Origin: a virus
Strand: one strand, 5' to 3'
IMG/VR virus record: IMGVR_UViG_3300044655_001596
Location: 1-64,000 of that record
Length of the DNA: 64,000 bases
Shown: positions 1 through 64,000 of the stretch, in pieces
Numbering within the stretch: position 1 is the stretch's first letter
Layout: each line of letters opens with the position of its first letter
The notes under the pieces: model-generated
The model's input: the letters and a program-made list of their open reading frames with translations, nothing else
Databases searched by the model: none
What the model was told of the DNA's origin: nothing
Position numbers and translations under genes: made by a program

Positions 1-1
1 A

Positions 2-202
2 CCCAGAATGGCGGCGTGTATCTCTATTATTCGCCCGGGCAAGGCACACTTACAAACACGACTCTGGCCAGAAGTATTTGCTAGTGTATGGGACGGAGAC
101 GAATCAAAGGGCTACACATTTAAGAAAAGCCACGCAGTTTCCTACGCGGCCCTGGTAGCACTACACATGAACTTGCTTAATCAATCCGACGCACCAGCGT
201 AA
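2..202 (+). CDS. possible C-terminal fragment of a DnaE-like polymerase (partial at window edge)
   Basis: The frame is open to the left edge, so only the C-terminal part is visible; an ATG at position 8 could also be a genuine start of a 64-residue protein. The stretch GYTFKKSHAVSYAAL resembles the fingers motif of bacterial DNA polymerase III alpha (YGFNKSH-A-YA), and an upstream IIRPG resembles the palm RPG. In full-length DnaE these motifs lie about 200 residues apart, but here only about 30, so this is either a highly condensed relative or a remnant. It converges on and overlaps the next minus-strand gene by 26 bp. The homology call is inference from one motif pair. Confidence 0.4.
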   Translation, partial: PRMAACISIIRPGKAHLQTRLWPEVFASVWDGDESKGYTFKKSHAVSYAALVALHMNLLNQSDAPA

Positions 203-554
203 TTGACTTTCTCTTGCCTTTTCTGCGCACTATGTCCAGCAAACTGCAAGTAGGCCCGTGCAAGATTTCTAAGTCTTTGTTGACAAAAGTACGAAGAGTA
301 GGACGGAATTGTTCCCAATCTCTGCGTAGAAATATGTTTATAGGTATGCTACGATTGCTTTCCCACCACCAGGTGCTGGCAAGTTCTAAGAACAGCACCT
401 TATCTTCCTGTGTTTGTACAGCACCAAAGTCGTAGATAGTGGTGACAACGTCGTCTCTGTTTTGTACCACACCTACATATTCCACATTTGCGTACAAGCA
501 CAATGTGATAAAGGGATACTTCTCCGTTAGCTTTTCAAAAATATTATTACCCAT
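177..554 (-). CDS. conserved-looking phage protein of unknown function
   Basis: A 125-residue acidic-to-basic protein with no signal peptide or membrane segment. The C-terminus is basic (RRKGKRKS), and a tryptophan-rich stretch (TWWWE) sits mid-protein. I do not recognise the family. Its start abuts the divergent virion gene at 576, leaving only 21 bp between them. Coding is supported by the length of the frame and sensible composition, whereas the plus strand opposite it holds no convincing gene. Confidence 0.6.
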   Translation of the reverse strand: MGNNIFEKLTEKYPFITLCLYANVEYVGVVQNRDDVVTTIYDFGAVQTQEDKVLFLELASTWWWESNRSIPINIFLRRDWEQFRPTLRTFVNKDLEILHGPTCSLLDIVRRKGKRKSITLVRRID

Positions 555-559
555 AAATA
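552..559 (+). promoter_or_regulatory. T4-type late promoter box
   Basis: CATAAATA, one mismatch from the T4 late consensus TATAAATA, 16 nt before the ATG of the virion gene at 576. It overlaps the start codon of the minus-strand gene. Confidence 0.5.
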
Positions 560-575
560 CTGTTTCGAGGATCCT

Positions 576-1646
576 ATGTATTCAACCACCGTTTACTTAT
601 ACCAACAAATCGTCCGGGTACTTTTGATAGACACCAGTGGCGGATACTTTACAGCGAGGTACGACCCAGTGTATGCAAAACAACTAACAATCAACAAGGG
701 AGTAGACAATGTTTTACTCTTTGAATTTATCAATCAAGATGAGAAACCCGTAAACATTGCAGGCAGCACATTTGTGTTCCGTGTGGTGAATCAGGCAGGC
801 GACGAACTGTTGATTACCAAGGACATGGAAATCTTGAGCTCTGCTCTGGGCCGTGTCAAGGTAGTTCTCAACACAGAAGATACTATCAATATCATGGCAC
901 AACCGGCCAGTTACAGCATACAACGCTCAGCAGGAAACTATGTACAAGCCGCTTATGTAGATGCCAACTCACAGGCCCGAGCAGATTGCAACATTGTTGA
1001 CTCAATCCTGCCACAGTTTGTACCCAGCGCAGAATGCACAGTTCCGGACATGTATGGTAAAAATAACTTTGTGGGCACCGCTCCTACACAATTTCCTGAC
1101 TGGGCACTTACACCACAACCGCAAAATTCAATTCAAATGACTGAATTTTATTCTAGCTTCATACCAACCAATGGGTCTAGTTTTACCACAGTCAAGTTTG
1201 ATCTTGTGGGCTACACAGGCACAGTCAAAATACAAGCTGCACAAAATTATGAATCCGTTTGGTACAATGTAAGTGAAACTCGTGAGTATTCTGGTGCAAC
1301 AGTAAGTGACTATTTTAACATTGTCGGGTTCCATCCCTTGTTACGTTTGGCTCTAAACAACTCAGTGGGCTATGGTGCCAGCGGTAATGTCCAAGTAACT
1401 GACGGTGTGGTCACAGGAATCAGTATCACCAACGCCGGATACAACTATGTTGGACCACCGTACATTCAAATTTTGGGCAACGGCTCGGGCGCCGAAGCAG
1501 TTTGTACTATCAGTGATGCAGGAGTAATTGCCGGAGTGACCATCCTTAACGGTGGTTCTGGGTACGTGCCACTACAATTCCAAGGTTCGATTGCCGCAAC
1601 TGCAATATTCACAAACGGCAAGATTGAAAACGTTCAATATCGTTGA
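576..1646 (+). CDS. virion structural protein (tail/baseplate type)
   Basis: A 356-residue protein rich in Asn, Thr, Gly and Val, typical of beta-rich phage structural proteins. The N-terminal third (about residues 15-110) has the look of phage domains with a DVLLFEF-type strand followed by a VNIAGSTFVFRV strand. The C-terminal part carries glycine-tyrosine repeats (NAGYNYVGPPYIQILG and GGSGYVPLQF), a repeat type common in T4-like virion proteins. A GAGGA ribosome site precedes the ATG, and a late-type CATAAATA box lies just upstream. The exact position in the particle cannot be told from sequence. Confidence 0.65.
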   Translation: MYSTTVYLYQQIVRVLLIDTSGGYFTARYDPVYAKQLTINKGVDNVLLFEFINQDEKPVNIAGSTFVFRVVNQAGDELLITKDMEILSSALGRVKVVLNTEDTINIMAQPASYSIQRSAGNYVQAAYVDANSQARADCNIVDSILPQFVPSAECTVPDMYGKNNFVGTAPTQFPDWALTPQPQNSIQMTEFYSSFIPTNGSSFTTVKFDLVGYTGTVKIQAAQNYESVWYNVSETREYSGATVSDYFNIVGFHPLLRLALNNSVGYGASGNVQVTDGVVTGISITNAGYNYVGPPYIQILGNGSGAEAVCTISDAGVIAGVTILNGGSGYVPLQFQGSIAATAIFTNGKIENVQYR

Positions 1647-1671
1647 TCTAGTGCGATAAATCTGTTATAAT
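1643..1671 (+). promoter_or_regulatory. sigma70 promoter of primase, leaderless type
   Basis: TTGATC, 17-bp spacer, TATAAT (1666-1671). The -10 box ends 6 nt before the ATG at 1678, so transcription should begin at or next to the start codon. The -35 box overlaps the stop of the preceding gene. Confidence 0.7.
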
Positions 1672-1677
1672 CAACAG

Positions 1678-2664
1678 ATGCTAGACATCCTTGCTTACCT
1701 ACCTGCAAAAAGAAAACCCAGTCCACAGGGCTGGCTGAGTTTCAATGCAGTATGTTGCACTCATAATGGTAACAGCGCAGACAAGCGTGGGCGTGGCGGT
1801 ATCAAAGCAACCGAATCGGGTTGGAGTTATCATTGCTTCAATTGCTCGTATACAGCCAGTTTTATTCTGGGACGCACAGTTAGTTTCAAAGCCCGAAGAT
1901 TACTAGGGTGGATGGGTGTGCCGGAAAATGAGATTGAAATGCTCAATCTTGAAAGTCTGCGGCATCGTAGCATACACGGTATATTAGAAGATCGACAACG
2001 AGTATTCAATGCGTTGAGTACTATTGAATTTGAAGATTCAGACGACTTTCCTCCGTTTTGCGAAGTGGTCACACCTGAGTTTCCTGCATACTGGGATTAC
2101 ATACGCCGACGCAGGGTGCCAGAAGACTTTCCCATAATGACATCTATCAAGACTGATGGCGTTCATTGGGTTAGGCCGTTTGTGTTGGTTCCATTCACAT
2201 ACGACAACCAGGTAGTAGGCTGGTGTGCTAGATTCTTGGATGACAAACAGCCCCGGTACATCAATCACTCACAACCGGGCTATGTGTTTGGAACAGACTT
2301 GCAACATGCCAATTGGCAACATGTGCTGGTAATGGAAGGCATATTTGATGCACTGTCAATCGGCGGGCTTGCACTAATGCACAATACTGTCAGCGATGCC
2401 CAAGCAAGATTGATTCGCAGTCTCGGACGTGAAGTAACTGTGGTACCAGATCAAGACACTGCAGGTGTGGAACTGATTGACCGTGCTTTGGAACTGGGAT
2501 GGGCAGTGAGCATACCTGAATGGCCTGCGGGTTGCAAAGATGTCAACGACGCCGTGATAAAACTAGGCCGACTAGGGGCCTTGCTAACTATTATGGCCGC
2601 AAGAGAAACCAGTCGAATCAAAATAGAGATAAGGAAACGACAACTTGTCAAAAGAATACAATAG
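1678..2664 (+). CDS. DNA primase, T4 gp61/DnaG type
   Basis: A 328-residue protein (T4 gp61 is 342) that would make RNA primers for lagging-strand synthesis at the fork, working with the hexameric helicase encoded 0.7 kb downstream. The N-terminal zinc-binding domain has paired cysteines (VCCTHNG and CFNC) around residues 23-60. The TOPRIM catalytic core has VMEGIFDAL (EG motif) near residue 220 and VVPDQDTAG (DxD) near residue 260. There is no ribosome site: the -10 box lies 6 nt upstream of the ATG, predicting a leaderless message. The last 20 bp overlap the next gene. Confidence 0.88.
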   Translation: MLDILAYLPAKRKPSPQGWLSFNAVCCTHNGNSADKRGRGGIKATESGWSYHCFNCSYTASFILGRTVSFKARRLLGWMGVPENEIEMLNLESLRHRSIHGILEDRQRVFNALSTIEFEDSDDFPPFCEVVTPEFPAYWDYIRRRRVPEDFPIMTSIKTDGVHWVRPFVLVPFTYDNQVVGWCARFLDDKQPRYINHSQPGYVFGTDLQHANWQHVLVMEGIFDALSIGGLALMHNTVSDAQARLIRSLGREVTVVPDQDTAGVELIDRALELGWAVSIPEWPAGCKDVNDAVIKLGRLGALLTIMAARETSRIKIEIRKRQLVKRIQ

Positions 2665-3358
2665 GCTTTGGGTGTTTGGCGACAGTTACAGTACACCAGA
2701 TGTTTGCGTTTCTCCACAAGAAAGTTTTTGGGGGTTAACTGCTTCTGCATTGGGAGTTGACACGGTGATTAACTGCAGCAGATCTAAGATAAGTTTTGAC
2801 AGTGTGTGTCAAATGCTAATAGGTGAACAGCAAAGATACAACTTTGATCAAGACTTTTTTGTCATTGGTCTGCCGCCTTTGGAAAGGATCACTGTATTTG
2901 ACGATTACAAAGACACCGCACTGGTAAGTTCTGTATTTGATACAAAAACGTGGCGAGCACAACCCAGTAATGTCGCAAGCCATCATGGATTGGTAAATTT
3001 ACAGTACAAGGAACTTGATCGATTGTCAGTGTTGATCAGTGATCGTAGTTGGATTGAAACCCAAGTTTTGCGACAGATATTTTTAATAACCAAGTGGTTG
3101 GATTCCTGCAACGCTAACTACATTGTTGTAAATCTCAGTAAAAATTTAGATCCAAACAATCACTGGGGACCAAGTCAATACATACTAGATTATTGTGTAG
3201 CTCACAACAGATGTAAAATATTTGATGGCTCCATGTATGATGTTAACTTGAACATCAACCGGCCAGCAGATTATGACAATTTTGGATGGCACGGGCATCA
3301 CGGACCTGCCGGCAACCGACATTTTTTTGAAACAAGCATAAAGGACAAACTTTGTTAA
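2645..3358 (+). CDS. SGNH/GDSL-like hydrolase fold protein
   Basis: A 237-residue protein beginning at TTG with an AAGGA site upstream. WVFGDSYS at residues 9-16 matches block I (GDS) of SGNH hydrolases, FVIGLPP has the position of a core strand, and the C-terminal GWHGHHGPAGN supplies histidines where the family has DxxH. Such enzymes cleave ester bonds of lipids or acylated sugars, so a role on cell-surface or virion glycans is possible. The placement between primase and helicase, overlapping both by 20 and 7 bp, says only that it is co-transcribed. The substrate is unknown. Confidence 0.6.
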   Translation: MSKEYNRLWVFGDSYSTPDVCVSPQESFWGLTASALGVDTVINCSRSKISFDSVCQMLIGEQQRYNFDQDFFVIGLPPLERITVFDDYKDTALVSSVFDTKTWRAQPSNVASHHGLVNLQYKELDRLSVLISDRSWIETQVLRQIFLITKWLDSCNANYIVVNLSKNLDPNNHWGPSQYILDYCVAHNRCKIFDGSMYDVNLNINRPADYDNFGWHGHHGPAGNRHFFETSIKDKLC

Positions 3359-4809
3359 AAGAATACGGACTTGATGTCCAAAGACTATTTCTAGAGATGA
3401 TGTTGGAAGACGCAACAAGTTATGTGCGTGTTCAAAACATCTACAACCCACAAAACTTTGACAAGAGTTTGAGATCAGCGGCTGAGTTTATCAAAGAACA
3501 TTCAGACAAACACAAGACCATGCCTGACAGGCAACAGATTTCAGCAACCACTGGGGTTAAACTTGCACCAGTGCCGGACTTGAACGAAGGTCACTTTGAC
3601 TGGTTCATGGGCGAGTTTGAAGCATTTACCCGACGTCAAGAACTTGAACGTGCTATTTTGAAGTCAGCAGACTTGCTGGAGAAAGGCGAATTTGAACCCG
3701 TTGAAAAACTCATCAAAGATGCAGTACAGATATCACTCACTAAAGACATGGGCACGGATTACTTTGCTGATCCTAAAGCTCGCATTGAGAAATACTTTAA
3801 CTCGGGCGGGCAAGTAAGCACAGGATGGCCACAACTGGATAGATTGTTGTATGGTGGATTCAGTCGTGGTGAACTCAACATCTTTGCAGGTGGCTCTGGT
3901 TCGGGTAAGTCACTTGTGATGATGAACATTGCGCTAAACTGGCTACAACAAGGATTATCAGGTGTGTACATTACACTTGAACTATCAGAAGAACTCACAA
4001 GTTTGCGAACAGATGCCATGTTAACCAACATGAGCACCAAAGACATCCGCCGTGACATGGACACAACTGAACTCAAGGTCAAACTGGTGGCCAAGAAGTC
4101 TGGCAACTATCAAGTGAAAGGTTTGCCAGCACAGAGCAACATCAATGACATTCGTGCTTACTTGAAAGAGTATCAAATTCAAACAGGCAAGAAAGTGGAC
4201 TTTGTGATGATTGACTACTTGGACTTGCTGATGCCTGTTAGTGCCAAGGTGTCACCCAATGACTTGTTTGTGAAAGACAAGTATGTGAGTGAAGAACTAC
4301 GCAACTTGGCCAAAGAACTGGCAGTGCTAATGGTCACTGCAAGCCAGTTGAATCGTAGTGCGGTTGAAGAAATTGAATTTGACCACTCGCATATTTCGGG
4401 TGGTATTTCAAAGATCAACACAGCTGACAATGTGTTTGGTATCTTTACTTCACGTGCTATGAAAGAGCGTGGCAAGTATCAAATTCAATGTATGAAGAGT
4501 CGTAGTTCGACAGGGGTTGGGCAAAAGATTGATCTGGAATACAACATTGAAACCATGCGAATTACTGACGAAGGTGGGGATGAAGGAACTGGATACAATA
4601 GACCCCAAAGCAGTATCATGGACTCAATCAAAGCTCGAAGTCAAGTCAAGGCTGCTGATACCGGAGAGTCAAGTGACTCATCTCCACCATGGGAACGAGC
4701 TACAGGAACTCCTGCCTGGGAAAAACCACCACAAGAAACAGGCAAAGTCACAGCAGATGTTCAAAGTGCAAAACTAAAACAACTGCTGGGGCAGATTAAA
4801 TCTAATTAA
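3352..4809 (+). CDS. replicative DNA helicase, T4 gp41/DnaB type
   Basis: A 485-residue RecA-fold hexameric helicase (T4 gp41 is 475) that unwinds DNA ahead of the phage fork and pairs with the gp61-type primase. Walker A is AGGSGSGKS near residue 185, Walker B is FVMIDYLDLL near 285, and TASQLNRSA near 335 is the DnaB-family motif that follows. The N-terminal 150 residues form the helical primase-interaction region. The C-terminal 80 residues are Ser/Pro/Glu-rich and low complexity. It starts at TTG with an AAGGA site 7 nt upstream and ends by overlapping a convergent minus-strand gene by 4 bp. Confidence 0.9.
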   Translation: MLKEYGLDVQRLFLEMMLEDATSYVRVQNIYNPQNFDKSLRSAAEFIKEHSDKHKTMPDRQQISATTGVKLAPVPDLNEGHFDWFMGEFEAFTRRQELERAILKSADLLEKGEFEPVEKLIKDAVQISLTKDMGTDYFADPKARIEKYFNSGGQVSTGWPQLDRLLYGGFSRGELNIFAGGSGSGKSLVMMNIALNWLQQGLSGVYITLELSEELTSLRTDAMLTNMSTKDIRRDMDTTELKVKLVAKKSGNYQVKGLPAQSNINDIRAYLKEYQIQTGKKVDFVMIDYLDLLMPVSAKVSPNDLFVKDKYVSEELRNLAKELAVLMVTASQLNRSAVEEIEFDHSHISGGISKINTADNVFGIFTSRAMKERGKYQIQCMKSRSSTGVGQKIDLEYNIETMRITDEGGDEGTGYNRPQSSIMDSIKARSQVKAADTGESSDSSPPWERATGTPAWEKPPQETGKVTADVQSAKLKQLLGQIKSN

Positions 4810-5729
4810 GAAATAGCACCCTTAATCACAGCATAACGCAACACAATGGCTTCACCAAGCGAACCACTGGTTGCATTGCGAACATAAACTGTAGCCGAGC
4901 CTGAACCACAAGCGGCAGTAAAGGTATAAGAACCAATAGTGCCGCCGCTCACATGATTGATTACCAACAGATCAGTCGATGAGATTGTGCTGTTTGTAAA
5001 AGTAAAACTCACAATGGTGGCGGCTGCCAAGGACGCATTGTTCATGGTAATTTGCCCACTGGGTTTGTTTAATGTAACACCTGTGGCTTTGTTAGTGTCC
5101 TGTGTCACAGTACCACCACCTCCTGCAATATATCCGAATGGGTTGGTGTAAGCTGTAAGTGGTCTATTTAAATCGTAAATGGTAATAGTGGTACCATAAT
5201 TTACAGAGCTGAATGAGAACTGATATGTACCAGTTGCGGCAAATGTAATAACACCTGCAGAGTATCCTTGGATACCTGTAGTACCTAGTGTTACTGCGGC
5301 AGGCAAGGTCAAGGTATGTGCTGTGCTGGTTACGTTTACAGCAATTTGAATAACTCCAGCAGTACCACTCACTGGCCAGTTTTCAAAATTTAAACTGATA
5401 GACCCTGTGGTTGAAATGTATTGATATGGACCAGCACTATAGTCAATATTGATAGAACCAGCACTTGCTGTGTTTTGCACATAGGTATAACTGACGTCTT
5501 GTAATTTAACGGCGTATATTAAGTTATCCGCCATGTTGTTGTCTAACGTGGTGCCACTCAATGCGGCTTTGAAAATACCGTTGTTTTGCAAGTCTGTGAT
5601 TTCAGTGCCAGCATAACTAAAATTGGTTTTGATGTTGGTAAAGTTGTCCCGGAACCCCTGTGTGTTGTTGGGTTGTCCGGCAACTGGGTATGTACCATCT
5701 ACGTTGTTTGGGTTAATTTGACTTGTCAT
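4806..5729 (-). CDS. virion structural protein (tail fibre/neck-associated type)
   Basis: A 307-residue Thr/Ser/Gly/Asn-rich, beta-predicted protein. Its opening (INPNNVDGTYPVAGQPNN, then TQGFRDNF) is a style of N-terminus found on structural proteins of T4-like aquatic phages, where it probably serves as an attachment region. The C-terminal 100 residues consist of short hydrophobic strands (VSFTFTNSTI, SATVYVRNA), like a carbohydrate-contacting or trimeric tip domain. A minus-strand AATAAATA late-type box sits 20 nt upstream of the ATG. Particle location is inferred only. Confidence 0.6.
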   Translation of the reverse strand: MTSQINPNNVDGTYPVAGQPNNTQGFRDNFTNIKTNFSYAGTEITDLQNNGIFKAALSGTTLDNNMADNLIYAVKLQDVSYTYVQNTASAGSINIDYSAGPYQYISTTGSISLNFENWPVSGTAGVIQIAVNVTSTAHTLTLPAAVTLGTTGIQGYSAGVITFAATGTYQFSFSSVNYGTTITIYDLNRPLTAYTNPFGYIAGGGGTVTQDTNKATGVTLNKPSGQITMNNASLAAATIVSFTFTNSTISSTDLLVINHVSGGTIGSYTFTAACGSGSATVYVRNATSGSLGEAIVLRYAVIKGAIS

Positions 5730-5749
5730 GGAGATTCCTGTATAATAGA

Positions 5750-5757
5750 TATTTATT
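5750..5757 (-). promoter_or_regulatory. T4-type late promoter box
   Basis: Minus strand AATAAATA, 20 nt upstream of the start of the structural gene that ends at 4806. Confidence 0.5.
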
Positions 5758-5771
5758 AGAATCTAAAAAGC

Positions 5772-5779
5772 ACTAAATA
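5772..5779 (+). promoter_or_regulatory. T4-type late promoter box
   Basis: ACTAAATA, 19 nt upstream of the ATG at 5799, divergent from the AATAAATA box on the other strand. Confidence 0.45.
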
Positions 5780-5798
5780 ATCCAAAGGCCTAGATCGA

Positions 5799-6047
5799 AT
5801 GCAGAAAAAGACCCGAAGTTTACTAGAAGAACTAGACTCGTTGTATGTAGAGCGTGATCGTCGCTTGATAATTGAAACTCGGGCTGACAGTATTATATCT
5901 AGTGCCATACGACTGATAGAACAGATCGAAGCAGAGTTTGGCGCAGAACAAGCTGACAATCTCACACGTAAATTGCTCAATGCAATACGTACCAAAGATG
6001 CTGGCAAGTTCTCGCGTTCAGTTAGGAGAACAAATGCAGATTCATGA
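5799..6047 (+). CDS. small helical phage protein, unknown function
   Basis: An 82-residue charged, predominantly alpha-helical protein with heptad-like spacing of Leu/Ile (residues 5-65), so a short coiled coil is likely. I do not recognise a family. It opens the late-type operon that continues into two larger genes, and its last 14 bp overlap the next start. An in-frame alternative for the next gene would overlap it by 110 bp, which is less plausible. Confidence 0.55.
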   Translation: MQKKTRSLLEELDSLYVERDRRLIIETRADSIISSAIRLIEQIEAEFGAEQADNLTRKLLNAIRTKDAGKFSRSVRRTNADS

Positions 6048-6933
6048 ATTAACACGACCACGCAAAATCAACGAAGCCAGTGTGGCTGGTGCCGTAGGAG
6101 GCGCAGGGGCCGTAGCCGGCGGTATAGCATCCGCCCTGGGCAAAAATTTAATGACTCAGGCGTTTGGCCAAGATGTAACACCGCAATACGGAGATACTCA
6201 AGATCGAGAGCAAGGCTTTAAAAGCATGGTCAACAGTTCAGCGGCCAAAACGCTGGCCACTACCATGCAGACTGCTTGGGCACAAACTGTGCAAAACTTC
6301 CTGGCCAATAGTAAAGATTCTATGGGCAACCCTCCCACCAGTGTTAAAGCAGTTACTTCACCCAGCATTGATGCGTTGAAAAATCAACTACGAGCATTGG
6401 TTAATAAAATGATTGATGGCCGAACCTCAAGTTTTGATTATAGTAATATGGCCAACAACATTGGTGACCCTGTTGCTAAGGCTGGAAGTCAAGAAATCAT
6501 TAGTAGAATCAATGAATATATAGAGTCTATTTTTGACGCCACAGTGCAGGGTGTTGATCCTAAAACAATGTCTAATAGTTGGCTCAAACTAGTAGGCGAC
6601 GGTATCTTGCCGGCGCAGAACGCAAGAGCCTATGATAGCAAATCTGGTAGTGTAATAACAATGTCCCCAGGCGCTACGAAATTGGCCGATTTGTTAAGGT
6701 TAGACGACGGGGATATAGTGAAGATTAGACAAACCATTAAAATCCCTGGCGGCGAGCAATATGCAAGAACAATTCTTGACAAGAGAACACCTGCAACAAT
6801 AGCTTCTCCCTTGATTAAACAATTTGGACAACAAACAAAATTAACTGATGCAGAGCTCACGTCAATGTTAGCTTTGGCACAAGATGCCGCAAATGATGCG
6901 TCTTTTAAAGAAATATTTGGATTACGAGCATAA
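6034..6933 (+). CDS. virion-associated protein, unknown role
   Basis: A 299-residue protein. I chose the ATG at 6034 because AGGAG lies 5 nt upstream and the resulting N-terminus (MQIHEL-RPRKINEA) matches the style of other virion genes here (compare MKLQEL at 10524). Residues 17-37 are a Gly/Ala-rich stretch (GAVGGAGAVAGGIASALG) that could insert in a membrane or act as a flexible linker. The rest is helical with a basic strand near residue 235. The stop overlaps the next ATG by one base. The late operon position suggests a structural or assembly role. Confidence 0.55.
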   Translation: MQIHELTRPRKINEASVAGAVGGAGAVAGGIASALGKNLMTQAFGQDVTPQYGDTQDREQGFKSMVNSSAAKTLATTMQTAWAQTVQNFLANSKDSMGNPPTSVKAVTSPSIDALKNQLRALVNKMIDGRTSSFDYSNMANNIGDPVAKAGSQEIISRINEYIESIFDATVQGVDPKTMSNSWLKLVGDGILPAQNARAYDSKSGSVITMSPGATKLADLLRLDDGDIVKIRQTIKIPGGEQYARTILDKRTPATIASPLIKQFGQQTKLTDAELTSMLALAQDAANDASFKEIFGLRA

Positions 6934-8834
6934 TGTATCTCAACGAAGGTGGCAATGTTTTTAAAGATGCACAAGGCCAGCCACTAACACAACGCATCAA
7001 ACAAGCAGACATACCCAGCACAGTGGCTTGGTTAGAAGCAGTCACAGGCCTTGATTTATCACATGATAAAGATGAAAACGGTATCCCCGTCAAGTGGCTG
7101 GGGTCAACAGGCAAGAAGCCTGATTCGGGTGATCTAGACCTTGCTGTGGATGCCAACGAAATAACCAAGGCTGAACTCAAGGGCATACTGGATGCCTGGG
7201 CCATAAAAAACAAACAAGATCCCAAGGAATGGTGCAGACTGTCAGGCGAAGCAGTGCATTTTAAAACACCCATACAAGGCGACCCCAAGCGTGGTTATGT
7301 GCAAACAGACTTCATGTTCATGCCCAATTTAGAATGGGGCACATTCTGGCTAGGCGGTGGTGCAGGATCAGCCTACAAAGGTGTGTTTCGCAACGTCTTG
7401 ATGTCAAGCATTGCCAAAGCACTGGGACTCAAAGCCTCGGCCAAGGGTATCATCAGTCGTCAGACTGAAAAAGTAATCACAATGGATCCAGATCAAGCCG
7501 CTGGCATATTGCTGGCGCCACAGTACAAACGTAGTCAGCTAATGACCGTGGAAAACATTTACAAAGCCTTGGCCATGGACCCTGATCGTGATGCCAAACT
7601 AGCAGACTTCCGTGAATATCTCTCACGTGAAGGTGTAAAGGAACCTGAAACAGGCATGGCAGAAAGTGACGTTAACTTCCTGGCACGTCTACGTGATAGA
7701 ATTGTAAATCGTGGTTATGTTGCTCTTGTGGAAGCTGAACAGGCCGGTGTGGGCGGCCGAGCCAAGGGTATTGAACACCTGGAAGATCTTGTGTTCCGTC
7801 GTGGCACACAAGGTATCCGAGACGCACTAGAAATTGTCAGTCATGCTACTCAGCAACCTCGAACAGTCACAGCCAAGTGGGACGGCAAACCTGCTGTGAT
7901 ATTTGGACGCAAGCCTGCCACAGGCGAGTTTGTGTTGACTGATGGATCGGGATTTGAAGCCAAAGGCTACGACGGCCTTGCTACCAGTCCCCAAATGATG
8001 GCTGACATACAGAGCAAAAGATCCGGGGACAGAACTGAATTGATTCAATTGTATGCCACATTGTTTCCTGTATTAGAAGCCGCATTGCCCCCAAACTTCC
8101 GTGGCTATGTCAAAGGCGATTTGTTGTACATGTCAACCCCGCCTGTTGAAGCAGGCAACTATGTGTTCCGTCCCAACACCGTGGAATACCGAATCCCAGT
8201 CAAGAGCACACTGGGACAACGCATTGGCAACAGCAACATTGGCATTGCCATACACTCGATGTATGCGGATGTGGGTGAGCCACGTCAGCCCTTGAGTGGT
8301 GTGGCCTTTAATCCAGTCCCTGGACTAATGTTGGAAAAGCCAGCTAGCCCTCGTCAACTTGAAACTGAAACCAACGCTGAAAAACAACTCAAACAGTTGA
8401 TCAAGTCTCAGGGCCAGGCAATTGACACCTTGTTCAACCCCACAGAATTGCGGGCACACAAGATCACAGACCTGGCAAAACTGTGCGTGGACTTTATCAA
8501 CACCAAAGTGGGCGCACCACTCAACGGTGCTACACTACTGCCTGAGTTTGGCAAGTGGTTGGAAACAAAAGTCACTCCGCAAAAGTTCCGCAACATTGTG
8601 GAATACTTGAACAGCCCCACGTCAAATACTCCTGCACTTGCCGCAGCATTCAACGCATTTAACTTGTTGCATGATGTCAAAATGCACCTGCTACGCCAAG
8701 CAGACACAGAGCATCCTGGGCAAGAAGGCTGGGTTATGGCTACCCCTGTGGGATATGCAAAAGCGGTAAATAGATTTGATCCCAATGCATTTGCGGCTCA
8801 AAATAGACAGAGAAACAATCCGCAACAGGCGTGA
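6933..8834 (+). CDS. large protein with two nucleotidyltransferase signatures
   Basis: A 633-residue protein. The N-terminal half has a pol-beta-type nucleotidyltransferase signature: GST at 57-59, SGDLDL with Asp67 and Asp69, and a third acidic residue in YVQTDFMF at about 126. The C-terminal half has a ligase/capping-type signature: KWDG at 315-318 (motif I lysine), GYVKGDLLYM near 395 (motif III-like) and EGWVMATPVGYAKAVNR near 605 (motif V-like). Families with each signature transfer a nucleotide to a hydroxyl, phosphate or protein. The gene lies in a virion-type operon, so the product might be packaged, or might act in RNA or DNA repair. Function is inferred; both active sites appear intact. 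Confidence 0.6.
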   Translation: MYLNEGGNVFKDAQGQPLTQRIKQADIPSTVAWLEAVTGLDLSHDKDENGIPVKWLGSTGKKPDSGDLDLAVDANEITKAELKGILDAWAIKNKQDPKEWCRLSGEAVHFKTPIQGDPKRGYVQTDFMFMPNLEWGTFWLGGGAGSAYKGVFRNVLMSSIAKALGLKASAKGIISRQTEKVITMDPDQAAGILLAPQYKRSQLMTVENIYKALAMDPDRDAKLADFREYLSREGVKEPETGMAESDVNFLARLRDRIVNRGYVALVEAEQAGVGGRAKGIEHLEDLVFRRGTQGIRDALEIVSHATQQPRTVTAKWDGKPAVIFGRKPATGEFVLTDGSGFEAKGYDGLATSPQMMADIQSKRSGDRTELIQLYATLFPVLEAALPPNFRGYVKGDLLYMSTPPVEAGNYVFRPNTVEYRIPVKSTLGQRIGNSNIGIAIHSMYADVGEPRQPLSGVAFNPVPGLMLEKPASPRQLETETNAEKQLKQLIKSQGQAIDTLFNPTELRAHKITDLAKLCVDFINTKVGAPLNGATLLPEFGKWLETKVTPQKFRNIVEYLNSPTSNTPALAAAFNAFNLLHDVKMHLLRQADTEHPGQEGWVMATPVGYAKAVNRFDPNAFAAQNRQRNNPQQA

Positions 8835-8847
8835 TTTTTCCAAACTG

Positions 8848-8855
8848 GCTAAATA
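8848..8855 (+). promoter_or_regulatory. T4-type late promoter box
   Basis: GCTAAATA, 43 nt upstream of the highly expressed-looking virion gene at 8899. Confidence 0.45.
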
Positions 8856-8898
8856 AAAGCAGGGACTAAATGTCTCACTAACTTAAAGGAAATTTATC

Positions 8899-9306
8899 AT
8901 GGCAGTATTTACAAAAGTAAACGGAACTACACAACCAGTATTTGCACTGGACGTGGCAAACGGTTCCATCGCAGGAACAGCTAACGTAGCAGCTCAAGGT
9001 CCAGTTCAGATCCAAGGTCCAAAACTTGACTTCTTCACTTTGACAGCTAACGCCGCGTTGACAAACGCTGGTAACGTTAACGGTTACTTGAACAACGTTT
9101 TGACAGCAGTTCAACAACTTGGTACAATCGCAATTTACCAAGCTGGTGCCGCAGCTGGCACAATCAACTTGGCTATCTATCCAAGTGGTGCTTACACTAC
9201 AACAACATTGGTTGCGGCCGCTCAAACAGCCAACGCCACTGGCGGCTTGAACATTGGTATCCCAACTGCCAACGTTGCTGCATCAGCTACATTCACTAAC
9301 CTGTAA
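8899..9306 (+). CDS. probable abundant virion protein
   Basis: A 135-residue Ala/Thr/Asn/Gly-rich protein with no charged clusters and alternating hydrophobic strands, typical of a small decoration or tail-type structural protein. Codons are biased toward GCT, GGT and AAC, unlike neighbours, which suggests high expression. It stands alone between a late-type box with an AAAGGA site and a strong intrinsic terminator, the arrangement expected of a monocistronic, abundant particle protein. No family is recognised. Confidence 0.6.
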   Translation: MAVFTKVNGTTQPVFALDVANGSIAGTANVAAQGPVQIQGPKLDFFTLTANAALTNAGNVNGYLNNVLTAVQQLGTIAIYQAGAAAGTINLAIYPSGAYTTTTLVAAAQTANATGGLNIGIPTANVAASATFTNL

Positions 9307-9327
9307 TCAGTTTAGTTGACCACGCTG

Positions 9328-9360
9328 ACCCTGGGATTAAAAACTCCAGGGTTTCTTTTT
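9328..9360 (+). terminator. intrinsic terminator
   Basis: Seven-bp stem ACCCTGG/CCAGGGT with an 11-nt loop, followed by TTCTTTTT. Confidence 0.85.
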
Positions 9361-9363
9361 GGC

Positions 9364-9371
9364 ATTAAATA
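9364..9371 (+). promoter_or_regulatory. late-type promoter box, near-leaderless
   Basis: ATTAAATA ending 8 nt before the ATG at 9380, directly after a terminator, so it is the likely promoter for the following operon. Confidence 0.4.
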
Positions 9372-9379
9372 CTCACAGA

Positions 9380-9811
9380 ATGAAGATCACATGCCGTACC
9401 CTTTTTGATTGCAGTCTTACCGGTGTAACCGGACACTACAGATCAAGCGAGATTCCTTTTGTGGACCGTGCCGGGCAGACTGTACACAATCAACATGACT
9501 GGAACCATTCGCGCAATCAGCAACGCAATTGGGAAACCTTGTTACAGATCATAAGTCTTAGAACCCAGCCCATTGACCTCACTGTGCCCGAGAAAAAAGA
9601 CACAGCATGGGAGTTTGAGTTTAGATCTGAATCAGAAGGTGTGTTTGAAATGCACGACAACCCAGACCCATTAGCTGGACTCAAACAAGATTGTGAAGGA
9701 GTTCCAATGATGTTGAATTTAACCGAAAAACCCCGCCTGGCGCCCACGATCAGCACGTCGGGCGACAATCAAAATATTTGGTTCTCTACGGTAAATAATG
9801 CATTGGAATAA
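9380..9811 (+). CDS. conserved-looking phage protein, unknown function
   Basis: A 143-residue soluble protein starting MKITCRTLFDCS. The in-frame TTG 21 nt upstream lies in the terminator tail and is less likely. The protein is rich in Asn, Asp and Arg with a WNHSRNQQRNWETLL helix near residue 40. It leads a late-type operon through a holin-like gene to scaffold-like proteins. No enzymatic motif is visible. Confidence 0.6.
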   Translation: MKITCRTLFDCSLTGVTGHYRSSEIPFVDRAGQTVHNQHDWNHSRNQQRNWETLLQIISLRTQPIDLTVPEKKDTAWEFEFRSESEGVFEMHDNPDPLAGLKQDCEGVPMMLNLTEKPRLAPTISTSGDNQNIWFSTVNNALE

Positions 9812-9815
9812 CAAA

Positions 9816-10079
9816 ATGGCTGACACCACTGACATTGAAAAGAAGAGTCTTGAAGCACACGTTGAGTTATGCGCTCAGCGGTACACAGCTTTAGAACAAC
9901 GCATTGACGATGTCAAAGCAGACACCGCAGAATTAAAAACCACCATCCAGGCTGTTCATGCCATGGTGCATAAAATGAGTGACAATCGTAACACACAGTT
10001 GATTGGATGGGGAGTGGGAATCATTGGATTCTTGACAGCCGTCATAGGATACTTGGTTACTCACTACGTATTAAAATGA
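9816..10079 (+). CDS. small membrane protein with coiled coil, holin-like candidate
   Basis: An 87-residue protein. The first 55 residues form an acidic amphipathic helix with heptads (LEQRIDDVKADTAELKTTI), followed by one transmembrane segment (about residues 61-83, GWGVGIIGFLTAVIGYLV) and a short basic tail. This topology matches XhlA-type and related single-pass phage lysis or membrane-anchoring proteins. There is no adjacent endolysin gene, so lysis is only one option. The ATG at 9816 is preferred over 9798, which has no ribosome site. The stop overlaps the next start (ATGA). Confidence 0.5.
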   Translation: MADTTDIEKKSLEAHVELCAQRYTALEQRIDDVKADTAELKTTIQAVHAMVHKMSDNRNTQLIGWGVGIIGFLTAVIGYLVTHYVLK

Positions 10080-10561
10080 CCCGAGACCAGAAACTAGAAC
10101 AATGGGCCGAACGTGAGCTCAAACGCAATATCGATTCTATCATCCTGGATGATGGTACTGGTTCTCTTGTGGTTTTTGGCAAGTATTGTATACAGCCGCA
10201 GGGCACTAGATATCAAGTGAGTACTTGGGACAAAACTATTCATTCATTCAGCACAAAAAAAACAGCTATGAGTTGGTGTACAACAGACCATCAACGCAAT
10301 TACAATCTATCCAATCAGATTCTGGTGTTGGATCGTAAAAAACAAGTATTAGCGGCAGATATATACTGCCGACAAGTCATTGGCGAGCGTGGGCGAACAG
10401 AATCATTTTATGAAATCATAAACATGAAACTGCAACCCAAAATAGACCAGTACAACTCAGTTACAGCCGAACTAGAGAAATGTGTAAATCAGGCTAAATA
10501 TATGCAAATTAAGGGATTCAATAATGAAACTGCAAGAACTATCGGCTCCAACGCCAAGTAA
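10076..10561 (+). CDS. phage protein of unknown function
   Basis: A 161-residue basic protein, translationally coupled to the upstream membrane protein by ATGA. A central region of short strands (GSLVVFGKYCIQPQG, YQVSTWDKTIHSF) is followed by a long helical C-terminus containing a coiled-coil-like VTAELEKCVNQAKYM. No family is recognised. The last 38 bp overlap the next gene, whose late-type promoter box (10493) lies inside this one. Confidence 0.6.
   Translation: MTRDQKLEQWAERELKRNIDSIILDDGTGSLVVFGKYCIQPQGTRYQVSTWDKTIHSFSTKKTAMSWCTTDHQRNYNLSNQILVLDRKKQVLAADIYCRQVIGERGRTESFYEIINMKLQPKIDQYNSVTAELEKCVNQAKYMQIKGFNNETARTIGSNAK
10493..10500 (+). promoter_or_regulatory. T4-type late promoter box
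   Basis: GCTAAATA, 23 nt before the ATG at 10524, inside the 3' part of the upstream gene. Confidence 0.45.
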
Positions 10562-11471
10562 GCAAATAGCCAAAGTATTCGAAAGTTACTTTGGTAACCG
10601 CATTAGTTTTGACCAATTAACACGTGGTCAAACTCGAGCAATGTTGGGCAAAGTGCGTGGCATCCTAGGCGAGCATCGCAAGACTTCTGCACGTCACAGT
10701 AGTGAGCAAGATCCACGTTATCTGCAATTGGTAATGATGGAGCAGGCATTGAGCACACGTTTGAAAGAAAACGTCATGCCTCCTACACCAGGTTCTACAC
10801 CTGCTCCAGGTTCTACACCTGCTCCTGGCGCAGCTCCTGCCCCCACAGCCGGCGCCGCCCCTAAAGATCCTAAACTAGCTGCCGCACTCAAGAAGTCTGC
10901 CGCTGGTCAGTCATTGAATCCTGAAGAACAAAAGCTAGTGGCTGGCGCCGCAATGATGCAAGCCGAAAGCCGCTTCCGTAGAATGGCACGCCGACTGAAC
11001 GAAAGCGAAATTCAACAAGCTCAAGTTGTGTTGGCCGCTCAAGACATGGTTGACAAAATGCAAGCCATGTTGGAAGATGTGAGTGAACTGCAATTCAAAG
11101 AACTTCCAGCTCTAGTTGATTCAATCAAGAATCAAGTTGGTGTTGACCAAGCCGCACAATTCAATGCAGACGCCACAGCCGCACTAACAGGCCTGTTACA
11201 AAATATTCAAGGTGCCAAGCAACAACTTGACGCCGCATTGAATGTGGTAACTGGTGCTGCTCCTGCTGGTGCCGCAGCCGCTGGCGCTATGGGCGCTGAC
11301 ATCGCCGCAGGCGCAGGTGATATGGCCGCCGCAGGTGCTGACATGGCCGCCGCAGGTGCTATGGGTGCCGAAGCTGGTGCTGACATGGGTGCAGATGCTG
11401 CATTGGATGCCGCAGCCGCTGATGCTGGTGCTGAACCTCCTGCCGCCGCGCTGGGTCGCGCCAAAAGATAA
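10524..11471 (+). CDS. Ala-rich scaffold or virion-associated protein
   Basis: A 315-residue protein. Residues 1-85 are helical and basic (LTRGQTRAMLGKVRGILGEH). Residues 86-120 are a Pro/Ala linker containing a tandem PGSTPA repeat. Residues 150-240 are a long helix (QAQVVLAAQDMVDKMQAMLE, ELPALVDSIKNQVG). The last 75 residues are almost pure Ala/Gly/Met/Asp. Long helices with low-complexity tails are typical of prohead core or internal virion proteins in T4-like phages. The assignment to the head core is an inference. Confidence 0.55.
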   Translation: MKLQELSAPTPSKQIAKVFESYFGNRISFDQLTRGQTRAMLGKVRGILGEHRKTSARHSSEQDPRYLQLVMMEQALSTRLKENVMPPTPGSTPAPGSTPAPGAAPAPTAGAAPKDPKLAAALKKSAAGQSLNPEEQKLVAGAAMMQAESRFRRMARRLNESEIQQAQVVLAAQDMVDKMQAMLEDVSELQFKELPALVDSIKNQVGVDQAAQFNADATAALTGLLQNIQGAKQQLDAALNVVTGAAPAGAAAAGAMGADIAAGAGDMAAAGADMAAAGAMGAEAGADMGADAALDAAAADAGAEPPAAALGRAKR

Positions 11472-11833
11472 TGAAAATATTTGAAGTTGACAGTAGCATG
11501 GGAATGGCGGCTCCGCCTAACCCAGCGCAACTGTCGGGCTTGGTGCAGTTTCTGGATGGTCGTGCCAAAGACACCAATGCCAAAAAAGAAATCAGCCAGG
11601 ATGCATTCATCAAACTGGCAAATGATTTGGATATCAACATCACCGCCCAAAATCTAGCCGATGTTGTGAGTCAAGAGCCACTCAGTAACCTTTTGGAACC
11701 TATGGATCCAAACACAGGCGTGTTAGTGTTCAAAGGTGCAGGCGAACCAAATGTTGCTATGCCAGTGAACAAAGCACAGGACATTGTGGCCAGTGCTGCC
11801 AAATCGGCAATGAACAAAGACCGCGGTGTTTAA
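11471..11833 (+). CDS. small virion-operon protein, unknown function
   Basis: A 120-residue acidic protein joined to the scaffold-like gene by a one-base stop-start overlap. It has helical segments (QDAFIKLANDLDINIT, AQNLADVVS) and a central LEPMDPNTGVLVFKG strand. It has no signal peptide. Its position suggests it is a partner of the upstream scaffold-like protein, but the family is not recognised. Confidence 0.55.
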   Translation: MKIFEVDSSMGMAAPPNPAQLSGLVQFLDGRAKDTNAKKEISQDAFIKLANDLDINITAQNLADVVSQEPLSNLLEPMDPNTGVLVFKGAGEPNVAMPVNKAQDIVASAAKSAMNKDRGV

Positions 11834-11840
11834 CCAATCC

Positions 11841-11882
11841 TGTCAACCAAAGGTTGACACAAAACGTTAAATATAGTATACT
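11841..11882 (+). promoter_or_regulatory. sigma70 promoter with overlapping inverted repeat
   Basis: TTGACA (11854-11859), 17-bp spacer, TATACT (11877-11882). The -35 box is the right arm of a perfect 8-bp inverted repeat TGTCAACC-AAA-GGTTGACA (11841-11859), which could be an operator or a factor-dependent terminator for the upstream operon. A GTTAAATA late-type box (11866-11873) lies in the spacer. Confidence 0.6.
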
Positions 11883-11901
11883 TCACTATAGGAGGCGTAT
11901 T

Positions 11902-12201
11902 ATGAAAAAAGCTGTAATTTTTGTTTTGATGAGTGCGTTGGCCAGTACCAATGCATTGGCCTGGGGCGACCGTGAACAAGGCGCACTAGCAGGCATGGCC
12001 GCATTATGGGCTTTCCAAAGACTCAACCAGGTTGATGCTCCTCCTCGAGTGGTTTACACACAGCCACAAACAGTGTATGTTGAACGCCCTGTGGTTGTAC
12101 ACCCTCAAGTGGTTGAATATCAACGCCAACAATGTGGCCCTTGGGTTGAAACCCGAAACTGGGACGGCACTGTGACTAGATCTAGAACCTGTACACAATA
12201 A
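11902..12201 (+). CDS. secreted small protein
   Basis: A 99-residue protein with a clear Sec signal peptide (MKKAVIFVLMSALASTNALA, cleavage after ALA) and a mature part rich in Val, Pro and Gln, ending in a Cys pair region (QQCGPWVETRNWDG, RTCTQ). GGAGG lies 7 nt before the ATG. It is predicted to act in the periplasm or at the outer membrane. It ends 1 nt before iscU and probably shares its promoter. Function is unknown. Confidence 0.65.
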   Translation: MKKAVIFVLMSALASTNALAWGDREQGALAGMAALWAFQRLNQVDAPPRVVYTQPQTVYVERPVVVHPQVVEYQRQQCGPWVETRNWDGTVTRSRTCTQ

Positions 12202-12202
12202 T

Positions 12203-12586
12203 ATGGCCTACTCAGACAAAGTAATTGATCACTATGAAAATCCACGCAACGTGGGTAAATTTGAAATTGACGATTCAATCGGTACAGGCATGGTAGGAGC
12301 ACCTGCTTGCGGTGACGTGATGAAACTTCAGATCAAGGTCAAAGACGGCATTATCACAGATGCAAGATTTAAGACTTACGGATGTGGCTCAGCAATTGCT
12401 TCAAGCTCGCTGATTACTGAAATGGTCAAAGGAATGTCGCTTGACGCCGCAGGGGCGATCAAGAATTCAGAGATTGCTGAAGAGCTGGCCCTCCCGCCGG
12501 TCAAGATACATTGTTCCATACTTGCTGAAGACGCGATTAAAGCCGCGGTAGAAGACTATCGCAAAAAGCATGATCTCGTTCACTGA
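12203..12586 (+). CDS. iscU: iron-sulfur cluster scaffold IscU
   Basis: A 127-residue protein, the usual length of IscU (E. coli 128), on which [2Fe-2S] clusters are assembled from IscS-derived sulfur and iron. The three ligand cysteines are present at Cys36 (GAPACGD), Cys61 (YGCGSAIASSS) and Cys104 (KIHCSILAEDA), with the tuning Asp38 and His103. The LPPVK motif at 97-101, the HscA chaperone recognition site, is intact, so the phage protein probably plugs into the host HscA/HscB and IscS machinery; no iscS or hscA gene is in the window. It overlaps iscA by 17 bp. Confidence 0.96.
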   Translation: MAYSDKVIDHYENPRNVGKFEIDDSIGTGMVGAPACGDVMKLQIKVKDGIITDARFKTYGCGSAIASSSLITEMVKGMSLDAAGAIKNSEIAEELALPPVKIHCSILAEDAIKAAVEDYRKKHDLVH

Positions 12587-12893
12587 CACAGCACGAAACA
12601 AAATCCAAAAACTAGTCACAGCCAAGGGCTATGCTGGCATTCGGCTTGGAGTTAAAACTACAGGTTGCTCAGGTCTTGCTTATGTGCTGGAATACGTTCG
12701 AGAATACACACCTGAACAGTATGTTATCAATTATGCACAACCTGATTTTGTAGTTCTAGTAACTCAAAAAGATGATGTGTATCTACACAACATGACTGTA
12801 GATTATGTGCGCCAAGGCCTCAACGAAGGCTTTGAATTCTCAAATCCCAACGAACGTGATCGTTGCGGCTGCGGAGAAAGTTTTCGAATATAG
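12570..12893 (+). CDS. iscA: iron-sulfur carrier IscA/HesB family
   Basis: A 107-residue A-type carrier that moves Fe-S clusters or iron from the scaffold to target proteins. The three conserved cysteines are Cys33 (TGCSGL), Cys99 and Cys101 (CGCGESF near the C-terminus). It is coupled to iscU by a 17-bp overlap. Possible clients encoded by the same phage include the two radical SAM proteins, which need [4Fe-4S] clusters, though this link is inferred. Confidence 0.95.
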   Translation: MISFTDTARNKIQKLVTAKGYAGIRLGVKTTGCSGLAYVLEYVREYTPEQYVINYAQPDFVVLVTQKDDVYLHNMTVDYVRQGLNEGFEFSNPNERDRCGCGESFRI

Positions 12894-12932
12894 TTGACAA
12901 CTGGACTATAATTGTCTATAATTGACTATAAT
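12894..12932 (+). promoter_or_regulatory. sigma70 promoter with three phased TATAAT boxes
   Basis: TTGACA (12894-12899) is followed by three CTATAATT units with -10 boxes at 12907-12912, 12917-12922 and 12927-12932, exactly 10 bp apart. The middle box has ideal 17-bp spacing. The third box ends 1 nt before the ATG at 12934, and the middle one 11 nt before it. Confidence 0.75.
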
Positions 12933-12933
12933 T

Positions 12934-13650
12934 ATGTATAATCCAAAATTTGATTACCAGCCCATTCCCCGAGTCACAATAGAGGGCAAGCGTTACTATG
13001 CCACACCCGATGGCAAAAACTTACCGTCAGTGACCACAATCCTAGACAAAACAAAACCGCCAGAAAAAGTTGAAGCCTTGAATCAATGGCGACGGCGTGT
13101 GGGTGCAGAAAAAGCACAGCAAATCACCACTGAAGCGGCCAACCGTGGCACCCGCATGCACACCTATCTTGAGCACTATGTCAAAACAGGTGAGCGAAAA
13201 GAACGTGGGTCCAATCCCTTCTCTTGGCCCAGCCATTCAATGGCAGATGTGGTAATTGATCAAGGACTCAAGAACGTCACGGAGTTTTGGGGCATTGAAG
13301 TTCCCTTATACTTTCCCAGCGTGTACGCAGGTACCACAGACGGTGCGGGCATGCACTTGAACGAAGAAGCCATACTAGACTACAAACAAACCAACCGGCC
13401 CAAAAAGCGCGAGTGGATCGACGACTACTTTGTACAACTGTGTGCCTATGCAGAAGCGCACAACGAACTACACGGCACACGCATACGCAAAGGCGTGATT
13501 TTGATGTGCGTCAAACCTGATCTAGACGAGCAACACAATATTGTTGGCCGGCCGCAGTACCAGGAATTTGTGCTGGAAGGCGCAGAATTTGAAAAATATC
13601 GTAACTTGTGGTGGAAAAAGGTTGAACAGTACTACATGCTAAATATGTGA
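12934..13650 (+). CDS. PD-(D/E)XK exonuclease, MGME1/RecB-like
   Basis: A 238-residue nuclease. The N-terminal LPSVTTILDKTKPP is typical of the mitochondrial-genome-maintenance exonuclease-like family found in phages. The catalytic core is visible as GTTDGAG (metal-binding Asp) and EEAILDYKQTNRPK (the D-x-K of the PD-(D/E)XK motif) near residues 133-160, followed by a QLCAYAEAH helix. It would trim single-stranded or nicked DNA in recombination or repair. It has no ribosome site and its ATG lies within 11 nt of a strong -10 box, so a nearly leaderless message is likely. Confidence 0.8.
   Translation: MYNPKFDYQPIPRVTIEGKRYYATPDGKNLPSVTTILDKTKPPEKVEALNQWRRRVGAEKAQQITTEAANRGTRMHTYLEHYVKTGERKERGSNPFSWPSHSMADVVIDQGLKNVTEFWGIEVPLYFPSVYAGTTDGAGMHLNEEAILDYKQTNRPKKREWIDDYFVQLCAYAEAHNELHGTRIRKGVILMCVKPDLDEQHNIVGRPQYQEFVLEGAEFEKYRNLWWKKVEQYYMLNM
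13638..13645 (+). promoter_or_regulatory. T4-type late promoter box
   Basis: GCTAAATA, 24 nt before the GTG start of the tailspike gene at 13670. Confidence 0.5.
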
Positions 13651-13669
13651 TATCCAAAGGACAATCACT

Positions 13670-15457
13670 GTGGCAATTGTACAAATATCACGAATCACAC
13701 AACGCAAGGGTTTATTTAACGATCTACCCGAACCATTAGCCGGCGCAGAACTGGGCTGGGCAACTGACACACGTCAACTTTTTATCGGTAATGGTACCCT
13801 GGCAGATGGCGCTCCTATTATTGGTAACACAGAAGTTCTTACTGAATTTTCTGACATCTTGAACTATGCCACTGAGTATACCTATAAAGGTGAAGCGGCC
13901 GGTTACACAGTCCAAACTGGTGCCACAGCAGGTACACCAGTCAGTCAAAGTCTACAAAGCAGACTGGACAGTTATGCTGTGATTACAGACTTCGGTGCCA
14001 CTGGAGATGGCATCACAGATGTCACGGCTGACATCAATCGTGCATTGGATCAGATTTTTTGTCAAGACATCAATCCCAGTATCCGCCGCAGTATTTTCTT
14101 TCCTGCCGGCACATACATTATCACAGACACACTGCTGATTCCACCTTACTGTAAACTCTACGGCGAAGGATCTGACAGCACAATCATCAGTTTCAATGTT
14201 CAACCCTGGACTTCTACAATCGCCTATGCTTCGGGTGTGCTGGTAGAAAACAGCGGTCTATACTATAGAAGCATTGCCGCGGTGCCAATTGGCATAGCTA
14301 TTGGTAATACCACTTATTGGGGTGTTGAAACACTGCCCGATTATATGTTTAGAACCACAGATAGTCTTCAACAGACCGGTGCAAACATTGGTACCGGTGG
14401 TGCATTGCCGCCAGGTCATGTAGAAATGTCCAGCATCAAGTTTAAGACCAATGTGCCCACTAGCGGTGCGCTGGTACAGGGTGCAGTGGATTGTGTGTTT
14501 GACTGTGTGGCGTTTGAAGGCAATGGAACTGCGGCCACACTTACCACCGCCACTCTTGCCACAGCTGGTGTGAGTTTTGCTAACCAAGGCAGTTATGTTT
14601 GTACCAATATTGTTTGGAACAATTGTATTTTTACCAAGATGGCATGGGGAGTTAACACAGACGAAGCAGTGGAAGGCGTAACTGTCAGCAACTGTAGATT
14701 TGATACCTTGTTCCAAGGTGTATATCTTGGAACCATCTCTCCGGGTGTGGGCTATGTTGGACCAACTGGTGTGCGCATAGTACAAAACACATTTGATAAT
14801 ATCTATGCTGAAGGTATCATCATTGTGAATTGCAGTCTCAATGCCACTGCCTACAACACGTTCTATGAAGTTGGAAACAGTTTCAATGGTCAGACCAATC
14901 CAGTGACTGCCATAATTGACCTAGACGCAACCAACAATGTCAGTGTTGGGGATATGTTTGAACGCACAACTCAATACAGCACAGCCTTGCATCCTCGCAT
15001 AGCACTAAACGACAAAAACAATATCGCCCAGGGCATGAATGTCAACAACATCACACTATATCAAGATAATGTAGTAGATCTAACCTTGGCCAATCAGTTG
15101 AGTGTGGGCACCTACACTCGTGTTGCTGGTATCAACGACATTATTAATGACAATGCCGGAGCCAATTTGGTATACGTAGCAGGAACATACTACAGTGGTT
15201 TTAAGATGGATTACACAATCAATCGAAGCGACTTTCGTAGAACAGGCACATTGACCGCAGTCAAAGGTCAGAGTACAACAGGCACAGGCTTTGTGTACAC
15301 AGATGACTACTATGAAAATGGTGTAACTGGCGTGACACTAACTGCCGCAGCCGATGGCGCTAATGTACTGGTAAGTTATACCGCAACCAGCACCGGGTCA
15401 GATGGTGCAATTAATTATTCTATCACTAGTCTCGGTTCTCCTACTATTCCTAGTTAA
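13670..15457 (+). CDS. tailspike-like protein with right-handed beta-helix
   Basis: A 595-residue protein starting at GTG with AAAGGA upstream. Residues 1-55 (QRKGLFNDLPEPLAGAELGW, then a FIGNG turn) form a virion-attachment domain of the type seen at the N-terminus of tropism determinants. Residues 100-135 (VITDFGATGDGITDVTADIN) match the start of pectate-lyase-3/glycosyl-hydrolase-28-like beta-helices, and the following 300 residues show regular short beta rungs with N/V/T. Such spikes bind and usually cleave surface polysaccharide. The catalytic residues cannot be placed from sequence alone. It is probably the main receptor-binding protein in this window. Confidence 0.8.
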   Translation: MAIVQISRITQRKGLFNDLPEPLAGAELGWATDTRQLFIGNGTLADGAPIIGNTEVLTEFSDILNYATEYTYKGEAAGYTVQTGATAGTPVSQSLQSRLDSYAVITDFGATGDGITDVTADINRALDQIFCQDINPSIRRSIFFPAGTYIITDTLLIPPYCKLYGEGSDSTIISFNVQPWTSTIAYASGVLVENSGLYYRSIAAVPIGIAIGNTTYWGVETLPDYMFRTTDSLQQTGANIGTGGALPPGHVEMSSIKFKTNVPTSGALVQGAVDCVFDCVAFEGNGTAATLTTATLATAGVSFANQGSYVCTNIVWNNCIFTKMAWGVNTDEAVEGVTVSNCRFDTLFQGVYLGTISPGVGYVGPTGVRIVQNTFDNIYAEGIIIVNCSLNATAYNTFYEVGNSFNGQTNPVTAIIDLDATNNVSVGDMFERTTQYSTALHPRIALNDKNNIAQGMNVNNITLYQDNVVDLTLANQLSVGTYTRVAGINDIINDNAGANLVYVAGTYYSGFKMDYTINRSDFRRTGTLTAVKGQSTTGTGFVYTDDYYENGVTGVTLTAAADGANVLVSYTATSTGSDGAINYSITSLGSPTIPS

Positions 15458-15882
15458 TGTGGCCTAAAACCTTTGCCGAAAGGCTTGAGAGTTGGACACA
15501 ACTCCGTCGACAAGCCTCCACCGCTGATGCGGAAACAGCACTCAACGCCATCAACTCATGGTGGTTTCAAACTCCCTGGCGAGCATATCATTTGCACTGG
15601 GACGATCGAGCCGTTTGGCCTGATCCCTGGCAATTATTGAGCGACGATCTCTATTGTCCTCTTGCTCGCGGCCTGGGAATACTGTATACTATAACTATGC
15701 TGGATCGGCCAGATCTGCAGGATGCCGTTTTGGTAGAGGTAGATAGCGACAATTTAGTCCTGGTGCATGAAAAGAAATATATACTGAATTGGGACTCGGA
15801 GCAGATGTTAAATATCACTCTAGGACGTTTCAACTCCCGACACAGCATTACGCAAGAGCAATTAAAACAACAAATTAGGTAA
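15457..15882 (+). CDS. phage protein of unknown function, tail-gene neighbour
   Basis: A 141-residue Trp-rich protein (INSWWFQTPWRAYHLHW, AVWPDPWQLL) with a helical C-terminus. A stretch PLARGLGILYTI near residue 75 could pack in a small enzyme fold. One base of stop-start overlap couples it to the tailspike gene, and it ends 2 nt before nrdA. I recognise no family. A role as a spike chaperone is conceivable from position only. Confidence 0.6.
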   Translation: MWPKTFAERLESWTQLRRQASTADAETALNAINSWWFQTPWRAYHLHWDDRAVWPDPWQLLSDDLYCPLARGLGILYTITMLDRPDLQDAVLVEVDSDNLVLVHEKKYILNWDSEQMLNITLGRFNSRHSITQEQLKQQIR

Positions 15883-15884
15883 CA

Positions 15885-18203
15885 ATGAAGCAAATAACAG
15901 TACAAAAACGTGACGGAACTCGCGAGCCGTTGGCGTTGGAAAAATGGCAAGCGCAAATAGCCAAGGTTTGTGCAGGCATCGCAGATGTGAGCCAATCAAT
16001 GATTGAGATCAAAGCCCAGTTGCATTTCTATGATGGCATCACAACCAAAGAAATTGACGGTATCACACTGAGAGCCATAGTGGACCTGATTGACGTAGAA
16101 TCAAATCCTGACGTTGGGCATACCAACTATCAGTATGTGGCAGGTAAGCAACGACTATCAATGTTGCGTAAAGATGTATACGGTTCATACGATCCTCCAC
16201 ACCTGTATGAAATTGTCAAGCGCAACGTGGCTACTGGTCTCTACACTCCTGAACTCTTGGAATGGTATTCAGAAGAAGACTGGAATCGCATGGAAGACAT
16301 GATCGACCATGTGAAAGACGAGCAGTATTCATATGCGGCTGTGGAACAACTGATTGAAAAATATCTTGTGCGTAATCGCTCAACAAAAGAAATTTATGAA
16401 ACACCACAGGTTCGTTACATGATTGCGGCTGCCACGGTGTTTCACCGAGAAGAACCCAACACAGCTCGTATGCGTTATATCAAGGAGTACTACAATGCAG
16501 CTTCTGACGGTCTATTTACTCTCGCAACTCCTGTTCTTGCTGGGCTTGGCACTCCCACTAAGCAGTTCAGTAGTTGTGTACTCATTCGCAGTGATGATGA
16601 TCTTGACTCCATTTTTGCTAGTGGCGAAATGATGGCCAAGTATGCCAGCAAACGTGCTGGCATTGGTTTGGAGATTGGTCGCTTGCGCCCCTTAGGCTCA
16701 CCCATACGTGGTGGCGAAATCATGCACACCGGTATGATACCATTTTTAAAGAAGTGGTTTGGAGATTTACGCTCATGCTCACAAGGAGGTATCCGCAATG
16801 CAAGTGCTACTGTATTCTATCCTATTTGGCATCTTCAGTTTGATGATCTTATTGTTCTTAAGAACAACCAAGGAACCGAAGAAACCCGAGTCCGTCATAT
16901 GGATTATGGGGTTGTGCTTAGTGCTTTCTTCTGGAGACGATTTAAAAACAAAGAACAAATAACATTCTTTGATCCCAACGAAGTACCTGAACTGTACGAA
17001 GCATTCTATGCCAACACCGAACGCTTTGAAAAACTGTATGTGGAATATGAAAAGCGCCGAGACCTACGTACCAAGGTCATGAGTGCAGAAGAAGTGTTCA
17101 AGTCAGGCATACTCAAAGAGCGCACTGACACTGGCCGCATCTATCTAGTGTTCATTGACAACGTTCAGAATCAAGGTCCGTTTGATACTGAATACCATAC
17201 CATTTACCAGAGTAACCTTTGCTGTGAAATTCTCCTACCTACTCGACCATTTAAAAGATTGGATGACGCTGATGGGCGAATCGCCCTCTGTACGCTGGGA
17301 AGTATTAACTGGGGTGCATTCCGGAATCCTGAAGACATGCGTCGTGCTTGTAGAATTCTGCAGAGATCCTTGTGTAATATTCTTGACTACCAAGACTTCC
17401 TGTCAATCCAATCGCAGTTATCAAATGACGAAATCCAGCCGCTTGGTATCGGTATTACTAACTTGGCTTACTGGCATGCCAAGCGCGGACTCCAATATGG
17501 TAACAAGGACTCTTTGGCCGAAGTCAAGTCGTGGATGGAACATCAGGCTTTCTACCTTACCGAAGCAACAGTTGAACTTGCTAAGGAAAGAGGCCGTTGC
17601 AAAGATTCTGACCGCACCTGGTACGGTAAAGGTATCTTTCCTTGGGAGAGACGTAGCGCCGGGGTAAATGAACTCGCGGACTTTACGCCTGAACTGAACT
17701 GGGAAGGCCTACGTGCTGAAATGCGTAGTTACGGAGTACGCAATGCCACACTGATGGCCATTGCTCCTGTGGAGTCCAGTAGTGTTGTTATCAACTCAAC
17801 CAACGGCATTGAAATGCCCATGAGCTTGATTTCAGTTAAAGAATCTAAAGCAGGAAGCCTTACACAGGTTGTGCCCGAGTACCACAAATTGAAAAACAAG
17901 TATCAACAGATGTGGGCACAAAAAGACTGTGATGGTTATTTGAAAACAGCGGCGGTGTTGGCGGCCTATGTGGATCAGTCAATCTCAACAAATACGTTCT
18001 ACAATCCAGCACATTTCCCAGATCGCAAAGTCCCTACAACATTGATTGCCAAGAACTTGATGCAGGCACACTACTGGGGCCTGAAAACATTCTACTACAG
18101 CCTGATCAACAAAGCCGGATCAAAACAAACTGCCGAAGCGGCCCCTCTTGAAATCATCGACTTTGATCTCGAGGGCGAAGACTGCGAAGCCTGCAAGTTA
18201 TGA
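15885..18203 (+). CDS. nrdA: ribonucleotide reductase class Ia, large subunit
   Basis: A 772-residue alpha subunit (E. coli NrdA is 761) that reduces ribonucleoside diphosphates to deoxyribonucleotides for phage DNA. An ATP-cone regulatory domain lies at residues 1-95 (ITVQKRDGTREPLALEKW). The active site shows SSCVLI near 225, the N-x-C-x-E loop as SNLCCEI near 445, LCTLGSINW near 470, and APVESSSVVINSTNGIEMPM near 630. The C-terminus ends in a CEAC pair for re-reduction by glutaredoxin, whose gene lies 1.8 kb downstream. It overlaps the next small gene by ATGA. Confidence 0.97.
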   Translation: MKQITVQKRDGTREPLALEKWQAQIAKVCAGIADVSQSMIEIKAQLHFYDGITTKEIDGITLRAIVDLIDVESNPDVGHTNYQYVAGKQRLSMLRKDVYGSYDPPHLYEIVKRNVATGLYTPELLEWYSEEDWNRMEDMIDHVKDEQYSYAAVEQLIEKYLVRNRSTKEIYETPQVRYMIAAATVFHREEPNTARMRYIKEYYNAASDGLFTLATPVLAGLGTPTKQFSSCVLIRSDDDLDSIFASGEMMAKYASKRAGIGLEIGRLRPLGSPIRGGEIMHTGMIPFLKKWFGDLRSCSQGGIRNASATVFYPIWHLQFDDLIVLKNNQGTEETRVRHMDYGVVLSAFFWRRFKNKEQITFFDPNEVPELYEAFYANTERFEKLYVEYEKRRDLRTKVMSAEEVFKSGILKERTDTGRIYLVFIDNVQNQGPFDTEYHTIYQSNLCCEILLPTRPFKRLDDADGRIALCTLGSINWGAFRNPEDMRRACRILQRSLCNILDYQDFLSIQSQLSNDEIQPLGIGITNLAYWHAKRGLQYGNKDSLAEVKSWMEHQAFYLTEATVELAKERGRCKDSDRTWYGKGIFPWERRSAGVNELADFTPELNWEGLRAEMRSYGVRNATLMAIAPVESSSVVINSTNGIEMPMSLISVKESKAGSLTQVVPEYHKLKNKYQQMWAQKDCDGYLKTAAVLAAYVDQSISTNTFYNPAHFPDRKVPTTLIAKNLMQAHYWGLKTFYYSLINKAGSKQTAEAAPLEIIDFDLEGEDCEACKL

Positions 18204-18391
18204 ACAGCATAGAAAAGATCTGGGCCCGGGCCACTGGGCATGTAATGGGCGAGAGTGATCATGACCGCCCGGATGTGCCTATACTGACACTACGAGAAGC
18301 CCGAATGGCCTTGTTTTTCAAAACGTTTTGGGTTATAATACATGTTGTAACCTGTGGTTTTATTATAGCCAACACAATTAGACACTGGTAA
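18200..18391 (+). CDS. small membrane protein between nrdA and nrdB
   Basis: A 63-residue protein with a soluble N-terminal half and one transmembrane segment at about residues 39-58 (FFKTFWVIIHVVTCGFIIAN). It is coupled to nrdA by ATGA and ends 7 nt before nrdB, so it belongs to the same message. It might anchor or localise the reductase, but that is only positional inference. It is not a recognised family. Confidence 0.6.
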   Translation: MNSIEKIWARATGHVMGESDHDRPDVPILTLREARMALFFKTFWVIIHVVTCGFIIANTIRHW

Positions 18392-18398
18392 TTACACA

Positions 18399-19499
18399 AT
18401 GAGTAGAGCACAATACAATTTAAAAACAAAAACAGACTATCTTAGTCGCAAGATGTTCCTAGATCCAGCAGGTCCTGTAACAGTACAACGATTTGAAGAA
18501 GTCAAGTACAACAAACTGGTCAAGTACGAGCAAGAAGCACGTGGCTTCTTTTGGGTTCCAGAAGAAATCTCTTTGACCAAAGACGCACAAGACTTCAAAG
18601 ATGCGTCAGACACAGTCAAGCATATCTTTACATCAAACTTGTTACGCCAAACAGCACTAGACAGTTTGCAAGGACGTGGTCCCAGTCAAATCTTTACACC
18701 TGTTGTGAGTATTCCCGAACTGGAAGCCTTGGTCTACAACTGGACATTCTTTGAAACCAACATTCATTCACGTAGCTACAGTCACATCATTCGCAACATT
18801 TACAATGTGCCCAAGGATGTGTTCAACACTATTCATGACACACAAGAGATTGTGGACATGGCGTCTAGTGTTGGCAACTACTATGACAAGCTACATTTGA
18901 TTAATTGTGTTGTAGAAACCGGCGAAAAGATTGACGAAGAAAAACATATCAAAGCAATTTGGATGGCACTGAACGCAAGTTATGCCCTGGAAGCATTCCG
19001 ATTCATGGTATCATTTGCTACCAGCTTGGCCATGGTAGAGAATCGTATCTTCATTGGCAATGGCAACATTATTCAGTTGATCTTGCAAGACGAAATGCTA
19101 CACAAAGAGTGGACAGGTTGGTTGATCAATCAGGTGGTCAAAGAAGACCCACGCTTTGCTGCTGTCAAGGCCGAGTGCGAAGGCGAAGTATACCAAATGT
19201 ACCTGGATGTGATCCGTGAAGAAAAAGCCTGGGCTGATTACTTGTTTAACAAAGGACCAGTGATTGGTCTTAATGCAAACATTCTCAAGGACTTTGTGGA
19301 TTTTACAGCCGCAGCAGCTCTCAAAGAAATTGGAGTCAAGTACACCGAGCCGGCACCACGTAGTACACCTATTCCTTGGTTTACCAAGCACGTGGACACC
19401 AGCAAGAAACAAACTGCTCTCCAGGAAAACGAATCGACTAACTATGTGATTGGAGTCATGAGTGATTCGATTGATTACGAGGAGTTACCGGATCTATGA
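18399..19499 (+). CDS. nrdB: ribonucleotide reductase class Ia, radical-bearing small subunit
   Basis: A 366-residue beta subunit (E. coli NrdB is 375) that holds the diiron-tyrosyl radical cofactor. Iron ligands and the radical tyrosine can be placed: Asp in TALDSLQGRG, Glu and His in FETNIHSRSYSHI with the radical Tyr as the eighth residue of NIHSRSYS, Glu in YALEAFRF, and Glu plus His in LQDEMLH. Compared with E. coli ETIHSRSY there is one extra residue (ETNIHSRSY) between Glu and His. The C-terminal acidic tail (DSIDYEELPDL) matches the NrdA-docking tail. The stop overlaps the next ATG. Confidence 0.96.
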   Translation: MSRAQYNLKTKTDYLSRKMFLDPAGPVTVQRFEEVKYNKLVKYEQEARGFFWVPEEISLTKDAQDFKDASDTVKHIFTSNLLRQTALDSLQGRGPSQIFTPVVSIPELEALVYNWTFFETNIHSRSYSHIIRNIYNVPKDVFNTIHDTQEIVDMASSVGNYYDKLHLINCVVETGEKIDEEKHIKAIWMALNASYALEAFRFMVSFATSLAMVENRIFIGNGNIIQLILQDEMLHKEWTGWLINQVVKEDPRFAAVKAECEGEVYQMYLDVIREEKAWADYLFNKGPVIGLNANILKDFVDFTAAAALKEIGVKYTEPAPRSTPIPWFTKHVDTSKKQTALQENESTNYVIGVMSDSIDYEELPDL

Positions 19500-19960
19500 G
19501 AAATTTTATCAACATAATAGAAAATGCACAGGGCATCACCGACGCTTGGTTCGCTGATGGGTTCGCCACTTTTAAAAATCCAGATAAAATTGAAAAATAT
19601 GAGATTGCACAAAAACCTGGAGAGCTGACTCATCTTGAAAATCCAGACCCTGTGCCCTACCAACCTGGTGATTACATTATGACAGGTCCCAACGACGAAC
19701 AGTATGTGCTGAGTCCCGCCAAATTCAACAGCCTCAAAGACGATCTAGGTGATGGTCGTTGCCAACCAAAGAAAATTCCAAAGGTTGCAAAACTAGCCGA
19801 TCATGATGGCTTTGTCACTGTGGATTGGGGTAGTGGTCCGCAAAAATTATTTTACACTGCTGGCAATGACTATATTGTCAAGCACGGCCCTAGCGACTAT
19901 GGTGTTGTTAAGACAGATATCTTTGCCAAGACCTACGATAAATCACAAGAAGGAAAATAA
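19496..19960 (+). CDS. phage protein with repeated PGDYI-type motif
   Basis: A 154-residue soluble protein. Two related units are visible: PGDYIMTGPNDEQYVLSPAKF near residues 57-77 and GNDYIVKHGPSDYGVVKTDIF near 123-143, each a short beta hairpin followed by a helix. This unit recurs in many phage proteins without a known role. It is coupled to nrdB by ATGA and lies just before glutaredoxin. Confidence 0.6.
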   Translation: MRNFINIIENAQGITDAWFADGFATFKNPDKIEKYEIAQKPGELTHLENPDPVPYQPGDYIMTGPNDEQYVLSPAKFNSLKDDLGDGRCQPKKIPKVAKLADHDGFVTVDWGSGPQKLFYTAGNDYIVKHGPSDYGVVKTDIFAKTYDKSQEGK

Positions 19961-19961
19961 A

Positions 19962-20183
19962 ATGAAAGCAATTGTATGGAGCAAATACCACTGCCCTTAC
20001 TGTGACCAAGCCAAGGCCTTGCTCACACAGAAGGGTATAGAATTTGAAGAAAAGAAAATTGGTGACGGATACACCAAAGAAGATCTATTAGAAGCAGTTC
20101 CAAATGCTCGCACCGTGCCACAGATATTTCTTGGCGAAGAGCTAGTGGGAGGCTTCAATGAGCTCAAACAAAAACTTGCCTGA
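19962..20183 (+). CDS. grx: glutaredoxin
   Basis: A 73-residue thioredoxin-fold protein with the classic CPYC active site at residues 11-14, the cis-proline loop TVPQIF at 51-56 and the glutathione-binding GG at 63-64. It is the expected electron donor to the NrdA C-terminal cysteine pair, consistent with its place in the nrd operon. The AAGAAGGA site lies upstream of the ATG. It overlaps the following gene by 26 bp. Confidence 0.93.
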   Translation: MKAIVWSKYHCPYCDQAKALLTQKGIEFEEKKIGDGYTKEDLLEAVPNARTVPQIFLGEELVGGFNELKQKLA

Positions 20184-20829
20184 CCTAGACAACATCACAA
20201 TAGACTGGTTCAAGGAAAATATCCCAGACTTTGAAACCAAACATTTTTTCACAGCCGACTGGTTTTCAAACGCTGTTGTAAATTTTGAGTTTGTTAAGGC
20301 GCATGCAGATCAAAAGCTATCGGCAATACTAGAAATTGGTTCACATGAAGGTCGCAGTGCCTGTTGGATGCTGGAAAACTTGCTGGCAGAAGACGGCACA
20401 ATTACTTGTATAGATCCTTTTGGTAACCTACCATTGAATGCCTATACCAATGATGATTTGCCCGAGCACCTGATCATTCGAGACATACACAAACACAATA
20501 CAGATTTAGCAAAGTTGCCCACACAGTCAGTTGAGGTCATGCCTGTCATGAGTTATCATGGTCTAGCACAATTGATTGTGGACCGTCGCGAGTTTGACCT
20601 TATATATGTAGATGGCAGTCATTGTTCAGATGCTGTGTTGGCAGATGCCACTATGGCGTTTGGCTTGCTCAAGACCGGCGGGTTCATGATCTTTGATGAC
20701 TACTTGTGGAACGAATCCCCGGATGTGTTGGACCATCCTAAAATGTCCATTGATGCTTTTGTTAATATGTTTAGAAAGCATATTGCCATTGGCATGATCA
20801 ATTATCAATACGTTATACAGAAAGTTTAA
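20158..20829 (+). CDS. class I SAM-dependent methyltransferase (Methyltransf_24 type)
   Basis: A 223-residue Rossmann-fold protein. Motif I is ILEIGSHEGRSACWML at about residues 57-72, an acidic strand-2 end is ITCIDPFGN near 82, and FDLIYVDGSHCSDAVLAD near 140 corresponds to motif IV with the metal-binding-type DGSH seen in this family. Such proteins methylate small molecules, sugars or O-groups. The start overlaps glutaredoxin by 26 bp. The substrate is not deducible. Confidence 0.8.
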   Translation: MSSNKNLPDLDNITIDWFKENIPDFETKHFFTADWFSNAVVNFEFVKAHADQKLSAILEIGSHEGRSACWMLENLLAEDGTITCIDPFGNLPLNAYTNDDLPEHLIIRDIHKHNTDLAKLPTQSVEVMPVMSYHGLAQLIVDRREFDLIYVDGSHCSDAVLADATMAFGLLKTGGFMIFDDYLWNESPDVLDHPKMSIDAFVNMFRKHIAIGMINYQYVIQKV

Positions 20830-20830
20830 A

Positions 20831-21136
20831 ATGCAACTAATCGCAACCCCAGGTCAAGTTTACACCTTTAAGTTAAACTCAGGAGAAGAACTCATTGCCA
20901 AAGTCAAACAGGCCGGTGGGGACTGGATTGAAATTACTGATCCAGTTAGTGTGGCTCCGGGTCCACAGGGCATGGGCTTGGTACCCTCAATGTTTACCGC
21001 TGATCCTGGCGCAGAAATCAAGCTAAATACTGCCAGCGTAGCAATTTACGCATTGACAGATGACCCTGTCAAGATGAAATATATTGAAGCCACAACTGGC
21101 ATCAAAGTGCCAGAGAAAAAACTAATACTAGGATAA
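20831..21136 (+). CDS. small beta-barrel (Sm-like) phage protein
   Basis: A 101-residue protein with a pattern of strands (VYTFKLNSGEELIAKVK, WIEITDPVSVAP, AEIKLNTASVAIYAL) that looks like an Sm/LSm-type fold. The GPQGMGLVPSMF loop near residue 46 and EATTGIKVP near 90 are distinctive. Proteins of this look occur in aquatic T4-like phages without an assigned role. It ends 1 nt before the PAAR gene, so it may be an assembly factor or baseplate part. Confidence 0.6.
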   Translation: MQLIATPGQVYTFKLNSGEELIAKVKQAGGDWIEITDPVSVAPGPQGMGLVPSMFTADPGAEIKLNTASVAIYALTDDPVKMKYIEATTGIKVPEKKLILG

Positions 21137-21137
21137 T

Positions 21138-21419
21138 ATGCCAGCAGTACAGAGAGTAGGTGATGCAAACGGAGCCGGTGGGGTAGCCCAGGGCGGTGTT
21201 GCCTCTGTGCGTGTGAACGGACAACCTATCATTGTGAATGGTAACTCAGTAACTGCTCATGCACCCTGGGGCCGACCACACCCGCCCCATTCAGCAGCAA
21301 CTACCACAGGTGGCAACGGCACAGTCAGAGCTGGCGGCGTACCTGTGGTCACAACTGGATGTGCTGACACCTGCGGACATGCTCGTGCTGGCGGTTCCGG
21401 TGATGTAAGGGCAGGATAA
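21138..21419 (+). CDS. PAAR-domain spike tip protein
   Basis: A 93-residue Gly/Ala-rich protein with PAAR repeats (VASVRVNGQPIIVNG, GTVRAGGVPVVTTG, SGDVRAG). PAAR proteins cap the needle of contractile tails (T4 gp5.4) and sharpen it for penetrating the outer membrane. The conserved His and Cys residues near APWGRPHPPH and CADTCGH could bind a metal ion at the tip. It is fused by a one-base overlap to the large baseplate-type gene downstream. This confirms a contractile-tailed (myovirus) particle. Confidence 0.9.
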   Translation: MPAVQRVGDANGAGGVAQGGVASVRVNGQPIIVNGNSVTAHAPWGRPHPPHSAATTTGGNGTVRAGGVPVVTTGCADTCGHARAGGSGDVRAG

Positions 21420-23485
21420 TGCCTAGCGTACTAACACCACTGCAATTGACCGTTGCGGCATCCATGTTGAACAACACTGGATTAAAAGGATTTCCGTCGG
21501 CATTGCAAACTGCCATTGCCGCATTCAATGCCACCACAGTGATTGGCAATTTTATTGCCGCAGTTAATTTTTATAAATCTCAGTCATTTGCCACCGAATC
21601 AACCTTGACCAGTTTGTTGAGCATTGGCAGTACTGTGTGTCCAGCCTTGGGCAACAGCATACCTGCCAGTCCAGTGGGTACCTACACTTATCTCAACAGA
21701 GAATACTTGATCAATTATCTTGGTGCCGTGGACGGCTCAACCATTGATCCATCGGGATTTTCCAACTTGATTGAGCAAACCTGTGCGGCTTATCTGGGCA
21801 ACGGGGACTATGGCCGATTCAGCCAAGGATTTGTGGCTGTGCAAGGATACATTGCCAGCACCAATGAATACATCAATTCAGCAGTGAATGCCAATCAATT
21901 TCTTGGACCAACCTTTACCAACATGGATTCCTTGACCACTGCAGGAATCAGTGGTGCAAACAGCGACCTTGAAAAATTTGGTGTGGACTTGGCCAAGCAA
22001 GGTAATCTTGTGAATCTTCAAAACCTTGATCTTTACGGCACTCCTGCTGGACTTGTACAACAGATATCTCGCCTGGCTGGAGTCAACAGACAAGCTGTGC
22101 CTGCTGTTCAGTTGGCCATGAATGCGGTGGGACTCACAGACAGCGACATTGAAAACATTGTGACTGACAATCGTGTGGGAATCAATCGACCCAATGGACT
22201 GAGTCAAAACGAATTTGACCGCATACAAAAACTTGCCTACACAGCATTGTCATCAGTATCGGGCGACGACCTAGATCAAATTTTGTCAATCTTGGACGTG
22301 ACCACTCCCAATATAACCAGCCTGGATCAATTGTTGGATCCTACCAAGGTGTTTCCGTTGAGTTATCCCACCATGCTGACTCCCACACCTGCGGGCGCGG
22401 TGCCTATATTTGGCAACGACGGTAGTGTGAATTCCAGTGTCACACCCATTGTCAACTCATATCTACCCACAGCATCGGGTTGTGACGAACTGGGCAAAAT
22501 TATTCCACCTGCTGATGCAGTGGCCAACAAGGCCATTGAAGTGGCCTTGAAACAAATCAACAACATTGGCACAACTACACTGCCCGAATTGGCCAACACA
22601 ATACTTGGCTCTGTTGACCAAGAGTGGGATCCAACGCAAGAATATCTAGCCAATGATGTGGTCAGCGTGGGTTCGCCTGTGCCCACATTTTATCGAGCCA
22701 AATCACCAGGCTGTACTCCGGGCAATTTTGTAGTTCCGCCAGGAGTGGACATTACAAACAGCAACTACTGGTCAGAAACCTCACTGGGCGGTCTCAGTAC
22801 CATGGCTGATCTGCCGCTGATTCAACAACAGACCACACCAGTACCGGCCAGCGTGGCTGCATTTTTTGCAACCGAAGTGGCCACAGGCACAGGGCCATGC
22901 GGAGTACTCACCACCTATGATGTGCTGGGCTTGGCACTAGACAGCAATGACTTTGCCGCACGGCTTACTGACGTCGCTGATATTATTGACGGGCTTGGTA
23001 CTGGCCTAGATGATTTATCTCAAATCTACATTGACATGTTGAGTTCGGCAAATGATGCCGCTATGATAACACTCATTGCTAATGCCAATGCAGAAATAGC
23101 AAGTATTAATTCGGTGCATCCGCCTCAAGTGGCGACAATGAACACAGCCTGGACCTACATGGCCAACTTGATGAATTTAAGCGCCAAGTATACCAGCCAA
23201 GCCGGAGTTGATTATTTCTTGTTGCAAGCAGGCGATGCAAACAGCACCAAGAGTTTTGTGCAAAATTTGGCCTACTATGGTCGTCTCACTGCCCAAGGTG
23301 ATGCTGCTGAGTTTTTGGAAAACCTAGCAGACACCACAACACTAGGCGGCCAGGCCATCATTGGTGCCATGAGAGAAGGCCGCAATCAGGAACGGTTGAA
23401 TGCCAGAGGCTTGTACAATAACACTCAGGTACCTAGTGATGCAGTGGTGGCACCAATTCCGGTAATACTCCCAGTTAACACATAA
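21419..23485 (+). CDS. large baseplate/tail protein with chitin-binding-like module
   Basis: A 688-residue virion protein directly coupled to the PAAR tip gene, probably part of the baseplate hub region. Residues about 400-450 (EWDPTQEYLANDVVSV, PTFYRAKSPG, SNYWSET) have the spaced aromatic pattern of small carbohydrate-binding modules of the ChtBD3/CBM5-12 type. The remainder is helical and Asn/Ala-rich, with no transmembrane segment. It ends 27 nt before the start of the porin promoter. The hub location is inferred from gene order. Confidence 0.65.
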   Translation: MPSVLTPLQLTVAASMLNNTGLKGFPSALQTAIAAFNATTVIGNFIAAVNFYKSQSFATESTLTSLLSIGSTVCPALGNSIPASPVGTYTYLNREYLINYLGAVDGSTIDPSGFSNLIEQTCAAYLGNGDYGRFSQGFVAVQGYIASTNEYINSAVNANQFLGPTFTNMDSLTTAGISGANSDLEKFGVDLAKQGNLVNLQNLDLYGTPAGLVQQISRLAGVNRQAVPAVQLAMNAVGLTDSDIENIVTDNRVGINRPNGLSQNEFDRIQKLAYTALSSVSGDDLDQILSILDVTTPNITSLDQLLDPTKVFPLSYPTMLTPTPAGAVPIFGNDGSVNSSVTPIVNSYLPTASGCDELGKIIPPADAVANKAIEVALKQINNIGTTTLPELANTILGSVDQEWDPTQEYLANDVVSVGSPVPTFYRAKSPGCTPGNFVVPPGVDITNSNYWSETSLGGLSTMADLPLIQQQTTPVPASVAAFFATEVATGTGPCGVLTTYDVLGLALDSNDFAARLTDVADIIDGLGTGLDDLSQIYIDMLSSANDAAMITLIANANAEIASINSVHPPQVATMNTAWTYMANLMNLSAKYTSQAGVDYFLLQAGDANSTKSFVQNLAYYGRLTAQGDAAEFLENLADTTTLGGQAIIGAMREGRNQERLNARGLYNNTQVPSDAVVAPIPVILPVNT

Positions 23486-23512
23486 AACGGCTACTTTGAG
23501 GTTGATTTTGTG

Positions 23513-23541
23513 TTGACTTAGTACAAACACTGCTATATAAT
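23513..23541 (+). promoter_or_regulatory. sigma70 promoter of the porin gene
   Basis: TTGACT, 17-bp spacer, TATAAT (23536-23541), preceded 42 nt before the ATG by no terminator. An AAAAGGA site follows before the ATG at 23584. Confidence 0.8.
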
Positions 23542-23583
23542 ACAGATTGACTTATGTCATTCTACTTTTAAAAGGAAAAACTA

Positions 23584-24681
23584 ATGAAGAAAATCTTCGC
23601 AATCATGATTGCACTTGCGGCTACCTCTGTGTTTGCTCAAAGTGCTGTCAACATCACTGGCTTGGTTGACACCGGCCTGTTGTTCACCAATGCAGCCACT
23701 GGTGTCAATACCAAAGGCCTTGCGGCCAACAATTCATCTACCACAGTGCTTACTATCGGAGGCACTGAGGATTTGGGCAGCGGCCTACGTGCCAATTTCA
23801 AACTGCAACTCACACCTGATTTTATTAATGGTGCTGGTGTTGAAGGCACCTCATACAACTCAACCACAGCAGGCACTGTGGGTGTTGGTCAAGAAGCCTT
23901 TATCGGTACAGAAGCCAATTGGGGCACTGTGAAACTTGGTCGTGTGAACTCAAACATCTTGGAAACATGGCTCAACGGCTCAGCACTCGGGACTGCTATT
24001 GGTTCAGGTTATGGATCAAACGGTAACATCTTTACTCGTTACAGTGCCACAGCAACTCACACAGCACAATCTGCACCCACACGTTTCAATGGAGCCATTC
24101 GTTATGAATCTCCTGCAGTAGCAGGTTTTAGTGGTTCTTATTTGTATGTGCCACCCAGTGCCAGCGTCAATGCTCAGAGTGTGGTTGACTATGGTGTAAA
24201 ATATGCCAATGGTCCTTTGAGTGTGCAGTATGCCTCTCAACGTATTGAACAATCAGGCACTTTGGCCACCACCACAGCATCATTTATTACCCCTGGTTCA
24301 CAGGCCTTAGAAGCCGGTACCAACAACACTCTTAGCCTGTTGTCGGCCAACTACCAGATTGGTGCCGCAACTGTGTATGGTGCTCGTTGGACAGAAAAAC
24401 AAAACACTGCCACCGCCATTGACCAGGTTGGACAGATGTTTGGTGCCAAGTACACCGTCGGTGCTACCAGCTTCATGATTTCAACTGGTTCCAGCAACGA
24501 AAAGAGCACAGCCAATGTAGACAAGAAAATTCTTGGGTACGGTGTGAATCATGACCTAAGCAAAAGAACCACCTTGTATGCACGTCTTGATACTCGTGAT
24601 GCTGACACTAACACAGCAGGTGCCACAGCCGCTGCTGGTGTAACAAAGCGCACCGCAGTTGGTATACGCCACACGTTCTAA
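23584..24681 (+). CDS. Gram-negative trimeric porin (betaproteobacterial Porin_4 type)
   Basis: A 365-residue outer-membrane beta-barrel. It has a Sec signal peptide (MKKIFAIMIALAATSVFAQ), a first strand VNITGLVDTGL, the GTEDLGSGLRANFKLQ motif and RVNSNILE region of beta-proteobacterial porins, GVNHDLSKRTTLYARLD near residue 320, and a C-terminal phenylalanine (GIRHTF), the BAM-complex signal. The length is normal for the family. It has its own consensus promoter and terminator, so it is an independent cassette. A phage porin could alter nutrient uptake or mask/replace the receptor to exclude superinfecting phage, as the lambdoid PA-2 Lc porin does. Recent acquisition from the host is likely. 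Confidence 0.95.
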   Translation: MKKIFAIMIALAATSVFAQSAVNITGLVDTGLLFTNAATGVNTKGLAANNSSTTVLTIGGTEDLGSGLRANFKLQLTPDFINGAGVEGTSYNSTTAGTVGVGQEAFIGTEANWGTVKLGRVNSNILETWLNGSALGTAIGSGYGSNGNIFTRYSATATHTAQSAPTRFNGAIRYESPAVAGFSGSYLYVPPSASVNAQSVVDYGVKYANGPLSVQYASQRIEQSGTLATTTASFITPGSQALEAGTNNTLSLLSANYQIGAATVYGARWTEKQNTATAIDQVGQMFGAKYTVGATSFMISTGSSNEKSTANVDKKILGYGVNHDLSKRTTLYARLDTRDADTNTAGATAAAGVTKRTAVGIRHTF

Positions 24682-24723
24682 TACCAAAGTACTACTGATC
24701 AAAAAGTAATACTCAAGTACTAC

Positions 24724-24753
24724 AAAAGCCCTTCTGCGTGTAGGGCTTTTTTT
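24724..24753 (+). terminator. intrinsic terminator of the porin gene
   Basis: Nine-bp stem AAAAGCCCT/AGGGCTTTT with a 9-nt loop, followed by TTT. Confidence 0.9.
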
Positions 24754-24757
24754 ATGG

Positions 24758-24786
24758 TTGACCGATAATTGCTCTTTTGCTATAAT
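24758..24786 (+). promoter_or_regulatory. strong early-type sigma70 promoter, leaderless
   Basis: TTGACC, 17-bp spacer with TTTTGC next to the -10, TATAAT (24781-24786). The -10 ends 6 nt before the ATG at 24793. It belongs to a family of near-identical promoters in this window. Confidence 0.85.
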
Positions 24787-24792
24787 TAGAAC

Positions 24793-24918
24793 ATGAAAAC
24801 AAAAAAGGAAAAGAAGATGACAAAAAACAAAAAGCCAACCCTGGGAGAACTGTTCCGCAAACGACTGGGACTCAAGCCAACTCTAAATCAGTTGTTGGTC
24901 AAGCGGTTGCGTGGTTGA
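24793..24918 (+). CDS. tiny highly basic protein
   Basis: A 41-residue, Lys/Arg-rich protein (MKTKKEKKMTKNKKPTL at the start) with a short amphipathic helix (GELFRKRLGLKPTLNQLL). It has no ribosome site and its ATG sits 6 nt after a strong -10 box. The stop codon is inside the -35 box of the next promoter. A nucleic-acid or host-protein binding early factor is plausible but unproven. Confidence 0.6.
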   Translation: MKTKKEKKMTKNKKPTLGELFRKRLGLKPTLNQLLVKRLRG

Positions 24919-24943
24919 CCGAATATTCCCAATTTGTTATAAT
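24915..24943 (+). promoter_or_regulatory. strong early-type sigma70 promoter
   Basis: TTGACC, 17-bp spacer, TATAAT (24938-24943). It overlaps the stop of the upstream miniprotein and drives the gene at 24974, which has a normal AGGAG ribosome site. Confidence 0.85.
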
Positions 24944-24973
24944 ACTTGTACAGAAACTTAACAGGAGACCAAG

Positions 24974-25258
24974 ATGGAAAAACTCAGCACTATTCAGCAA
25001 ATCAATTCTGCTATCATGTTTGGTAATCTTTCTAATGTAGAACTGGAATCTGTAATTTCGGCAGTGAAGTTTGCACGGGCCAGCCTGGCCAAGCAAAACA
25101 AACGAGCATTCCAGCCAGGCGACTCTGTGAAGTTCACCAGCAATCGCAATGGCCTGACTTATGTTGGCACAGTTAACAAAGTCAAAATCAAATTTATTCT
25201 TGTCAAGACCAATGCAGGCTTGTTCAATGTACCAGCCAACATGCTGGAGGCCGCATGA
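24974..25258 (+). CDS. small phage protein with beta-rich C-terminus
   Basis: A 94-residue protein. The N-terminal helix (about 1-45) is followed by a compact KOW/SH3-like stretch (PGDSVKFTSNRNGL, YVGTVNKVKIKFILVKT) that resembles small RNA- or protein-binding barrels. It is the first gene of an early-type operon with its own strong promoter and ribosome site. It is coupled to the next gene by ATGA. Function is unknown. Confidence 0.6.
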   Translation: MEKLSTIQQINSAIMFGNLSNVELESVISAVKFARASLAKQNKRAFQPGDSVKFTSNRNGLTYVGTVNKVKIKFILVKTNAGLFNVPANMLEAA

Positions 25259-25413
25259 CATTCCGTGCATGGTTGCGAGAGATGTGGTATGACCACCTCG
25301 ACGAACTACAATCACTGGGTATGTTGCCACCCAAGTATGAGTTGAAAGAATACTTCAACAAATACAAATATTGGCTCAAGCGTGAATACCGTCATCAACA
25401 AGGAGCAAAATAA
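25255..25413 (+). CDS. small basic protein, unknown function
   Basis: A 52-residue helical protein (MTFRAWLREMWYDHLDELQS at the start, YFNKYKYWLKREYR at the end). ATGA overlap with the gene before and one-base overlap with the gene after support genuine translation. AGGAGC for the next gene lies at its 3' end. No family is recognised. Confidence 0.65.
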   Translation: MTFRAWLREMWYDHLDELQSLGMLPPKYELKEYFNKYKYWLKREYRHQQGAK

Positions 25414-25769
25414 TGGGTCTCGACATGTATGCATACACCGCCGCCAAGGCCAATGCAGACTACGAAACTGGTCAACGTGAACTTGCCTACTGGCGTAAAC
25501 ATCCTAACCTACATGGTTGGATGGAACAACTTGCTGAATCTAAAAATGTAGAGTACAGTACATTCAACGGCGTTGAACTAGAACTCACTTGGGAGGATCT
25601 AGACAAACTGGAACATGCAATAACGCACAATCAACTGCCTCCCACACGAGGTTTCTTCTTTGGTGATTTTGCAGACGACTACTACAAAGCACAAGATCTT
25701 GAGTTCATCAAGAAGGCCCGAGCAGAATTGTTCTTGGGTTTAAAAGTGTTTTATAACTCCTCATGGTAA
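25413..25769 (+). CDS. conserved-looking small phage protein
   Basis: A 118-residue acidic soluble protein. It begins MGLDMYAYT and has a WRKHPNLHGWM segment near residue 27 and PPTRGFFFGDFADDYY near 76; this combination recurs in phage proteins, sometimes mislabelled as a kinase, but no nucleotide-binding motif is visible. It is translationally coupled on both sides in the early operon that runs into DNA ligase. Confidence 0.65.
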   Translation: MGLDMYAYTAAKANADYETGQRELAYWRKHPNLHGWMEQLAESKNVEYSTFNGVELELTWEDLDKLEHAITHNQLPPTRGFFFGDFADDYYKAQDLEFIKKARAELFLGLKVFYNSSW

Positions 25770-25780
25770 GGCTGTAAATA

Positions 25781-27154
25781 ATGAATGAAACTGACTTCTC
25801 AAACGAAAGGTTTGACAGCATAGTGGCGGCAGGTTGGATCCGTGATCTAGAAAGTTCGGACAGTCGCATACACAAAGAAAAAACAATTGAAAAAGCATTG
25901 ATGGCCGCCAAACTGGGCAGTGCCGATGCACAATGTTTCCTCTTTAATTGCTACCAGGCTTACAATCCTTTCTACACATTTAACATCCGTCAGGTGCCTG
26001 AGACTGAGGGCCTGACTGGTAGGCCTAACCCTTGGACAAAATTTTGGGCCTTGTTGGAAGCCCTGCGCACACGATACATCACAGGCAATCGTGCCCGTGA
26101 CAGTGTTGAATCTCTTAGCCAAGAGTTTGACTCAGATGAGTGGAACAACTTGGCTCGGCGTGTGATGATTAAAGATCTACGATGCGGAATCTCAGAAAAG
26201 ACCTTGAACAAAGTGCTGGGCAAGACCGAATACAAGATTCCTGTGTTTACTTGCCAGCTGGCACAAGACTCCACAGACCAACCCAAGAAACTAAAAGGCA
26301 TCAAACGTCTGGAAGTCAAGCTGGATGGTGTGCGTGTGTTGGCAGTGGTTGATGGCAGTAATGTTACCTTGTTCAGCCGTAATGGCAAAGAGTTTGAAAA
26401 CTTTCCGCAGATTGCAGATGCTGTAGAAGATGCTCGCAAACACTTCCAATATGGTCGTGGTACCGGTGGGCGTTTTGTACTAGATGGCGAGATTGTGGGC
26501 GAGAGCTTCCAGAAGCTGATGAAACAAGCACACCGCAAAAGTGATGCCCGAACTGATGGTATGGTTTATCACATTTTTGATATCATTCCGTTGGATAGTT
26601 TCCAAGAAGGGCATTGTAACATACAACAGTACAAACGCATTGAATGGATTGATAGTGCCAAGGAGCGTCTGCTTGAAACACCCTGCCTGCGTATTATGAA
26701 TGGGCTAGAAGTGAACTTGGACACAGCCGAAGGTCATGATATCATGCAACGGTTCGCTGAAGCATCAGTGGCAGAAGGTTTCGAAGGCATTATGATCAAG
26801 AGCATGGATGCACCTTATGAGTGCAAACGTTCAGACTTTTGGATGAAATGGAAGCCTACAATTAGTGTTGATCTCAATATTGTGGGTTTTGAGCAAGGAA
26901 CAGGTCGCAATGAAAATCGACTTGGTGCTATAATTTGTGAAGGAGAAGACAATGACCGTAGAATTCGCGTTAATGTTGGTAGCGGCTTTAGTGATGCTCT
27001 TCGTGATGAGTATTGGGCCGCAAGGGATAACTTGCTTGGTCACTTGGTTGAAGTCCAAGCGGACGCAGTCACACAAAACCAAGACGGAACATACTCCCTG
27101 AGATTTCCGCGCTTTTTGCGCTTCCGTGATTTTGATGCAGGAAATAAATTATGA
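25781..27154 (+). CDS. lig: ATP-dependent DNA ligase (T4 gp30 type)
   Basis: A 457-residue ligase (T4 gp30 is 487) that seals nicks in replication and repair. The adenylation motif I is EVKLDGVR with Lys180, motif III is RFVLDGEIVG near 235, motif IV/V is EGFEGIMIKS near 325 followed by WMKWKPT, and an OB-fold C-terminus ends near 455. The N-terminal 150 residues are the helical domain seen in phage ligases. The gene starts at ATG after an early operon of small genes and overlaps the next gene by 4 bp. Confidence 0.93.
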   Translation: MNETDFSNERFDSIVAAGWIRDLESSDSRIHKEKTIEKALMAAKLGSADAQCFLFNCYQAYNPFYTFNIRQVPETEGLTGRPNPWTKFWALLEALRTRYITGNRARDSVESLSQEFDSDEWNNLARRVMIKDLRCGISEKTLNKVLGKTEYKIPVFTCQLAQDSTDQPKKLKGIKRLEVKLDGVRVLAVVDGSNVTLFSRNGKEFENFPQIADAVEDARKHFQYGRGTGGRFVLDGEIVGESFQKLMKQAHRKSDARTDGMVYHIFDIIPLDSFQEGHCNIQQYKRIEWIDSAKERLLETPCLRIMNGLEVNLDTAEGHDIMQRFAEASVAEGFEGIMIKSMDAPYECKRSDFWMKWKPTISVDLNIVGFEQGTGRNENRLGAIICEGEDNDRRIRVNVGSGFSDALRDEYWAARDNLLGHLVEVQADAVTQNQDGTYSLRFPRFLRFRDFDAGNKL

Positions 27155-27570
27155 AAATTGGACTCAGTTACAGCCGTTGTGTTCGTGACATTGTTGACGG
27201 CAAGGTAGACATCAATGATGTTCTGGTCATTGTTGCTCGCACAGACTTTGATCCACGTGATGATGCACAATGGTCGGGTATCTGGGCAGGCTATAGTGGC
27301 GGCTCATTTCTAAACACAAATATGGAATGGGGCGATACTGATTACACGGAACAAGATTTCCGTGATGTCAGTATTGAATTATGGAATCAAGGCAAGTTCC
27401 ACCAGCCCCGCAAGTTCGGTGCTCACCCCCGACGCCTGCCGTACTACTGGTTAGAAACTGTGGTATCAGACAGCGACCTAGAAAACTCGCCCACTGTAAA
27501 AGACGCTTGGAACAAATTCCAACTGGTATCTGGCCTTCGAGGCACCCCACTGAAAGCACACAATGAGTAA
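27151..27570 (+). CDS. phage protein of unknown function
   Basis: A 139-residue acidic protein coupled by ATGA to the ligase gene. Recognisable features are MKIGLSYSRCVRDIVDG at the start, an SGGSFLNTNMEWGD loop, and a Trp-rich WSGIWAGYSG. It has no membrane segment. It resembles small conserved proteins of aquatic phages without assigned function. The 3' end overlaps the next gene by 8 bp. Confidence 0.6.
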   Translation: MKIGLSYSRCVRDIVDGKVDINDVLVIVARTDFDPRDDAQWSGIWAGYSGGSFLNTNMEWGDTDYTEQDFRDVSIELWNQGKFHQPRKFGAHPRRLPYYWLETVVSDSDLENSPTVKDAWNKFQLVSGLRGTPLKAHNE

Positions 27571-27790
27571 ACGAGTTGGACCCATCACCCTGGACGGCGA
27601 CGCCGCTGATCGCATTACTTTGCTTAACTTGAAAGAGTTCCGTGGCTATCTCAAGAAAGAGCTCAGTGACTGGAAAAAGAATCCCAAAACTGAAGACAAT
27701 CCCAACGGCTATTGGTTGCATCCTGAAGACGTTGGCAACAACATCCGCATAATCGAAGCATTGAACCTAGTGATCAAACAATACGAATGA
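27563..27790 (+). CDS. small phage protein of unknown function
   Basis: A 75-residue charged helical protein (LKEFRGYLKKELSDWKKN, LHPEDVGNNIRIIEAL). It overlaps its neighbours by 8 and 4 bp in a run of tightly packed small genes. No motif is recognised. Confidence 0.6.
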   Translation: MSKRVGPITLDGDAADRITLLNLKEFRGYLKKELSDWKKNPKTEDNPNGYWLHPEDVGNNIRIIEALNLVIKQYE

Positions 27791-28017
27791 CAACAAAATC
27801 AGCAAAAGGCCTGCGTGGTCACATTATCGACAGCCTTGACGGCACCTATTATTTTCGGGTGTATGATGCTGATCACAACTTTACAGATTACCTGTTGCGT
27901 CATTGCGATTTGACTGTGGTAATTGATGATGAAGATGCATACTTGTATGAAGACGAATTTAGTGCAACACTAGATCACAGTCCAGGAACATTAGGAATAA
28001 AAGACGATGGTACTTGA
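27787..28017 (+). CDS. small acidic phage protein
   Basis: A 76-residue, strongly acidic protein with strands near RGHIIDSLDGTYYFRVYDAD and DDEDAYLYEDEF. It is coupled by ATGA upstream and overlaps the next gene by 11 bp. An acidic, DNA-mimic-like composition is worth noting, but the function is unknown. Confidence 0.6.
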   Translation: MTTKSAKGLRGHIIDSLDGTYYFRVYDADHNFTDYLLRHCDLTVVIDDEDAYLYEDEFSATLDHSPGTLGIKDDGT

Positions 28018-28126
28018 GATATTTTTGTACGGTTTTATCTCAGCATTTGGTTGGTGGAGTGCCACACACTATGTGATTGAGCCGCACTTTCCACCACCCA
28101 TTGAAAAGAAAGTGGAACAAAAGTGA
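28007..28126 (+). CDS. tiny single-pass membrane protein
   Basis: A 39-residue protein. Residues 3-23 form a membrane segment (LEIFLYGFISAFGWWSATHY) and the tail is Pro/Lys-rich (FPPPIEKKVEQK). It overlaps both neighbours, with the next gene's GTG inside its last codons. The topology suggests an inner-membrane anchor. Function is unknown. Confidence 0.6.
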   Translation: MVLEIFLYGFISAFGWWSATHYVIEPHFPPPIEKKVEQK

Positions 28127-28581
28127 AAAAAATCTACTACGAAAAACGTGGTCGCAGGTACGTGCCTGTCGCTGAAAATGACTATGACATGTTTGATGCC
28201 ATGCCAAAAGGCGCACATCTTGTGATGTGCTATCCTGGTGGACAAAGCAAACGCTACAACATCAACCCTAACTATGCGGCCTTGATTGCCGCTGGGCGTG
28301 TTGCTGAGGATGCAATGAGCGAAGCCATTCGCAAGGCCAGCGAACTGCGACCACAAAAAACCACTATTACCCCAGGACAAAAGCAAGCCTGGGAAAAGTT
28401 GGCCAAAGAGTTTGGTAGTGAATTAGCCACATTGCAAATCAGTAGTGCCAGAGATATTGCCGAAGCAGGATTGAAAGCATTGCAAGCAGAAGCAGATAAA
28501 TTAATGCAACACGAAAGTGTAAAAAGTGCATACGAACAATTCCTGTTGGTATGCGAATTAACCAAGAAGGAGAATGCATAA
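28123..28581 (+). CDS. phage protein of unknown function, helical C-terminus
   Basis: A 152-residue protein starting at GTG, overlapping the upstream gene by 4 bp. The N-terminal part has strands (YYEKRGRRYVPVAEND, HLVMCYPGGQSKRY), while residues 50-150 are helical and Ala/Glu-rich with coiled-coil character (SEAIRKASELRPQ, EAGLKALQAEADKLMQ). The stop overlaps the start of the BAX-inhibitor-like gene. A binding-adaptor role would fit but is not shown. Confidence 0.6.
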   Translation: MKKIYYEKRGRRYVPVAENDYDMFDAMPKGAHLVMCYPGGQSKRYNINPNYAALIAAGRVAEDAMSEAIRKASELRPQKTTITPGQKQAWEKLAKEFGSELATLQISSARDIAEAGLKALQAEADKLMQHESVKSAYEQFLLVCELTKKENA

Positions 28582-29276
28582 TGTATGCAACAACAGTTGA
28601 CAGTTATCGAGACGCCGCAGGCGTAAACCAGGCCATGGGCCGAGTATATGGCCATATGGCGCTGGCTGTGCTAACCAGCATGCTTGTGAGCATGTTTGTG
28701 GGCATGAACCCAGAACTGGTTGAGTTTTTCTTTACCGGCATCATGAAGTGGGTAGTGATCTTTGCACCACTTGCGGCAGTGTTTGTGGTTGCACCTGTAC
28801 TGGCCAGTAACCCAACACCTCCGGTGGCCATGGCGGCTCTACACGGCTTTGCGGCCTTGATGGGTCTGAGCTTTGCAATGATCTTTGTGATCTACACCAT
28901 GGGATCGATCTTTACTGCCTTCATGGGTGCGGCTGTGCTTTTTGGCACCATGAGTGGGTATGGTTATTTTACCAAACAAAGTCTTGATTCAGTAGGCAAG
29001 TATGCCTTTGTCGCTTTGATCGCCATCTGCATTGCCAGTATAGTTAATATCTTTATTGGCAGCACCGTGATGCAGATGGTGATCTCCGCAATTGCAATCT
29101 TGGTGTTTTTGGCACTCACGGCCTACGACACTCAAACCATTCGTGAAAGAGTATCACGTGAAGATAGCACCTATGGTGATGAAGTGTCTGGAGCACTGAG
29201 TTTGTACCTGGACTTTATCAATATCTTTATTCACTTGCTCCAGTTGTTTGGAATTATGAACAACAAAGACGACTAA
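28581..29276 (+). CDS. BAX-inhibitor-1 / YccA-family membrane protein
   Basis: A 231-residue integral membrane protein with seven predicted hydrophobic segments (bacterial members are 219-236). The family signature TAYDTQTIRE near residue 190 and the C-terminal SLYLDFINIFIHLLQLFG near 212 supply the two acidic residues of the pH-sensing Ca2+ leak channel pair. E. coli YccA binds and inhibits the FtsH membrane protease, so a phage copy could shield phage membrane proteins or alter lysis timing. The FtsH link is established for YccA but inferred here. It is coupled to its neighbours by one-base overlaps. Confidence 0.9.
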   Translation: MYATTVDSYRDAAGVNQAMGRVYGHMALAVLTSMLVSMFVGMNPELVEFFFTGIMKWVVIFAPLAAVFVVAPVLASNPTPPVAMAALHGFAALMGLSFAMIFVIYTMGSIFTAFMGAAVLFGTMSGYGYFTKQSLDSVGKYAFVALIAICIASIVNIFIGSTVMQMVISAIAILVFLALTAYDTQTIRERVSREDSTYGDEVSGALSLYLDFINIFIHLLQLFGIMNNKDD

Positions 29277-29386
29277 TGTACATCTCATCCAGGAATCTTG
29301 AAATACAATTGCCCTGGGAGCCAGGCCTGTTGGAATGGTTGCAAGAACACTACCCAGTTTCGGGTTATTTTTTAGTAGAGGACTAG
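29276..29386 (+). CDS. tiny protein, unknown function
   Basis: A 36-residue acidic protein (MYISSRNLEIQLPWEPGLL at the start). Its ATG overlaps the stop of the BAX-inhibitor-like gene and its stop lies 1 nt before the next ATG. Tight packing is the main evidence that it is translated. Confidence 0.45.
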   Translation: MYISSRNLEIQLPWEPGLLEWLQEHYPVSGYFLVED

Positions 29387-29387
29387 C

Positions 29388-30356
29388 ATGGCCACAATTG
29401 ACGAACAAAACAAATTGATTGAAGTACTCAAGTTTACACCACGCACCTACAAGATTCAATTGTGGGGCTATGGTGGTGAGTACATCATGGGCACAGTGGA
29501 TCGCAAGATCTATGATTACTTTCGCTATCGTAGACTGAGCCTAAGTGACTTTGCTTGGGACTCGGACTATGCAGAGGAAAACAACATTCCCGAAGAAATG
29601 TGGCCGTTCTCACCAGGCAGTTACTATGACTGTGATGACATTTGCCATGAACACGGGGTTGACCGCAATGCTGGCACAATTCAAATCATGGACGAACAAG
29701 ATCAAATTGTTTACGAAAAGAGACTGGAAGACATCTCAGGCATGGGTGCAGATGGTGATCCACCTGAACCCGAATGGGGCGGTGGCGAGGAATACTGGAT
29801 TGGTATGAAGCCGGTGGGCACAGTAGTGTTCTTTGGCATCAGCAACGAGAAGGGCACTTTCTTTGAAGGTGAACTTCCACTAACCCAACCATTTGACGTT
29901 GCCAAACTTGAAATGGGCTATGACGAGATTGACGGCAACGACATTATCACCAACGTCAAATATGATGGCGAACAGATCGACAACTGGGGAGGTGACACCA
30001 ACGGCAAAAGTAGTGATTTTGGTTTCTACCTGGTTAAGGATTCCAACACCTGGCAAAAATATTGCACCATGGATGATATTGAATATCCAATGACTGAATG
30101 GTTTCCCAAGAAGATCAAGCCTGTGCGTGAAGGCGTGTACATGATCAGAGTACCAGGCAAAAGTGGTTATACACATCATGCCAAGTGGACCGGTACACGT
30201 TGGATTAGTTCCTGGCAAGAGGACGTTAGCGACACTGAAGAACTCAAAATCAAAGAATGGCAAGGCATCTCTTTTGATCCTGAAGAACTAGAAATTCGAG
30301 AAGACTTTGATAAACTTGTTGTAGAATTTGACGAACTGTCGAAAGAGGAGAACTAA
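29388..30356 (+). CDS. acidic phage protein, unknown function
   Basis: A 322-residue, strongly acidic protein with many Trp, Tyr and Gly. The N-terminal region has GYGGEYIMGTVDRKIYDYF near 30 and PGSYYDCDDICHEHG near 75, the middle GGEEYWIGMKPVG, and the C-terminus a repeat-like RVPGKSGYTHHAKWTGT. It reads as a multi-domain beta-rich soluble protein. Proteins with this N-terminus occur in T4-like aquatic phages without known role. It is followed after 1 nt by a smaller acidic gene. Confidence 0.6.
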   Translation: MATIDEQNKLIEVLKFTPRTYKIQLWGYGGEYIMGTVDRKIYDYFRYRRLSLSDFAWDSDYAEENNIPEEMWPFSPGSYYDCDDICHEHGVDRNAGTIQIMDEQDQIVYEKRLEDISGMGADGDPPEPEWGGGEEYWIGMKPVGTVVFFGISNEKGTFFEGELPLTQPFDVAKLEMGYDEIDGNDIITNVKYDGEQIDNWGGDTNGKSSDFGFYLVKDSNTWQKYCTMDDIEYPMTEWFPKKIKPVREGVYMIRVPGKSGYTHHAKWTGTRWISSWQEDVSDTEELKIKEWQGISFDPEELEIREDFDKLVVEFDELSKEEN

Positions 30357-30357
30357 T

Positions 30358-30741
30358 ATGGCAACATGGGTATTAACAACTGCTGAAAAGAAAAACGTTG
30401 AAGAAATTGAATTTTGGTACAAAGACGGAAAAATAATCAAACGCACTACTGGTTTTCGTTGGGGCACAGTCTATTGCGAAAGTGATGAACGGCCTGATAT
30501 TGATTTAGAGAATCCGGATGGCCTTGAAGTATTTGCTACTGATTATGACTTCGAACTTGACAACTTGGATGATGGACATTACTGTGATGTTGAATATCCG
30601 GACGACATGAGCGAAGAAGAACAAGAGCGTATGGACGAACTCTGGGATGAAGATTCTTATAGTGCCTGGGAAGAAGAAGGTTGGTCAAACGACGACACAG
30701 AAACTTGGTTCCATGGTCCACTAGATTTAGAACAACAATAA
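30358..30741 (+). CDS. acidic phage protein with low-complexity C-terminus
   Basis: A 127-residue protein with pI far below 7. The N-terminus WVLTTAEKKNVEEIEFWYKD looks like a small alpha/beta domain, and the last 60 residues are dominated by Asp and Glu (DDMSEEEQERMDELWDEDS). GAGGAG lies upstream of the ATG. Composition resembles DNA-mimic or chaperone-type acidic proteins, but nothing more can be shown. It ends just before a strong promoter. Confidence 0.55.
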   Translation: MATWVLTTAEKKNVEEIEFWYKDGKIIKRTTGFRWGTVYCESDERPDIDLENPDGLEVFATDYDFELDNLDDGHYCDVEYPDDMSEEEQERMDELWDEDSYSAWEEEGWSNDDTETWFHGPLDLEQQ

Positions 30742-30742
30742 G

Positions 30743-30772
30743 TTGACATCGCCACCACTCCTTGTGTATAAT
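30743..30772 (+). promoter_or_regulatory. sigma70 promoter of a candidate RNA
   Basis: TTGACA, 18-bp spacer, TATAAT (30767-30772), pointing into a 200-bp GC-rich stretch with no convincing reading frame. Confidence 0.75.
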
Positions 30773-30778
30773 GCAAGT

Positions 30779-30957
30779 GTGCATGGGCAAGGAGATAGGT
30801 GGCGATCTAATGGCATGAGCGGGGTGATTGAACGCCCGGGCCCGACATAGCCGTGGCAGGTAGATGTAATGCCCACGAGGTTGAGACACTGTCCAAGACC
30901 CGGCAACGGGTCAAAACCGGCTGGTACCCGGTGTATGCTTCAGTTGGAATTCACAGT
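30779..30957 (+). ncRNA. candidate structured RNA or long structured 5' leader
   Basis: About 200 bp without a supported gene, more GC-rich than its surroundings, downstream of a consensus promoter. Visible pairings: a perfect 6-bp hairpin with a GNRA loop, GACCCG-GCAA-CGGGTC (30897-30912); a neighbouring ACCGG/CCGGT stem (30916-30932); and a long-range TGGGCA (30784-30789) with TGCCCA (30870-30875). A GCCCGGGC-rich block sits near 30834-30843. No tRNA or tmRNA fold is evident. It could be a standalone small RNA or the leader of the gene at 30972, since no terminator separates them. Confidence 0.45.
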
Positions 30958-30971
30958 GAAAGGAACGTTAA

Positions 30972-31289
30972 ATGTCTGTTAAAATAGAAGCCTCTGATTC
31001 CATGCTTCCATCCCTTGACTCTCTTAAAACAACGGCTTTGCCCATGCACAAATTATATTTCGAACTGAGTGATATTGACACATGGTATGCCATCATGCGT
31101 GAAGCACGAGCACAGTTCGGCAAAAACTGGCGTAGTCAGGCACATGTCAAACGACGACTAGAACACGCCAGTCTCTGGCGAGTGGATGGTCACGCAGAAC
31201 GTGTGTGGTTTGAAGTGCCAGATCCCAAGTTCGGTACCTGGATAGCCATTAAACATGCTGTTAGACAGGTGCAACCACCCGGTAAATAA
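30972..31289 (+). CDS. phage protein of unknown function
   Basis: A 105-residue basic soluble protein with GAAAGGA 9 nt before the ATG. A central helix-rich region (TWYAIMREARAQFGKNWRSQ, HVKRRLEHASLW) is followed by strands (VDGHAERVWFEV, GTWIAIKHAV). If the upstream RNA is a leader, this gene is its target. No family is recognised. Confidence 0.6.
   Translation: MSVKIEASDSMLPSLDSLKTTALPMHKLYFELSDIDTWYAIMREARAQFGKNWRSQAHVKRRLEHASLWRVDGHAERVWFEVPDPKFGTWIAIKHAVRQVQPPGK
31281..31288 (+). promoter_or_regulatory. late-type promoter box, near-leaderless
   Basis: GGTAAATA ending 7 nt before the ATG at 31296 and overlapping the upstream stop. Confidence 0.4.
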
Positions 31290-31295
31290 TACTCT

Positions 31296-32798
31296 ATGAT
31301 ATTTGGATTTGCTATTCTCGCCACCGCATTGTTGTTAAGCATGGTGGCTGCTTATTACTCAGTAGCCGGATTGGTGGCCATATTTTCTGCGGCGACCATT
31401 CCGGTTATCATCATGGGTGGCAGCCTGGAACTGGGCAAGATTGCAGCCACAGTGTGGTTGCACAACAATTGGCGACGTGCTGGTTGGGCATTCAAGTTTT
31501 ATCTTGTGCCTGCTGTGGCGTTTCTCATGATCTTGACTAGTATGGGTATTTTTGGATATCTATCAAAAGCACACAGTGATCAAAGTTTAGTGTCGGGCGA
31601 TGTACAAAGTAAAATTGCCATCTATGACGAAAAGATCAAGACAGCAAAGGACAATATAGATGCGAACCGGAAGGCGCTTAGACAGATGGATGAAGCTGTG
31701 GACCAAGTTATGGGTCGAAGCAGTGATGAAAAAGGTGCCGACAAAGCTGTTGCAATCCGACGAGCACAGCAAAAAGAACGTGCAAGACTTCAATCCGAGA
31801 TCGCGGCCGAACAGAAAACAATTGCCGCCGTTAGCGAAGAACGTGCGCCAATCGCTGCCGAGGTTCGTAAGGTTGAAGCAGAAGTTGGACCGATAAAATA
31901 CATTGCGGCCTTGCTGTACGGAGACAACCCTGACAACAATCTGCTAGAACGTGCGGTGCGTTGGATGATCATAATGATTGTGCTGGTGTTTGATCCACTA
32001 GCACTAACCTTAATTCTAGCCGCCAACAAACAGTTTGAATGGGCACGACAAGGCACCGGAGGTTTTGTACACGACGAGCCCAAGTACGAGGCCGACGATG
32101 GTCCTTTAACTGACCAACAAGTTGATCAACTCAACAAATCTGTTGAAGTGCTTAAAACAGACCCGCACCCACCAGGCTGGATGTTTGACAAGTTTCCTTA
32201 TCTACAGGCTGGCGCGGCCATGTTCTTCAAAGACGTCAAACCCATGCCGGCTCAGTCTGACAATGACCAAGCGGCCATGAACATTGTTGCAGAACCTCCT
32301 GGTATAGAAACACGCCCATTTACTCCTGACGAAATAGCGGCGCTGGAGGCGGCGGATCACGAAGATGAAGAGGATGATGCACTCAAAGCTGCCATTAGAC
32401 AATGGAAAGCTGCCAACCCCGACGATACCTTGAAGAACCAACGTTTCAAATTGATGCGGGGAGAAATTGCTGAATTACCTTGGATGGGCTTGTTGGCTGA
32501 CAATGAATCAAGAAAAGAAATAAACAGTGGGTTTGGCACACAGTTTCCACCACATGCCGAACGTGGCGATACCTTTGTAAGAGTTGACCGCCTGCCCACA
32601 GTGGTCTATAAGTACAATGGTAAAGACTGGATAGAAGTTGACAAAAATCTAACAGACAGTTATACTTACGATATTGCTTATATTGATCACTTGATAGAGC
32701 GCATTGCATCTGGCGAATATGATGCTGAACTATTGAGTGAAATCGAGCGTGAGCAAGTGTCCCAACGTTTACAATCAAATACAAATACAAACACATGA
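31296..32798 (+). CDS. membrane protein with coiled coil (DUF4407-like topology)
   Basis: A 500-residue protein. Two adjacent membrane segments cover about residues 2-43, a third 68-90, and a fourth 223-246 (MIIMIVLVFDPLALTLILAA). Between the third and fourth lies a 100-residue charged coiled coil (KIAIYDEKIKTAKDNIDANR onward), predicted periplasmic or cytosolic depending on orientation. The last 240 residues are soluble, acidic and Pro-rich. Proteins of this design are recurrent in T4-like aquatic phages and have no known role. It overlaps clpX by 4 bp, so the two are co-translated. Confidence 0.65.
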   Translation: MIFGFAILATALLLSMVAAYYSVAGLVAIFSAATIPVIIMGGSLELGKIAATVWLHNNWRRAGWAFKFYLVPAVAFLMILTSMGIFGYLSKAHSDQSLVSGDVQSKIAIYDEKIKTAKDNIDANRKALRQMDEAVDQVMGRSSDEKGADKAVAIRRAQQKERARLQSEIAAEQKTIAAVSEERAPIAAEVRKVEAEVGPIKYIAALLYGDNPDNNLLERAVRWMIIMIVLVFDPLALTLILAANKQFEWARQGTGGFVHDEPKYEADDGPLTDQQVDQLNKSVEVLKTDPHPPGWMFDKFPYLQAGAAMFFKDVKPMPAQSDNDQAAMNIVAEPPGIETRPFTPDEIAALEAADHEDEEDDALKAAIRQWKAANPDDTLKNQRFKLMRGEIAELPWMGLLADNESRKEINSGFGTQFPPHAERGDTFVRVDRLPTVVYKYNGKDWIEVDKNLTDSYTYDIAYIDHLIERIASGEYDAELLSEIEREQVSQRLQSNTNTNT

Positions 32799-34012
32799 AA
32801 TCAAATGATCAAATCACATCCTGCAGTTTTTGTGGAAAACACAAAGATGCAGTGGCTAAACTTATTGTAGGTGAAGGTGTTGCCATATGCAATGAGTGTG
32901 TGGAACTATGTGAAACTTTGCTGAAAGATGAAAATTTTGCCGGCACAGTCAGCCCTCCTGTTGTGATGGACCCTGAACACATAAAAAATCATCTAGATCA
33001 GTATGTGATTGGCCAGGATCGTGCCAAACAGGTACTGAGCGTGGCAGTGGTAAATCATTACAAACGCATTAGTAATCCGGGAACTGATACTGAGATTGAA
33101 AAGTGTAACATTCTCATGCTTGGCCCAACGGGGTCGGGCAAAACATTGTTGGCACGTAGTGTAGCACGTTACTTGGATGTACCGTTCGTGATTGCCGATG
33201 CCACAAGTCTTACTGAAGCAGGTTATGTAGGCGACGACGTTGAGAGCTTGATCTCTAGATTGTTTGCCGCATCGGGCGGTGACATCGCCAAAACACAGCG
33301 CGGCATTGTGTTCATTGACGAAATTGACAAAATCAGTCGCCGCAGTGAAAGTGCTTCAATCACACGAGATGTGTCAGGAGAAGGTGTACAACAGGCCTTG
33401 CTTAAACTGGTAGAAGGCACCAAGTGCAGAGTCACTCCCACAGGAAATCGCAAGCATCCTTCAGGTGACATGATTGAGATTGATACCACTAACATCTTGT
33501 TTATTGCTGGTGGTGCGTTCGTGGGTCTTGATGCAGTGGTAAAAAATCGTGTGCGTGGAACTTCGATTGGTTTCAGTGCAAAAGTAAAAGACGACACAGA
33601 AACACACCTAGACCAAGTCACACCAGAAGACTTGATCAAGTTTGGTATGATTCCAGAGTTTGTGGGTCGTTTCCCTAGCTGGGTAGCACTCAACGAACTC
33701 AACAAAGAAGATTTGATCCGTATCTTGCTGGATGTCAAACACAGTTACATTGCACAATACTCTTGGTTGTTTGAACAAGACAAAGTAGAACTAGAATTCA
33801 GTGCAGAAGCCTTGGAAATGATTGCAGATCGCACTATTCTAAACAAAACTGGTGCTAGGGGTTTGCACTCAGAGCTAGAACGTGTGTTACTCCCCCATAT
33901 GTTTTATTTGGCCCGTTATCGTAGGGAAGGAGTAAACCGCGTGTTTATTGATGCAGATCAGGTAAATACCCCTACAGAACTAAAGGAAGCAAATGGAAAA
34001 GCTAAGGGGTAG
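32795..34012 (+). CDS. clpX: ClpX, ATP-dependent unfoldase of ClpXP
   Basis: A 405-residue complete ClpX (E. coli 424). The zinc-binding domain has Cys10, Cys13, Cys32 and Cys35. The AAA+ module has Walker A GPTGSGKT (110-117), pore loop GYVG (143-146), Walker B IVFIDE (171-176), an RKH loop (219-221), and GARGL sensor-2. The ClpP-docking IGF tripeptide is present at 258-260, so it should be able to engage ClpP. Two clpP-like genes lie 13-15 kb downstream and a clpS-like gene 0.8 kb downstream. It recognises and unfolds tagged proteins for degradation. It overlaps rpsU by 20 bp. Confidence 0.97.
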
Positions 34013-34217
34013 ATCAGTACTGGTCACAGATGGTAACGTAGACAAAGCTCTACGTAAATTCAAAAAGAAAATTCAAACATCGGGCATCTTAGATGATGTT
34101 CGAGCCAAAGAGTTTTACGAAAAACCCACTACAGAACGCAAACGCAAAAAGTCAGCGGCGCAAAATCGTTGGCGCAAAAAACTAGCCGAACAGGCTTTGC
34201 CCAAAAAACTTTATTGA
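33993..34217 (+). CDS. rpsU: ribosomal protein bS21
   Basis: A 74-residue basic protein of the S21 family. [18 protein letters not shown] matches the N-terminal helix, [15 protein letters not shown] (here [17 protein letters not shown]) the core motif, and the protein ends in LPKKLY, like the RTRLY end of bacterial S21. bS21 sits on the 30S platform next to the anti-Shine-Dalgarno end of 16S rRNA and affects initiation. Phage S21 is known from Pelagibacter and huge phages and may bias ribosomes toward phage messages. It overlaps clpX by 20 bp. Confidence 0.95.
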
Positions 34218-34232
34218 TAATGGGTTTTCGTG

Positions 34233-34243
34233 TATAATAAATA
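34233..34243 (+). promoter_or_regulatory. possible promoter region of hsp20
   Basis: TATAAT (34233-34238) with only a weak -35, overlapping a late-type AATAAATA (34236-34243). A GTAG-rich imperfect hairpin (about 34248-34272) follows in the leader, and AAAGGAG precedes the ATG at 34305. Confidence 0.45.
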
Positions 34244-34304
34244 ACTGTGTAGTGCCCATAGTGGGGCTACATCTAAGTCATCTTGCTTATAAAGGAGAAA
34301 ACAA

Positions 34305-34763
34305 ATGACAAAAACTCTCACCCTTCGTAGTTTCGACATTCCCGCACTCACCAAATTTGGTATCGGTTTCGATAACATGTTTGATGAACTCATGCGTGTG
34401 AGTACTCAACAATCCTCAACCAACTACCCGCCCTACGATATTGTACAAATCAATGACGACGAGTACATGATCAGTGTGGCTGTGGCCGGTTTTGGGCATG
34501 ACAACCTTACTGTGACCAAGGACAAAAACTTCTTGATTATTGAAGGCAAGCACAGTCGTGAAACTGTGGAGAATGACGATGCCACTGCAAAATATTTGCA
34601 CAAAGGTATTAGTGAAAGAAGTTTCCGCAGAGAATTCCAACTTGCGGATCATGTGGAAATTAGTAATGCTCACCTTGAACTAGGTATTCTCAGCGTTCAC
34701 TTGCGACGTGAAGTGCCCGAAGAAGCCAAGCCAAAGACTATTGCTATCACATACACTTCCTAA
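34305..34763 (+). CDS. small heat-shock protein, Hsp20/IbpA family
   Basis: A 152-residue holdase chaperone. The alpha-crystallin domain spans about residues 42-140, with VAVAGFGHDNLTVTKD as its hallmark strand pair, FRREFQLADHVE, and the GILSVHL (G-x-L) motif; an IAITYTS C-terminus includes the I-x-I tail motif. It keeps unfolding proteins soluble and could feed substrates to a phage ClpXP. Hsp20 genes are common in T4-like cyanophages. It has an AAAGGAG site and an independent leader. Confidence 0.93.
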   Translation: MTKTLTLRSFDIPALTKFGIGFDNMFDELMRVSTQQSSTNYPPYDIVQINDDEYMISVAVAGFGHDNLTVTKDKNFLIIEGKHSRETVENDDATAKYLHKGISERSFRREFQLADHVEISNAHLELGILSVHLRREVPEEAKPKTIAITYTS

Positions 34764-34771
34764 TATAATAG

Positions 34772-34804
34772 TGTAAATACAGTAGGGACGCGGTGTCCCT
34801 ACTG
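34772..34804 (+). promoter_or_regulatory. late-type promoter box with strong leader hairpin (clpS)
   Basis: TGTAAATA (34772-34779) is followed directly by a perfect 10-bp hairpin CAGTAGGGAC-GCGGT-GTCCCTACTG (34780-34804). There is no T run, so the hairpin is more likely a leader stabiliser than a terminator. AAGGA lies upstream of the clpS ATG at 34821. Confidence 0.5.
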
Positions 34805-34820
34805 CTAACAAGGAAACAAA

Positions 34821-35132
34821 ATGGCACAAAGCGAAACTAAAACTAGAATCAAACCCTTAGAATCTGTGCAAGAGCCGCCCTTGTACCGTGTGGTCTATCT
34901 CAATGACAATCAAACCACGTATGAATTTGTGGTAGAGACTTTGATTGAATACTTTGACTACACCGCAGAAACCGCAGAACAAATCACAATAGACATCCAT
35001 GATGCGGGATCAGCTGTGGTAGCAGTGCTGCCATACGAGATTGCTGAACAAAAAGGTGTGGAAGTGACCATGCTGGCACGAGCACAAAGTTATCCACTGC
35101 AAATCAAACTAGAACCAGAACCTGTTGGTTAA
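34821..35132 (+). CDS. clpS: ClpS-like adaptor protein
   Basis: A 103-residue protein with the ClpS fold: YRVVYLNDNQTTYEFVVETL matches VVLVNDDYTPMEFV, ITIDIHDAGSAVVAVL matches the H66 helix/strand, and AEQKGVEVTMLARAQSYPL matches the C-terminal half. ClpS delivers N-degron proteins to ClpAP in bacteria. Key pocket positions differ: E. coli Asp36 is Asn30 here and Met40 is Tyr34, while the amine-binding Asn34-Asp35 (Asn28-Asp29) and His66 (His60) are kept. No clpA is in the window, so it may act on host ClpA or change its substrate choice. It converges on a minus-strand gene with a 4-bp overlap. Confidence 0.85.
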   Translation: MAQSETKTRIKPLESVQEPPLYRVVYLNDNQTTYEFVVETLIEYFDYTAETAEQITIDIHDAGSAVVAVLPYEIAEQKGVEVTMLARAQSYPLQIKLEPEPVG

Positions 35133-35917
35133 AAATCAATCACAATGCGTTGTGGATAGTACACATGCCGTGAATATTTGGTATGTTGTCGTCCACGACA
35201 GTTGTTGACAAATCGAATACCCGACCGTGTTTGGTCTACTGATCCATGGTAGTGTCCAAAACACCAAGTATGAATCTTGTTTTCGGTGTCGGCTGCCATG
35301 GCCTGCATCATGAGTCTGTTGCCCATGGTATTGAATTTCATGCTACCGTCTAGATCGATGTCATGAGCAATCAGGGCTGGATCGGGCACAGTATGAGTGA
35401 CCATCACAATCTTTCGAACATCTGCATGCCGTTGCAGTTTTTGCACACTGTTAATCATGTAACTAGCATCGTTGTTACTGAGTCTTGCTATGTTTTTGGT
35501 GGCTGCGGCGCTCATGTTGTATTTTTCTTGCACCCATTGATCCACTTGATCAGGATCAATTCCTAGATCAAAATCAAATCCAAACCAGCCATTGGTACCT
35601 AGAATAGCAACTCCATCAACAATTACCACGTTGTCTTGTAAGTACACTATATTGGGTATGCGTTTGATACGCCGCACAAGATCGCTGTAACTGGAACCAA
35701 GATCTTCAAGATAATTATAATGCTCGTCATTCCCGTCAATGTAAAACACAGCCTGATAGCATCGTCCAAGATGTCTAAGGGTACGTGTGACAGTGTCGCG
35801 ATCCCGGGCAATATCCCCAGCAACTACGCACACTGGGCTGGTGGCCTGATGATGCCAATCCAGTTGATCCCAGGTTTCTACGTGTAGGTCTGAAATTAAA
35901 TCAAATGCAAAACTCAT
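35129..35917 (-). CDS. calcineurin-like metallophosphoesterase
   Basis: A 262-residue enzyme with the metallophosphoesterase blocks in order: LISDLHVE (D-x-H), VVAGDIA (GD), YIDGNDEHY (GN-x-E), MVTHTVPD (H) and CFGHYHGS (GH-x-H). It would hydrolyse phosphoesters of nucleotides, nucleic-acid ends or proteins. A second, distinct member lies at 57443-58309. It is the only minus-strand gene between clpS and the following small gene, with a TTTAAATA box near its start. Confidence 0.85.
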   Translation of the reverse strand: MSFAFDLISDLHVETWDQLDWHHQATSPVCVVAGDIARDRDTVTRTLRHLGRCYQAVFYIDGNDEHYNYLEDLGSSYSDLVRRIKRIPNIVYLQDNVVIVDGVAILGTNGWFGFDFDLGIDPDQVDQWVQEKYNMSAAATKNIARLSNNDASYMINSVQKLQRHADVRKIVMVTHTVPDPALIAHDIDLDGSMKFNTMGNRLMMQAMAADTENKIHTWCFGHYHGSVDQTRSGIRFVNNCRGRQHTKYSRHVYYPQRIVIDF

Positions 35918-35923
35918 GATACA

Positions 35924-35931
35924 TATTTAAA
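35924..35931 (-). promoter_or_regulatory. late-type promoter box, minus strand
   Basis: TTTAAATA ending 6 nt before the minus-strand ATG at 35917, a leaderless arrangement. Confidence 0.4.
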
Positions 35932-35941
35932 AGGAAATAAC

Positions 35942-36298
35942 ATGAACATAATATTTGGCGACGCCATCAAAGAGATTCCGGACAGTTTTACAATATTAGA
36001 ACTAGACACATTTCGCACACCCAAGGACGAGTTACGAACAGCATATTGTGTGGTAGAAACCATACCCCTGTCAGAATTTGCCACGCTGGAAGACTATAAA
36101 AAAATACATGCTGATCTTGTAAAGTTCTATCGAGAACGGCAATGGAACTATTGCGAACATGCAATAGAAGGACTCATGGGACGTTGGAATGGTGAGCTTG
36201 ACACATTCTACACCAATCTATTGAGTCGTGTGATGCACTTGAAAGAAAATCCGCCGTCAGACGACTGGGATGGATTCACTGTTAGGCAAAGTAAGTAA
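35942..36298 (+). CDS. phage protein of unknown function
   Basis: A 118-residue acidic protein (ILELDTFRTPKDELRTAYCV near residue 18, HADLVKFYRERQWNYCEHAI near 60). AAGGA precedes the ATG. Its 3' end overlaps the convergent glycosyltransferase-like gene by 42 bp. No domain is recognised. Confidence 0.6.
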   Translation: MNIIFGDAIKEIPDSFTILELDTFRTPKDELRTAYCVVETIPLSEFATLEDYKKIHADLVKFYRERQWNYCEHAIEGLMGRWNGELDTFYTNLLSRVMHLKENPPSDDWDGFTVRQSK

Positions 36299-37510
36299 AC
36301 TTTGCATACGTTTGTTGCGAGCGTCTATAGCACCATCAAAATTCTGTTTAAATTCATTGATCAACTGATTGTGCCATTCCGTTGAAAAAAATCTCTGTTG
36401 GTTATAGTTAGCAATCAATCTCAATGAATCATAAACTTGTTGTTTAGCATCATGTGGTAATGTTGCAATACGCTTCATCTCTGACAGAATAGCCTGCAAT
36501 CTTTCCAATGGGTCAGCAATGGTGTCATACGTTTCGTCGATTATGTTATGAAAAGTTTTGAACCCATAACCGCGAAGATATTCCAGACTACCTTGCGTGG
36601 CCACCAAAATAAACGGATGCCCGCAAGCAATTGGTCTAAGTGTTTTTTCTGTAAGATGTAATCTATCATCATCAAACAAAGTTTCTAGTACAACTTCTAG
36701 ATTGGTAGTTTGATAGTCGTGTGTAAAGTAATCAGCACTAGATAGACTGTCACTAGTGTTGTGGAAAAAATATTGCTCAAGGTCTTGACGTTGGATTTGA
36801 AATTTTTTATTTTGAAATTGATGTTGACGATAATCAGTTGAATCTTGACTGTTAAATCCCATCTTGCAATGCGAATACAGGTCATGTTCGACCACAAGTT
36901 CGGCAAATTTTAATCTATATTCTCTAGTACCTGACCAAGCACGATTGTATATCAAAAAGTCTTTTTGTGGCGTTCGTTTTGATAGCAATACATCATGTTG
37001 TGCATATCTAAACCAATCTCTAGCAATCACACCGTGACACCACCAGTATACTCCTATAAAATCTATATCTTGATATTTTTGTAAATTAGATGATCGTTGT
37101 TCAGAATGTATTAACAAAACTGGAATCTGATACAGTAAAAACCCAAAGATAATTTTGAAATTGAGATGATGTATTATTTTTCCCACTAGTGATTTGACCA
37201 TGCCAGTAATAAATTCATCTTGGTCTTGAATGATCTGAAAATTAGGATGCACTGATTCAAACACATCAGGTGACGAATAAAGATCAAAATTCAACGGTTC
37301 TTGATCATGCATAAACAAGATATTTTGACGGGCATATTGATATCTTGTTTCCCATGACTGGTCCGAACCATCAATAAGACCATTGGTTAAAAACACCGTA
37401 AGGTCGGTTATTTTTCTTGAGCCATGTGGGAAAAAGCGATAAATTATTAGATCGCGATGGTTGCAAACATCGTGCAAAAAGTTGTATAATCTATCTAAAG
37501 GAACACTCAT
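36257..37510 (-). CDS. glycosyltransferase-like protein
   Basis: A 417-residue protein with start at 37510 (MSVPLDRLYNFL). The segment LTEKTLRPIACGHPFILVAT near the middle of the C-terminal half and GSLEYLRGYGFKTFHNIIDE just after it are typical of glycosyltransferases of exostosin-like type in aquatic phages. HDQEPLNFDLY near residue 85 is another common block. A longer in-frame version would run across the real start of the divergent dehydrogenase, so it is rejected. It starts head to head with that gene (CATATG with no gap), suggesting shared control. Sugar donor and acceptor are unknown. Confidence 0.7.
   Translation of the reverse strand: MSVPLDRLYNFLHDVCNHRDLIIYRFFPHGSRKITDLTVFLTNGLIDGSDQSWETRYQYARQNILFMHDQEPLNFDLYSSPDVFESVHPNFQIIQDQDEFITGMVKSLVGKIIHHLNFKIIFGFLLYQIPVLLIHSEQRSSNLQKYQDIDFIGVYWWCHGVIARDWFRYAQHDVLLSKRTPQKDFLIYNRAWSGTREYRLKFAELVVEHDLYSHCKMGFNSQDSTDYRQHQFQNKKFQIQRQDLEQYFFHNTSDSLSSADYFTHDYQTTNLEVVLETLFDDDRLHLTEKTLRPIACGHPFILVATQGSLEYLRGYGFKTFHNIIDETYDTIADPLERLQAILSEMKRIATLPHDAKQQVYDSLRLIANYNQQRFFSTEWHNQLINEFKQNFDGAIDARNKRMQSLLTLPNSESIPVV
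37462..37491 (+). promoter_or_regulatory. sigma70 promoter of the dehydrogenase operon
   Basis: TTGCAA, 18-bp spacer, TATAAT (37486-37491), then AAAGGA before the ATG at 37511. It lies inside the 5' coding part of the divergent minus-strand gene. Confidence 0.6.
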
Positions 37511-38749
37511 ATGAAGAAAATTGGATTTATTGGTATCGGCAAACTGGGACTCGACTGCGCGGAAGTTATGGCAGAGAAGCACGAAGTCAGAGGTTACGAT
37601 ATTTACCCGCGTACCAGCGACTCGGTAAAAGTTTGCGATATTGATGAATTGGTCAATGAAAGCGAATGGATTTTTATTGCAGTACCCACTCCACATGCTG
37701 AAGGCTACGATGGCTCGGTGCCCAGCTCACACATGGAACCACGTGACTTTGGACATGACGCTGTGATCAGTGCAATCAACAATGTCAACAAGTACGCAAA
37801 GTCACCCAAGAAAGTTGTGTTGATCTCCACAGTATTACCCGGCACCACACGCCGCAAGTTTTATCCACTGCTAGACAAGAGTCATCAGTTCTTGTACAAC
37901 CCTTATCTAATTGCCATGGGCAGTGTGAAGTGGGACATGGTCAACCCTGAGATGGTCATGATTGGTACAGAGGATGGCAACCCCAATGCACTAGCAGGCG
38001 AGTTGATCGATTTGTACAAGACCATGATGGTAAACGATCCTCGCTATGAGATTGGCACCTGGGACGAATGTGAAGCAATGAAGATTTTCTACAACACATT
38101 CATTAGCGCAAAAGTTGGTCTTGTGAACATGATTCAAGACTTTGCACTGCGCATTGGCAACATCAATGTTGACGTGGTTACAGATGCCTTGGCACGCTCG
38201 ACCATGCGTATCATGGGCCCCAAGTACATGACCGCAGGTATGGGCGATGCAGGCGCTTGCCATCCACGTGACAACATTGCCTTGCGTTGGTTGGCCAAAG
38301 AATATGACATTGGCTACGACTTGTTTGACACAGTGATGCATGCTCGAGAAATTCAAGCCAAGAACCTTGCCATGTTTCTAGTTGAACAGGCTAAACAACA
38401 TGGCATGAGCATTGTGATTCATGGCAAAGCCTACAAGCCCGATGTTGAATATTGTATTGGATCATACTCTACTCTAGTAGGACACTATGTTAAACAAGCA
38501 GGCTTTGGCGTAAGATACCTTGATCCCCTGGCAGATGATCCTGCAGAAGTTATTACAGAACTGGCAGGTCCTGCGGTGATATTGTGGGCACACAATCGCA
38601 AGATCACTTATGAGTACACCGGTGATCAACCTGACACGTTGCCGTATTGCCCAATCCCACATGGTAGTGTAGTGGTTGATCCATGGCGTAAACTTCCACA
38701 GATTGAGAATTTGACTGTGGTACATTATGGCAACACACGAAATTCTTAA
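37511..38749 (+). CDS. ugd: UDP-glucose/GDP-mannose 6-dehydrogenase family
   Basis: A 412-residue NAD-dependent sugar-nucleotide dehydrogenase that oxidises a nucleotide sugar to the uronic acid. GFIGIGKLG (6-14) is the Rossmann nucleotide-binding loop, AVPTPHAEG and STVLPGTTRRK are family motifs, and the active-site cysteine is Cys250 in DAGACHPRDNIAL. KPDVEYCIGSYSTLVG is the C-terminal UDP-binding block. It likely makes sugar precursors for surface glycan or phage DNA modification, together with the glycosyltransferase that shares the CATATG start region. It overlaps the next gene by 23 bp. Confidence 0.88.
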   Translation: MKKIGFIGIGKLGLDCAEVMAEKHEVRGYDIYPRTSDSVKVCDIDELVNESEWIFIAVPTPHAEGYDGSVPSSHMEPRDFGHDAVISAINNVNKYAKSPKKVVLISTVLPGTTRRKFYPLLDKSHQFLYNPYLIAMGSVKWDMVNPEMVMIGTEDGNPNALAGELIDLYKTMMVNDPRYEIGTWDECEAMKIFYNTFISAKVGLVNMIQDFALRIGNINVDVVTDALARSTMRIMGPKYMTAGMGDAGACHPRDNIALRWLAKEYDIGYDLFDTVMHAREIQAKNLAMFLVEQAKQHGMSIVIHGKAYKPDVEYCIGSYSTLVGHYVKQAGFGVRYLDPLADDPAEVITELAGPAVILWAHNRKITYEYTGDQPDTLPYCPIPHGSVVVDPWRKLPQIENLTVVHYGNTRNS

Positions 38750-39245
38750 ATATCATATTCCCAAGTTTTGGGATGACGAGTTTAAGCAACTCAACTACGT
38801 CAACGAAGAATTCAATGACGCGGAAAGCCTGGAGCGTTGGACAGCTCAGGGTTATGCCAACCGATTCACCGGGGACATGTGCGACATGCGCAGTCCACAA
38901 CCAAGTTGGAATCAGCAGTTTGTCAATATCTATAGTGAACTGGGTTGGAAAGACATTGGTACCAGTTACTATAGAATGGGCACAGGTACTATTCTTCCAA
39001 CTCACGGTGACTTGTATCTTCGCTATGTTGACCTGTTCAATCTCCGGGGGCAAGAACAACGCATACGCAGAGCCATTGTGTTCCTAGAAGACTGGAAACC
39101 CGGACACTATTTTGAAGGCAACAACGATGCCAAGGTCAATTGGCGAGCAGGAGATGTAGTTGAGTGGCAGTACGATGCGCCACACTTGGCTGCCAATCTT
39201 GGGCTAGAACCAAGGTACACATTACAAATCACAGGATGGGTATGA
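38727..39245 (+). CDS. 2OG/Fe(II) dioxygenase-like (double-stranded beta-helix) protein
   Basis: A 172-residue protein in the ugd operon. PTHGDLYLRYV near residue 90 supplies the H-x-D pair and DAPHLAANLGLEPRYTLQI near 150 supplies the distal His and the Arg expected of an aspartyl/asparaginyl-hydroxylase-type jelly roll. It could hydroxylate a sugar, lipid or protein side chain. The start overlaps the upstream gene by 23 bp, and the stop overlaps the next ATG (ATGA). Confidence 0.65.
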   Translation: MATHEILKYHIPKFWDDEFKQLNYVNEEFNDAESLERWTAQGYANRFTGDMCDMRSPQPSWNQQFVNIYSELGWKDIGTSYYRMGTGTILPTHGDLYLRYVDLFNLRGQEQRIRRAIVFLEDWKPGHYFEGNNDAKVNWRAGDVVEWQYDAPHLAANLGLEPRYTLQITGWV

Positions 39246-40153
39246 TCAACAGTCGCGACGAGTGGAGTCCACTAAAACGCATAGTAGTAGGAGATGCTAC
39301 TCATGCCAACTGGCCTGTACTGGATCCTGTATTCTCCAAAGAGAGTGAAAAGACCACCTGGAAAGAAACACCTGTTCCTCGCGGGCCTGTTCCACAACGA
39401 ATCATAGATGAAGCAAACGAAGACTTGGATGGTCTGGCAACGACTCTGATGAGCCTGGGCGTAGAAGTGTTACGTCCGGATCCACTCAACTTCCAAGTCC
39501 ACGATGGCATGTACAACTACTGCCCGCGTGATCGTTTGTTGGTGTACGGCAACAGCATTGTGAACCCTGCCATGATGTATCCTTGTAGAGATATGGAACT
39601 GCAATGCTATCATGACATTGTGGACGAAGCAGAACACTACCACTTCATGCCCAGACATGAAGGATTTGTATTGGATGCAGCCAACGTATGCAGACTGGGC
39701 GATCAGATGTTGTTTTTAGAATCCGCATCAGGTAACCGCAAAGCCTACAATTGGTTGTGTGATGTGTTCCCAGATGTCAAAATTGAATTGTGCAATTTTT
39801 ATGCAGGGGTACATATTGATTCTACCATTGTGCCCTTGCGTGAAGGCCTGGTGTTACTCAACAGTTCGCGTGTGAACTTTGATACGGTACCACAAGTGTT
39901 TGATGGTTGGCACAAGGTTTGGGTAAACGAAGTGGTGGCACAAGGTTTTCACGAGTACCCATATGCATCAAAATGGATAGCAATGAACATGTTGGTAGTT
40001 GATCCACACACGGTCATCTGCGACAAGAATCAAACTGAATTAATTCGAACACTCCGAAGTTACCAATTTGAAGTGATACCTTTGGAATTACGCCATTCAC
40101 GCACTTTGGGCGGTGGTTTCCATTGTGTTACACTAGACCTAGAACGCGGTTGA
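39242..40153 (+). CDS. amidinotransferase (glycine amidinotransferase-like)
   Basis: A 303-residue penta-repeat protein of the GATM/arginine-deiminase superfamily. The catalytic Cys is Cys295 in GGGFHCVTLD, the histidine is in YAGVHIDSTIVPL near residue 200, and Asp is in GFVLDAANV near 145. Such enzymes move an amidino group from arginine to an amine, or hydrolyse it. In operon with dehydrogenase and dioxygenase genes, it may modify an amino-sugar or small molecule. It starts by ATGA overlap; the longer upstream frame is a shadow of the preceding gene. Confidence 0.87.
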   Translation: MINSRDEWSPLKRIVVGDATHANWPVLDPVFSKESEKTTWKETPVPRGPVPQRIIDEANEDLDGLATTLMSLGVEVLRPDPLNFQVHDGMYNYCPRDRLLVYGNSIVNPAMMYPCRDMELQCYHDIVDEAEHYHFMPRHEGFVLDAANVCRLGDQMLFLESASGNRKAYNWLCDVFPDVKIELCNFYAGVHIDSTIVPLREGLVLLNSSRVNFDTVPQVFDGWHKVWVNEVVAQGFHEYPYASKWIAMNMLVVDPHTVICDKNQTELIRTLRSYQFEVIPLELRHSRTLGGGFHCVTLDLERG

Positions 40154-40178
40154 CTAATATTCAAAAATGCTGTATAAT
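40150..40178 (+). promoter_or_regulatory. sigma70 promoter of the UV endonuclease, leaderless type
   Basis: TTGACT, 17-bp spacer, TATAAT (40173-40178). It overlaps the stop of the amidinotransferase gene and ends 6 nt before the ATG at 40185. Confidence 0.85.
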
Positions 40179-40184
40179 TACAGC

Positions 40185-41225
40185 ATGACTACACCTATTA
40201 CTCCTCGTATCGGCTTTTGTTGCAAATGGCTCAATGATCCCACGGAATGTGGTGGTATGAAAGTCAATGCCAAAGACCGTGATCTAAACGGGCGTTCCAC
40301 TACCATGCGCTGGCTTCGTGAGCACAAGGACGAAGCTGAACAGCGTCAGTGGGACATTATGAATCACAATGCGTCAGCGGCTGTGAAGATGATTGAGCGT
40401 GTGGGCACATTGCCTCCTGAACGGCGCATGGTGCGTCTAGGCAGTGAGATGCTACAAGGCTACACTGAGAAAGATTGGATTGACTGGTGGCAACGACGTG
40501 AAATTCAAGATCACTGCGAACAAATTTTTAAACCGGTGGGCGATACTGCTCGGAGGCTTGGCGTTCGGCTTTCCTTCCATCCAGGGCAATTTTGTGTACT
40601 AGCAAGTGAGAGTGATGAGATTGTGGAACGATCCATCCTCGAGTTTGAATACCATGCTGATATGGCACGGTGGATGGGCTACGGCGAGACCTGGCATGAT
40701 CATGGATTCAAGATCAACGTACACTTGTCAGGCAAAGGCGGCCCTGCTAAGTTTTTGCAAACACTCAAGCGATTGAGTCCCGAGGCTCGCAACCTCATAA
40801 CTATCGAAAATGATGAGATGACAAATGGATTGGACACTACTTTGGCTGTGGCTCAGCATGTGGCTCTTGTGTTGGACGTACACCACCACTGGATCAACAC
40901 CGGCGAATACATCGAACCGCAGGACGTTCGTACAAGTCGGGTTATTGACAGCTGGCGCGGTGTTCGTCCTGCAATGCATTTTAGTACTAGTCGCGAGGAC
41001 ATTTTGGTCGACCATGTTCGAACAGTTCGACCAGACCTTGCTGAACTTCTTGCTAGAGGTTTTAAAAAGCAGAAGCTCCGAGCACACAGTGACTTCTGTT
41101 GGAACTCAGCTGTAAACGACTGGGTCTTGGGCTTTAGTGACCAGTTCGATATACAAGTAGAAGCCAAGGGCAAGAACTTGGCAAGTGAACAACTTTATGA
41201 ACAATATACTTCTCAACATCTTTGA
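40185..41225 (+). CDS. uvdE: UV damage endonuclease (UVDE family)
   Basis: A 346-residue TIM-barrel nuclease that nicks 5' of UV photoproducts. Metal-site motifs appear in order: LSFHPGQFCVL, FKINVHLSG, ITIENDEMTNG, LVLDVHHHWI, AMHFSTSR, LRAHSDFCW and the C-terminal VEAKGKNLA. The N-terminal RIGFCCKWL block is also typical. Cyanophages carry UvdE for repair of sunlight damage, consistent with an aquatic surface host. The preferred start has no leader: the -10 box ends 6 nt before the ATG. Confidence 0.95.
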   Translation: MTTPITPRIGFCCKWLNDPTECGGMKVNAKDRDLNGRSTTMRWLREHKDEAEQRQWDIMNHNASAAVKMIERVGTLPPERRMVRLGSEMLQGYTEKDWIDWWQRREIQDHCEQIFKPVGDTARRLGVRLSFHPGQFCVLASESDEIVERSILEFEYHADMARWMGYGETWHDHGFKINVHLSGKGGPAKFLQTLKRLSPEARNLITIENDEMTNGLDTTLAVAQHVALVLDVHHHWINTGEYIEPQDVRTSRVIDSWRGVRPAMHFSTSREDILVDHVRTVRPDLAELLARGFKKQKLRAHSDFCWNSAVNDWVLGFSDQFDIQVEAKGKNLASEQLYEQYTSQHL

Positions 41226-41484
41226 TTGGATACGCAGTGACTACAGAACTAACCCGTTTAGGTTCGTCGTGGAAGTACTGGCTTGGGCTGTGTCTATTGG
41301 GTGCAGTATTACGATGGCTGCCACTGTACCTAATCCCCCTCTCGTTGTACTTTACCCTATTTGGATTGCTGGTTGTGCTATGTACGCTTGGGCTGCTTGG
41401 ACTCGTAAATCGTTTGGTATGTTGGCCAACTACATTCTTTTAGTCAGCATCGATACTGTGGGTTTGCTACGCATGATTTTGTAA
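41197..41484 (+). CDS. small membrane protein, four hydrophobic segments
   Basis: A 95-residue protein from ATG 41197 (a GTG at 41185 gives 99). A short amphipathic helix (NIFDWIRSDY) is followed by hydrophobic segments around residues 22-40, 44-65 and 74-94, so it is an inner-membrane protein. Proteins of this design are common next to UvdE and in T4-like phages. It overlaps the UV endonuclease by 29 bp. Function is unknown. Confidence 0.6.
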   Translation: MNNILLNIFDWIRSDYRTNPFRFVVEVLAWAVSIGCSITMAATVPNPPLVVLYPIWIAGCAMYAWAAWTRKSFGMLANYILLVSIDTVGLLRMIL

Positions 41485-41496
41485 CAAAATTGTAAC
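41479..41496 (+). promoter_or_regulatory. Pho box (PhoB operator) of pstS
   Basis: Perfect direct repeat TTGTAAC-AAAA-TTGTAAC: two 7-bp units separated by 4 bp (11-bp period), the architecture of bacterial Pho boxes bound by phosphorylated PhoB. It lies 42 bp upstream of the pstS ATG in place of a -35 box. Confidence 0.75.
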
Positions 41497-41505
41497 ATGA
41501 TTTGG

Positions 41506-41513
41506 CCTAAATA
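41506..41513 (+). promoter_or_regulatory. -10-type/late-type box of pstS
   Basis: CCTAAATA begins 10 nt after the Pho box, the usual distance for a PhoB-dependent -10 region, and it also fits the late-type TAAATA pattern. Confidence 0.45.
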
Positions 41514-41537
41514 CTTGTGAACTACAAAGGAGAAATC

Positions 41538-42539
41538 ATGTTCAAACACTTACTGACATTACTGGCCGCTTTCACAGTGGTTACAGCACAAGCACAGTCG
41601 ACCATCAACGGTGGTGGAGCAACATTCCCAGCTCCTCTCTATTCAAAGTGGGCAGAAGCCTATCACAAAGCCACTGGCATTCGTATCAACTATCAGAGTG
41701 TGGGTTCGGGCGCCGGTATTAGAATGACTGAAGCACGAACAGTGACATTTGGTGCTAGTGATATGCCGCTTACAGATGACCGATTGGCCGCCCTGGGTGT
41801 GTTTCAATTCCCCACATGTATTGGCGGTGTGGTGCCTGTTATCAACATAAAAGGTATTGAGCCTGGTTCCATGCGTTTGACTGGCCCGGTGATAGCCGAT
41901 ATCTTCTTGGGCAAAATTAAAAAGTGGAACGATCCTGCAATCACAGCATTAAATCCCACGCTCAAACTGCCAGATCAAGAAATTACAGTAGTTCGCAGAG
42001 CCGACGGGTCAGGCACCACATTTATTTGGACCAACTATCTCAGCAAGGTCAGCCCAGAGTTCAAAGCCACCATAGGCGAAGGCACAGCAGTTAACTGGAA
42101 GGTGGGCGCCGGCGGTAAAGGCAACGAAGGTGTTGCCGCCATGGTTCGACAACTGCCAGGATCCCTGGGTTATGTTGAATATGCATACGTTACACAAACC
42201 AAAATGAACTGGGTCAGCGTACAAAACTCAGCTGGTACTTGGGTAGCACCTACTGAAGATGCTTTTAAGGCAGCCGCCGCTAATGCTGATTGGAATCGCA
42301 CCTACTTTCAAATCTTAACAGATCAAAAGGGTCGCGATGCTTGGCCCATTAGTGGTGCTACATTTGTTCTGGTACATCTCAAGCCAGAAAAACCTGAAGA
42401 TCTCAAAGCAGCGTTGACATTTTTTGATTGGGCATTTACCAACGGTGACAAAATGGCTGATGACCTAGATTATGTTACATTGCCGGCGGCAGTCAAAACC
42501 AAGATTCGTTCAGACTGGAAACGTCTAGGATTGAATTAA
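41538..42539 (+). CDS. pstS: periplasmic phosphate-binding protein PstS
   Basis: A 333-residue phosphate-binding subunit of the Pst transporter with a Sec signal peptide (MFKHLLTLLAAFTVVTAQAQ). Phosphate-binding motifs are GGGATFPAP, SVGSGAGI, GASDMPL and the RADGSGTTFIWTNYL loop. It would raise phosphate uptake through the host PstCAB, relieving P limitation of phage DNA synthesis. Cyanophage pstS genes are under host PhoB control, and the Pho box here implies the same. AAAGGAG precedes the ATG and a strong terminator follows. Confidence 0.96.
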   Translation: MFKHLLTLLAAFTVVTAQAQSTINGGGATFPAPLYSKWAEAYHKATGIRINYQSVGSGAGIRMTEARTVTFGASDMPLTDDRLAALGVFQFPTCIGGVVPVINIKGIEPGSMRLTGPVIADIFLGKIKKWNDPAITALNPTLKLPDQEITVVRRADGSGTTFIWTNYLSKVSPEFKATIGEGTAVNWKVGAGGKGNEGVAAMVRQLPGSLGYVEYAYVTQTKMNWVSVQNSAGTWVAPTEDAFKAAAANADWNRTYFQILTDQKGRDAWPISGATFVLVHLKPEKPEDLKAALTFFDWAFTNGDKMADDLDYVTLPAAVKTKIRSDWKRLGLN

Positions 42540-42584
42540 ATCGACCACAACGATAGAGTGGCGCTGGAACTCGTAACCAGCAGG

Positions 42585-42612
42585 TACCCCAAAATTTTTG
42601 GGGTATTTTTTT
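42585..42612 (+). terminator. intrinsic terminator of pstS
   Basis: TACCCCAAAA pairs with TTTTGGGGTA (one-base centre, so the effective loop is larger), followed by seven T. Confidence 0.9.
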
Positions 42613-42639
42613 GTCTGTGTTTAATGATTTGCGCACAGG

Positions 42640-42647
42640 CTTAAATA
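42640..42647 (+). promoter_or_regulatory. late-type promoter box, near-leaderless
   Basis: CTTAAATA ending 5 nt before the ATG at 42653, downstream of the pstS terminator. Confidence 0.45.
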
Positions 42648-42652
42648 TCTAT

Positions 42653-42817
42653 ATGAGTTGGTTCAAACGAATTCCACACCGTTATCCCCCAGCCCCGCCT
42701 GCCTCTGCTCCGCATAGAACTAGTCCTGCTACTGATCGGGCACTAGAAGAGTCCAAGTCGCTGGGTCCAAAAACCCGTAAGAAAACTGTCAAAAAGCCCC
42801 CACTAAATAAGGCATGA
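42653..42817 (+). CDS. small Pro-rich basic phage protein
   Basis: A 54-residue protein (MSWFKRIPHRYPPAPPASA at the start, KKPPLNKA at the end). The ATG at 42653 is preferred over an upstream GTG/ATG-less extension because it directly follows a TAAATA box. The SPATDRALEESKSLGP segment gives it a recognisable, recurrent phage look. It overlaps the next gene by ATGA. Function is unknown. Confidence 0.6.
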   Translation: MSWFKRIPHRYPPAPPASAPHRTSPATDRALEESKSLGPKTRKKTVKKPPLNKA

Positions 42818-43488
42818 AACCCACCATAGCCCTATTCCTGCACGACCCCAAGTGTAGTGTACAAAGCGGTAATGGGCTCATGCGAGCCCTGGGCGATCAC
42901 TACAAGTTCAAAATATTCGGGCGCAATCAGCTGGAAGACACATTTTTTGAAGATGTAGACATGGTTGCTGTGCCCGGCGGTATTGGTGACGCAGACACCT
43001 TTGACGGGCTGTTCAAACACAGTGCCGAACGTGTGAGGCAATTTGTTGACGGTGGTGGCCGGTATCTAGGAATCTGCATGGGCGCATACTGGGCAGGAAG
43101 CGCATATCTTGACATCTTGGATGGGGTAGATGCAGTACAATATATCCGCCGCCCGGGAACAGACACACGCAGACCACATGCCAAAAACTTGCCTGTGTTA
43201 TGGCAAGATCGTTATGGAAGTGTTGAGCCTTGGAAGATGTTTTTTTATGATGGGTGTGCGCTGGTGGGAGACCGTACCAAGTTCAAGACTCTGGCCACGT
43301 ACATGAATGGCGACGCCATGGCAATTATACAAAACAACATTGGCCTAATAGGATGTCATCCTGAAAGTGAACAATTCTGGTACGACAGTTACTCATGGAT
43401 GCGTGGTCGATATCACAGAGGACAACACCATACCCTGTTGTTGGACTTTGTAGATCAGTTAATGCACACGAAGCCGAGCAAGCCTTAA
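42814..43488 (+). CDS. class I glutamine amidotransferase-like protein (BPL_N type)
   Basis: A 224-residue protein with VAVPGGIGDADTF near residue 51, the nucleophile elbow YLGICMGAYW with Cys88, and a histidine in GCHPESEQFWYD near 190. This pattern fits the biotin-protein-ligase N-terminal (BPL_N) branch of the glutaminase/DJ-1-like superfamily. The reaction is unknown. It overlaps the convergent desaturase gene by 30 bp. Confidence 0.75.
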   Translation: MKPTIALFLHDPKCSVQSGNGLMRALGDHYKFKIFGRNQLEDTFFEDVDMVAVPGGIGDADTFDGLFKHSAERVRQFVDGGGRYLGICMGAYWAGSAYLDILDGVDAVQYIRRPGTDTRRPHAKNLPVLWQDRYGSVEPWKMFFYDGCALVGDRTKFKTLATYMNGDAMAIIQNNIGLIGCHPESEQFWYDSYSWMRGRYHRGQHHTLLLDFVDQLMHTKPSKP

Positions 43489-44166
43489 CAGTCTAAACAG
43501 GCTGAGCCACATCCAGCCTATGTCAAACTCCCACCACTTTTTAGAGAGGCGGGCACTCGCTGGTTCCAGGTGGTGGTTGTTGTGCAACTCTTCGCCACCA
43601 ATAACAATACCCCAAGGGCTAATATTGCGACTATGATCTTTAGTTTTGCCATTACGATATCCTATCCAATGTCCTACACCGTTGATGACTCCAGCTGCCC
43701 AGAAAGGAATCCACAGCATCTGAATGCCCCAAATCAACACTCCCCACCAACCAAATATCAAGACATCTAGCATAAAGAGAATGCCAATGCCAAGTCTAGA
43801 GTGAGGCTGGTATACGTGAAGCTCCATCCAATCAGCAGGAGTACCAACACCATATGTATTAACCATATCCGTATCTTTTGATGCTTCATGATATAACCCT
43901 GCTCCTTTAAAAAACACTCTTTTGATTCCATACACATGTGGTGAGTGTGGATCTCCATCCGCATCGCTAAATCTATGATGTTTGCGATGTATGGCCACCC
44001 ACTGTTTGGTTACCATGCCTGTGGTCAACCATAACCAGGCTCGCATAAAGTGTTCAAGTATGGGATGAAATTCTATGCCTCGATGTGCTTGGCCACGATG
44101 CAAATACAACGTGACACAAACGATAGTAATGTGTGTCATTGCCAGTGTTGCGATTAGTTCTGTCAT
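43459..44166 (-). CDS. fatty acid desaturase
   Basis: A 235-residue membrane-bound acyl-CoA/acyl-lipid desaturase with three His boxes: YLHRGQAHR (HRxxAH type), HRKHHRFSDADGDPH and EELHNNHH. It would introduce double bonds to adjust membrane fluidity during infection, as in cyanophages. Hydrophobic segments flank the first two boxes (TLAMTHITIVCVTL; LGIGILFMLDVLIFGWWGVL). A minus-strand ATTAAATA box ends 4 nt before the ATG. Confidence 0.95.
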   Translation of the reverse strand: MTELIATLAMTHITIVCVTLYLHRGQAHRGIEFHPILEHFMRAWLWLTTGMVTKQWVAIHRKHHRFSDADGDPHSPHVYGIKRVFFKGAGLYHEASKDTDMVNTYGVGTPADWMELHVYQPHSRLGIGILFMLDVLIFGWWGVLIWGIQMLWIPFWAAGVINGVGHWIGYRNGKTKDHSRNISPWGIVIGGEELHNNHHLEPASARLSKKWWEFDIGWMWLSLFRLLRLARLRVH

Positions 44167-44170
44167 AGTT

Positions 44171-44178
44171 TATTTAAT
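44171..44178 (-). promoter_or_regulatory. late-type promoter box of the desaturase, leaderless
   Basis: Minus-strand ATTAAATA ending 4 nt before the ATG at 44166; it overlaps the T-run of the terminator of the upstream minus-strand gene. Confidence 0.4.
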
Positions 44179-44199
44179 AAAAAAGCCCCTTTCGGGGCT
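44174..44199 (-). terminator. intrinsic terminator, minus strand
   Basis: Six-bp stem AGCCCC/GGGGCT with GAAA loop followed by a T run, downstream of the gene that ends at 44203. Confidence 0.85.
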
Positions 44200-44202
44200 G
44201 AT

Positions 44203-44454
44203 TTATTTTGCAGGAGTTTTTCGTGTTCGTGTTGGTCGAGCCGTTGTGGGTTTGGCAGCTGGGGTTGTTTTGGGTTTAGCAGGTGCTCTTGGTTTTTTAA
44301 TAGGCACAGGTGCTACCACTGAAGCTGGTTCCGATGCTGTTTCGATTGGTTTGGGAAACGGCCAATCGGTACCTGGCGTTTCAATTTTGTAAGGTGCCTT
44401 GGTCTCCACTGCTGTTGGTTTGCCAAAAAAGAATTCTTTAATTTTTTGAAACAT
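44203..44454 (-). CDS. Pro/Lys-rich basic small protein
   Basis: An 83-residue protein with a hydrophobic N-terminal start (MFQKIKEFFFGKP) and a low-complexity, Pro/Ala/Lys/Thr-rich C-terminus (PRAPAKPKTTPAAKP). Such basic disordered tails often bind nucleic acid. It has its own terminator and a minus-strand GTTAAATA box, with AGGAGAAC before the ATG. Function is unknown. Confidence 0.6.
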   Translation of the reverse strand: MFQKIKEFFFGKPTAVETKAPYKIETPGTDWPFPKPIETASEPASVVAPVPIKKPRAPAKPKTTPAAKPTTARPTRTRKTPAK

Positions 44455-44471
44455 AATGTTCTCCTATGTTG

Positions 44472-44479
44472 TATTTAAC
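44472..44479 (-). promoter_or_regulatory. late-type promoter box, minus strand
   Basis: GTTAAATA, 17 nt before the start of the Pro/Lys-rich protein. Confidence 0.4.
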
Positions 44480-44543
44480 AATTTAGTGACCATTCACTAG
44501 GAAAAACCACCGTTTTATATTGCATTGCAACAAGATTGTCATA

Positions 44544-44582
44544 TATAATAGTACATAGGACGCTGGATAGGCCGGGTCCTAT
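44544..44582 (+). promoter_or_regulatory. promoter -10 and leader hairpin of the phasin-like gene
   Basis: TATAAT (44544-44549) with no clear -35, followed by a 7-bp leader hairpin ATAGGAC/GTCCTAT (44555-44582). AGGAG lies before the ATG at 44610. Confidence 0.45.
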
Positions 44583-44609
44583 AGTAAACTCGCTTAATAG
44601 GAGAAACAC

Positions 44610-44888
44610 ATGTTTACAGCAGACGCATTCATCGACACCGTTCAAACCGGTAAAAAAACTTGGGTCAACACTTTTGTGACCAATGAGGCCATGAAAGACG
44701 CAATGATCAAATTCGTTGACAACCAAGCCGACTACACCAAAAAAGCCATCAAGGCTACCACAGACGCCGCAACCACTGTTGCCAGCGAAACTGTCAAAGC
44801 TGTGCAAGAAGCTACCAAATTTGACTATGTGAAATTTGGCGAAGGAATCATGAAGGCTTACACCGCCCAGTCATCTAAATCAAAGTAA
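44610..44888 (+). CDS. phasin-like amphipathic helical protein
   Basis: A 92-residue, almost fully alpha-helical protein, rich in Ala, Lys and Thr (MFTADAFIDTVQTGKKTWV, YTKKAIKATTDAATTVA, FDYVKFGEGIMKAY). The pattern resembles phasins, which coat polyhydroxyalkanoate granules in betaproteobacteria. A phage phasin could manipulate host carbon stores. The family call is from composition and helix pattern, not from a strict motif. It has its own promoter, leader hairpin and terminator. Confidence 0.6.
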   Translation: MFTADAFIDTVQTGKKTWVNTFVTNEAMKDAMIKFVDNQADYTKKAIKATTDAATTVASETVKAVQEATKFDYVKFGEGIMKAYTAQSSKSK

Positions 44889-44910
44889 TACTCTAGTACT
44901 ACTTTTTGAC

Positions 44911-44936
44911 AGCCCCAGATTTTGGGGCTTTCTCTT
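44911..44936 (+). terminator. intrinsic terminator of the phasin-like gene
   Basis: AGCCCCA-GATTT-TGGGGCT followed by TTCTCTT, 22 nt after the stop. Confidence 0.85.
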
Positions 44937-44963
44937 GACCAATAATTCGTCATCTGCTATAAT
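44935..44963 (+). promoter_or_regulatory. strong early-type sigma70 promoter, short-leader
   Basis: TTGACC, 17-bp spacer, TATAAT (44958-44963), ending 9 nt before the ATG at 44973. Confidence 0.8.
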
Positions 44964-44972
44964 TACTGCATT

Positions 44973-45125
44973 ATGAAGCCAATCCATTTTGTTTTGCAGG
45001 CTCCCCGAGAGCGTCGACATCGTGCCCTGTTTGATCAGGACTTGCCGTTCCGCGGTCGTGTGGAGCGGCCAAAGACCGAGTATCGGCGCAGACCCAAACA
45101 CAAGAATCGCGAGCAACAAGAATGA
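44973..45125 (+). CDS. tiny Arg-rich protein
   Basis: A 50-residue, very basic protein (PRERRHRALFDQDLPFRGR, RRRPKHKNREQQE). It has no ribosome site and starts 9 nt after a strong -10 box. The stop overlaps the next ATG (ATGA). It may be an early nucleic-acid or host-factor binding protein; the function is unknown. Confidence 0.55.
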   Translation: MKPIHFVLQAPRERRHRALFDQDLPFRGRVERPKTEYRRRPKHKNREQQE

Positions 45126-45367
45126 AACTTATTGCACCTCTATTGCTGTCGTTGTTGGTGGGTTGCGCTTCGCAATCTTACACACCGCCACCTTCTGTTG
45201 CGGCCATGCCCAATGACTGTGCCAACCGGCAGGCAATCATCAGTTGGTTAGAAACACAAGCCCGAGTTCCTCGTCAAGCATTTGAAAGTGAGAAGCACTA
45301 TGAACAAACACGCTCGCAGATTCGCCACCGTTTGTGGCATGTGCGTTATAACTGTCAGCCTGTTTAG
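45122..45367 (+). CDS. small lipoprotein
   Basis: An 81-residue lipoprotein with signal peptide and lipobox LLVGC (Cys15), mature part starting CASQSYTPPPS. The mature protein is short and helical (DCANRQAIISWLETQA, HYEQTRSQIRHRLWHVR). Spanin or outer-membrane roles are possible. It is the first of four consecutive exported proteins up to 47048, and is coupled to the gene before by ATGA. Confidence 0.8.
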   Translation: MKLIAPLLLSLLVGCASQSYTPPPSVAAMPNDCANRQAIISWLETQARVPRQAFESEKHYEQTRSQIRHRLWHVRYNCQPV

Positions 45368-45623
45368 TGGATGTGCAACTCATCCAGATGTCACACGCAT
45401 ACCCATGGCCACAATAGATCTCAATCACTTTCAAGTTGATTGTAGGATCAAAGATCAACAGGTGGCCATGTTGCAAGCCATGCGCCAAACACCCAACGAA
45501 CAATTTGGCAGTCGCATGCGAGCCATGAATCCTTTTGTTTGGACCAGTGATCATGATGTGGCATTCAACAATCCCAACAAGTACATCAACTACCATCTCA
45601 ACAATTTGAGGTATTGCCCATGA
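45300..45623 (+). CDS. lipoprotein
   Basis: A 107-residue protein with a twin-hydrophobic signal (ARRFATVCGMCVITVSLFSGC) and lipobox LFSGC at about residues 24-28. The mature part is soluble with two further Cys (VDCRIKDQQ, RYCP). The upstream gene overlaps it by 68 bp, and the stop overlaps the next gene by 4 bp. Outer-membrane or periplasmic anchoring is predicted; function unknown. Confidence 0.7.
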   Translation: MNKHARRFATVCGMCVITVSLFSGCATHPDVTRIPMATIDLNHFQVDCRIKDQQVAMLQAMRQTPNEQFGSRMRAMNPFVWTSDHDVAFNNPNKYINYHLNNLRYCP

Positions 45624-46180
45624 AACGACTGCTAATTGCCGCATTGATACCTGCCAGTGTACTGGCGTCCGAGTGTGTGTTGCAGGATCGAACCGTGACT
45701 GCCAGTGCAGTTCGCATTGAAGAACGATCTGGTCTTCGCGAAGATGTTGTTCCTGCACCCGACGGAGGCCGTAGATGCATGGTCAATTTTAAAGCACGAG
45801 TTGGTGCCACTTGGTATTGGGCACAAGGCCATTATGATTGGCCCGGCGATCGCCCACGTGGTGAAGCCTGTGCTGTGGCTGTGTCGCGAGCCGAAGATTC
45901 AGTTCGAACACAAGTGGCGCCCAGTCATGTGCGTAGTGAAAAGGTAATGGTGTGTTCGGACCAACGCGATCTGGAACTGCTTCGCAGTACCAATCCCGGC
46001 AGCGTAGGACGACTGCACCAATTTCGTCCGCATCCAGACTTTCCGCGAGAGTTTTGGCACAATGGTGCTCGCTGTCGCTGGTTTTTGGATAGCACTTTTC
46101 GACATCAAGATGTCTACACCTACCAAGGCGTAATTTGCCAAATCCAAAAGGATCAATGGGTAGTGGTTGACAAGTTTTGA
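45620..46180 (+). CDS. secreted protein with conserved cysteines
   Basis: A 186-residue protein with a Sec signal (MKRLLIAALIPASVLASE). The mature part has six Cys, paired around CVLQDRTVTASAV, RRCMVNFKARVG, GEACAVAVSRAE, KVMVCSDQRD, ARCRWFLDSTF and QGVICQIQKD, suggesting a disulphide-bonded periplasmic fold. It overlaps the upstream lipoprotein by 4 bp. No family is recognised. It ends before the promoter of the next lipoprotein. Confidence 0.7.
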   Translation: MKRLLIAALIPASVLASECVLQDRTVTASAVRIEERSGLREDVVPAPDGGRRCMVNFKARVGATWYWAQGHYDWPGDRPRGEACAVAVSRAEDSVRTQVAPSHVRSEKVMVCSDQRDLELLRSTNPGSVGRLHQFRPHPDFPREFWHNGARCRWFLDSTFRHQDVYTYQGVICQIQKDQWVVVDKF

Positions 46181-46195
46181 TCATTTGTGTATAAT
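46167..46195 (+). promoter_or_regulatory. sigma70 promoter
   Basis: TTGACA, 17-bp spacer, TATAAT (46190-46195), overlapping the end of the upstream gene; GAAAGG precedes the ATG at 46230. Confidence 0.8.
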
Positions 46196-46229
46196 AGAAG
46201 TATCGTGTAACTAACCTGAAAGGTTTTGT

Positions 46230-47048
46230 ATGTTAATCAAACGTTTATCTGTCCTAGCAGTGGCCACAAGCCTTGTGGCATGTGCAAGCACAACGGCACA
46301 AAAAGCCGAAACTGTGGCTCCCGCTCCGGTGACCCGTGTGGTTGAAATAGCACCGCAAGTGGCGCCTGCACCACACCCTTATGCCTTGCCTGAACGGCAA
46401 GTTCGCACAGTGGTACGAGCTCCTGCTTGGTTCGTGAACTTGCCCGAAGATACCGCAGACATGACCTTTGCTGTGGGCACTGCAACATCAACGGATGAGC
46501 AAATGGCCTACGACAAAGCACGTATGGCTGCAGAGCGCAAACTGGTTGAGCAGATGTATGCTAGAATTACCACACAGACCAACAGCTTCAAAGCTGATCG
46601 TGGCAGTGCAACAATTGAAAACTACCAGCAAGTCACACGCAAAAATGCACGTGGTGAGCTGAGTGGTGCTCAACGAGTAGACAGTCAAGTCACACATGAT
46701 GGGCAATACTACAAGGTCTATGTACTATTGCGATTGCCTACAGGCGCCAACAACACAATGCAAACACGTCGTGATCAACAACGTCTGCAACGTGAAGCAG
46801 AAATCCGCGGTCGCGCCGCAGAACGCAACATGGACGCAACCGAAGCTCGTGATGCGCAGATTGAGCAAGAAAATACTCGCTCACTTGAGCGTAGTCTTGA
46901 ACCCCAGAGCAAAGTTACCCCTGTAACTGTACCCACAACGTCTGGAGAACTTAAACTGCTGGATGTTGACAACGCTGAATATCGGCAAAAAAGGGCAGAA
47001 GCACTACAAAAACCTGGTGCTGTAGTAGGACAAACAGTAGTTAGATAA
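46230..47048 (+). CDS. LPP20-like lipoprotein
   Basis: A 272-residue lipoprotein: signal peptide with lipobox LVACAST (Cys18), a Pro-rich tether, and then APAWFVNLPEDTADMTFAVG near residue 70 followed by a long helix (EQMAYDKARMAAERKLVEQM), the signature of LPP20-type lipoproteins. YYKVYVLLRLPTG near 158 is the second conserved strand. The last 90 residues are helical and charged. It has its own promoter and ends at a hairpin terminator. Role unknown, probably at the outer membrane. Confidence 0.75.
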   Translation: MLIKRLSVLAVATSLVACASTTAQKAETVAPAPVTRVVEIAPQVAPAPHPYALPERQVRTVVRAPAWFVNLPEDTADMTFAVGTATSTDEQMAYDKARMAAERKLVEQMYARITTQTNSFKADRGSATIENYQQVTRKNARGELSGAQRVDSQVTHDGQYYKVYVLLRLPTGANNTMQTRRDQQRLQREAEIRGRAAERNMDATEARDAQIEQENTRSLERSLEPQSKVTPVTVPTTSGELKLLDVDNAEYRQKRAEALQKPGAVVGQTVVR

Positions 47049-47062
47049 GCCCAAAAACGGCG

Positions 47063-47070
47063 TATAAATA
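47063..47070 (+). promoter_or_regulatory. exact T4 late promoter consensus
   Basis: TATAAATA, identical to the T4 late -10 consensus, upstream of the first clpP-like gene (47108). Confidence 0.6.
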
Positions 47071-47097
47071 AAAGCGGTGCTAAAAACACCGCTTTCT
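47071..47097 (+). terminator. hairpin, terminator or leader structure
   Basis: Nine-bp stem AAAGCGGTG/CACCGCTTT with a 7-nt loop, followed by CTCC rather than a long T run. It ends the LPP20-like gene, or lies at the 5' end of a late clpP transcript. Confidence 0.6.
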
Positions 47098-47107
47098 CCA
47101 CTTTAAA

Positions 47108-47683
47108 ATGACCATTGAAACCACACAAACAATTGAGCAGACTCACACCCAAGCCTTGGCCGACAACGGTATGTATGTTTTCATGGGCGAGGTTGACAAT
47201 GACAACATCAAACCTATAATTGAATGGATCCTGCACGAGAACTTTGTGACCAAGAGAAAACGCAAAGAACTCTTGCTGATGATTTGCTCAGAAGGTGGGG
47301 ACATGAGTTCGGCATTTGCCTTGATTGATGTCATGCGCAGTTCTGTCATTCCAATCAAAGTTGTGGGACTGGGGCAGATTGCCAGTGCTGGATTATTGAT
47401 CTTTTTAGCAGGAACACCGGGTCGTAGAACGCTCACTCCCAATACATCAATCATGAGTCACCAGTATGCCTGGGGCAGTGATGGCAAACATCACGAGCTG
47501 TTGGCCACAATTAAAGAGTTTGAGCTAACACAAACCCGTATGGTACAGCACTACATAGATTGTACAGGGTTAGATGAAGCCCAAATCAAGCAACACCTGT
47601 TGCCACCGCATGATGTTTATTTAGGTGCAGACGATGCCTTGCGTTTGGGCATTTGCGACCATATCAGCCAACTGTCTCGTTAA
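47108..47683 (+). CDS. ClpP-like serine protease subunit, divergent paralogue
   Basis: A 191-residue peptidase S14 protein. The catalytic triad can be placed: Ser93 in GLGQIASAGLLIF, His118 in SIMSHQY, and Asp169 in PHDVYLGADDAL. It is divergent from the canonical copy at 49306 (for example CSEGGDMSSAFAL in place of [13 protein letters not shown]). Two ClpP isoforms often co-assemble in mixed rings, so this may pair with the other phage subunit or the host ClpP. It converges on a minus-strand gene with a 4-bp overlap. Confidence 0.85.
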   Translation: MTIETTQTIEQTHTQALADNGMYVFMGEVDNDNIKPIIEWILHENFVTKRKRKELLLMICSEGGDMSSAFALIDVMRSSVIPIKVVGLGQIASAGLLIFLAGTPGRRTLTPNTSIMSHQYAWGSDGKHHELLATIKEFELTQTRMVQHYIDCTGLDEAQIKQHLLPPHDVYLGADDALRLGICDHISQLSR

Positions 47684-49254
47684 CCTTTTTTCCGACGTCC
47701 CAACGTCTTTTCGTCAAAGTCGGGCTGTGTGGCTTTCCTTGATGCTTTGGCGCCTGGGCCAGTCAATCTAGGCTCCTTGCCCACCTGATTCAAATCATCA
47801 GTATCGAGTTTTGCTGGCTCTGCTTGACCTGCTGGCATGTTGCCGGGCTCGGTGATATCTTCCCCGCCGGGTGAAAACTCCACACTCATTTTACCCTTGA
47901 TTTCACCTGCTGAACCCTTGGTCTTGAGCTTGACCTGACCGCTGATCTTGGCTGGCCAAAATGCTTCGGTTACCAGTCGGTCGCCTTTGACTTTGCTGTA
48001 TAGTTGCACAAAGTTGTAGCCTAAACTTTCAATCAAGGCCGCTCGCAATTCTGGCACAGCACGATCAGTGTTTACAGCTCGCATCACATCGCTAATGGTA
48101 GCATACCATGCTTTGCCGCCATCAGTTGCAGTGCCGTCTTTGACTTTGTCACTGAGTTGCTGGTTGAACTGTCTCATCACACTAGCAGGTAAAGATTGGC
48201 CAGTTTTAAAACTTCTTTCGTATTCGGCGACCGAGTCTGGTGTAAACGGAATCAAAGGATGATAGGCCTTGGGAACCTTGTTGGAATTCAACATGTATAG
48301 ATAGTTCATCATGGCAAATGGCTGAGTAAACTGTCCCAATGTGTCATCTTGTGCAATATCCAAGAATTCGGCAGCATCGGGGTATTTTTCTCTGACTTCG
48401 TTGGGTAACTTCATGCTGCCTAAACTGGGCGGAGCACCTGTTCCCGCGGCCTTACTGGAAATCTTAATCGCATGACCGTTTTCGTCATTAACCACACTAA
48501 AACTGTCGGCCAAGGGATTGTTGCTGGCCTTGGGAAAGTACATGATCAAGTCATCAAAATTAGCGCCCACAAATTCTTCAAACTCTTGCTTACTACCACG
48601 AATAAACGGAACAGTACCGCGAACCAGTCCTAACGCACCAAGATACTCGCTGGCGTACAACTCAATTGCTTTGATTTCATCCTTTGATAGATTGGACGGA
48701 AACATCGGAATCTGTCCGTCATTGACCTGTCGAGCCATGTATATCACAGCATCACCAACCTTGCCTAGCTTTTGTAAATCTGGATTGTTGGCCAAGCGAT
48801 CATACATTTCTGCTGCTGGGAAACCACCAGCCTGTAGCACAGTGTTCATGCTGTTGCCAAAGTCTTGAATTTCAATGTCTGTTGTGTTGAACACCTGACT
48901 GGGTTTGATGCTGATGTTTTCTGCTTCTTTGCTGCCAAACTCCACGGTTTTCAACAGCTCGGTATTTTTGACTGTGCCACCATCCTTGGTGTTCATGGTT
49001 ATGGTTTTTTTTGGGCCAGTTGCAATCCAAGCTGCTACACTATTGACTTCTGAAGGATCCACAATGACTTCGCCGCCACTGACCAAGGTAAATGGTGAAC
49101 CAGTTTGAACCTTGTGCAAAAATAGATCACCTCTAGAAAAAGGCTTCTTTGTAGCAGGATTGATCACTGAACTCATCTTGTTTGGAGGGATTTCACTGGC
49201 AGCCAAGTTGGCTTCAGTCAGTACATTGTCGAGTAAATTGAGTAGGTCACGCAT
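47680..49254 (-). CDS. large phage protein, probable virion component
   Basis: A 524-residue soluble protein. The N-terminus ([20 protein letters not shown]) resembles the start of internal virion proteins in this phage. Residues 60-150 are beta-rich ([32 protein letters not shown]), and the last 90 residues are a Lys/Gly/Pro-rich disordered tail ([18 protein letters not shown]) that could bind DNA. No enzyme motif is visible. A role as a head or DNA-packaging related protein is speculative. Confidence 0.55.
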
Positions 49255-49282
49255 TGCTATTTTCCAAGAATAATGTTATACT
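49254..49282 (+). promoter_or_regulatory. sigma70-type promoter of clpP
   Basis: TTGCTA, 17-bp spacer, TATACT (49277-49282), followed by AAGGAG before the ATG at 49306. It is divergent from the minus-strand gene start at 49254. Confidence 0.6.
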
Positions 49283-49305
49283 TATGCTTTGAACAAGGAG
49301 ACCCC

Positions 49306-49899
49306 ATGCCAAATCTAGTACCAATTGTGCTTGAACAAACCGCCAAAGGCGAACGCAGTTATGATATCTACAGCCGATTGCTCAAAGACCGTGTGATCAT
49401 GCTGGACACAGAAGTATCGGAACACACAGCCAGTTTGCTGGTAGCACAGATGCTGTTTTTGGAGAGTGAAAACCCTGACAAAGATATCTCCCTATATATC
49501 AATTCGCCAGGCGGATCGGTCACAGCAGGCATGGCCATCTATGACACCATGCAGTTTATCAAGTGTGATGTGCAGACCATTGTGATGGGTCAGGCCTGTA
49601 GTATGGGAAGTCTGCTAAGTACAGCAGGAGCCGCAGGCAAGCGCACGATCCTGCCCAATGCCCGACACATGATTCACCAACCATCAGGTGGTGCTCGTGG
49701 GCAAGCTACAGACATCCAAATCCAAGCACGAGAAATCCAAAAGATGAAAGAGTATCTCACCACAATCTATGTCAAGCACAACTCAGCAGGTAAAACCTAT
49801 GATGAATTTGCTCGTGACATGGAACGTGATTTCTTTATGAGTGCTCAAGAAGCCTTGGACTATGGACTAGTAGATAAAATTATCAACAAACGAGAATGA
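49306..49899 (+). CDS. clpP: ClpP, canonical ATP-dependent protease subunit
   Basis: A 197-residue complete ClpP (E. coli precursor is 207). The triad is Ser99 in GQACSMGS, His124 in HMIHQPSGG, and Asp175 in MERDFFMSA. The [11 protein letters not shown] loop, the ITRILDQP-like handle region ([13 protein letters not shown]) and the C-terminal GLVDKII are conserved. Unlike most bacterial copies there is no long propeptide. It can be expected to form tetradecamers with or without the divergent subunit and to dock the phage ClpX. It is coupled to the radical SAM gene by ATGA. Confidence 0.96.
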
Positions 49900-51170
49900 G
49901 TTTAAAAGAAACGTTTTGTTCCAGCCCCTGGTTCCACATGAGAATCAACAATGCTGGACATTATGAATACTGTCGTTGGGCCACAAAAGATCAACACGAT
50001 CCTGCCAATAACATTTATGATGTAACGCCAGTTGAGTTTTTTCAGCAACACATGATTCCAATCAGGCAACAGTTACTCAACGGAGAGTCTCCGGCAGGGT
50101 GTTTGGAATGCACACACATGGAACAGCATGGCAAGATCAGCGGCCGGCAGAAACAACTACTCAAGACAGGCGTACGACTAGAGCAGTTTGAAAAAACACT
50201 GGCGTCCGGTCCTTGGATGACTGAATTTGCTCAACATGGCACAACGTCTCAAATGCCACAAGATTGGCAAATAGATCTTGGCAACTATTGCAACAGTGCC
50301 TGTATTTTTTGTACCCCGCGCTGGAGTTCTCGGCTTGCTACAGAATTTAAAAAAATAGGCATTGTTGACTCAATGCCTCCGCCAAACTGGACTGACAATC
50401 CTGCTTTGGTGCAAGAATTAATAGATGCACTGATTGCAAGCCCAAACATACAATACCTACATTTCATTGGTGGTGAAACACTGATTACTCCTGCATTCAA
50501 AATCATTCTTGAAGCACTGATCCAAGCCGGGTTGCATCAGAGTGCTACCATTGGCCTAACCACAAATTTGAGTGTGTGGCGAGATGATGTTGTTGAGCTA
50601 CTAAAACAATTTCAAGGAGTAAACCTTGGAATGAGTGTGGAAAGTTTCAAGATCATCAACGACTATGTGAGATATCCTGTGTGTTTGCCAACTGTGTTTG
50701 AAAATTTAGATCGATGGATCAAAATTGGCAAGCAACAAAACTGGTGGTTGCAATTTAGAATCACACCCACTGCACTCACAGTTGGGCACATGTTGGGTGT
50801 TTACCAATATGCCTGGCATCATAACATTGCTGTGGAAAGTTGTGATTTTTTTAATGAACCTAAATTTCTACGTCCGGCAGTGTTGCCCGGGGAATACAGA
50901 CAACGCATCATCGCAGAGCTACAGACCTGGATTGATCATCATCCTGTTGATGACGGTGTTGTGTTGAATATTCGAAACCCCAATGTTGCTCGACAACAGA
51001 TTGTGCAAGATCTGCAGAGTTATGTAAATTACTTGAAATCAGAACCAGACCAAAGTTGGAGATTGCCCGACTTGGTTGAATATTTAAAACGACTAGAATC
51101 AAGTAGAAGCAATAGTGTGCTGACTTACCTACCGGAATATGAAGAACTTTTTAGATCTGCTGGCTACTGA
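49896..51170 (+). CDS. radical SAM protein (twitch/SPASM-like)
   Basis: A 424-residue protein. The [4Fe-4S] motif is a CX3CX2C, Cys-N-S-A-Cys-I-F-Cys ([12 protein letters not shown]), followed by a TIM-barrel half including [15 protein letters not shown] (GGE motif). A Cys-rich N-terminal block ([22 protein letters not shown]) may bind an auxiliary cluster. Related phage proteins modify peptides or sugars. It is coupled to clpP by ATGA and to a small gene downstream by a 32-bp overlap, so a peptide-modifying role on that product is possible but unproven. Confidence 0.85.
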
Positions 51171-51393
51171 GTTACAATTAGAGATTGTCACAGACGGCAA
51201 GATCACTCATGCTGGCCTGCATGACCCGTTGATTTTTAATACAACCAAGTGCAATACTGTTATTGTTGACGGTATTGAAATACTGCCCAAATATCAAGAC
51301 TTGGTCAACAACAAGGTTTTGATAATTCGTGAACCATTTTATCAATGGTATCACCGAGTATCAGGGCAAGGTTGGTTGCTGACCCCGCACTAG
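51139..51393 (+). CDS. small phage protein after radical SAM gene
   Basis: An 84-residue protein that overlaps the radical SAM gene by 32 bp ([17 protein letters not shown], then DGIEILPKYQDL and FYQWYHRVSGQGWLL). No signal peptide or obvious precursor architecture. Whether it is a substrate or a partner is not known. It ends exactly against a set of minus-strand mini-genes. Confidence 0.6.
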   Translation: MKNFLDLLATELQLEIVTDGKITHAGLHDPLIFNTTKCNTVIVDGIEILPKYQDLVNNKVLIIREPFYQWYHRVSGQGWLLTPH

Positions 51394-51452
51394 GGATGAA
51401 CTTCCCAGCCTTCTCGAGCCCAACGATACAGCATTAATAGGTCTGCAATCAT
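51390..51452 (-). CDS. possible 20-residue miniprotein
   Basis: A 20-residue frame (MIADLLMLYRWAREGWEVHP), coupled by ATGA to the gene before it on the minus strand. It is too short to prove. It overlaps the end of the plus-strand gene. Confidence 0.25.
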   Translation of the reverse strand: MIADLLMLYRWAREGWEVHP

Positions 51453-51568
51453 TTTAAGTACAAGGCCTTGGCTTCGATTATTCTTCCTTGTCTAGCCAGT
51501 ACTGAGGCTGCACGGGCTTGACCCATGGCTTCAAAAAATTTCCAAAATCCCTGTAGAACTTGTTTCAT
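51449..51568 (-). CDS. 39-residue helical miniprotein
   Basis: A Lys/Arg/Ala-rich helical frame (MKQVLQGFWKFFEAMGQAR, then AKALYLK). It overlaps the upstream miniprotein by ATGA and the downstream one likewise. Three-gene tight coupling supports translation; function unknown. Confidence 0.45.
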   Translation of the reverse strand: MKQVLQGFWKFFEAMGQARAASVLARQGRIIEAKALYLK

Positions 51569-51726
51569 ACGTAACCTCCAGATTGTTTTTGATAATACTG
51601 ACGTTCAAAGTACTCAACGTCGGCTGTGGACTTGGGGTAATGGCTGGAGATGTAACGTTCTAAACGGGATTGGTAATCCTGTCGAGGAAACATCTCGGCC
51701 AATCTTTTTAAGATTTCTGCTAACAT
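51565..51726 (-). CDS. DUF3563-like miniprotein
   Basis: A 53-residue protein (MLAEILKRLAEMFPRQDYQ, then SRLERYISSHYPKSTADVEY). The helical, YISxxP-ADVE-E pattern resembles DUF3563 proteins of Burkholderiales, which supports a betaproteobacterial host. AAGGAGA lies before the ATG. It heads a three-gene minus-strand operon. Confidence 0.5.
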   Translation of the reverse strand: MLAEILKRLAEMFPRQDYQSRLERYISSHYPKSTADVEYFERQYYQKQSGGYV

Positions 51727-51798
51727 GATATTGTCTCCTTCTCAGTATTTACCACTAGTGGTTTCTACTTATATTATATTATTATCACAATCGCTAGG

Positions 51799-51827
51799 TT
51801 GACCAATAATTTGCCTTTTGCTATAAT
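51799..51827 (+). promoter_or_regulatory. strong early-type sigma70 promoter, leaderless
   Basis: TTGACC, 17-bp spacer ending TTTTGC, TATAAT (51822-51827), ending 6 nt before the ATG at 51834. Confidence 0.9.
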
Positions 51828-51833
51828 ACTTAT

Positions 51834-52259
51834 ATGCTTTATTTTGCCTATGGAATGAACACCAACACACAAGGAATGGCCACTCGCTGTCCGGGTGCCG
51901 TGGCGTTTGGCCGTGCTCGTTTGTTGGGACACCGGTTTCGATTTGCAGGACCAGCTGATGTACAAGTTGACCGCAGAGATTTTGTAGACGGTGTGCTGTG
52001 GGATATCACGGAAGATTGCCTAAAATCCCTGGACCTGCTGGAAGGCTATCCCTACTATTACGACCGCAAGTGGGCCACAGTGGAGCATGATCAGGGCGAA
52101 TATCCTGCTCTTGTTTACTACATGCAACCAGGCAATCGCAATCATGCCCCAGGTTCGGGCTATTTTAACATGGTTTTAGAGGGCTACAAGGAGTTTGGAG
52201 TTCCTACTAAGCAACTCTGGGAAAATGTAACCCAAAGTACTACCTTTTTACCCTACTAA
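51834..52259 (+). CDS. gamma-glutamylcyclotransferase-like (AIG2/GGCT fold)
   Basis: A 141-residue protein with the GGCT motif YFAYGMN at residues 3-9, the acidic proton donor region LDLLEGYPYYYDR near 70, and strands VDGVLWDITEDCL and YPALVYYMQPG. Families with this fold release 5-oxoproline from gamma-glutamyl peptides. The start has no leader, with the -10 box 6 nt upstream. A hairpin terminator overlaps its stop. Confidence 0.8.
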   Translation: MLYFAYGMNTNTQGMATRCPGAVAFGRARLLGHRFRFAGPADVQVDRRDFVDGVLWDITEDCLKSLDLLEGYPYYYDRKWATVEHDQGEYPALVYYMQPGNRNHAPGSGYFNMVLEGYKEFGVPTKQLWENVTQSTTFLPY

Positions 52260-52273
52260 ACTGTAGGGTTTTT
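52251..52273 (+). terminator. intrinsic terminator overlapping the stop
   Basis: CCCTAC-TAAACT-GTAGGG stem followed by five T; the stem starts within the last codons of the preceding gene. Confidence 0.85.
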
Positions 52274-52277
52274 CTGG

Positions 52278-52306
52278 TTGACCAGAATTACCCGTTTTGC
52301 TATAAT
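52278..52306 (+). promoter_or_regulatory. strong early-type sigma70 promoter
   Basis: TTGACC, 17-bp spacer ending TTTTGC, TATAAT (52301-52306); AAGGAG precedes the ATG at 52336. Confidence 0.9.
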
Positions 52307-52335
52307 ATACACATAGACAGCAAAAAGGAGCCCAA

Positions 52336-52587
52336 ATGCGACACGTACCAGGTTTTAGTAACAGCACCCGAATTCGCTACATTGTCAACGGTTTTGGCAT
52401 GTACGGCACCATCAACGACATCTACACAAAAACAGCCACAGTCACGCATGGTGCGGCTCTGCGCCTGGCAATCCAAAAATTGGCTTACGATCGCCGTCAC
52501 AGTAGTTTTCGGGGAGAGGGTCGCCCAGTGGGCATCGGTATCACCCACGAAGGAATCCAAGTGCAAATTGACTTGATGGCCAACTAA
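52336..52587 (+). CDS. small phage protein, unknown function
   Basis: An 83-residue protein with a mixed strand pattern (TRIRYIVNGFGMYG, GRPVGIGITHEGIQVQI) and an Arg-rich helix. It is a single-gene early unit between a strong promoter and the AAAAGTACTACTTTT element. No family is recognised. Confidence 0.65.
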   Translation: MRHVPGFSNSTRIRYIVNGFGMYGTINDIYTKTATVTHGAALRLAIQKLAYDRRHSSFRGEGRPVGIGITHEGIQVQIDLMAN

Positions 52588-52602
52588 AAGTACTACTTTT
52601 TT
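52586..52602 (+). repeat. AGTACTAC element, possible short terminator
   Basis: AAAAGTACTACTTTTTT directly at the stop, a near-perfect palindrome; similar AGTACTAC motifs lie at several gene ends and before promoters in this window. Confidence 0.45.
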
Positions 52603-52604
52603 GG

Positions 52605-52633
52605 TTGACCAGAATTTCCCAATTTGCTATAAT
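52605..52633 (+). promoter_or_regulatory. strong early-type sigma70 promoter
   Basis: TTGACC, 17-bp spacer, TATAAT (52628-52633); AAAGGAG precedes the ATG at 52664. Confidence 0.9.
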
Positions 52634-52663
52634 ATACGCATACAGACACAAAAGGAGCCCACT

Positions 52664-52939
52664 ATGTTTTACATCGTTGCCAAAGGTACTGGACTTATTG
52701 TTACTGACGGTCCCAATCGTAACCGTGCCTACAAAACTTTTGGTGCCGCACGTGCCACCCGCACCCGTCTTTGCAACAAAGCAGGTTGGAGCGTGGCTGA
52801 CTTGAGCATCATCGATACCAAGTACTACCAAGCCCCTAAGATGATTGTCAAGAATCTCATGTCCGGCAAGGATGTTGAGATTGATGCAGACACTCCTTGG
52901 TGTTGCAACCCTGCGTCTGAAACTTATTGGAGCATGTGA
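52664..52939 (+). CDS. small phage protein, unknown function
   Basis: A 91-residue soluble protein (MFYIVAKGTGLIVTDGPNR, then SVADLSIIDTKYYQAPKMIV). The C-terminus has a Cys pair (DTPWCCNPAS). A strong promoter and ribosome site support high early expression. It overlaps the next miniprotein by one base. Confidence 0.65.
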   Translation: MFYIVAKGTGLIVTDGPNRNRAYKTFGAARATRTRLCNKAGWSVADLSIIDTKYYQAPKMIVKNLMSGKDVEIDADTPWCCNPASETYWSM

Positions 52940-53085
52940 TGGGTGACGAAAAACAATATTGGACTGTGAGTTGGACCCAGCCTTATACCAGCTGGCCCCG
53001 GCCCCAACCAGAACCTAAATTGGAACCCGAGGTTGAAGATCTTACTATAGCCCGCGAAGTACTGGCAAGGATCATGTCACTATGA
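52939..53085 (+). CDS. 48-residue Trp/Pro/Glu-rich miniprotein
   Basis: A small acidic protein (QYWTVSWTQPYTSWPRPQPE, then a VEDLTIAREVLARIM helix). Stop-start overlaps (GTGATGG and ATGA) with both neighbours support translation. It has the look of a recurrent phage miniprotein, without known function. Confidence 0.55.
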   Translation: MGDEKQYWTVSWTQPYTSWPRPQPEPKLEPEVEDLTIAREVLARIMSL

Positions 53086-53429
53086 AATGGTTTGCTGAAA
53101 CAACTGACTGGAAAGACACTGTGCCCAACGGTATCTACTTGCTGGACGATGGCAAGAGCAAGATGTATGCTTTCCGGCCACAGGGCACAGGTGAGATCAA
53201 AGTATTTCGAAACCCAATCCGCATTGATACTCGTGGGCGTAAGTTTGTTATCAACCCTGTGCAGTTCGAAACAAAACTCAAGGAACCTGAACCCGAAGGC
53301 CGTGTGATTGAGGTCAAGGGTAGCAAGGGTGACATCTACCGAGTAACCGATGTCAACGGCAATCTCTCTTGCACTTGTTCGGGATTTCGATTTCGTGGAG
53401 AATGTAAACACATCAAGGAGCTGGCATGA
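53082..53429 (+). CDS. SWIM-type zinc-finger protein
   Basis: A 115-residue protein whose C-terminus carries a CxCx(8)CxH zinc-binding pattern (NLSCTCSGFRFRGECKHI), the SWIM finger layout used for DNA or protein binding. The N-terminal half is strand-rich (VPNGIYLLDDG, YAFRPQGTGEIKVF). It overlaps neighbours by ATGA on both sides. Function unknown. Confidence 0.7.
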   Translation: MKWFAETTDWKDTVPNGIYLLDDGKSKMYAFRPQGTGEIKVFRNPIRIDTRGRKFVINPVQFETKLKEPEPEGRVIEVKGSKGDIYRVTDVNGNLSCTCSGFRFRGECKHIKELA

Positions 53430-53734
53430 AATATCTCGTAGTTTTATTTTTAGCAGTTACCAATGTCTGGGCACAACCACAAGCCCGGCCTGGCCAACAT
53501 GATCTGGCGTTCACGGCACTACCAGCATATCCAGTCAAACGGGTGCAGTGGATTGTGACTGATCGTGTGGACGAAATGTGCCAAGGCTTTGCACCACTCA
53601 CCCAAGGTCGCAAGTACATTGCCTGCACCAAATTCAATGATAGTGTTTGCATAGTGTACACCAGACCCAATCTAACGCTGTCTGAACTGGGACACGAAAT
53701 GCGTCATTGCTTTGAAGGTCATTGGCACCAATGA
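53426..53734 (+). CDS. secreted protein with HExxH zinc-protease motif
   Basis: A 102-residue protein with a signal peptide (MKYLVVLFLAVTNVWAQ). The C-terminus has HEMRH (His90, Glu91, His94) followed by Gly and two His (CFEGHWHQ), so the extended motif is close to the zincin HExxHxxGxxH but one residue longer. Three Cys may form disulphides. A periplasmic peptidase attacking envelope or host proteins is plausible. It ends by ATGA overlap with another secreted miniprotein. Confidence 0.65.
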   Translation: MKYLVVLFLAVTNVWAQPQARPGQHDLAFTALPAYPVKRVQWIVTDRVDEMCQGFAPLTQGRKYIACTKFNDSVCIVYTRPNLTLSELGHEMRHCFEGHWHQ

Positions 53735-53913
53735 AATACCTTATGATTTTATTTTTGTGTGGTACGTCTGTGGCACAGACTGTAACCACTACTACCCAGA
53801 CCATCCGGGAAGAAACAACAATGGTCACAGTGACTCAAAACGGAAGCATAACCACACAACCCAGCGTTCCAATTGTGTATCGTTGCAACGGGCGAACGTG
53901 CGTTAAGCCCTAG
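53731..53913 (+). CDS. secreted miniprotein
   Basis: A 60-residue protein with a signal peptide (MKYLMILFLCGTSVAQT) and a Thr/Val-rich mature part ending in CNGRTCVKP. It is coupled to the HExxH protein by ATGA, and could be its inhibitor, partner or an independent envelope peptide. Terminator follows. Confidence 0.6.
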   Translation: MKYLMILFLCGTSVAQTVTTTTQTIREETTMVTVTQNGSITTQPSVPIVYRCNGRTCVKP

Positions 53914-53920
53914 TCACAAG

Positions 53921-53948
53921 AAAGCCCCTTTCGGGGCTTTCATTTTTA
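53921..53948 (+). terminator. bidirectional intrinsic terminator
   Basis: AAAGCCCC-TTTC-GGGGCTTT with T runs on both sides, between convergent genes. Confidence 0.9.
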
Positions 53949-54173
53949 CGCCTGATCTACGAACTTTTTGAGTTCTTCGGCCTTGACCACAATTTCTGTG
54001 CTGGACGGAAAGTCAGGCAAAGTTGGGAAGGGTAGCGTACCACGATTGGCATCAGTCAACTTAGAGTGATACTCATCAGTCAATGATTGGCGTTTTTGGA
54101 ATACTGGCGTCACGAGGATATCGTTGGCCATTTTGAGAAGTTCGAGACGGAGCTCGTAAGGTGTTTTGCTCAT
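53946..54173 (-). CDS. small phage protein (unknown family)
   Basis: A 75-residue helical protein (MSKTPYELRLELLKMANDIL, then KLTDANRGTLPFPTLPDFPS). TPYELRLELLKMA resembles a recurrent phage motif. AGGAGAA precedes the ATG. Function unknown. Confidence 0.6.
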   Translation of the reverse strand: MSKTPYELRLELLKMANDILVTPVFQKRQSLTDEYHSKLTDANRGTLPFPTLPDFPSSTEIVVKAEELKKFVDQA

Positions 54174-54244
54174 GTTTTTCTCCTGTGTATGTGTGTGTTA
54201 TCAAGTCCCGCCCTATGCAGGACAAGATTGCTACACGAGCAAGT

Positions 54245-54676
54245 TTACTTATAGATGTAATTGACGGTGTCAGAATTTTCGCGGTAGATGCCGGCGCCGT
54301 TCTTTAAATGGAAACGCTTAGCCATCTCGGTCTTGGGACTGAGGGTAACGTAGGTATCAATGTCCGGAAACTCTTGTTTGATTGATTCTTGTGCTCGAAC
54401 AATCAGTTCGCGCCCGGCCCCTGCGGCGTAACTCCAAATTGTGTAAAATACCGCAGTTTTGGCACTCCCGACCAACTCCACCAAGTCATCCACGGCGGCT
54501 GGAATGTTGTCCAAAAACTTCACGCAAGTGATTGCTCGGGTTTGGTCGCCGTCTTTGAGCATGTATATTCTTGAGTTGGAATTCACCCGTTGGTCGGCAG
54601 GTATCTCAGGGCGCACTGGGTCGTCCTTTAGGAGGTTAACAATTTCGTCAGTTATACTTGTGATGGTGTGTAACAT
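54245..54676 (-). CDS. GNAT-like acetyltransferase
   Basis: A 143-residue alpha/beta protein with the GNAT outline: SRIYMLKDGDQTRAITCVKF (beta strands), AVFYTIWSYAAGAGRELIV (acetyl-CoA P-loop region) and IDTYVTLSPKTEMAKRFHLK (C-terminal helix and strand). The specific glycine pattern QxxGxG is only weakly present (GAGRE). Substrate unknown. A minus-strand GATAAATA box lies upstream. Confidence 0.55.
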   Translation of the reverse strand: MLHTITSITDEIVNLLKDDPVRPEIPADQRVNSNSRIYMLKDGDQTRAITCVKFLDNIPAAVDDLVELVGSAKTAVFYTIWSYAAGAGRELIVRAQESIKQEFPDIDTYVTLSPKTEMAKRFHLKNGAGIYRENSDTVNYIYK

Positions 54677-54704
54677 ATTACGCTCTTTATATGCTGTGTA
54701 AACC

Positions 54705-54712
54705 TATTTATC
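54705..54712 (-). promoter_or_regulatory. late-type promoter box, minus strand
   Basis: GATAAATA, 28 nt before the start of the GNAT-like gene. Confidence 0.4.
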
Positions 54713-54735
54713 AAAGGTACGTAGAAAAAGAAAAT

Positions 54736-54751
54736 AGGGCCGTTCAGCCCT
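54736..54751 (-). terminator. short hairpin terminator, minus strand
   Basis: AGGGC/GCCCT stem with a 6-nt loop, followed on the minus strand by TATTTTCTTTTTC. It overlaps the stop of the gene ending at 54744. Confidence 0.6.
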
Positions 54752-55007
54752 GATTTTCTTGATACTTTTTCATAGCCAGTACCCGAGCTATCAGTAACCT
54801 TGTCTTCACGTAGTCCGAAAGTTCTTCGTCGTCATCATCTGGTTCAAACTCTGGAACCCGTGGTCTACGTGCTGAACAGGCACAAAGATCTTCGTCATCC
54901 GGGGCCACATACGGATCGTAGTTGGCCAACCGGATGGCTGTAAATCTATGAGGATTACTTCTTAGTAGTTTCGGCTTTGGCGGGAGCTTTGGCTTCGCTT
55001 TTGGCAT
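54744..55007 (-). CDS. basic-acidic small phage protein
   Basis: An 87-residue protein with a basic N-terminus (MPKAKPKLPPKPKLLRS), a Cys-x-Cys (DLCACSARRP) near the middle, and an acidic stretch (EFEPDDDDEE). The ATG at 55007 lies in the 3' part of the preceding minus-strand gene (53-bp overlap). Function unknown. Confidence 0.5.
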   Translation of the reverse strand: MPKAKPKLPPKPKLLRSNPHRFTAIRLANYDPYVAPDDEDLCACSARRPRVPEFEPDDDDEELSDYVKTRLLIARVLAMKKYQENQG

Positions 55008-55155
55008 CGGCCTTGGCAGGTGTACTGGCTGCAGGAGCAGGGGCAGTGACAGCAGGCTTGGCTTCTACTTTCTTTTCTTCTTTCTTGGGCGCTGGTGCTT
55101 GTGCAAAAGCGGTAACTGCAAAAGCAGTGGCGATGAGTGCGATCAATTGTTTCAT
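54955..55155 (-). CDS. secreted Lys/Ala/Pro-rich protein
   Basis: A 66-residue protein with a signal peptide (MKQLIALIATAFAVTAFAQA) and a mature part made of Ala, Lys, Pro and Glu repeats (PAPKKEEKKVEAKPAVTA). Such disordered polycations can act at the envelope. AAAGGAGA precedes the ATG, and a hairpin (55180-55198) sits in the leader. Confidence 0.65.
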   Translation of the reverse strand: MKQLIALIATAFAVTAFAQAPAPKKEEKKVEAKPAVTAPAPAASTPAKADAKSEAKAPAKAETTKK

Positions 55156-55237
55156 AGTAATCTCCTTTGATTTGAAACTAGCAAGAATTTCTCTTGCTGT
55201 ATATACAACGCCATAGCCCGCAAATGAGTTGACTTAA

Positions 55238-55255
55238 TTTGGCAATGTTGCCAAA
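55238..55255. promoter_or_regulatory. inverted repeat, candidate operator
   Basis: TTTGGCAA-TG-TTGCCAAA, a perfect 8-bp inverted repeat, 5 nt before the -35 box of the HTH gene promoter. Its TTGGC/GCCAA arms resemble operator half-sites of bacterial regulators. Confidence 0.5.
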
Positions 55256-55260
55256 ACATG

Positions 55261-55289
55261 TTGCGATTGTGTTACAACTGTCTTATAAT
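55261..55289 (+). promoter_or_regulatory. sigma70 promoter of the HTH gene
   Basis: TTGCGA, 17-bp spacer, TATAAT (55284-55289). Confidence 0.65.
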
Positions 55290-55335
55290 ACTTAAATGCT
55301 GTACGCAACGGCTAAACTTAAGAAAGGTAAAAATT

Positions 55336-55602
55336 ATGCGTTTTAATGAAGACACCAAGACTTACAAAGTCTTTTCCGCACTCCAAGCTGGCGAGACATT
55401 GACTCCTGCCCAGGCACAACACCGTTTTGGTGTTAAGAACCTCAGCGCCGAAGTCAGCCGCGTTCGCCAGGCTGGTTTCTGTGTTTACGCCAACAGCCGT
55501 GTTGCTGGTAACGGCGTCAAGGTCACTGAGTATCAAATTGGCAAACCCAGCCGCAAGTTGATTGCCGCTGGTTACAAGGCCATGGCACTTGGTTTGGCTT
55601 AA
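55336..55602 (+). CDS. small helix-turn-helix DNA-binding protein
   Basis: An 88-residue protein whose residues 10-60 (TYKVFSALQAGETLTPAQAQ, then HRFGVKNLSAEVSRVRQAG) fit a winged-helix/HTH fold as seen in phage HTH_39-type domains. Codons and a clear AAAGG site suggest high expression. An inverted repeat sits just upstream of its promoter, which may mean it regulates itself. Terminator follows. Confidence 0.8.
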   Translation: MRFNEDTKTYKVFSALQAGETLTPAQAQHRFGVKNLSAEVSRVRQAGFCVYANSRVAGNGVKVTEYQIGKPSRKLIAAGYKAMALGLA

Positions 55603-55620
55603 CTCACTGAGTGACATTTA

Positions 55621-55647
55621 AAAAGGCCGGCAACGGCCTTTTTTTGT
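55621..55647 (+). terminator. intrinsic terminator of the HTH gene
   Basis: AAAAGGCCG-GCAA-CGGCCTTTT stem with a GNRA loop, followed by a T run. Confidence 0.9.
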
Positions 55648-55655
55648 TTTAAATA
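55648..55655 (+). promoter_or_regulatory. late-type promoter box, leaderless
   Basis: TTTAAATA ending 4 nt before the ATG at 55660. Confidence 0.45.
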
Positions 55656-55659
55656 GTTT

Positions 55660-56538
55660 ATGATTATTGAAGGCACTTCGCGATGTACACTGGCATGTCC
55701 TGCATGCCCTAGGACATGGTTCTCAGACAAATTTGGTCGACCATTCCCCAAACACGATCTCGACATTGATGCATTTTCTCGGTTTATGGATTGTGAGTCA
55801 GGACGACAAGTTTGTACTTTTTCTTTAAACGGAAATCATGGCGATGTGATATATTGGCCAGAATTGTTTGATTTTTTAGAAACTTTTAAAAACAAAAAAT
55901 TCATCATAAGCACAAACGGAAGCCACCAACGTCCTGAGTTTTGGAAAAAACTATCAACTCATCTAAAAGTTGGAGATACAGTGTTTTTTAGTATTGATGG
56001 TCTTGAGGACACCAATGGTCTCTATAGACGTAATGCAGATTGGCCCAGCATCATGCAGGCTATTGACATCATGCGACACAGTGATGCAACTTTGGTATGG
56101 AAAAGCCTGGTATTTTCCAGCAACCAACACCAACAACAACAAATGGCAGACCTAGCCAATAGTTTCGGCATGAAATTTGTAAGTGATGTTACCAACAGAT
56201 TTGGTGACGAGTCATTGAGACCTAGTGAAAATCTAGTGCTGACTGATCGTAATCCCGATATAACTGTAACCAAAATAGAACCTCGATGCAGCGATCTGGA
56301 GTATGTGAGTGCAGATGGTTATTATTGGCCTTGTTGTATGATATCATCTATGTTTACCTTGCAGAAAACACCTCTTTGGAAACAGCGTGACCAATGGCTT
56401 ATACATAATCAAACTTTGGACCGGGCCCGAGAAACATTAGAAACTTTTAAAAAACTGATGGTAGCAGATCCTCATGTGGTGTGCCAAATGCATTGCAAAG
56501 AAGGGCAAAAAGATTTCTTGTGGACAAGAATGAATTGA
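55660..56538 (+). CDS. radical SAM protein (SPASM-like)
   Basis: A 292-residue protein with a Cx3Cx2C cluster motif near the start (SRCTLACPACPRTW), the barrel strand TFSLNGNHGDVIY, and a C-terminal Cys block (PCCMISS, VCQMHCKEG) that could bind an auxiliary cluster. It resembles SPASM/twitch enzymes that mature peptides or proteins. It stands alone behind a late-type box with almost no leader. A second radical SAM gene is at 49896. Confidence 0.85.
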   Translation: MIIEGTSRCTLACPACPRTWFSDKFGRPFPKHDLDIDAFSRFMDCESGRQVCTFSLNGNHGDVIYWPELFDFLETFKNKKFIISTNGSHQRPEFWKKLSTHLKVGDTVFFSIDGLEDTNGLYRRNADWPSIMQAIDIMRHSDATLVWKSLVFSSNQHQQQQMADLANSFGMKFVSDVTNRFGDESLRPSENLVLTDRNPDITVTKIEPRCSDLEYVSADGYYWPCCMISSMFTLQKTPLWKQRDQWLIHNQTLDRARETLETFKKLMVADPHVVCQMHCKEGQKDFLWTRMN

Positions 56539-56585
56539 CAACTATTTTATAAACTCGCTGTTCTAATCCCAATGGGCACTTGAAA

Positions 56586-56609
56586 ACCCCTGCTTACGGC
56601 AGGGTTTTT
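56586..56609 (+). terminator. intrinsic terminator
   Basis: CCCTGC-TTACG-GCAGGG stem followed by TTTTT, between the radical SAM gene and the promoter of the cupin gene. Confidence 0.9.
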
Positions 56610-56610
56610 C

Positions 56611-56639
56611 TTGACTGAATATTCTAAATCCTGTATAAT
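56611..56639 (+). promoter_or_regulatory. sigma70 promoter, leaderless type
   Basis: TTGACT, 17-bp spacer, TATAAT (56634-56639), ending 6 nt before the ATG at 56646. Confidence 0.85.
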
Positions 56640-56645
56640 AGTTAC

Positions 56646-57098
56646 ATGCTTAAAAAACTCTTTCAACGCATGGGACGGTACCGTGTAATTATGGACCGTG
56701 TGGAAAACCAACCCTATCTGGAACGCTACTATGTGTTCCTTCGAGATAGAGATCGATTTCCATTCAACATCTTTGTACACAAGTTTCTCAAGAGTGATCC
56801 GGATGATGTACATGATCATCCTTGGCCGTTCTTTACTCTAATCCTCCGAGGTGGCTACTGGGAGTGGACACCGCAATTTGATGCACAAGGTCGCAAGACA
56901 GCCGAAGTTGCCAAATGGTGCGGCCCTGGAAGTTTCCGTTGGGCCAGAGCCCGTCAGTATCACAGAGTGGAACTGGATCCAGATGTGACTTGTTGGACCC
57001 TGTTTTGTCCCGGACCCAAACAACGTGACTGGGGATTCCTGGTCCGGAACAAGTGGGTACAATGGGAACAATACCTGGCACAACGCCGGACATCATGA
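56646..57098 (+). CDS. cupin-fold protein
   Basis: A 150-residue protein with cupin-type metal-ligand blocks: VHDHPWPFFTLILRGGYWEW near residues 55-75 (HxH plus G) and RARQYHRVELDPDVTCWTLF near 100. The barrel ends with GPKQRDWGFLV. Cupins here may be sugar epimerase-like, dioxygenase-like or non-enzymatic. The start is leaderless. Function unknown. Confidence 0.8.
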   Translation: MLKKLFQRMGRYRVIMDRVENQPYLERYYVFLRDRDRFPFNIFVHKFLKSDPDDVHDHPWPFFTLILRGGYWEWTPQFDAQGRKTAEVAKWCGPGSFRWARARQYHRVELDPDVTCWTLFCPGPKQRDWGFLVRNKWVQWEQYLAQRRTS

Positions 57099-57099
57099 A

Positions 57100-57107
57100 A
57101 GTAAATA
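57100..57107 (+). promoter_or_regulatory. late-type promoter box, leaderless
   Basis: AGTAAATA ending 4 nt before the ATG at 57112. Confidence 0.4.
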
Positions 57108-57111
57108 TATC

Positions 57112-57465
57112 ATGGAATTACTAAGTTTTATAATTGATCTTGTGCTGGCAGGTATTGTGACATGGTTTGTTTTTACCTGGTTGGTAAGTCGTTATTTGGA
57201 AAACCAAATCAGGACTGTAGTGAGAGACCTCGATCAGGAACAGTTGATTCCACTCACAGTAGAGGTTGACCAAAATCAATACTTCTGCTACAATAGCATT
57301 ACCAAGGCATTTGTGTGCCAGGGACACAGTTTGAAAGAAATCGTAGACAGATTTAAACAACGTTATCCAGAAAAGTCTGCTGCTATCTATGATGGCGACG
57401 AGACTGCGGTGCGTACACTTAAATCACAATTGAAAGACTTAGATGAAAATCGCGGTAGCATCTGA
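57112..57465 (+). CDS. single-pass membrane protein
   Basis: A 117-residue protein with an N-terminal transmembrane segment (LLSFIIDLVLAGIVTWFVFT) and a soluble domain with strands and a coiled stretch (FKQRYPEKSAAIYDGD, LKSQLKDLDENR). It overlaps the next gene by 23 bp. Function unknown. Confidence 0.65.
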   Translation: MELLSFIIDLVLAGIVTWFVFTWLVSRYLENQIRTVVRDLDQEQLIPLTVEVDQNQYFCYNSITKAFVCQGHSLKEIVDRFKQRYPEKSAAIYDGDETAVRTLKSQLKDLDENRGSI

Positions 57466-58309
57466 CATCCATCTTGAATTTGGTGACCTTGACATCACCA
57501 ATGACAGTCAGGCTGACGTGTTGATCTTGAGTGGTGATATCTGTGTGGCCGCTGACTTGGACATGCGTGACCGCAGACAAACAGAACTGGGCTTTGCTCG
57601 TTGGCGCTCGGAGATGTTTCATGAATTCTTCGAACGCTGTGCCGCAAATTTTCCACACGTGATCTACATCATGGGCAACCATGAATACTATCACAGTGAC
57701 TTTGCAACTGCTCTGGGTGAGATGCGCAGGAAACTGTCACACTTGCCTAATCTGTACATTCTTGAACGTGAAATCAAAGTAATCGATGACGTTACCTTTA
57801 TTGGCGGCACCCTGTGGACCGACATGAACAATCGAGATGAACTCACATTGTATCACATGCGAACCATGATGAATGACTTCCGTGTGATCCAAAACAGTGC
57901 AGTACCAGTTCACTTTAGAACATCGGAAGGCGAGTTTAAAACTCGCGTGGCCAAGTTCTCACCCGAAGATGCTGTGACAGAACATGTGAAAATGAAAGAA
58001 TACATTCAAGTGGTAACTGACATGCTGGGCAAAAATCCCAACAAGTATGTGGTGGTTGGACATCATGCACCCAGTCGTCAGAGCACACACGAAATGTATG
58101 CACATGACACTATCATGAACGGTGGCTACAGTTCAGACATGGATGAGTTTATTGAGGACCGTCCACAAATCAAATTGTGGACACATGGGCACACTCATCA
58201 TGTGTTTGATTACATGATTGGTGAAACCCGTGTGGTGTGCAACCCACGTGGGTATTATGGACATGAAGCGAGGGCAGACGAATGGAAACTCCTGACCGTG
58301 GATATTTAA
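57443..58309 (+). CDS. calcineurin-like metallophosphoesterase
   Basis: A 288-residue phosphoesterase with the metal-site blocks VASDIHLE, LSGDICVA, IMGNHEYYH, VVGHHAPS and LWTHGHTHHVFD. It differs from the minus-strand enzyme at 35129. It may act on nucleic-acid ends, nucleotides or protein phosphates. It overlaps the following small gene by 28 bp. Confidence 0.9.
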   Translation: MKIAVASDIHLEFGDLDITNDSQADVLILSGDICVAADLDMRDRRQTELGFARWRSEMFHEFFERCAANFPHVIYIMGNHEYYHSDFATALGEMRRKLSHLPNLYILEREIKVIDDVTFIGGTLWTDMNNRDELTLYHMRTMMNDFRVIQNSAVPVHFRTSEGEFKTRVAKFSPEDAVTEHVKMKEYIQVVTDMLGKNPNKYVVVGHHAPSRQSTHEMYAHDTIMNGGYSSDMDEFIEDRPQIKLWTHGHTHHVFDYMIGETRVVCNPRGYYGHEARADEWKLLTVDI

Positions 58310-58488
58310 ACTGGTTTCGATACAGTGGGATCAGTGTTATCGTTACACTGAACCCACTGCATTGGAGATTGACACCACGTGCAAGGCGAGAGCCCAACGA
58401 TGGTTGGCCCAGTCCCAATGAACGCACCTGGTCAGTGAGTTGGTTGTTCTTGACTATACGTGGTTGGGTCGACAACGGAGATTGGTAA
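58282..58488 (+). CDS. small Trp/Arg-rich phage protein
   Basis: A 68-residue protein (FRYSGISVIVTLNPLHWRLT, then WSVSWLFLTIRGWVDNGDW). It has the look of a recurrent phage protein with a possible membrane-surface helix. It overlaps both neighbours. Function unknown. Confidence 0.6.
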   Translation: METPDRGYLNWFRYSGISVIVTLNPLHWRLTPRARREPNDGWPSPNERTWSVSWLFLTIRGWVDNGDW

Positions 58489-58664
58489 TGACTGAACTCG
58501 AACTAGCCTTGAAAAATCATGACTGGAGTCTAGCAGGTTTTGCTAGCCGAGTTCAGGTTGATCAACTCATGAAACAACATCCTGTTGAAGCTGCCGCACT
58601 GTGGGAAAAACACTGCCCTTGGAGCAACAGCAACGGCGGTTATATTAATTGGAGAAAACAATGA
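58488..58664 (+). CDS. small phage protein
   Basis: A 58-residue helical protein (MTELELALKNHDWSLAGFAS, then ALWEKHCPWSNSNGG). Stop-start overlap with the gene before (one base) and with the gene after supports it. Function unknown. Confidence 0.6.
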   Translation: MTELELALKNHDWSLAGFASRVQVDQLMKQHPVEAAALWEKHCPWSNSNGGYINWRKQ

Positions 58665-59374
58665 AAGTTTATATTGGCAAATATCGGGATCACTGGATCT
58701 CACCTTACACCATGTTGGACTATGCATTCTTCTGGACTGACTGGTCAAAGTGCAGTCGTGACCGACGTATTCGCAGTCTTGAAGAAGAAAGCCGATACAT
58801 TGAGCGTCCAGAATGGTGCGAACGCTGGAGTGATTATCTTGCTCCTGTCAGTCGTGCAATTGCCTGGGTACTGGATCGTGTGCATCCGCCCATCAACCTT
58901 GTGAAGATTGACTACTGGGATACCTGGAGCATGGACCATACCTTGAGTCCCATTATCCTGCCCATGCTCAAACAGCTCAAAGAAAAGAAACACGGCGCAC
59001 CTTTTGTGGATGACGAAGATGTGCCCGAGCACCTGCGTAGCACTGCCGCACCAGCCAAAGAAAACGAGTGGGACACTGATGCCAATCACTTTGCTCGTTG
59101 GGATTGGGCCATGGGCGAAATGATCTTTGCATTTGAGTGCAAAGCGGACGACTCATGGGAAGATGCTTTCCGTTCGGGCGAGCATGACATTGTTTGGATT
59201 CCCGTGGACAAGGATGGCAATGAAGTGCCCAAGGGCGAGCACAAGTACTATCAAATGGGGCATGGTCCCAAGGACACTTACAAGTGTGATTACGAAGGTA
59301 TGAAAGAGGTGCAAAAGCGCATTGACAATGGCTTCCGCTTGTTTGGCAAATACTATCAAGCTCTTTGGGATTGA
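58661..59374 (+). CDS. conserved-looking phage protein of unknown function
   Basis: A 237-residue soluble, acidic, aromatic-rich protein. The start MKVYIGKYRDHWISPYTML and the middle HPPINLVKIDYWDTWSMDHT give it a recognisable signature shared by proteins in many aquatic phages, but no function is known to me. GGAGAA lies before the ATG. It is the largest gene in this stretch of small genes. Confidence 0.65.
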   Translation: MKVYIGKYRDHWISPYTMLDYAFFWTDWSKCSRDRRIRSLEEESRYIERPEWCERWSDYLAPVSRAIAWVLDRVHPPINLVKIDYWDTWSMDHTLSPIILPMLKQLKEKKHGAPFVDDEDVPEHLRSTAAPAKENEWDTDANHFARWDWAMGEMIFAFECKADDSWEDAFRSGEHDIVWIPVDKDGNEVPKGEHKYYQMGHGPKDTYKCDYEGMKEVQKRIDNGFRLFGKYYQALWD

Positions 59375-59376
59375 AC

Positions 59377-59634
59377 ATGGGTGAGTCTGCATTTGTTGCC
59401 ATGGCGGCTGAACTTCTTGCTGAGGCCATTGATAACGAGATACTTAAAAATCGCATTAGTCATGATAACTATGAACAGTGGCGGAAACAATATACCTGGG
59501 ACGCATTGACCAACAAGCGATACGGTGAAAGTTTCTGCAACTACTTCAAGATCAAAGACCATCGTATTTTTCATGAGACAAACTGGTTGGTGTGCGATAC
59601 TGTTATAAGGAGAGAATGGCTTGCAACATCCTGA
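59377..59634 (+). CDS. small phage protein
   Basis: An 85-residue protein (MGESAFVAMAAELLAEAIDN, then SFCNYFKIKDHRIFHETNWLV). It starts 2 nt after the previous stop. Function unknown. Confidence 0.55.
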   Translation: MGESAFVAMAAELLAEAIDNEILKNRISHDNYEQWRKQYTWDALTNKRYGESFCNYFKIKDHRIFHETNWLVCDTVIRREWLATS

Positions 59635-59863
59635 TTACCCACACGGCGCACAAATAACCTGGGGTCGCCCTTACGACACAATCACTGCCTGGGACGAGAT
59701 TGCCACCTGGGGCATAGAGTTTTTTGGACTACCTGGCGACCGTTATGTTACCGACATAAACATCAATGAAATGGTTTGGTGGTTCCGTGATCCAAGAGAC
59801 CAAACTCTGTTTGTGTTACGCAATGGCTTGGCTCGATGCATAGAGTTAGAATTGAACACATAG
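59621..59863 (+). CDS. small phage protein with TTG start
   Basis: An 80-residue protein beginning at TTG within the end of the previous gene, with GGAGAGAA upstream. The segment ITAWDEIATWGIEFFGLPGD, then DININEMVWWFRDPRDQTLF is a recurring phage pattern. Function unknown. Confidence 0.6.
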   Translation: MQHPDYPHGAQITWGRPYDTITAWDEIATWGIEFFGLPGDRYVTDININEMVWWFRDPRDQTLFVLRNGLARCIELELNT

Positions 59864-60057
59864 CTCCAATGGCCGCAATTGAACTAAAAGATCAATTGCT
59901 TGCAGACGGATTAGTTATCAACAGAGATTTTGTTTGGGAATATCGCCAGGCAACTTATGACAATGACGGGTTCACTGCTGTTACTCCCAAACAAGCAACC
60001 TTCTCATTCTTCAAACCAGCCATGGCCACATTCTATCAGCTCAAATGGGCAAGATAA
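59836..60057 (+). CDS. small phage protein
   Basis: A 73-residue protein with strands (DFVWEYRQATYDNDGFTAVT, then FKPAMATFYQLKWAR). The start at 59836 is preferred because homologous-looking proteins begin with a VRI-type segment; an in-frame ATG at 59869 is an alternative. Function unknown. Confidence 0.55.
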   Translation: MHRVRIEHIAPMAAIELKDQLLADGLVINRDFVWEYRQATYDNDGFTAVTPKQATFSFFKPAMATFYQLKWAR

Positions 60058-60066
60058 GTATTTTCG

Positions 60067-60864
60067 ATGATTACAAAGATATTAACCACAATCTTGTTAT
60101 GTGTGACTTTGTCAGCTCATGCCGACAGCGTGTTGTTGTACAACCTCTCACAAGATCGAACAGTAATGAGTCGCGATGCTGACCAGGTGCGTAGCATTGC
60201 CAGCATAACCAAAATCATGACTGCCATGGTTACTCTAGATTATGACATAGACCTTAGCCGTAAACTGATGTTGAGCAAGCGTGTTCACAGTTACCTTCCC
60301 AGGCAAATGTACACTCGAGAACAACTACTCAAGGCCATGTTGATCAAATCAGACAATGCGGCGGCTGAAACTCTAGCAGAAGATTACCCTGGCGGCAGGT
60401 CTGCATTTGTTGCTAGAATGAATCACCAAGCCCGGTTGTGGGACATGAAACGGACCAGCTTTGTTGACCCTTCGGGGCTGGGAGTATTCAACATCAGCAC
60501 AGCCAGAGACGTGGCTGACCTCATGCAAACCGCCATGGGATACTGGTTGATTCGCGAAGTCAGTGGTCAAAAGCAAGTGGCATTTGAAACCAAGTACGCC
60601 AAGAAAATTAGAACAATAAATTTGGAACACACGTCCGGACCATTGCTGTTTACGTTTGACAATGTATTGGTCAGCAAAACAGGATTGACCAATGCCGCGG
60701 GCTGGTGTGTGGGCATGGTAGTGGAGCAAAACAAACAACAATATGTGGTGGTAGTGTTAGGATCAAAAAACAAAAAACAACGCCTGGACACAGTAAAGGA
60801 TATTCGCTACAATCATGTGGTGGACACTTATTTGCGAGAGCTGGAGATTCCCACTACATACTAA
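60067..60864 (+). CDS. penicillin-binding-protein-type DD-peptidase (S11 family)
   Basis: A 265-residue periplasmic enzyme with a signal peptide (MITKILTTILLCVTLSAHAD). All three active-site motifs are present: S46ITK49, S95DN97 and KTG (204-206). The size fits PBP7-like D-Ala-D-Ala endopeptidases/carboxypeptidases, which trim peptidoglycan cross-links. In a phage it may weaken the wall or act in lysis, or remodel it to stop superinfection. It has no C-terminal amphipathic anchor beyond the final VDTYLRELEIP helix. Confidence 0.95.
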   Translation: MITKILTTILLCVTLSAHADSVLLYNLSQDRTVMSRDADQVRSIASITKIMTAMVTLDYDIDLSRKLMLSKRVHSYLPRQMYTREQLLKAMLIKSDNAAAETLAEDYPGGRSAFVARMNHQARLWDMKRTSFVDPSGLGVFNISTARDVADLMQTAMGYWLIREVSGQKQVAFETKYAKKIRTINLEHTSGPLLFTFDNVLVSKTGLTNAAGWCVGMVVEQNKQQYVVVVLGSKNKKQRLDTVKDIRYNHVVDTYLRELEIPTTY

Positions 60865-60866
60865 CA

Positions 60867-61097
60867 ATGAATCTTGGTGCTTATCAAATCCGCGACAAAG
60901 AGAGCTTTGCTTATGCCAAAGAGATCACCAAACCTTTTGGCGGAGTTGACCGGGTGATTGCTTGGTGCAAGACTGAGATGCAAAATGATTGGCGATGGCA
61001 GTTGGTGCAGGCCTCCAGTGACATCGCCCCAGGTCGATACATTTTCTATTTTGACTCAGACCGTGACTGTTGTGCATTCACGCTGAAATGGCTGTAA
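60867..61097 (+). CDS. small phage protein
   Basis: A 76-residue soluble protein (MNLGAYQIRDKESFAYAKEI, then GRYIFYFDSDRDCCAFTLKW). It starts 2 nt after the DD-peptidase stop. The C-terminal strand pattern recurs in phage miniproteins. Function unknown. Confidence 0.6.
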   Translation: MNLGAYQIRDKESFAYAKEITKPFGGVDRVIAWCKTEMQNDWRWQLVQASSDIAPGRYIFYFDSDRDCCAFTLKWL

Positions 61098-61118
61098 AAA
61101 CTAGTACTTTTGTAGTAC

Positions 61119-61147
61119 TTGACAAATAAATCACAAACCTGTATAAT
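61119..61147 (+). promoter_or_regulatory. sigma70 promoter
   Basis: TTGACA, 17-bp spacer, TATAAT (61142-61147), preceded by two AGTACT motifs (61103-61118) that overlap the -35 region. Confidence 0.8.
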
Positions 61148-61178
61148 TTAGACATAGCAACTTTTAATAGGTGTCACT

Positions 61179-61415
61179 TTGTCTATCCAAATTGAAAATC
61201 TTACCGCCGAGCAGGTGGAAATGTGCGACATCATGTGGAGCTTTGAATCCGCTGAAGAATACATGACCTGGTACGAACTCTTGGATGAAGCTGACCAACA
61301 GCAGGCTGATGTACTGCAACATATTATCATTCAAGAAAGCATGGAAGAGATGCTGAGTGAGATCAGTGGGCAGTATGCGGATATCCGTGACTACTTGAAA
61401 AAATTCATGCTATGA
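61179..61415 (+). CDS. small acidic phage protein, TTG start
   Basis: A 78-residue, strongly acidic protein (TAEQVEMCDIMWSFESAEEY, then EMLSEISGQYADIRDYLKKF). The TTG start is preceded by ATAGG. The pattern recurs in phage genomes. It overlaps the next gene by ATGA. Confidence 0.6.
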   Translation: MSIQIENLTAEQVEMCDIMWSFESAEEYMTWYELLDEADQQQADVLQHIIIQESMEEMLSEISGQYADIRDYLKKFML

Positions 61416-61744
61416 ACCATCAGTTTGTTGTGGTGTGGGATAACACCGGGCTGGAGTACATAGGTGACATCACCTTGGATGAACAGCAACGCACCTGGAG
61501 TGCCCTCAAAGGCGAGCCATTGAAATACACCATTCCCAATCTTGGCCATCTCATGCTTCGTGCCCGTTACAACACTCAACGACACTATGAGATCTACATT
61601 GTGACTGCCACAGATGGCATCACAGCCGAAGACATACGAGACATGTTTGAAGCCAACCCACAGGCGTCAGCAGACACTATCCGCAGAATTGGTCAATGCG
61701 TACACAGTGACCGAGCTCAGGAAGATAGTGTGGTAATACGATAA
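61412..61744 (+). CDS. small phage protein
   Basis: A 110-residue soluble protein (MNHQFVVVWDNTGLEYIGDI, then PNLGHLMLRARYNTQRHYEI). A recurring aquatic-phage pattern, no known function. It ends 4 nt before the next promoter. Confidence 0.6.
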   Translation: MNHQFVVVWDNTGLEYIGDITLDEQQRTWSALKGEPLKYTIPNLGHLMLRARYNTQRHYEIYIVTATDGITAEDIRDMFEANPQASADTIRRIGQCVHSDRAQEDSVVIR

Positions 61745-61748
61745 CAGG

Positions 61749-61777
61749 TTGACAGCATGGTGTATTTGCTATATAAT
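61749..61777 (+). promoter_or_regulatory. sigma70 promoter
   Basis: TTGACA, 17-bp spacer, TATAAT (61772-61777); AAAGGA lies before the ATG at 61853. Confidence 0.85.
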
Positions 61778-61852
61778 ACACACAAGTCAGCTCAGTATGG
61801 TACTGATCGGCTTACTAATCTGACGTATTGCACGTCACTGAAAGGAAACAGA

Positions 61853-62905
61853 ATGGCACAAAAACGCCTTACCCGCAAACTCACTGACGTTATTGCAGAA
61901 GTTGAAACGCAACTTCGCGCACACTATAACGTAACGCAAAAAGACCTTGATGCATGGCGAGCCCGTGCCCAGGCTCTATCATATCGATTTCCCACCAGTT
62001 CCATGATTGCAATTGAGGACTTGTGGATTGATTATGAAGTCCAACGTGATGTGCTACACAAGCACATTATTAACATCATGAAAAAGTGGGATCCACGCAT
62101 CTGCTCGCCTGGATCAGCTTGCCGCTTTGGCGGAAAGCCCCCGATCTATCTGTATGATGCACAACACCGTACCATTGCGGCTGGCCTACTGGGTTATACA
62201 GAAATTCCCTGTGCTGTAGTAGAAACAGACGAAGTTAATTTTGCCAGTTATGCCTTTGAAATGCTCAACGACACTGGGGTCAAACGACTCACACCCGGAG
62301 ACTTGCATCGCAATGCCTTGGTGCGTTACAAGAATGGTAGCCGTGACAAGAAGGTAGTAGATGCCCGCACCATGCAGGATCAATTTGATACTGCGGGTAT
62401 TGACCTACAGGACAAAGGTTCACGTGCAAGTGACAACCTGCGTGGCGACAATGATTACTTTATGAGTCACTTTAAGTATGCTCAAAAGGGCATTGAGATT
62501 GATGACAGCGGTAAAGTGCTGTTGGAAATTTTGTCCGCAATCAAAGACACATTTCCCCTGCAAGAAGAAATTGATCAGGGTTGTTACATTGGGCTGTATG
62601 AACTGCATCGTATCTCCAGCACCAATGCCAACAGCCGATTACCTGCGGGTTGGATGAAAACAGTACTAGAAGCAATCAAGCCCACGTTCAAGAGTTCTGC
62701 ATTGATTCACGCCAAAGCCAAAGTGCAATGGGAACATGTGAATCCCGGCGCAACTTGGTCAGCTCCCAGTGCCATGGCAAACTTTTTGCGTGAGTTGTAC
62801 CTCCGCAATGGCGGTGGAATCAATCTACCGTATCACGGTGAAGGTGCCAAGATGGGCGTGGAAGAAGGCAATGTTGCTCCAGGCCTGTTTCCTGAAGGAG
62901 TGTAA
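61853..62905 (+). CDS. ParB/sulfiredoxin-like domain protein
   Basis: A 350-residue protein. YLYDAQHRTIAAGLLGYTEI near residue 100 matches the DGxHR-A-A--LG motif of ParB N-terminal/nuclease-like domains, which bind CTP or cut DNA. The rest is helical. In phages such proteins act as nucleases, transcription factors or plasmid-like partitioning factors. The ATG at 61853 follows a good ribosome site; the upstream in-frame ATG would place coding across the promoter. Confidence 0.75.
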   Translation: MAQKRLTRKLTDVIAEVETQLRAHYNVTQKDLDAWRARAQALSYRFPTSSMIAIEDLWIDYEVQRDVLHKHIINIMKKWDPRICSPGSACRFGGKPPIYLYDAQHRTIAAGLLGYTEIPCAVVETDEVNFASYAFEMLNDTGVKRLTPGDLHRNALVRYKNGSRDKKVVDARTMQDQFDTAGIDLQDKGSRASDNLRGDNDYFMSHFKYAQKGIEIDDSGKVLLEILSAIKDTFPLQEEIDQGCYIGLYELHRISSTNANSRLPAGWMKTVLEAIKPTFKSSALIHAKAKVQWEHVNPGATWSAPSAMANFLRELYLRNGGGINLPYHGEGAKMGVEEGNVAPGLFPEGV

Positions 62906-62906
62906 C

Positions 62907-63362
62907 ATGAGACCTATTTGTGTTAATCACGGATGCGAGGAAGAAGTTACTTACAGCCACAAGGATACACTGGGAAACCCTCGTTGGCGTATACATTGCG
63001 GTCATTGTCAGGCCGCAAGTTGGGGCAAATGGCCGCATCGTTCAGGAGTCACTCCATACAAAACTGGCAAGTGTACCAATGTAGATGGACACCTGGGATT
63101 TGATTGCATGGTCAAATGGACCAAAATACCAGATTGGGCCAAGGGCATGACCGAAGTGGATCACATTGACGGAGATCATACAAATAATCATCCCAGCAAC
63201 CTGGACGAATTGTGCCCGCTTTGCCACAAACTCAAGGGCCAACAGTCGGGCGACTTTAACAAAACAAAACATCACGGAATCAACCTGCCAGTTGGACACA
63301 AGGGTAAAAAGCGTACCAGTGCCCGCAGTCAATTTTCTGCTTTGTTTGAGGTTGGAACATGA
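62907..63362 (+). CDS. HNH endonuclease
   Basis: A 151-residue protein with a Cys-rich N-terminus (RPICVNHGCEEEV, IHCGHCQAASW) and an HNH core: EVDHIDGDHTNNHPSNLDEL then CPLCHKLKG, with the catalytic His in DHIDGD and the N/H pair following. The zinc ribbons fit phage HNH homing or host-takeover nucleases. GAAGGAG precedes the ATG. It is coupled to the next gene by ATGA. Confidence 0.9.
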   Translation: MRPICVNHGCEEEVTYSHKDTLGNPRWRIHCGHCQAASWGKWPHRSGVTPYKTGKCTNVDGHLGFDCMVKWTKIPDWAKGMTEVDHIDGDHTNNHPSNLDELCPLCHKLKGQQSGDFNKTKHHGINLPVGHKGKKRTSARSQFSALFEVGT

Positions 63363-63922
63363 ACTTGAAAGAATCTCTAGATCAATTCACAGCACCGGTG
63401 TACAGCAAAACTCGTCGTACCCCTGACACCTATCGAACCGTGGCAGACTATTGTAGACGCAACTTGGTTCGCCTGGTTGGTGAGTATCATGCTGTGGAAA
63501 ACGATCAACAACTGCTGAGAGAAATCCGCAACGACATTGACACATATCTACGCAGATATCACGAGTACTGTATTCAACAACGTGACGGTATGAAAGCACA
63601 CTACCACGAAGTTGGTGCAGACGAGGATTGTGACTTTGAGCACTTGATACCGGCCGCACGAATCCGTGACTTGCTATTGGCCAGTGCTATTTCTGTAGAG
63701 CAGGCTCTCAATGCACCAACTGTACGATTGAGTCGAACCAAGCATGCCGCTCTCAAAGAAGCAGGATGGGCAAGTACTACTCCAGACATGTGGTGCCCGT
63801 TCCGGCGTTATACCCAGGTGTTTGACGCCACCTACGAAACTCACGATGGAACAATAATTGACCCTAGCACCTGGACATTAGAACAACATTTTGACTATTT
63901 CAAACATTTGGTAATCAACTAA
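63359..63922 (+). CDS. phage protein of unknown function
   Basis: A 187-residue soluble protein. The middle block CDFEHLIPAARIRDLLLASA with its Glu-His could be a divergent HNH-like site, and KHAALKEAGWASTTPDMWCP near the C-terminus recurs in phage proteins. It is next to a true HNH gene, so a nuclease-related role is conceivable. It overlaps that gene by 4 bp. Confidence 0.55.
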   Translation: MNLKESLDQFTAPVYSKTRRTPDTYRTVADYCRRNLVRLVGEYHAVENDQQLLREIRNDIDTYLRRYHEYCIQQRDGMKAHYHEVGADEDCDFEHLIPAARIRDLLLASAISVEQALNAPTVRLSRTKHAALKEAGWASTTPDMWCPFRRYTQVFDATYETHDGTIIDPSTWTLEQHFDYFKHLVIN

Positions 63923-63931
63923 GGAAATTCC

Positions 63932-64000
63932 ATGAGCATATTGCAATTCAAAAGCCGACCTTGGACTGTGTTTGATGCCGCCAACAAGGAGCACAGACGT
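63932..64000 (+). CDS. partial phage gene at window edge
   Basis: Only the first 23 codons are visible (MSILQFKSRPWTVFDAANKE). AAGGAAAT precedes the ATG. The start FKSRPWTVFD recurs in phage small proteins. The 3' end is outside the window. Confidence 0.5.
   Translation, partial: MSILQFKSRPWTVFDAANKEHRR

Follow-up and report, generated by a model that had tools for sequence, protein, structure and literature searches.

A conserved Clp protease gene kit with a divergent second ClpP in a lineage of large phages

Genes at the locus and their conservation

The window, a stretch of 64,000 nucleotides taken from an IMG/VR virus record of 77 kb, carries phage replication genes together with genes for ClpX, Hsp20, ClpS and two ClpP-family peptidases; all features described below lie on the + strand. 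The genes named by a sequence-only reading of this DNA were found where it had placed them or within a few codons, and an Rfam scan of the window gave no match. The unfoldase ClpX (405 aa, positions 32795..34012) has the Pfam domains zf-C4_ClpX, AAA_2 and D2-small and passes two NCBIfam ClpX equivalog models (534.4 bits versus a cut-off of 359, and 513.7 versus 370.75), in agreement with the proposal of a complete clpX gene. Among 87 distinct ClpX sequences, the window's included, cysteines C10, C13, C32 and C35, the GYVG pore loop (143-146) and G259-F260 are identical in all 87, and the Walker motifs, likewise named by that reading, are invariant or near-invariant. The IGF tripeptide (258-260) was also rightly recognized, with residue 258 being isoleucine in 82 of the 87 and methionine in 5, while the "zinc fingers" hold as zinc-binding cysteines but form a single C4 zinc domain. 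The median dN/dS of ClpX is 0.068.

The start of clpX overlaps the stop of an upstream gene (31296..32798) for a membrane/coiled-coil protein of 500 aa, and this coupling by a 4-nt overlap recurs in 82 of 147 loci. The gene lies upstream of ClpS in 72/72 eligible loci; its product has no match to PDB sequences at E 0.1, and its predicted structure (pTM 0.34) is too weak for a fold to be read from it. Between clpX and hsp20 stands a homologue of ribosomal protein bS21 (33993..34217; PF01165, 2.9e-20), found upstream of ClpS in 63/74 eligible loci.

The small heat-shock holdase Hsp20 (34305..34763) and the adaptor ClpS (34821..35132) are both confirmed as members of their families. Hsp20 carries the alpha-crystallin domain PF00011 (3e-16, 59.8 bits versus a cut-off of 20.8; phrog_432) and falls under the NCBIfam IbpA cut-off (124.8 versus 212), and ClpS matches PF02617 (1e-24, 86.5 bits, cut-off 23) and stays under the NCBIfam ClpS equivalog cut-offs (best 76.1 versus 149 bits). 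Residues N28, D29, H60, E73 and K78 of ClpS, which we take to be its N-degron and ClpA-contact residues, are invariant in 79/79 sequences and align without gaps with E. coli N34, D35, H66, E79 and K84. A lineage-wide change of ClpS specificity through position 34, presumably the gatekeeper residue, was considered and rejected because this position is mixed (M in 52/79, Y in 22/79 including the window, L in 2/79).

Wherever the flanking sequence of a sampled relative is long enough, ClpX, Hsp20 and ClpS stand in this order. From starting sets of 80 ClpS loci and 80 ClpX loci, ClpX was upstream of ClpS in 74/74 eligible ClpS loci and ClpS downstream of ClpX in 53/53 eligible ClpX loci, and Hsp20 was upstream of ClpS in 76/76; these loci were picked by the presence of the kit genes and include many near-copies, so that the counts are not independent, and the distinct ClpX-ClpS pairs number 80. 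In a set of 23 large relatives, two ClpPs are present in 22, ClpS in 22 and ClpX above cut-off in 22. The dN/dS medians of the kit genes are 0.07-0.15, and this purifying selection, together with the conserved order, confirms that the kit genes are not there by chance. In this lineage the kit is conserved and selected and is not a stray gene. Bacterial contamination or a chimeric contig does occur in the phage collection used, where contigs named "Acinetobacter phage MD-2021a" are in fact parts of a chromosome, but for the present genes this explanation has a negligible probability and is excluded by synteny, since the same order is found in dozens of distinct virus contigs and in cultured phages, and the window itself has the phage replication genes. 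The MD-2021a matches were dropped, their genes serving as bacterial references only, and many unannotated "Listeria/Staphylococcus/Enterococcus phage" matches, which look like chromosome pieces in the same way, were left out.

Further upstream, at 28551..29276 (alternative start 28581), lies a BI-1/Bax1-I family membrane protein (PF01027, 7.8e-53). It had been called YccA-like, and it is indeed a membrane protein of the BI-1 family, but the YccA label is loose (28.9 versus a cut-off of 353 for the NCBIfam YccA equivalog). The proposal that it restrains FtsH is weak, as the BI-1 gene is patchy (21/69 eligible relative loci) and FtsH was found in 0/23 large relatives. Judged by sequence, ClpX, Hsp20, ClpS, ClpP1 and ClpP2 form a conserved kit, to which the BI-1 protein probably does not belong.

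The two ClpP-family peptidases

ClpP1 (49306..49899) is a canonical ClpP, as had been stated (PF00574, 273 bits), with the N-terminal loop and the docking patch. It exceeds the NCBIfam PRK00277 subfamily cut-off (317 versus 249) and misses the TIGR00493 equivalog (298.5 versus 308.6 bits). Its N-loop, Y62 and F82 are kept in 55/55 sequences compared, with position 60 mostly Ser (44/55). Two ClpP1 subtypes occur, A and B; the handle region of B contains an insertion of 10 residues. The second, divergent clpP-like gene (47108..47683), also correctly noticed, encodes ClpP2 (PF00574, 93.9 bits, cut-off 20.2), and ClpP1 lies downstream of ClpP2 in 60/65 eligible loci. The Ser-His-Asp triad reported for both is invariant (ClpP1 57/57, ClpP2 65/65).

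The two ClpP subunits of the sequence-only reading are not equivalent. In ClpP2, loop positions 4-8 are missing in 64/64 sequences, and the docking patch is polar instead of aromatic (of 64, position 62 is M in 60, 82 is S in 61 and 114 is T in 64). Because it has neither the N-terminal loop nor the aromatic docking patch, ClpP2 probably does not serve as an ordinary second subunit fed by ClpX, and we file it as a ClpP-family peptidase apart from the ClpX/ClpA-docking ClpPs. Its AlphaFold model (pLDDT 83.8) has a ClpP fold with Z of 24.0-24.6 among the 50 matches listed; the VIA-align matches are tied ClpPs that do not separate subtypes, and a BFVD search returned viral ClpP-like proteins. A genome-contig scan for a bacterial origin of ClpP2, a weak test with two patterns only, gave 5 MAG contigs. 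With its intact triad, absent N-terminal loop and polar docking patch, ClpP2 is the element of this locus that looks new, and should it function without ClpX or ClpA, it would be out of the ordinary for a ClpP.

ClpA, DnaJ and the named relatives

ClpS has been described as an adaptor of ClpA and not of ClpX (Attai 2018, Iyer 2021), in line with established knowledge. The suggestion of a ClpS serving a phage ClpXP is therefore right as to the adaptor family and wrong as to the partner. The window's own 77-kb record holds no ClpA, so that in this record alone ClpS would need the host ClpA. A full-length ClpA-like gene is present, however, in 20/23 large relatives and the ClpA N-domain (Clp_N) in 21/23, and from these relatives we infer a ClpA for the window's own phage. 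With these 20 relatives, the lineage holds the parts for both ClpXP and ClpAPS. We call the proteins ClpA-like, as they score 782-818 bits against the NCBIfam TIGR02639 cut-off of 993; the best family for one scanned protein is still ClpA (793 versus 649 for ClpB). Both ClpA-like proteins scanned have the AAA+ and lid domains. The IGF loop is present in 17/17 unbroken copies fetched (16 by script and one, L252, by reading; the broken G019 copy was excluded). A dnaJ gene adjoins clpA in 5/5 relatives examined, with domains confirmed in three. ClpA, the key partner of ClpS, had been missed in the sequence-only reading.

The nearest named kin are PA5oct, Callisto and Paride, Phosso, and Atu_ph07. 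Wroclawvirus PA5oct, Callisto and Paride (Arenbergviridae) share with the window the order clpX-S21-hsp20-clpS (assigned from annotation or profiles in PA5oct and Paride, and also present in Callisto); in theirs, S21 and hsp20 are separated by two small genes. They also have a DNA ligase nearby as in the window, and the window's DnaB-type helicase has its nearest named match in the Wroclawvirus phages (47.6%). Like the large relatives, Callisto and Paride have a dnaJ-clpA pair and a ClpP, and in Callisto clpX to clpA spans less than 26 kb. Unlike the window, Wroclawvirus has no ClpP2, and Callisto's one PF00574 protein has a B-like insertion; unlike the large relatives, these phages have their own FtsH, which in PA5oct stands beside a protein annotated as FtsH-interacting.

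Atu_ph07 (Agrobacterium) and Phosso (Sinorhizobium) resemble the lineage in having ClpX, ClpA-like and ClpP homologues. ClpS is present in Phosso and has been reported for Atu_ph07 (Attai 2018); ClpP2 is present in Phosso, and Atu_ph07 has one PF00574 protein. In Phosso, unlike the window, the Clp genes are scattered and there is no clpX-hsp20-clpS cluster. For Sinorhizobium phage AP-J-162, six Clp ORFs, Hsp20 and DnaJ have been reported, and with the Clp sets of Atu_ph07 and AP-J-162 published, a phage Clp kit is as a kind already known. The literature matches listed, with subscription papers, preprints and supplements outside their scope, are genome descriptions, and none among them puts a Clp protease encoded by a phage to an experimental test; exact phrases such as 'phage-encoded ClpP' matched no paper, PMC13037316 mentions clpP once, via VFDB, and PMC9035409 adds nothing to the question. 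Measured against the E. coli-type ClpXP and ClpAPS, the kit has the same domains, the Walker, pore and IGF motifs and the ClpS N-degron residues, and differs in that the ClpA-like protein, ClpS and Hsp20 are under NCBIfam equivalog cut-offs and in the extra ClpP2 without docking features.

A possible AAA+ proteolysis kit and its alternatives

Our sequence comparisons lead us to propose that this lineage probably carries its own AAA+ proteolysis kit, in which ClpX and a ClpA-like protein feed ClpP1, ClpS picks N-degrons and ClpP2 stands separate. The idea of a phage-owned degradation system is well backed by the sequences, as ClpX, ClpS, Hsp20 and the ClpPs are recognized by profile, and becomes broader through the ClpA-like protein and DnaJ of relatives. 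It needs correction in that the two ClpPs are not equivalent, ClpS belongs with ClpA and not ClpX, and the link to FtsH is weak. On how the kit assembles, what docks on what, which proteins it degrades and what it does during infection, we infer that phage ClpX and the ClpA-like protein, encoded elsewhere in the genomes of larger relatives, would dock through their IGF loops on phage ClpP1 and feed unfolded proteins into its chamber. N-degron proteins would be chosen by ClpS for phage ClpA, and clients would be held or prepared by Hsp20, and by the DnaJ beside ClpA. ClpP2 would be a second catalytic chamber protein, most likely self-pairing and closed to direct feeding by ClpX or ClpA. A large phage with such a kit could control protein quality and degrade selected proteins during infection independently of the host Clp pool, and the kit may redirect host protein turnover. 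Several points count against an own kit: the true partners could be Clp proteins of the host, ClpA is missing from the window's 77-kb record, the ClpA-like protein, ClpS and Hsp20 remain below equivalog cut-offs, and the mass-spectrometry tag that several neighbouring genes bear in the PA5oct deposit is absent from ClpX, the heat-shock protein and ClpS.

A different arrangement would be one hybrid double ring of ClpP1 and ClpP2, as in Mycobacterium ClpP1P2, with ClpX and ClpA docking on the ClpP1 face only and ClpP2 as the second catalytic ring. The window resembles the mycobacterial case in having two ClpPs of which one has ATPase-docking features (the asymmetric M. tuberculosis complex of PMC4416901), both ClpPs also occur in Phosso, and the pair is found in nearly all large relatives (22/23), mostly as close neighbours (60/65 loci). 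Some ClpP2 positions, including handle-range position 151, differ between ClpP1-A and ClpP1-B partners, uncorrected for kinship. However, the ClpP1 A/B label needs 7 changes on a 53-row ClpP2 tree, while ClpP2 117-156 is still identical at 33-39 of 40 positions in six sister contrasts and no position in this range changed in at least five of the six. In this the phage pair departs from the mycobacterial one, and a ClpP1 that switches subtype beside a near-constant ClpP2 handle argues against an obligate hybrid. In addition, the two genes are far apart in G021-G023, and cyanophage BUCT-ZZ01 has a single PF00574 match, a ClpP2-type protein (49% identical), and gives no match for either ClpX or ClpA. 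We therefore regard the hybrid ring as unlikely. Still less likely, in our view, is that the phage parts mainly plug into host machines, with ClpS steering host ClpAP, ClpX feeding host ClpP and ClpP2 joining or blocking host ClpP rings. Host ClpAP has been proposed as the partner of phage ClpS (Iyer 2021), some phages such as BUCT-ZZ01 have part of the kit only, and the IGF loop should fit a canonical ClpP, but the own ClpA-like protein and canonical ClpP1 of large relatives would then be needless, and conservation of gene order and of residues extends to the whole set.

That one ClpP is the prohead (head maturation) protease is very improbable, even though PHROG annotates the family as 'head maturation protease' and the Paride ClpP is deposited under the same name. 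We rejected this reading because a separate T4-type S77 protease is present in 17/25 records scanned and in 14/15 of those above 280 kb; the misses are G009 (>280 kb) and shorter records that are possibly fragments. Moreover, ClpP1 (107.4 bits) and ClpP2 (53.1) both miss the NF045542 cut-off of 120 bits.

We put forward one more specific idea, tentatively and with low expectation: ClpP2 could be a virus-lineage ClpP without ClpX/ClpA docking that forms a separate, self-paired chamber and is fed by a phage factor, acts alone on peptides or unfolded proteins, or enters host ClpP rings and uncouples them from host ClpX/ClpA. If so, one phage chamber would degrade for the phage while the other subverts or bypasses the host's. 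Candidate reasons for AAA+ proteases in giant phages include quality control, killing of host regulators and coping with starved hosts. A phage tmRNA was considered as a source of tags for ClpXP: the Rfam tmRNA model gave a match above cut-off in 0/28 records, and phage Mosig, which has an annotated tmRNA, likewise fell below it. Chen et al. 2022 (PMC9723584) report Hsp20 (n=127) and two families of Clp protease (n=50 and n=47) at most 10 genes away from bS21 in phages already published; the five bS21 clades of their own differ from the window in that bS21 sits in the capsid region and the predicted hosts are Bacteroidetes.

A cultured test bed for the kit is Paride, which is related to PA5oct and can lyse P. 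aeruginosa cells in dormancy (PMC10761892). Its ClpX is above the NCBIfam cut-off, its ClpA-, ClpS-, ClpP-, Hsp20-, DnaJ- and FtsH-like proteins are below theirs, and several of these proteins bear the deposited names 'hypothetical protein', 'ATP-dependent protease' or 'head maturation protease'.

Gene content, order and selection

In the window we found every gene that the sequence-only reading had named, namely those for ClpX (32795-34012), Hsp20 (34305-34763), ClpS (34821-35132), two ClpP-family proteins (ClpP1, 49306-49899, and ClpP2, 47108-47683) and a BI-1 family membrane protein (from 28551 or 28581 to 29276), with a bS21 gene (33993-34217) between clpX and hsp20. The observation is confirmed and its interpretation partly supported. 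The window, which covers bases 1-64,000 of an IMG/VR virus record, also encodes phage replication functions, with genes for a primase, a DnaB-type helicase, a ribonucleotide reductase and a ligase; among named phages, the helicase places it closest to Pseudomonas jumbo phages of the PA5oct group (47.6%). A further stretch (40167-44166) encodes a UvdE-type UV endonuclease, a glutamine-amidotransferase-like protein, a DesA-like fatty acid desaturase just below the cut-off and, by eye, a PstS-like protein.

Scans of IMG/VR gave 589 relatives for ClpS, 548 for ClpX and 400 for ClpP2, of which the best 80 each were kept, and gene order was counted at loci with enough flanking DNA. Because these samples were picked via these very genes, the counts describe the lineage and not phages at large. 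Near-copies are frequent, the 141 loci in which both genes are complete representing 80 distinct ClpX-ClpS pairs. Among the best 80 of 589 ClpS relatives, ClpS is preceded by ClpX at 74/74 eligible loci, by Hsp20 at 76/76 and by a 500-amino-acid membrane protein gene at 72/72, with bS21 present at 63/74. Likewise, ClpS and Hsp20 lie downstream of ClpX at 53/53 eligible loci (best 80 of 548 ClpX relatives), and ClpP1 follows ClpP2 at 60/65 (best 80 of 400 ClpP2 relatives), the five loci lacking it there being L232, L233, L236, L238 and L241. The protein read as YccA-like is indeed encoded, as the BI-1 family member, but the YccA reading is weak, and the gene occurs at 21 of 69 eligible loci among the best 80 of 589 ClpS relatives.

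Selection maintains the ClpX, ClpS, Hsp20, ClpP1 and ClpP2 genes: median dN/dS against the window, taken from pairs with usable dS, is 0.068 for ClpX (13/86 pairs), 0.131 for ClpS (21/78), 0.15 for Hsp20 (59/81), 0.118 for ClpP2 (10/64) and 0.145 for ClpP1 (16/56). The 500-amino-acid membrane/coiled-coil protein (31296-32798) is a possible membrane partner of ClpX; the end of its gene shares 4 nt with the start of clpX in 82 of 147 loci, and 13 further phage records, many from large phages, contain a match to its N-terminal half.

A ClpA-like partner in the large relatives

ClpS had been taken for a ClpX adaptor, which is wrong, as its partner is ClpA. ClpA is absent from the window's record, a fragment of 77,318 bases in which cross-matches fall at clpX only. 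We therefore rely here on all 23 records of at least 200 kb in the tables of the ClpS, ClpX and ClpP2 scans, some of them near-copies of each other and some fragments, among which exactly two ClpP-family genes occur in 22 (none in G004), and ClpS and ClpX over the cut-off each in 22 (the exception in both cases being G012). A full-length ClpA-like gene is present in 20 of the 23 and split over two frames in a 21st (G019), and was not found in G004 and G010; together with the ClpX, ClpS, Hsp20 and two ClpPs of the window, this bears out the proposal of a phage-owned degradation system. In most of these records tens of kilobases separate the ClpA-like gene from clpX-clpS. Pfam recognized Clp_N and both AAA+ domains in the two proteins scanned, and all 17 unbroken copies fetched carry the pore motifs KYRG and GYVG as well as an IGF docking loop, the latter found by script in 16 and by reading in the last. 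A DnaJ homologue adjoins clpA in all five genomes whose surroundings were read (confirmed by Pfam in three). With the ClpA-like and DnaJ genes of these large relatives, the lineage owns the parts of both ClpXP and ClpAPS with two chaperones.

The broken gene of G019 (10981-13070, with a TGA) is whole in the apparent near-copy G020; decay or an assembly error would account for the break. An open reading frame at the 3' end of clpA, common to the five genomes read, is a possible ClpA adaptor; in record G001 (L275:9407-10048) it overlaps clpA by 4 nt, mechanical starts give 213-265 amino acids, and it had no match in Pfam (two scanned) or PHROG (one scanned). Of the 15 records exceeding 280 kb, 14 carry an S77 protease. 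In record G016 (L283:1559-1964) ARAGORN called a tmRNA whose 29-residue tag is odd (Rfam 32.5 against a cut-off of 47). Two contigs filed among the phages as 'Acinetobacter phage MD-2021a' (L005, L006) hold ordinary bacterial chromosome genes.

Two dissimilar ClpP peptidases

The two ClpPs are not equivalent, as had been supposed. In E. coli mature numbering, used here for ClpP, Y60, Y62 and F82 correspond to Y74, Y76 and F96 before removal of the 14-residue propeptide, and positions 114 and 189 are presumably docking related. Both the N-terminal loop and residues Y62 and F82 of the docking patch are retained in 55/55 ClpP1 proteins compared, position 60 being mostly Ser (44/55). ClpP2 has an intact triad in 64/64, yet lacks loop residues 4-8 in all 64 and carries M at 62 (60/64), S at 82 (61/64), T at 114 (64/64) and mostly S at 189 (54/64). 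In a published account, Y74, Y76 and F96 make up the two docking elements of E. coli ClpP. The predicted ClpP2 structure has the ClpP fold (model pLDDT 83.8; structure-search Z 24.0-24.6).

If ClpP1 and ClpP2 were an obligate hybrid joined through their handles, matching handle changes would be expected. ClpP1 occurs as subtype A, resembling the Acinetobacter chromosomal reference, and subtype B, with a 10-residue handle-region insertion and HRV replacing HQP; a scripted motif rule assigned 38 of 57 aligned rows (55 phage ClpP1s, Callisto and Acinetobacter) to A and 19 to B, Callisto ClpP falling in A through its HRA motif yet carrying the insertion. This A/B label changes 7 times on a ClpP2 tree of 53 rows, each change forced by well-supported branches, against 15.7 times on average for shuffled labels, so that it is still clustered. 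Some ClpP2 positions, including 151 in the handle, do differ in make-up in an uncorrected comparison. Across six A/B sister contrasts (ClpP1 identity 0.63-0.73), however, 33-39 of the 40 residues of the ClpP2 handle (117-156) are identical and no position changed in at least five; this near constancy while the ClpP1 subtype switches argues against the hybrid, although clpP2 recombination could give the same pattern. ClpP1 subtype changes repeatedly among related phages, for example between loci L210 and L211 and the window copy at 49306.

Most likely the phage ClpX ring and the ClpA-like ring would feed ClpP1, ClpS would bring N-degron clients to ClpA, Hsp20 and DnaJ would hold clients, and ClpP2 would form its own catalytic chamber, not fed directly by ClpX or ClpA. 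ClpS residues N28, D29, H60, E73 and K78 are invariant (79/79) and align with E. coli N34, D35, H66, E79 and K84, which serve there in N-degron binding and contact with ClpA. The independence of ClpP2 is supported by cyanophage BUCT-ZZ01, whose sole ClpP match is a ClpP2-type protein (49% identical) and in which ClpX and ClpA gave no match.

Relation to described phage systems

Published accounts describe Atu_ph07 with ClpX, ClpA, ClpB, ClpS and proteolytic subunits (PMC6102473) and report six Clp ORFs in AP-J-162 along with Hsp20 and DnaJ (PMC11242549), name ClpP, ClpS, ClpA and ClpX in a jumbo-phage survey (PMC7824862), and tally Hsp20 and Clp genes among bS21 neighbours (PMC9723584). PA5oct, Callisto and Paride likewise carry the clpX-S21-hsp20-clpS cluster, accompanied in the latter two by clpP, dnaJ and clpA; this kind of system is therefore already known. 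As far as our searches go, three things are new: the conservation of the kit throughout the lineage together with a ClpA-like gene, ClpP2 as a distinct protein, and the mislabelling of the kit in Paride, a phage reported to lyse dormant cells (PMC10761892). The main text of that report lacks the words 'Clp', 'chaperone' and 'FtsH'. In the deposit (L273, OR805295.1 36000-72000) the label 'hypothetical protein' is given to ClpX, FtsH and DnaJ, 'head maturation protease' to ClpP, and 'ATP-dependent protease' to ClpA and ClpS.

A superoxide dismutase-like gene adjoins clpS in Callisto and Paride and resembles an Fe/Mn type gene at 72998-73558 of the window's record (L007:14999-15559), which scores below the NCBIfam cut-offs. 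The same record encodes, on the minus strand at 76049-77134 (L007:18050-19135), a predicted 361-amino-acid protein with a segment that looks Hint/intein-like by eye.

Follow-up and report, generated by a model that had tools for sequence, protein, structure and literature searches.

A conserved gene block with early-type promoters in large aquatic phages encodes an LPP20/FlgP-type lipoprotein and candidate partners at the host outer membrane

Introduction

What might a large phage gain from a run of five small genes, four of which carry export signals, that is kept together across dozens of distinct contigs? The question is raised by positions 44973-47048 of a freshwater virus of bacteria, within a window that comprises the whole 64-kb stretch of DNA analysed here, out of a 77-kb virus record. 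A first-pass annotation had read the run (here termed o1 to o5) as small exported or basic early proteins led by strong sigma70 promoters, and had proposed a role in envelope remodelling or superinfection exclusion. Here, we use tblastn and profile searches over viral contigs to find relatives of the block, and from these and from the window itself we computed gene order, export signals, promoter conservation, gene fusions and predicted fold. The reading that we favour, and which we judge to be moderately probable, is that o1-o5 form an early operon of large T4-superfamily phages, and that the products of o2-o5 make up one outer-membrane-anchored periplasmic assembly that remodels or stabilises the outer membrane of the host.

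The five genes and their export signals

All five open reading frames of the run are present as first described, and all lie on the plus strand:

o1, 44973..45125, plus strand: 50 aa, with 11 Arg and 4 Lys, without a signal peptide
o2, 45122..45367, plus strand: 81 aa, lipobox LVGC with Ala at position +2
o3, 45300..45623, plus strand: 107 aa, lipobox FSGC, ATG start within o2
o4, 45620..46180, plus strand: 186 aa, secreted two-domain protein with a Sec signal and six Cys in the mature part
o5, 46230..47048, plus strand: 272 aa, LPP20/FlgP-type lipoprotein, lipobox LVAC

The early description of the products as exported or basic stands for o2-o5, which have export signals, and for the basic character of o1; where it fails is in the export of o1, a distant relative of DUF7230 and phrog_6310 that lacks a signal peptide and probably stays in the cytoplasm as a small basic protein with a role of its own. 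The two lipoproteins that had been noted by their LVGC and FSGC lipoboxes are o2 and o3, respectively, the Cys-rich secreted protein is o4, and the LPP20-like lipoprotein is o5, for which FlgP is the best structural match of the model. The envelope destination proposed for the group is likewise well supported by the relatives, across which both signal peptides and lipoboxes are conserved, with the o2 lipobox recognised by pattern in 41 of 45 homologues. Several o5 homologues (L013, L014, L041, L045 and L050) have a signal peptide without a lipobox, so that lipidation of o5 seems not to be strictly required.

The genes are tightly packed, with 4-nt overlaps between o1 and o2 and between o3 and o4. 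The overlap of o2 with o3 measures 68 nt in the window, a length found in 24 of the 39 loci compared (65 nt in five, 77 nt in three), and for o3 the ATG at 45300 is a likelier start than the TTG at 45282. Both proteins have one conserved Cys pair, which in o2 (Cys33, Cys78) lies close to the two ends of the mature part, and which in o3 consists of Cys48 and Cys106. A reading of o2 and o3 as mutual duplicates is not supported: their full-profile hhalign comparison is suggestive (P 5e-5), but once the signal peptides are removed 92 of 200 column shuffles reach the score.

Conservation of the block and its genomic setting

The gene order that recurs in relatives is phasin-like gene, o1, o2, o3, o4, o5, ClpP1 and ClpP2, and all eight families are found together in 25 loci. 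Among the 60 distinct o5 loci, defined as those with at least 1.5 kb of upstream sequence, o4 lies directly before o5 in 52 and o2 or o3 is present in 46, with o2 and o3 being absent or undetected in some relatives. Because this synteny recurs across dozens of distinct contigs, the five reading frames are not a product of chance. For o2-o5, dN/dS values of 0.08-0.13 (measured against L002 and L003), which are like those of ClpP in the nearest pair, indicate strong purifying selection.

Parts of the block extend to cultured phages of the Kyanoviridae. An o5-like gene is present in HTVC008M, Mosig and Melnitz, to which Melnitz adds a small lipoprotein gene and an o4-like gene in the same order as in the window, followed by a cell wall hydrolase gene; these counterparts are annotated as 'hypothetical', with one 'surface antigen' in HTVC008M. 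Searches of the phage collection gave no o2 or o3 homologues by tblastn and no near DNA match to the window. Of the best-listed records, those of jumbo phages such as PA5oct and Atu_ph07 come closest to the replicative helicase (3352-4809; 47% identity), and contigs bearing relatives of the block reach 364 kb, which makes it probable that the 77-kb record represents part of the genome of a large T4-superfamily phage. Neither o4 nor o5 had a match in PA5oct, Atu_ph07, XaC1 or Phosso, the jumbo phages whose helicases were the best-listed matches. Judged from these sequence comparisons, the block is widespread among large phages of aquatic habitats, and part of it occurs in the cultured marine phages Melnitz, HTVC008M and Mosig.

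As for the neighbouring genes, a phasin-like gene (44610-44888) lies upstream of the block in most relatives. Downstream are two ClpP-like genes, the diverged ClpP1 with its late promoter (47108-47683) and a canonical one (49273-49899), which are separated by a highly variable minus-strand gene (47680-49254); ClpX is encoded at 32795-34012. Further envelope or stress genes of the phage are a Gram-negative porin (23584-24681), a Bax1-I family protein (28551-29276), Hsp20 (34305-34763) and a D,D-carboxypeptidase (Peptidase_S11, 60067-60864), and the record also carries a UV-endonuclease UvdE (40167-41225) and a fatty acid desaturase (43459-44166).

Transcription signals and timing

The signals that bear on the expression of the block, together with the gene that precedes it, are as follows:

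44610-44888: phasin-like small protein (a label of ours; Pfam gave no confident match), with a promoter-like site of its own
44911..44929, plus strand: intrinsic-terminator-like stem-loop directly upstream of the o1 promoter, the two together being PeSL-like
44935..44963, plus strand: early-type sigma70 promoter TTGACC-17-TATAAT with extended -10 (TG), 11/12
46167..46195, plus strand: early-type promoter TTGACA-17-TATAAT, a perfect 12/12, upstream of o5
47063..47070, plus strand: T4-type late promoter TATAAATA upstream of ClpP1, at the boundary of the early block
47071..47095, plus strand: stem-loop AAAGCGGTG/CACCGCTTT immediately after the late promoter, upstream of ClpP1

The strong sigma70 promoters of the first-pass annotation correspond to the 11/12 site before o1 and the 12/12 site before o5, both of which recur in relatives. 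A promoter of at least 11/12 lies within 150 nt before o1 in 22 of 31 loci and within the same distance before o5 in 16 of 63, against an expectation of 0.1 in each case. Promoter-like sites as such are no more numerous in the region than expected (8 vs 8.4), and one further 12/12 promoter-like site (47193) falls inside ClpP1. The late promoter TATAAATA precedes ClpP1 in 21 of 51 loci (0.35 expected) and, sought before each of o1-o5 in the relatives, was present before none. As both host-type promoters are conserved while a T4-type late promoter appears only at the next gene, ClpP1, the sequence supports the claim that the block is early.

The arrangement of the stem-loop and the o1 promoter recalls the PeSL cassettes of T4-like phages, in which a stem-loop is coupled to an early promoter (PMC4503421). 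The o1 promoter is conserved in the form TTGACCAATAA...TGCTATAATTACA.CATG, with its -10 box ending 9 nt before the o1 ATG in the window and 6-9 nt before it in most relatives that have the site, a spacing from which the early o1 transcript is probably leaderless. At the other end of the block, the stems of the hairpin at 47071..47095 vary among relatives yet remain paired (by eye from the listed sequences), and this element is likely to serve both as the terminator of the early block and as the 5' hairpin of the late ClpP1 transcript.

An LPP20/FlgP-type lipoprotein

Profile and model comparisons agree in identifying o5 as an LPP20/FlgP-type lipoprotein, with an SHS2-like fold related to the solved structures of this group. 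Its own score against Pfam LPP20 (PF02169) is 22.1 bits, below the curated cut-off of 25.9, while 13 of 19 o5 homologues match the family at E<=1 (best 2.6e-5), and a profile of 53 o5-family sequences finds HP1454, an 'LPP20 lipofamily' protein, as its best chain in the PDB (E 0.009). The AlphaFold2 model of o5 (pLDDT 77.7) has a Pro-rich linker, an SHS2-like core with a beta-hairpin insert and a long C-terminal helix, in the order b1, helix, b-hairpin, b2, b3, long C-terminal helix. In a Foldseek search, its top match is 9hmf_A (prob 1.00, E 0.0025), a chain from the motor scaffold of Campylobacter, followed by HP1454 (4kzs; prob 0.94, E 5.9e-3), these E-values being above 0.001 and the TM-scores low (0.45 normalised to the FlgP chain).

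FlgP itself adds a hairpin insert and an additional C-terminal helix to an SHS2-like fold, and in FlgP and FlgT the insert correlates with ring formation (PMC12222027). The order of elements in o5, together with its N-terminal linker, agrees with FlgP as described in PMC12222027 and PMC11756786, and the hairpin insert region is kept in 51 of 51 aligned homologues, although it is modelled at only moderate confidence (block pLDDT 60-71). With FlgP of the Campylobacter basal disk and with the LPP20 proteins (H. pylori Lpp20, HP1454), o5 has in common the lipoprotein signal and, in its model, the unstructured linker, the SHS2-like core, the C-terminal helix and, at moderate confidence, the hairpin insert. 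It differs from them in being encoded by a phage, in its sub-threshold Pfam score, in having no flagellar genes beside it and in the C-terminal tail LLDVDNAEY, which is conserved in its nearest relatives.

The partner protein o4 and its fusions

Bacterial DUF4384 proteins also contain the N-domain of o4 (E 6e-8 for L147). The C-domain of o4 weakly resembles the 17 kDa surface antigen (PF16998; 20.3 bits, below the cut-off of 26.6), a match that involves the C-terminal part of o4 only and is seen at E<=1 in 16 of 18 members. A PDB structure search with the o4 model (pLDDT 75.7) returned no significant or clear match. Bacterial genomes searched with the full o4 profile gave no confirmed homologue, and the bacterial relatives of the N-domain were found only by way of o5.

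In bacteria, all eight loci found, which belong to Nitrosomonadaceae, Comamonas and Alphaproteobacteria MAGs, have a gene for a protein with the o4 N-domain and DUF4384 upstream of one for an o5-like LPP20 lipoprotein. The MAG loci L144, L145 and L147-L151 are chromosomal operons with the order DUF4384 protein, (TPR/GNA1162-like lipoprotein), LPP20 lipoprotein; the bracketed gene intervenes in those Nitrosomonadaceae and Comamonas loci that were inspected. What the phage block has in common with these operons is that an o4-type N-domain protein is encoded upstream of the o5-like lipoprotein, whereas phage o4 is without DUF4384 and has the surface-antigen-like C-domain, and the phage block includes o1-o3 and has no TPR protein.

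Gene fusions link o4 to the small lipoproteins. One (L050:4087-4878) joins an o2-like domain to the o4 C-domain, and another (L084:3916-4587) joins a small Cys-pair lipoprotein of the o2/o3 kind to the same domain, with the o4 part lacking a signal peptide of its own in both. Because the fusion is found in two lineages, and in each the o4 part has no export signal apart from that of its partner, a small Cys-pair lipoprotein and o4 very likely act together at the outer membrane.

Alternative explanations

Several other functions could be proposed for these genes. In exclusion of the T5 Llp/Cor type, o2 and o3, acting from the periplasm, would each bind to a receptor in the outer membrane of the host and so prevent adsorption, while o4 and o5 would assist them or provide another layer of exclusion; this we regard as possible but on balance doubtful. 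T5 Llp is an early outer-membrane lipoprotein of about 65 aa in its mature form, with a Cys11-Cys58 pair (PMC9586334), a design that o2 shares as a small, early, predicted outer-membrane lipoprotein of ~65 aa mature length with two Cys (mature-part Cys19 and Cys64) close to its ends; the early promoters of the block also fit. The sequences indicate, however, that the resemblance is one of design and not of homology, in that hhalign comparison of o2 and o3 with Llp/Cor matches the signal peptide only, and the PHROG Cor family (PHROG 1119, phrog_1119) finds Llp at 1e-19 and no o2-type or o3-type protein. Unlike Llp/Cor, o2 also sits within a conserved multi-gene block. The purifying selection and deep conservation of the genes would be unusual in an arms race over receptors and speak against a loosely assembled group of receptor-masking genes; the genes behave as one conserved module around the FlgP/LPP20-type protein. 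A PADLOC search for known defence genes gave weak matches to o2 alone (E 0.017-0.02). By analogy, superinfection exclusion by the block is plausible, as had been proposed at the outset.

The remaining explanations draw on the neighbours and the likenesses of single genes. That o5 and o4 are accessories of phage curli (type VIII) secretion, assisting CsgG/CsgF pores in the export of curlin-like proteins, is improbable, given that CsgG is detectable in 9 of 38 block-bearing records (some of the nine being near-identical), that the records with no detectable CsgG, many of which are fragments, include the 77-kb record of the window and that the Pelagibacter phage Mosig has o5 without it. Its appeal lies in operons of CsgF, CsgG, curlin-repeat and FecR genes situated ~3 kb upstream of o5 (L008:584-3498 and L057:172-2059, both minus strand) or just downstream (L082:6394-9707, plus strand), and annotated also in HTVC008M and Melnitz, both carriers of o5-like genes. 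The pelagimyophage and Melnitz papers report CsgA/CsgB as missing; a curlin repeat is present in every CsgG-positive record that was scanned for such repeats. More improbable still is a role in lysis, in which o2/o3 would act together with a cell wall hydrolase, either as outer-membrane spanins or by weakening the envelope. The lipobox region does give weak spanin hits, the overlap of the two lipoprotein genes recalls Rz/Rz1 and the Melnitz block is followed by a hydrolase, but the promoters are early with no late promoter before o1-o5, and the gene after the block in the window is ClpP1. A two-component spanin pair (Rz/Rz1) was rejected, as o2 and o3 both carry lipoboxes and no inner-membrane subunit lies between them. 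We give equally little credence to interference with the flagellar motor, whereby o5 as a FlgP-like decoy and its partner o4 would disturb ring or disk assembly and halt swimming. The FlgP-like fold suits such a decoy; against it, there are no flagellar genes near the block, and o5-like genes are found also in phages of SAR11 and OM43, hosts in which we know of no flagella.

A model for the block during infection

In the reading that we favour, that of a single assembly at the outer membrane, host RNA polymerase would transcribe o1-o4 from the promoter at 44935 early after infection, and o5 would be transcribed from the second promoter at 46167. The o2 and o3 proteins would be lipidated and sorted to the outer membrane, o4 would dock onto a lipoprotein of the o2/o3 type, and o5, carrying its FlgP-like fold on a flexible linker, would oligomerise beneath the membrane into rings or a disk-like layer. 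The resulting assembly would remodel or stabilise the host outer membrane during infection; this could help the infected cell to stay sealed and might exclude other phages as well. We infer, in this model, that the proteins form a complex and rings, when they act in vivo and what biological purpose they serve. In H. pylori, the outer-membrane barrier is protected by a lipoprotein whose gene neighbours flgP (PMC11756786), and for this reason a protective role is a reasonable alternative to exclusion. A bolder version, which we consider unlikely, is that the phage builds an early ring or disk layer under the host outer membrane, with FlgP-type o5 tied to it via o4 and disulfide-pinned lipoproteins, and that some lineages couple this layer to phage curli secretion.

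The curli operons with curlin-like genes beside the block bear on the question of what purpose phage CsgG/CsgF pores serve. That phages employ single small lipoproteins at the outer membrane is known; a conserved early multi-protein assembly around a ring-former of the FlgP/LPP20 type would, if true, be an envelope takeover on a different scale.
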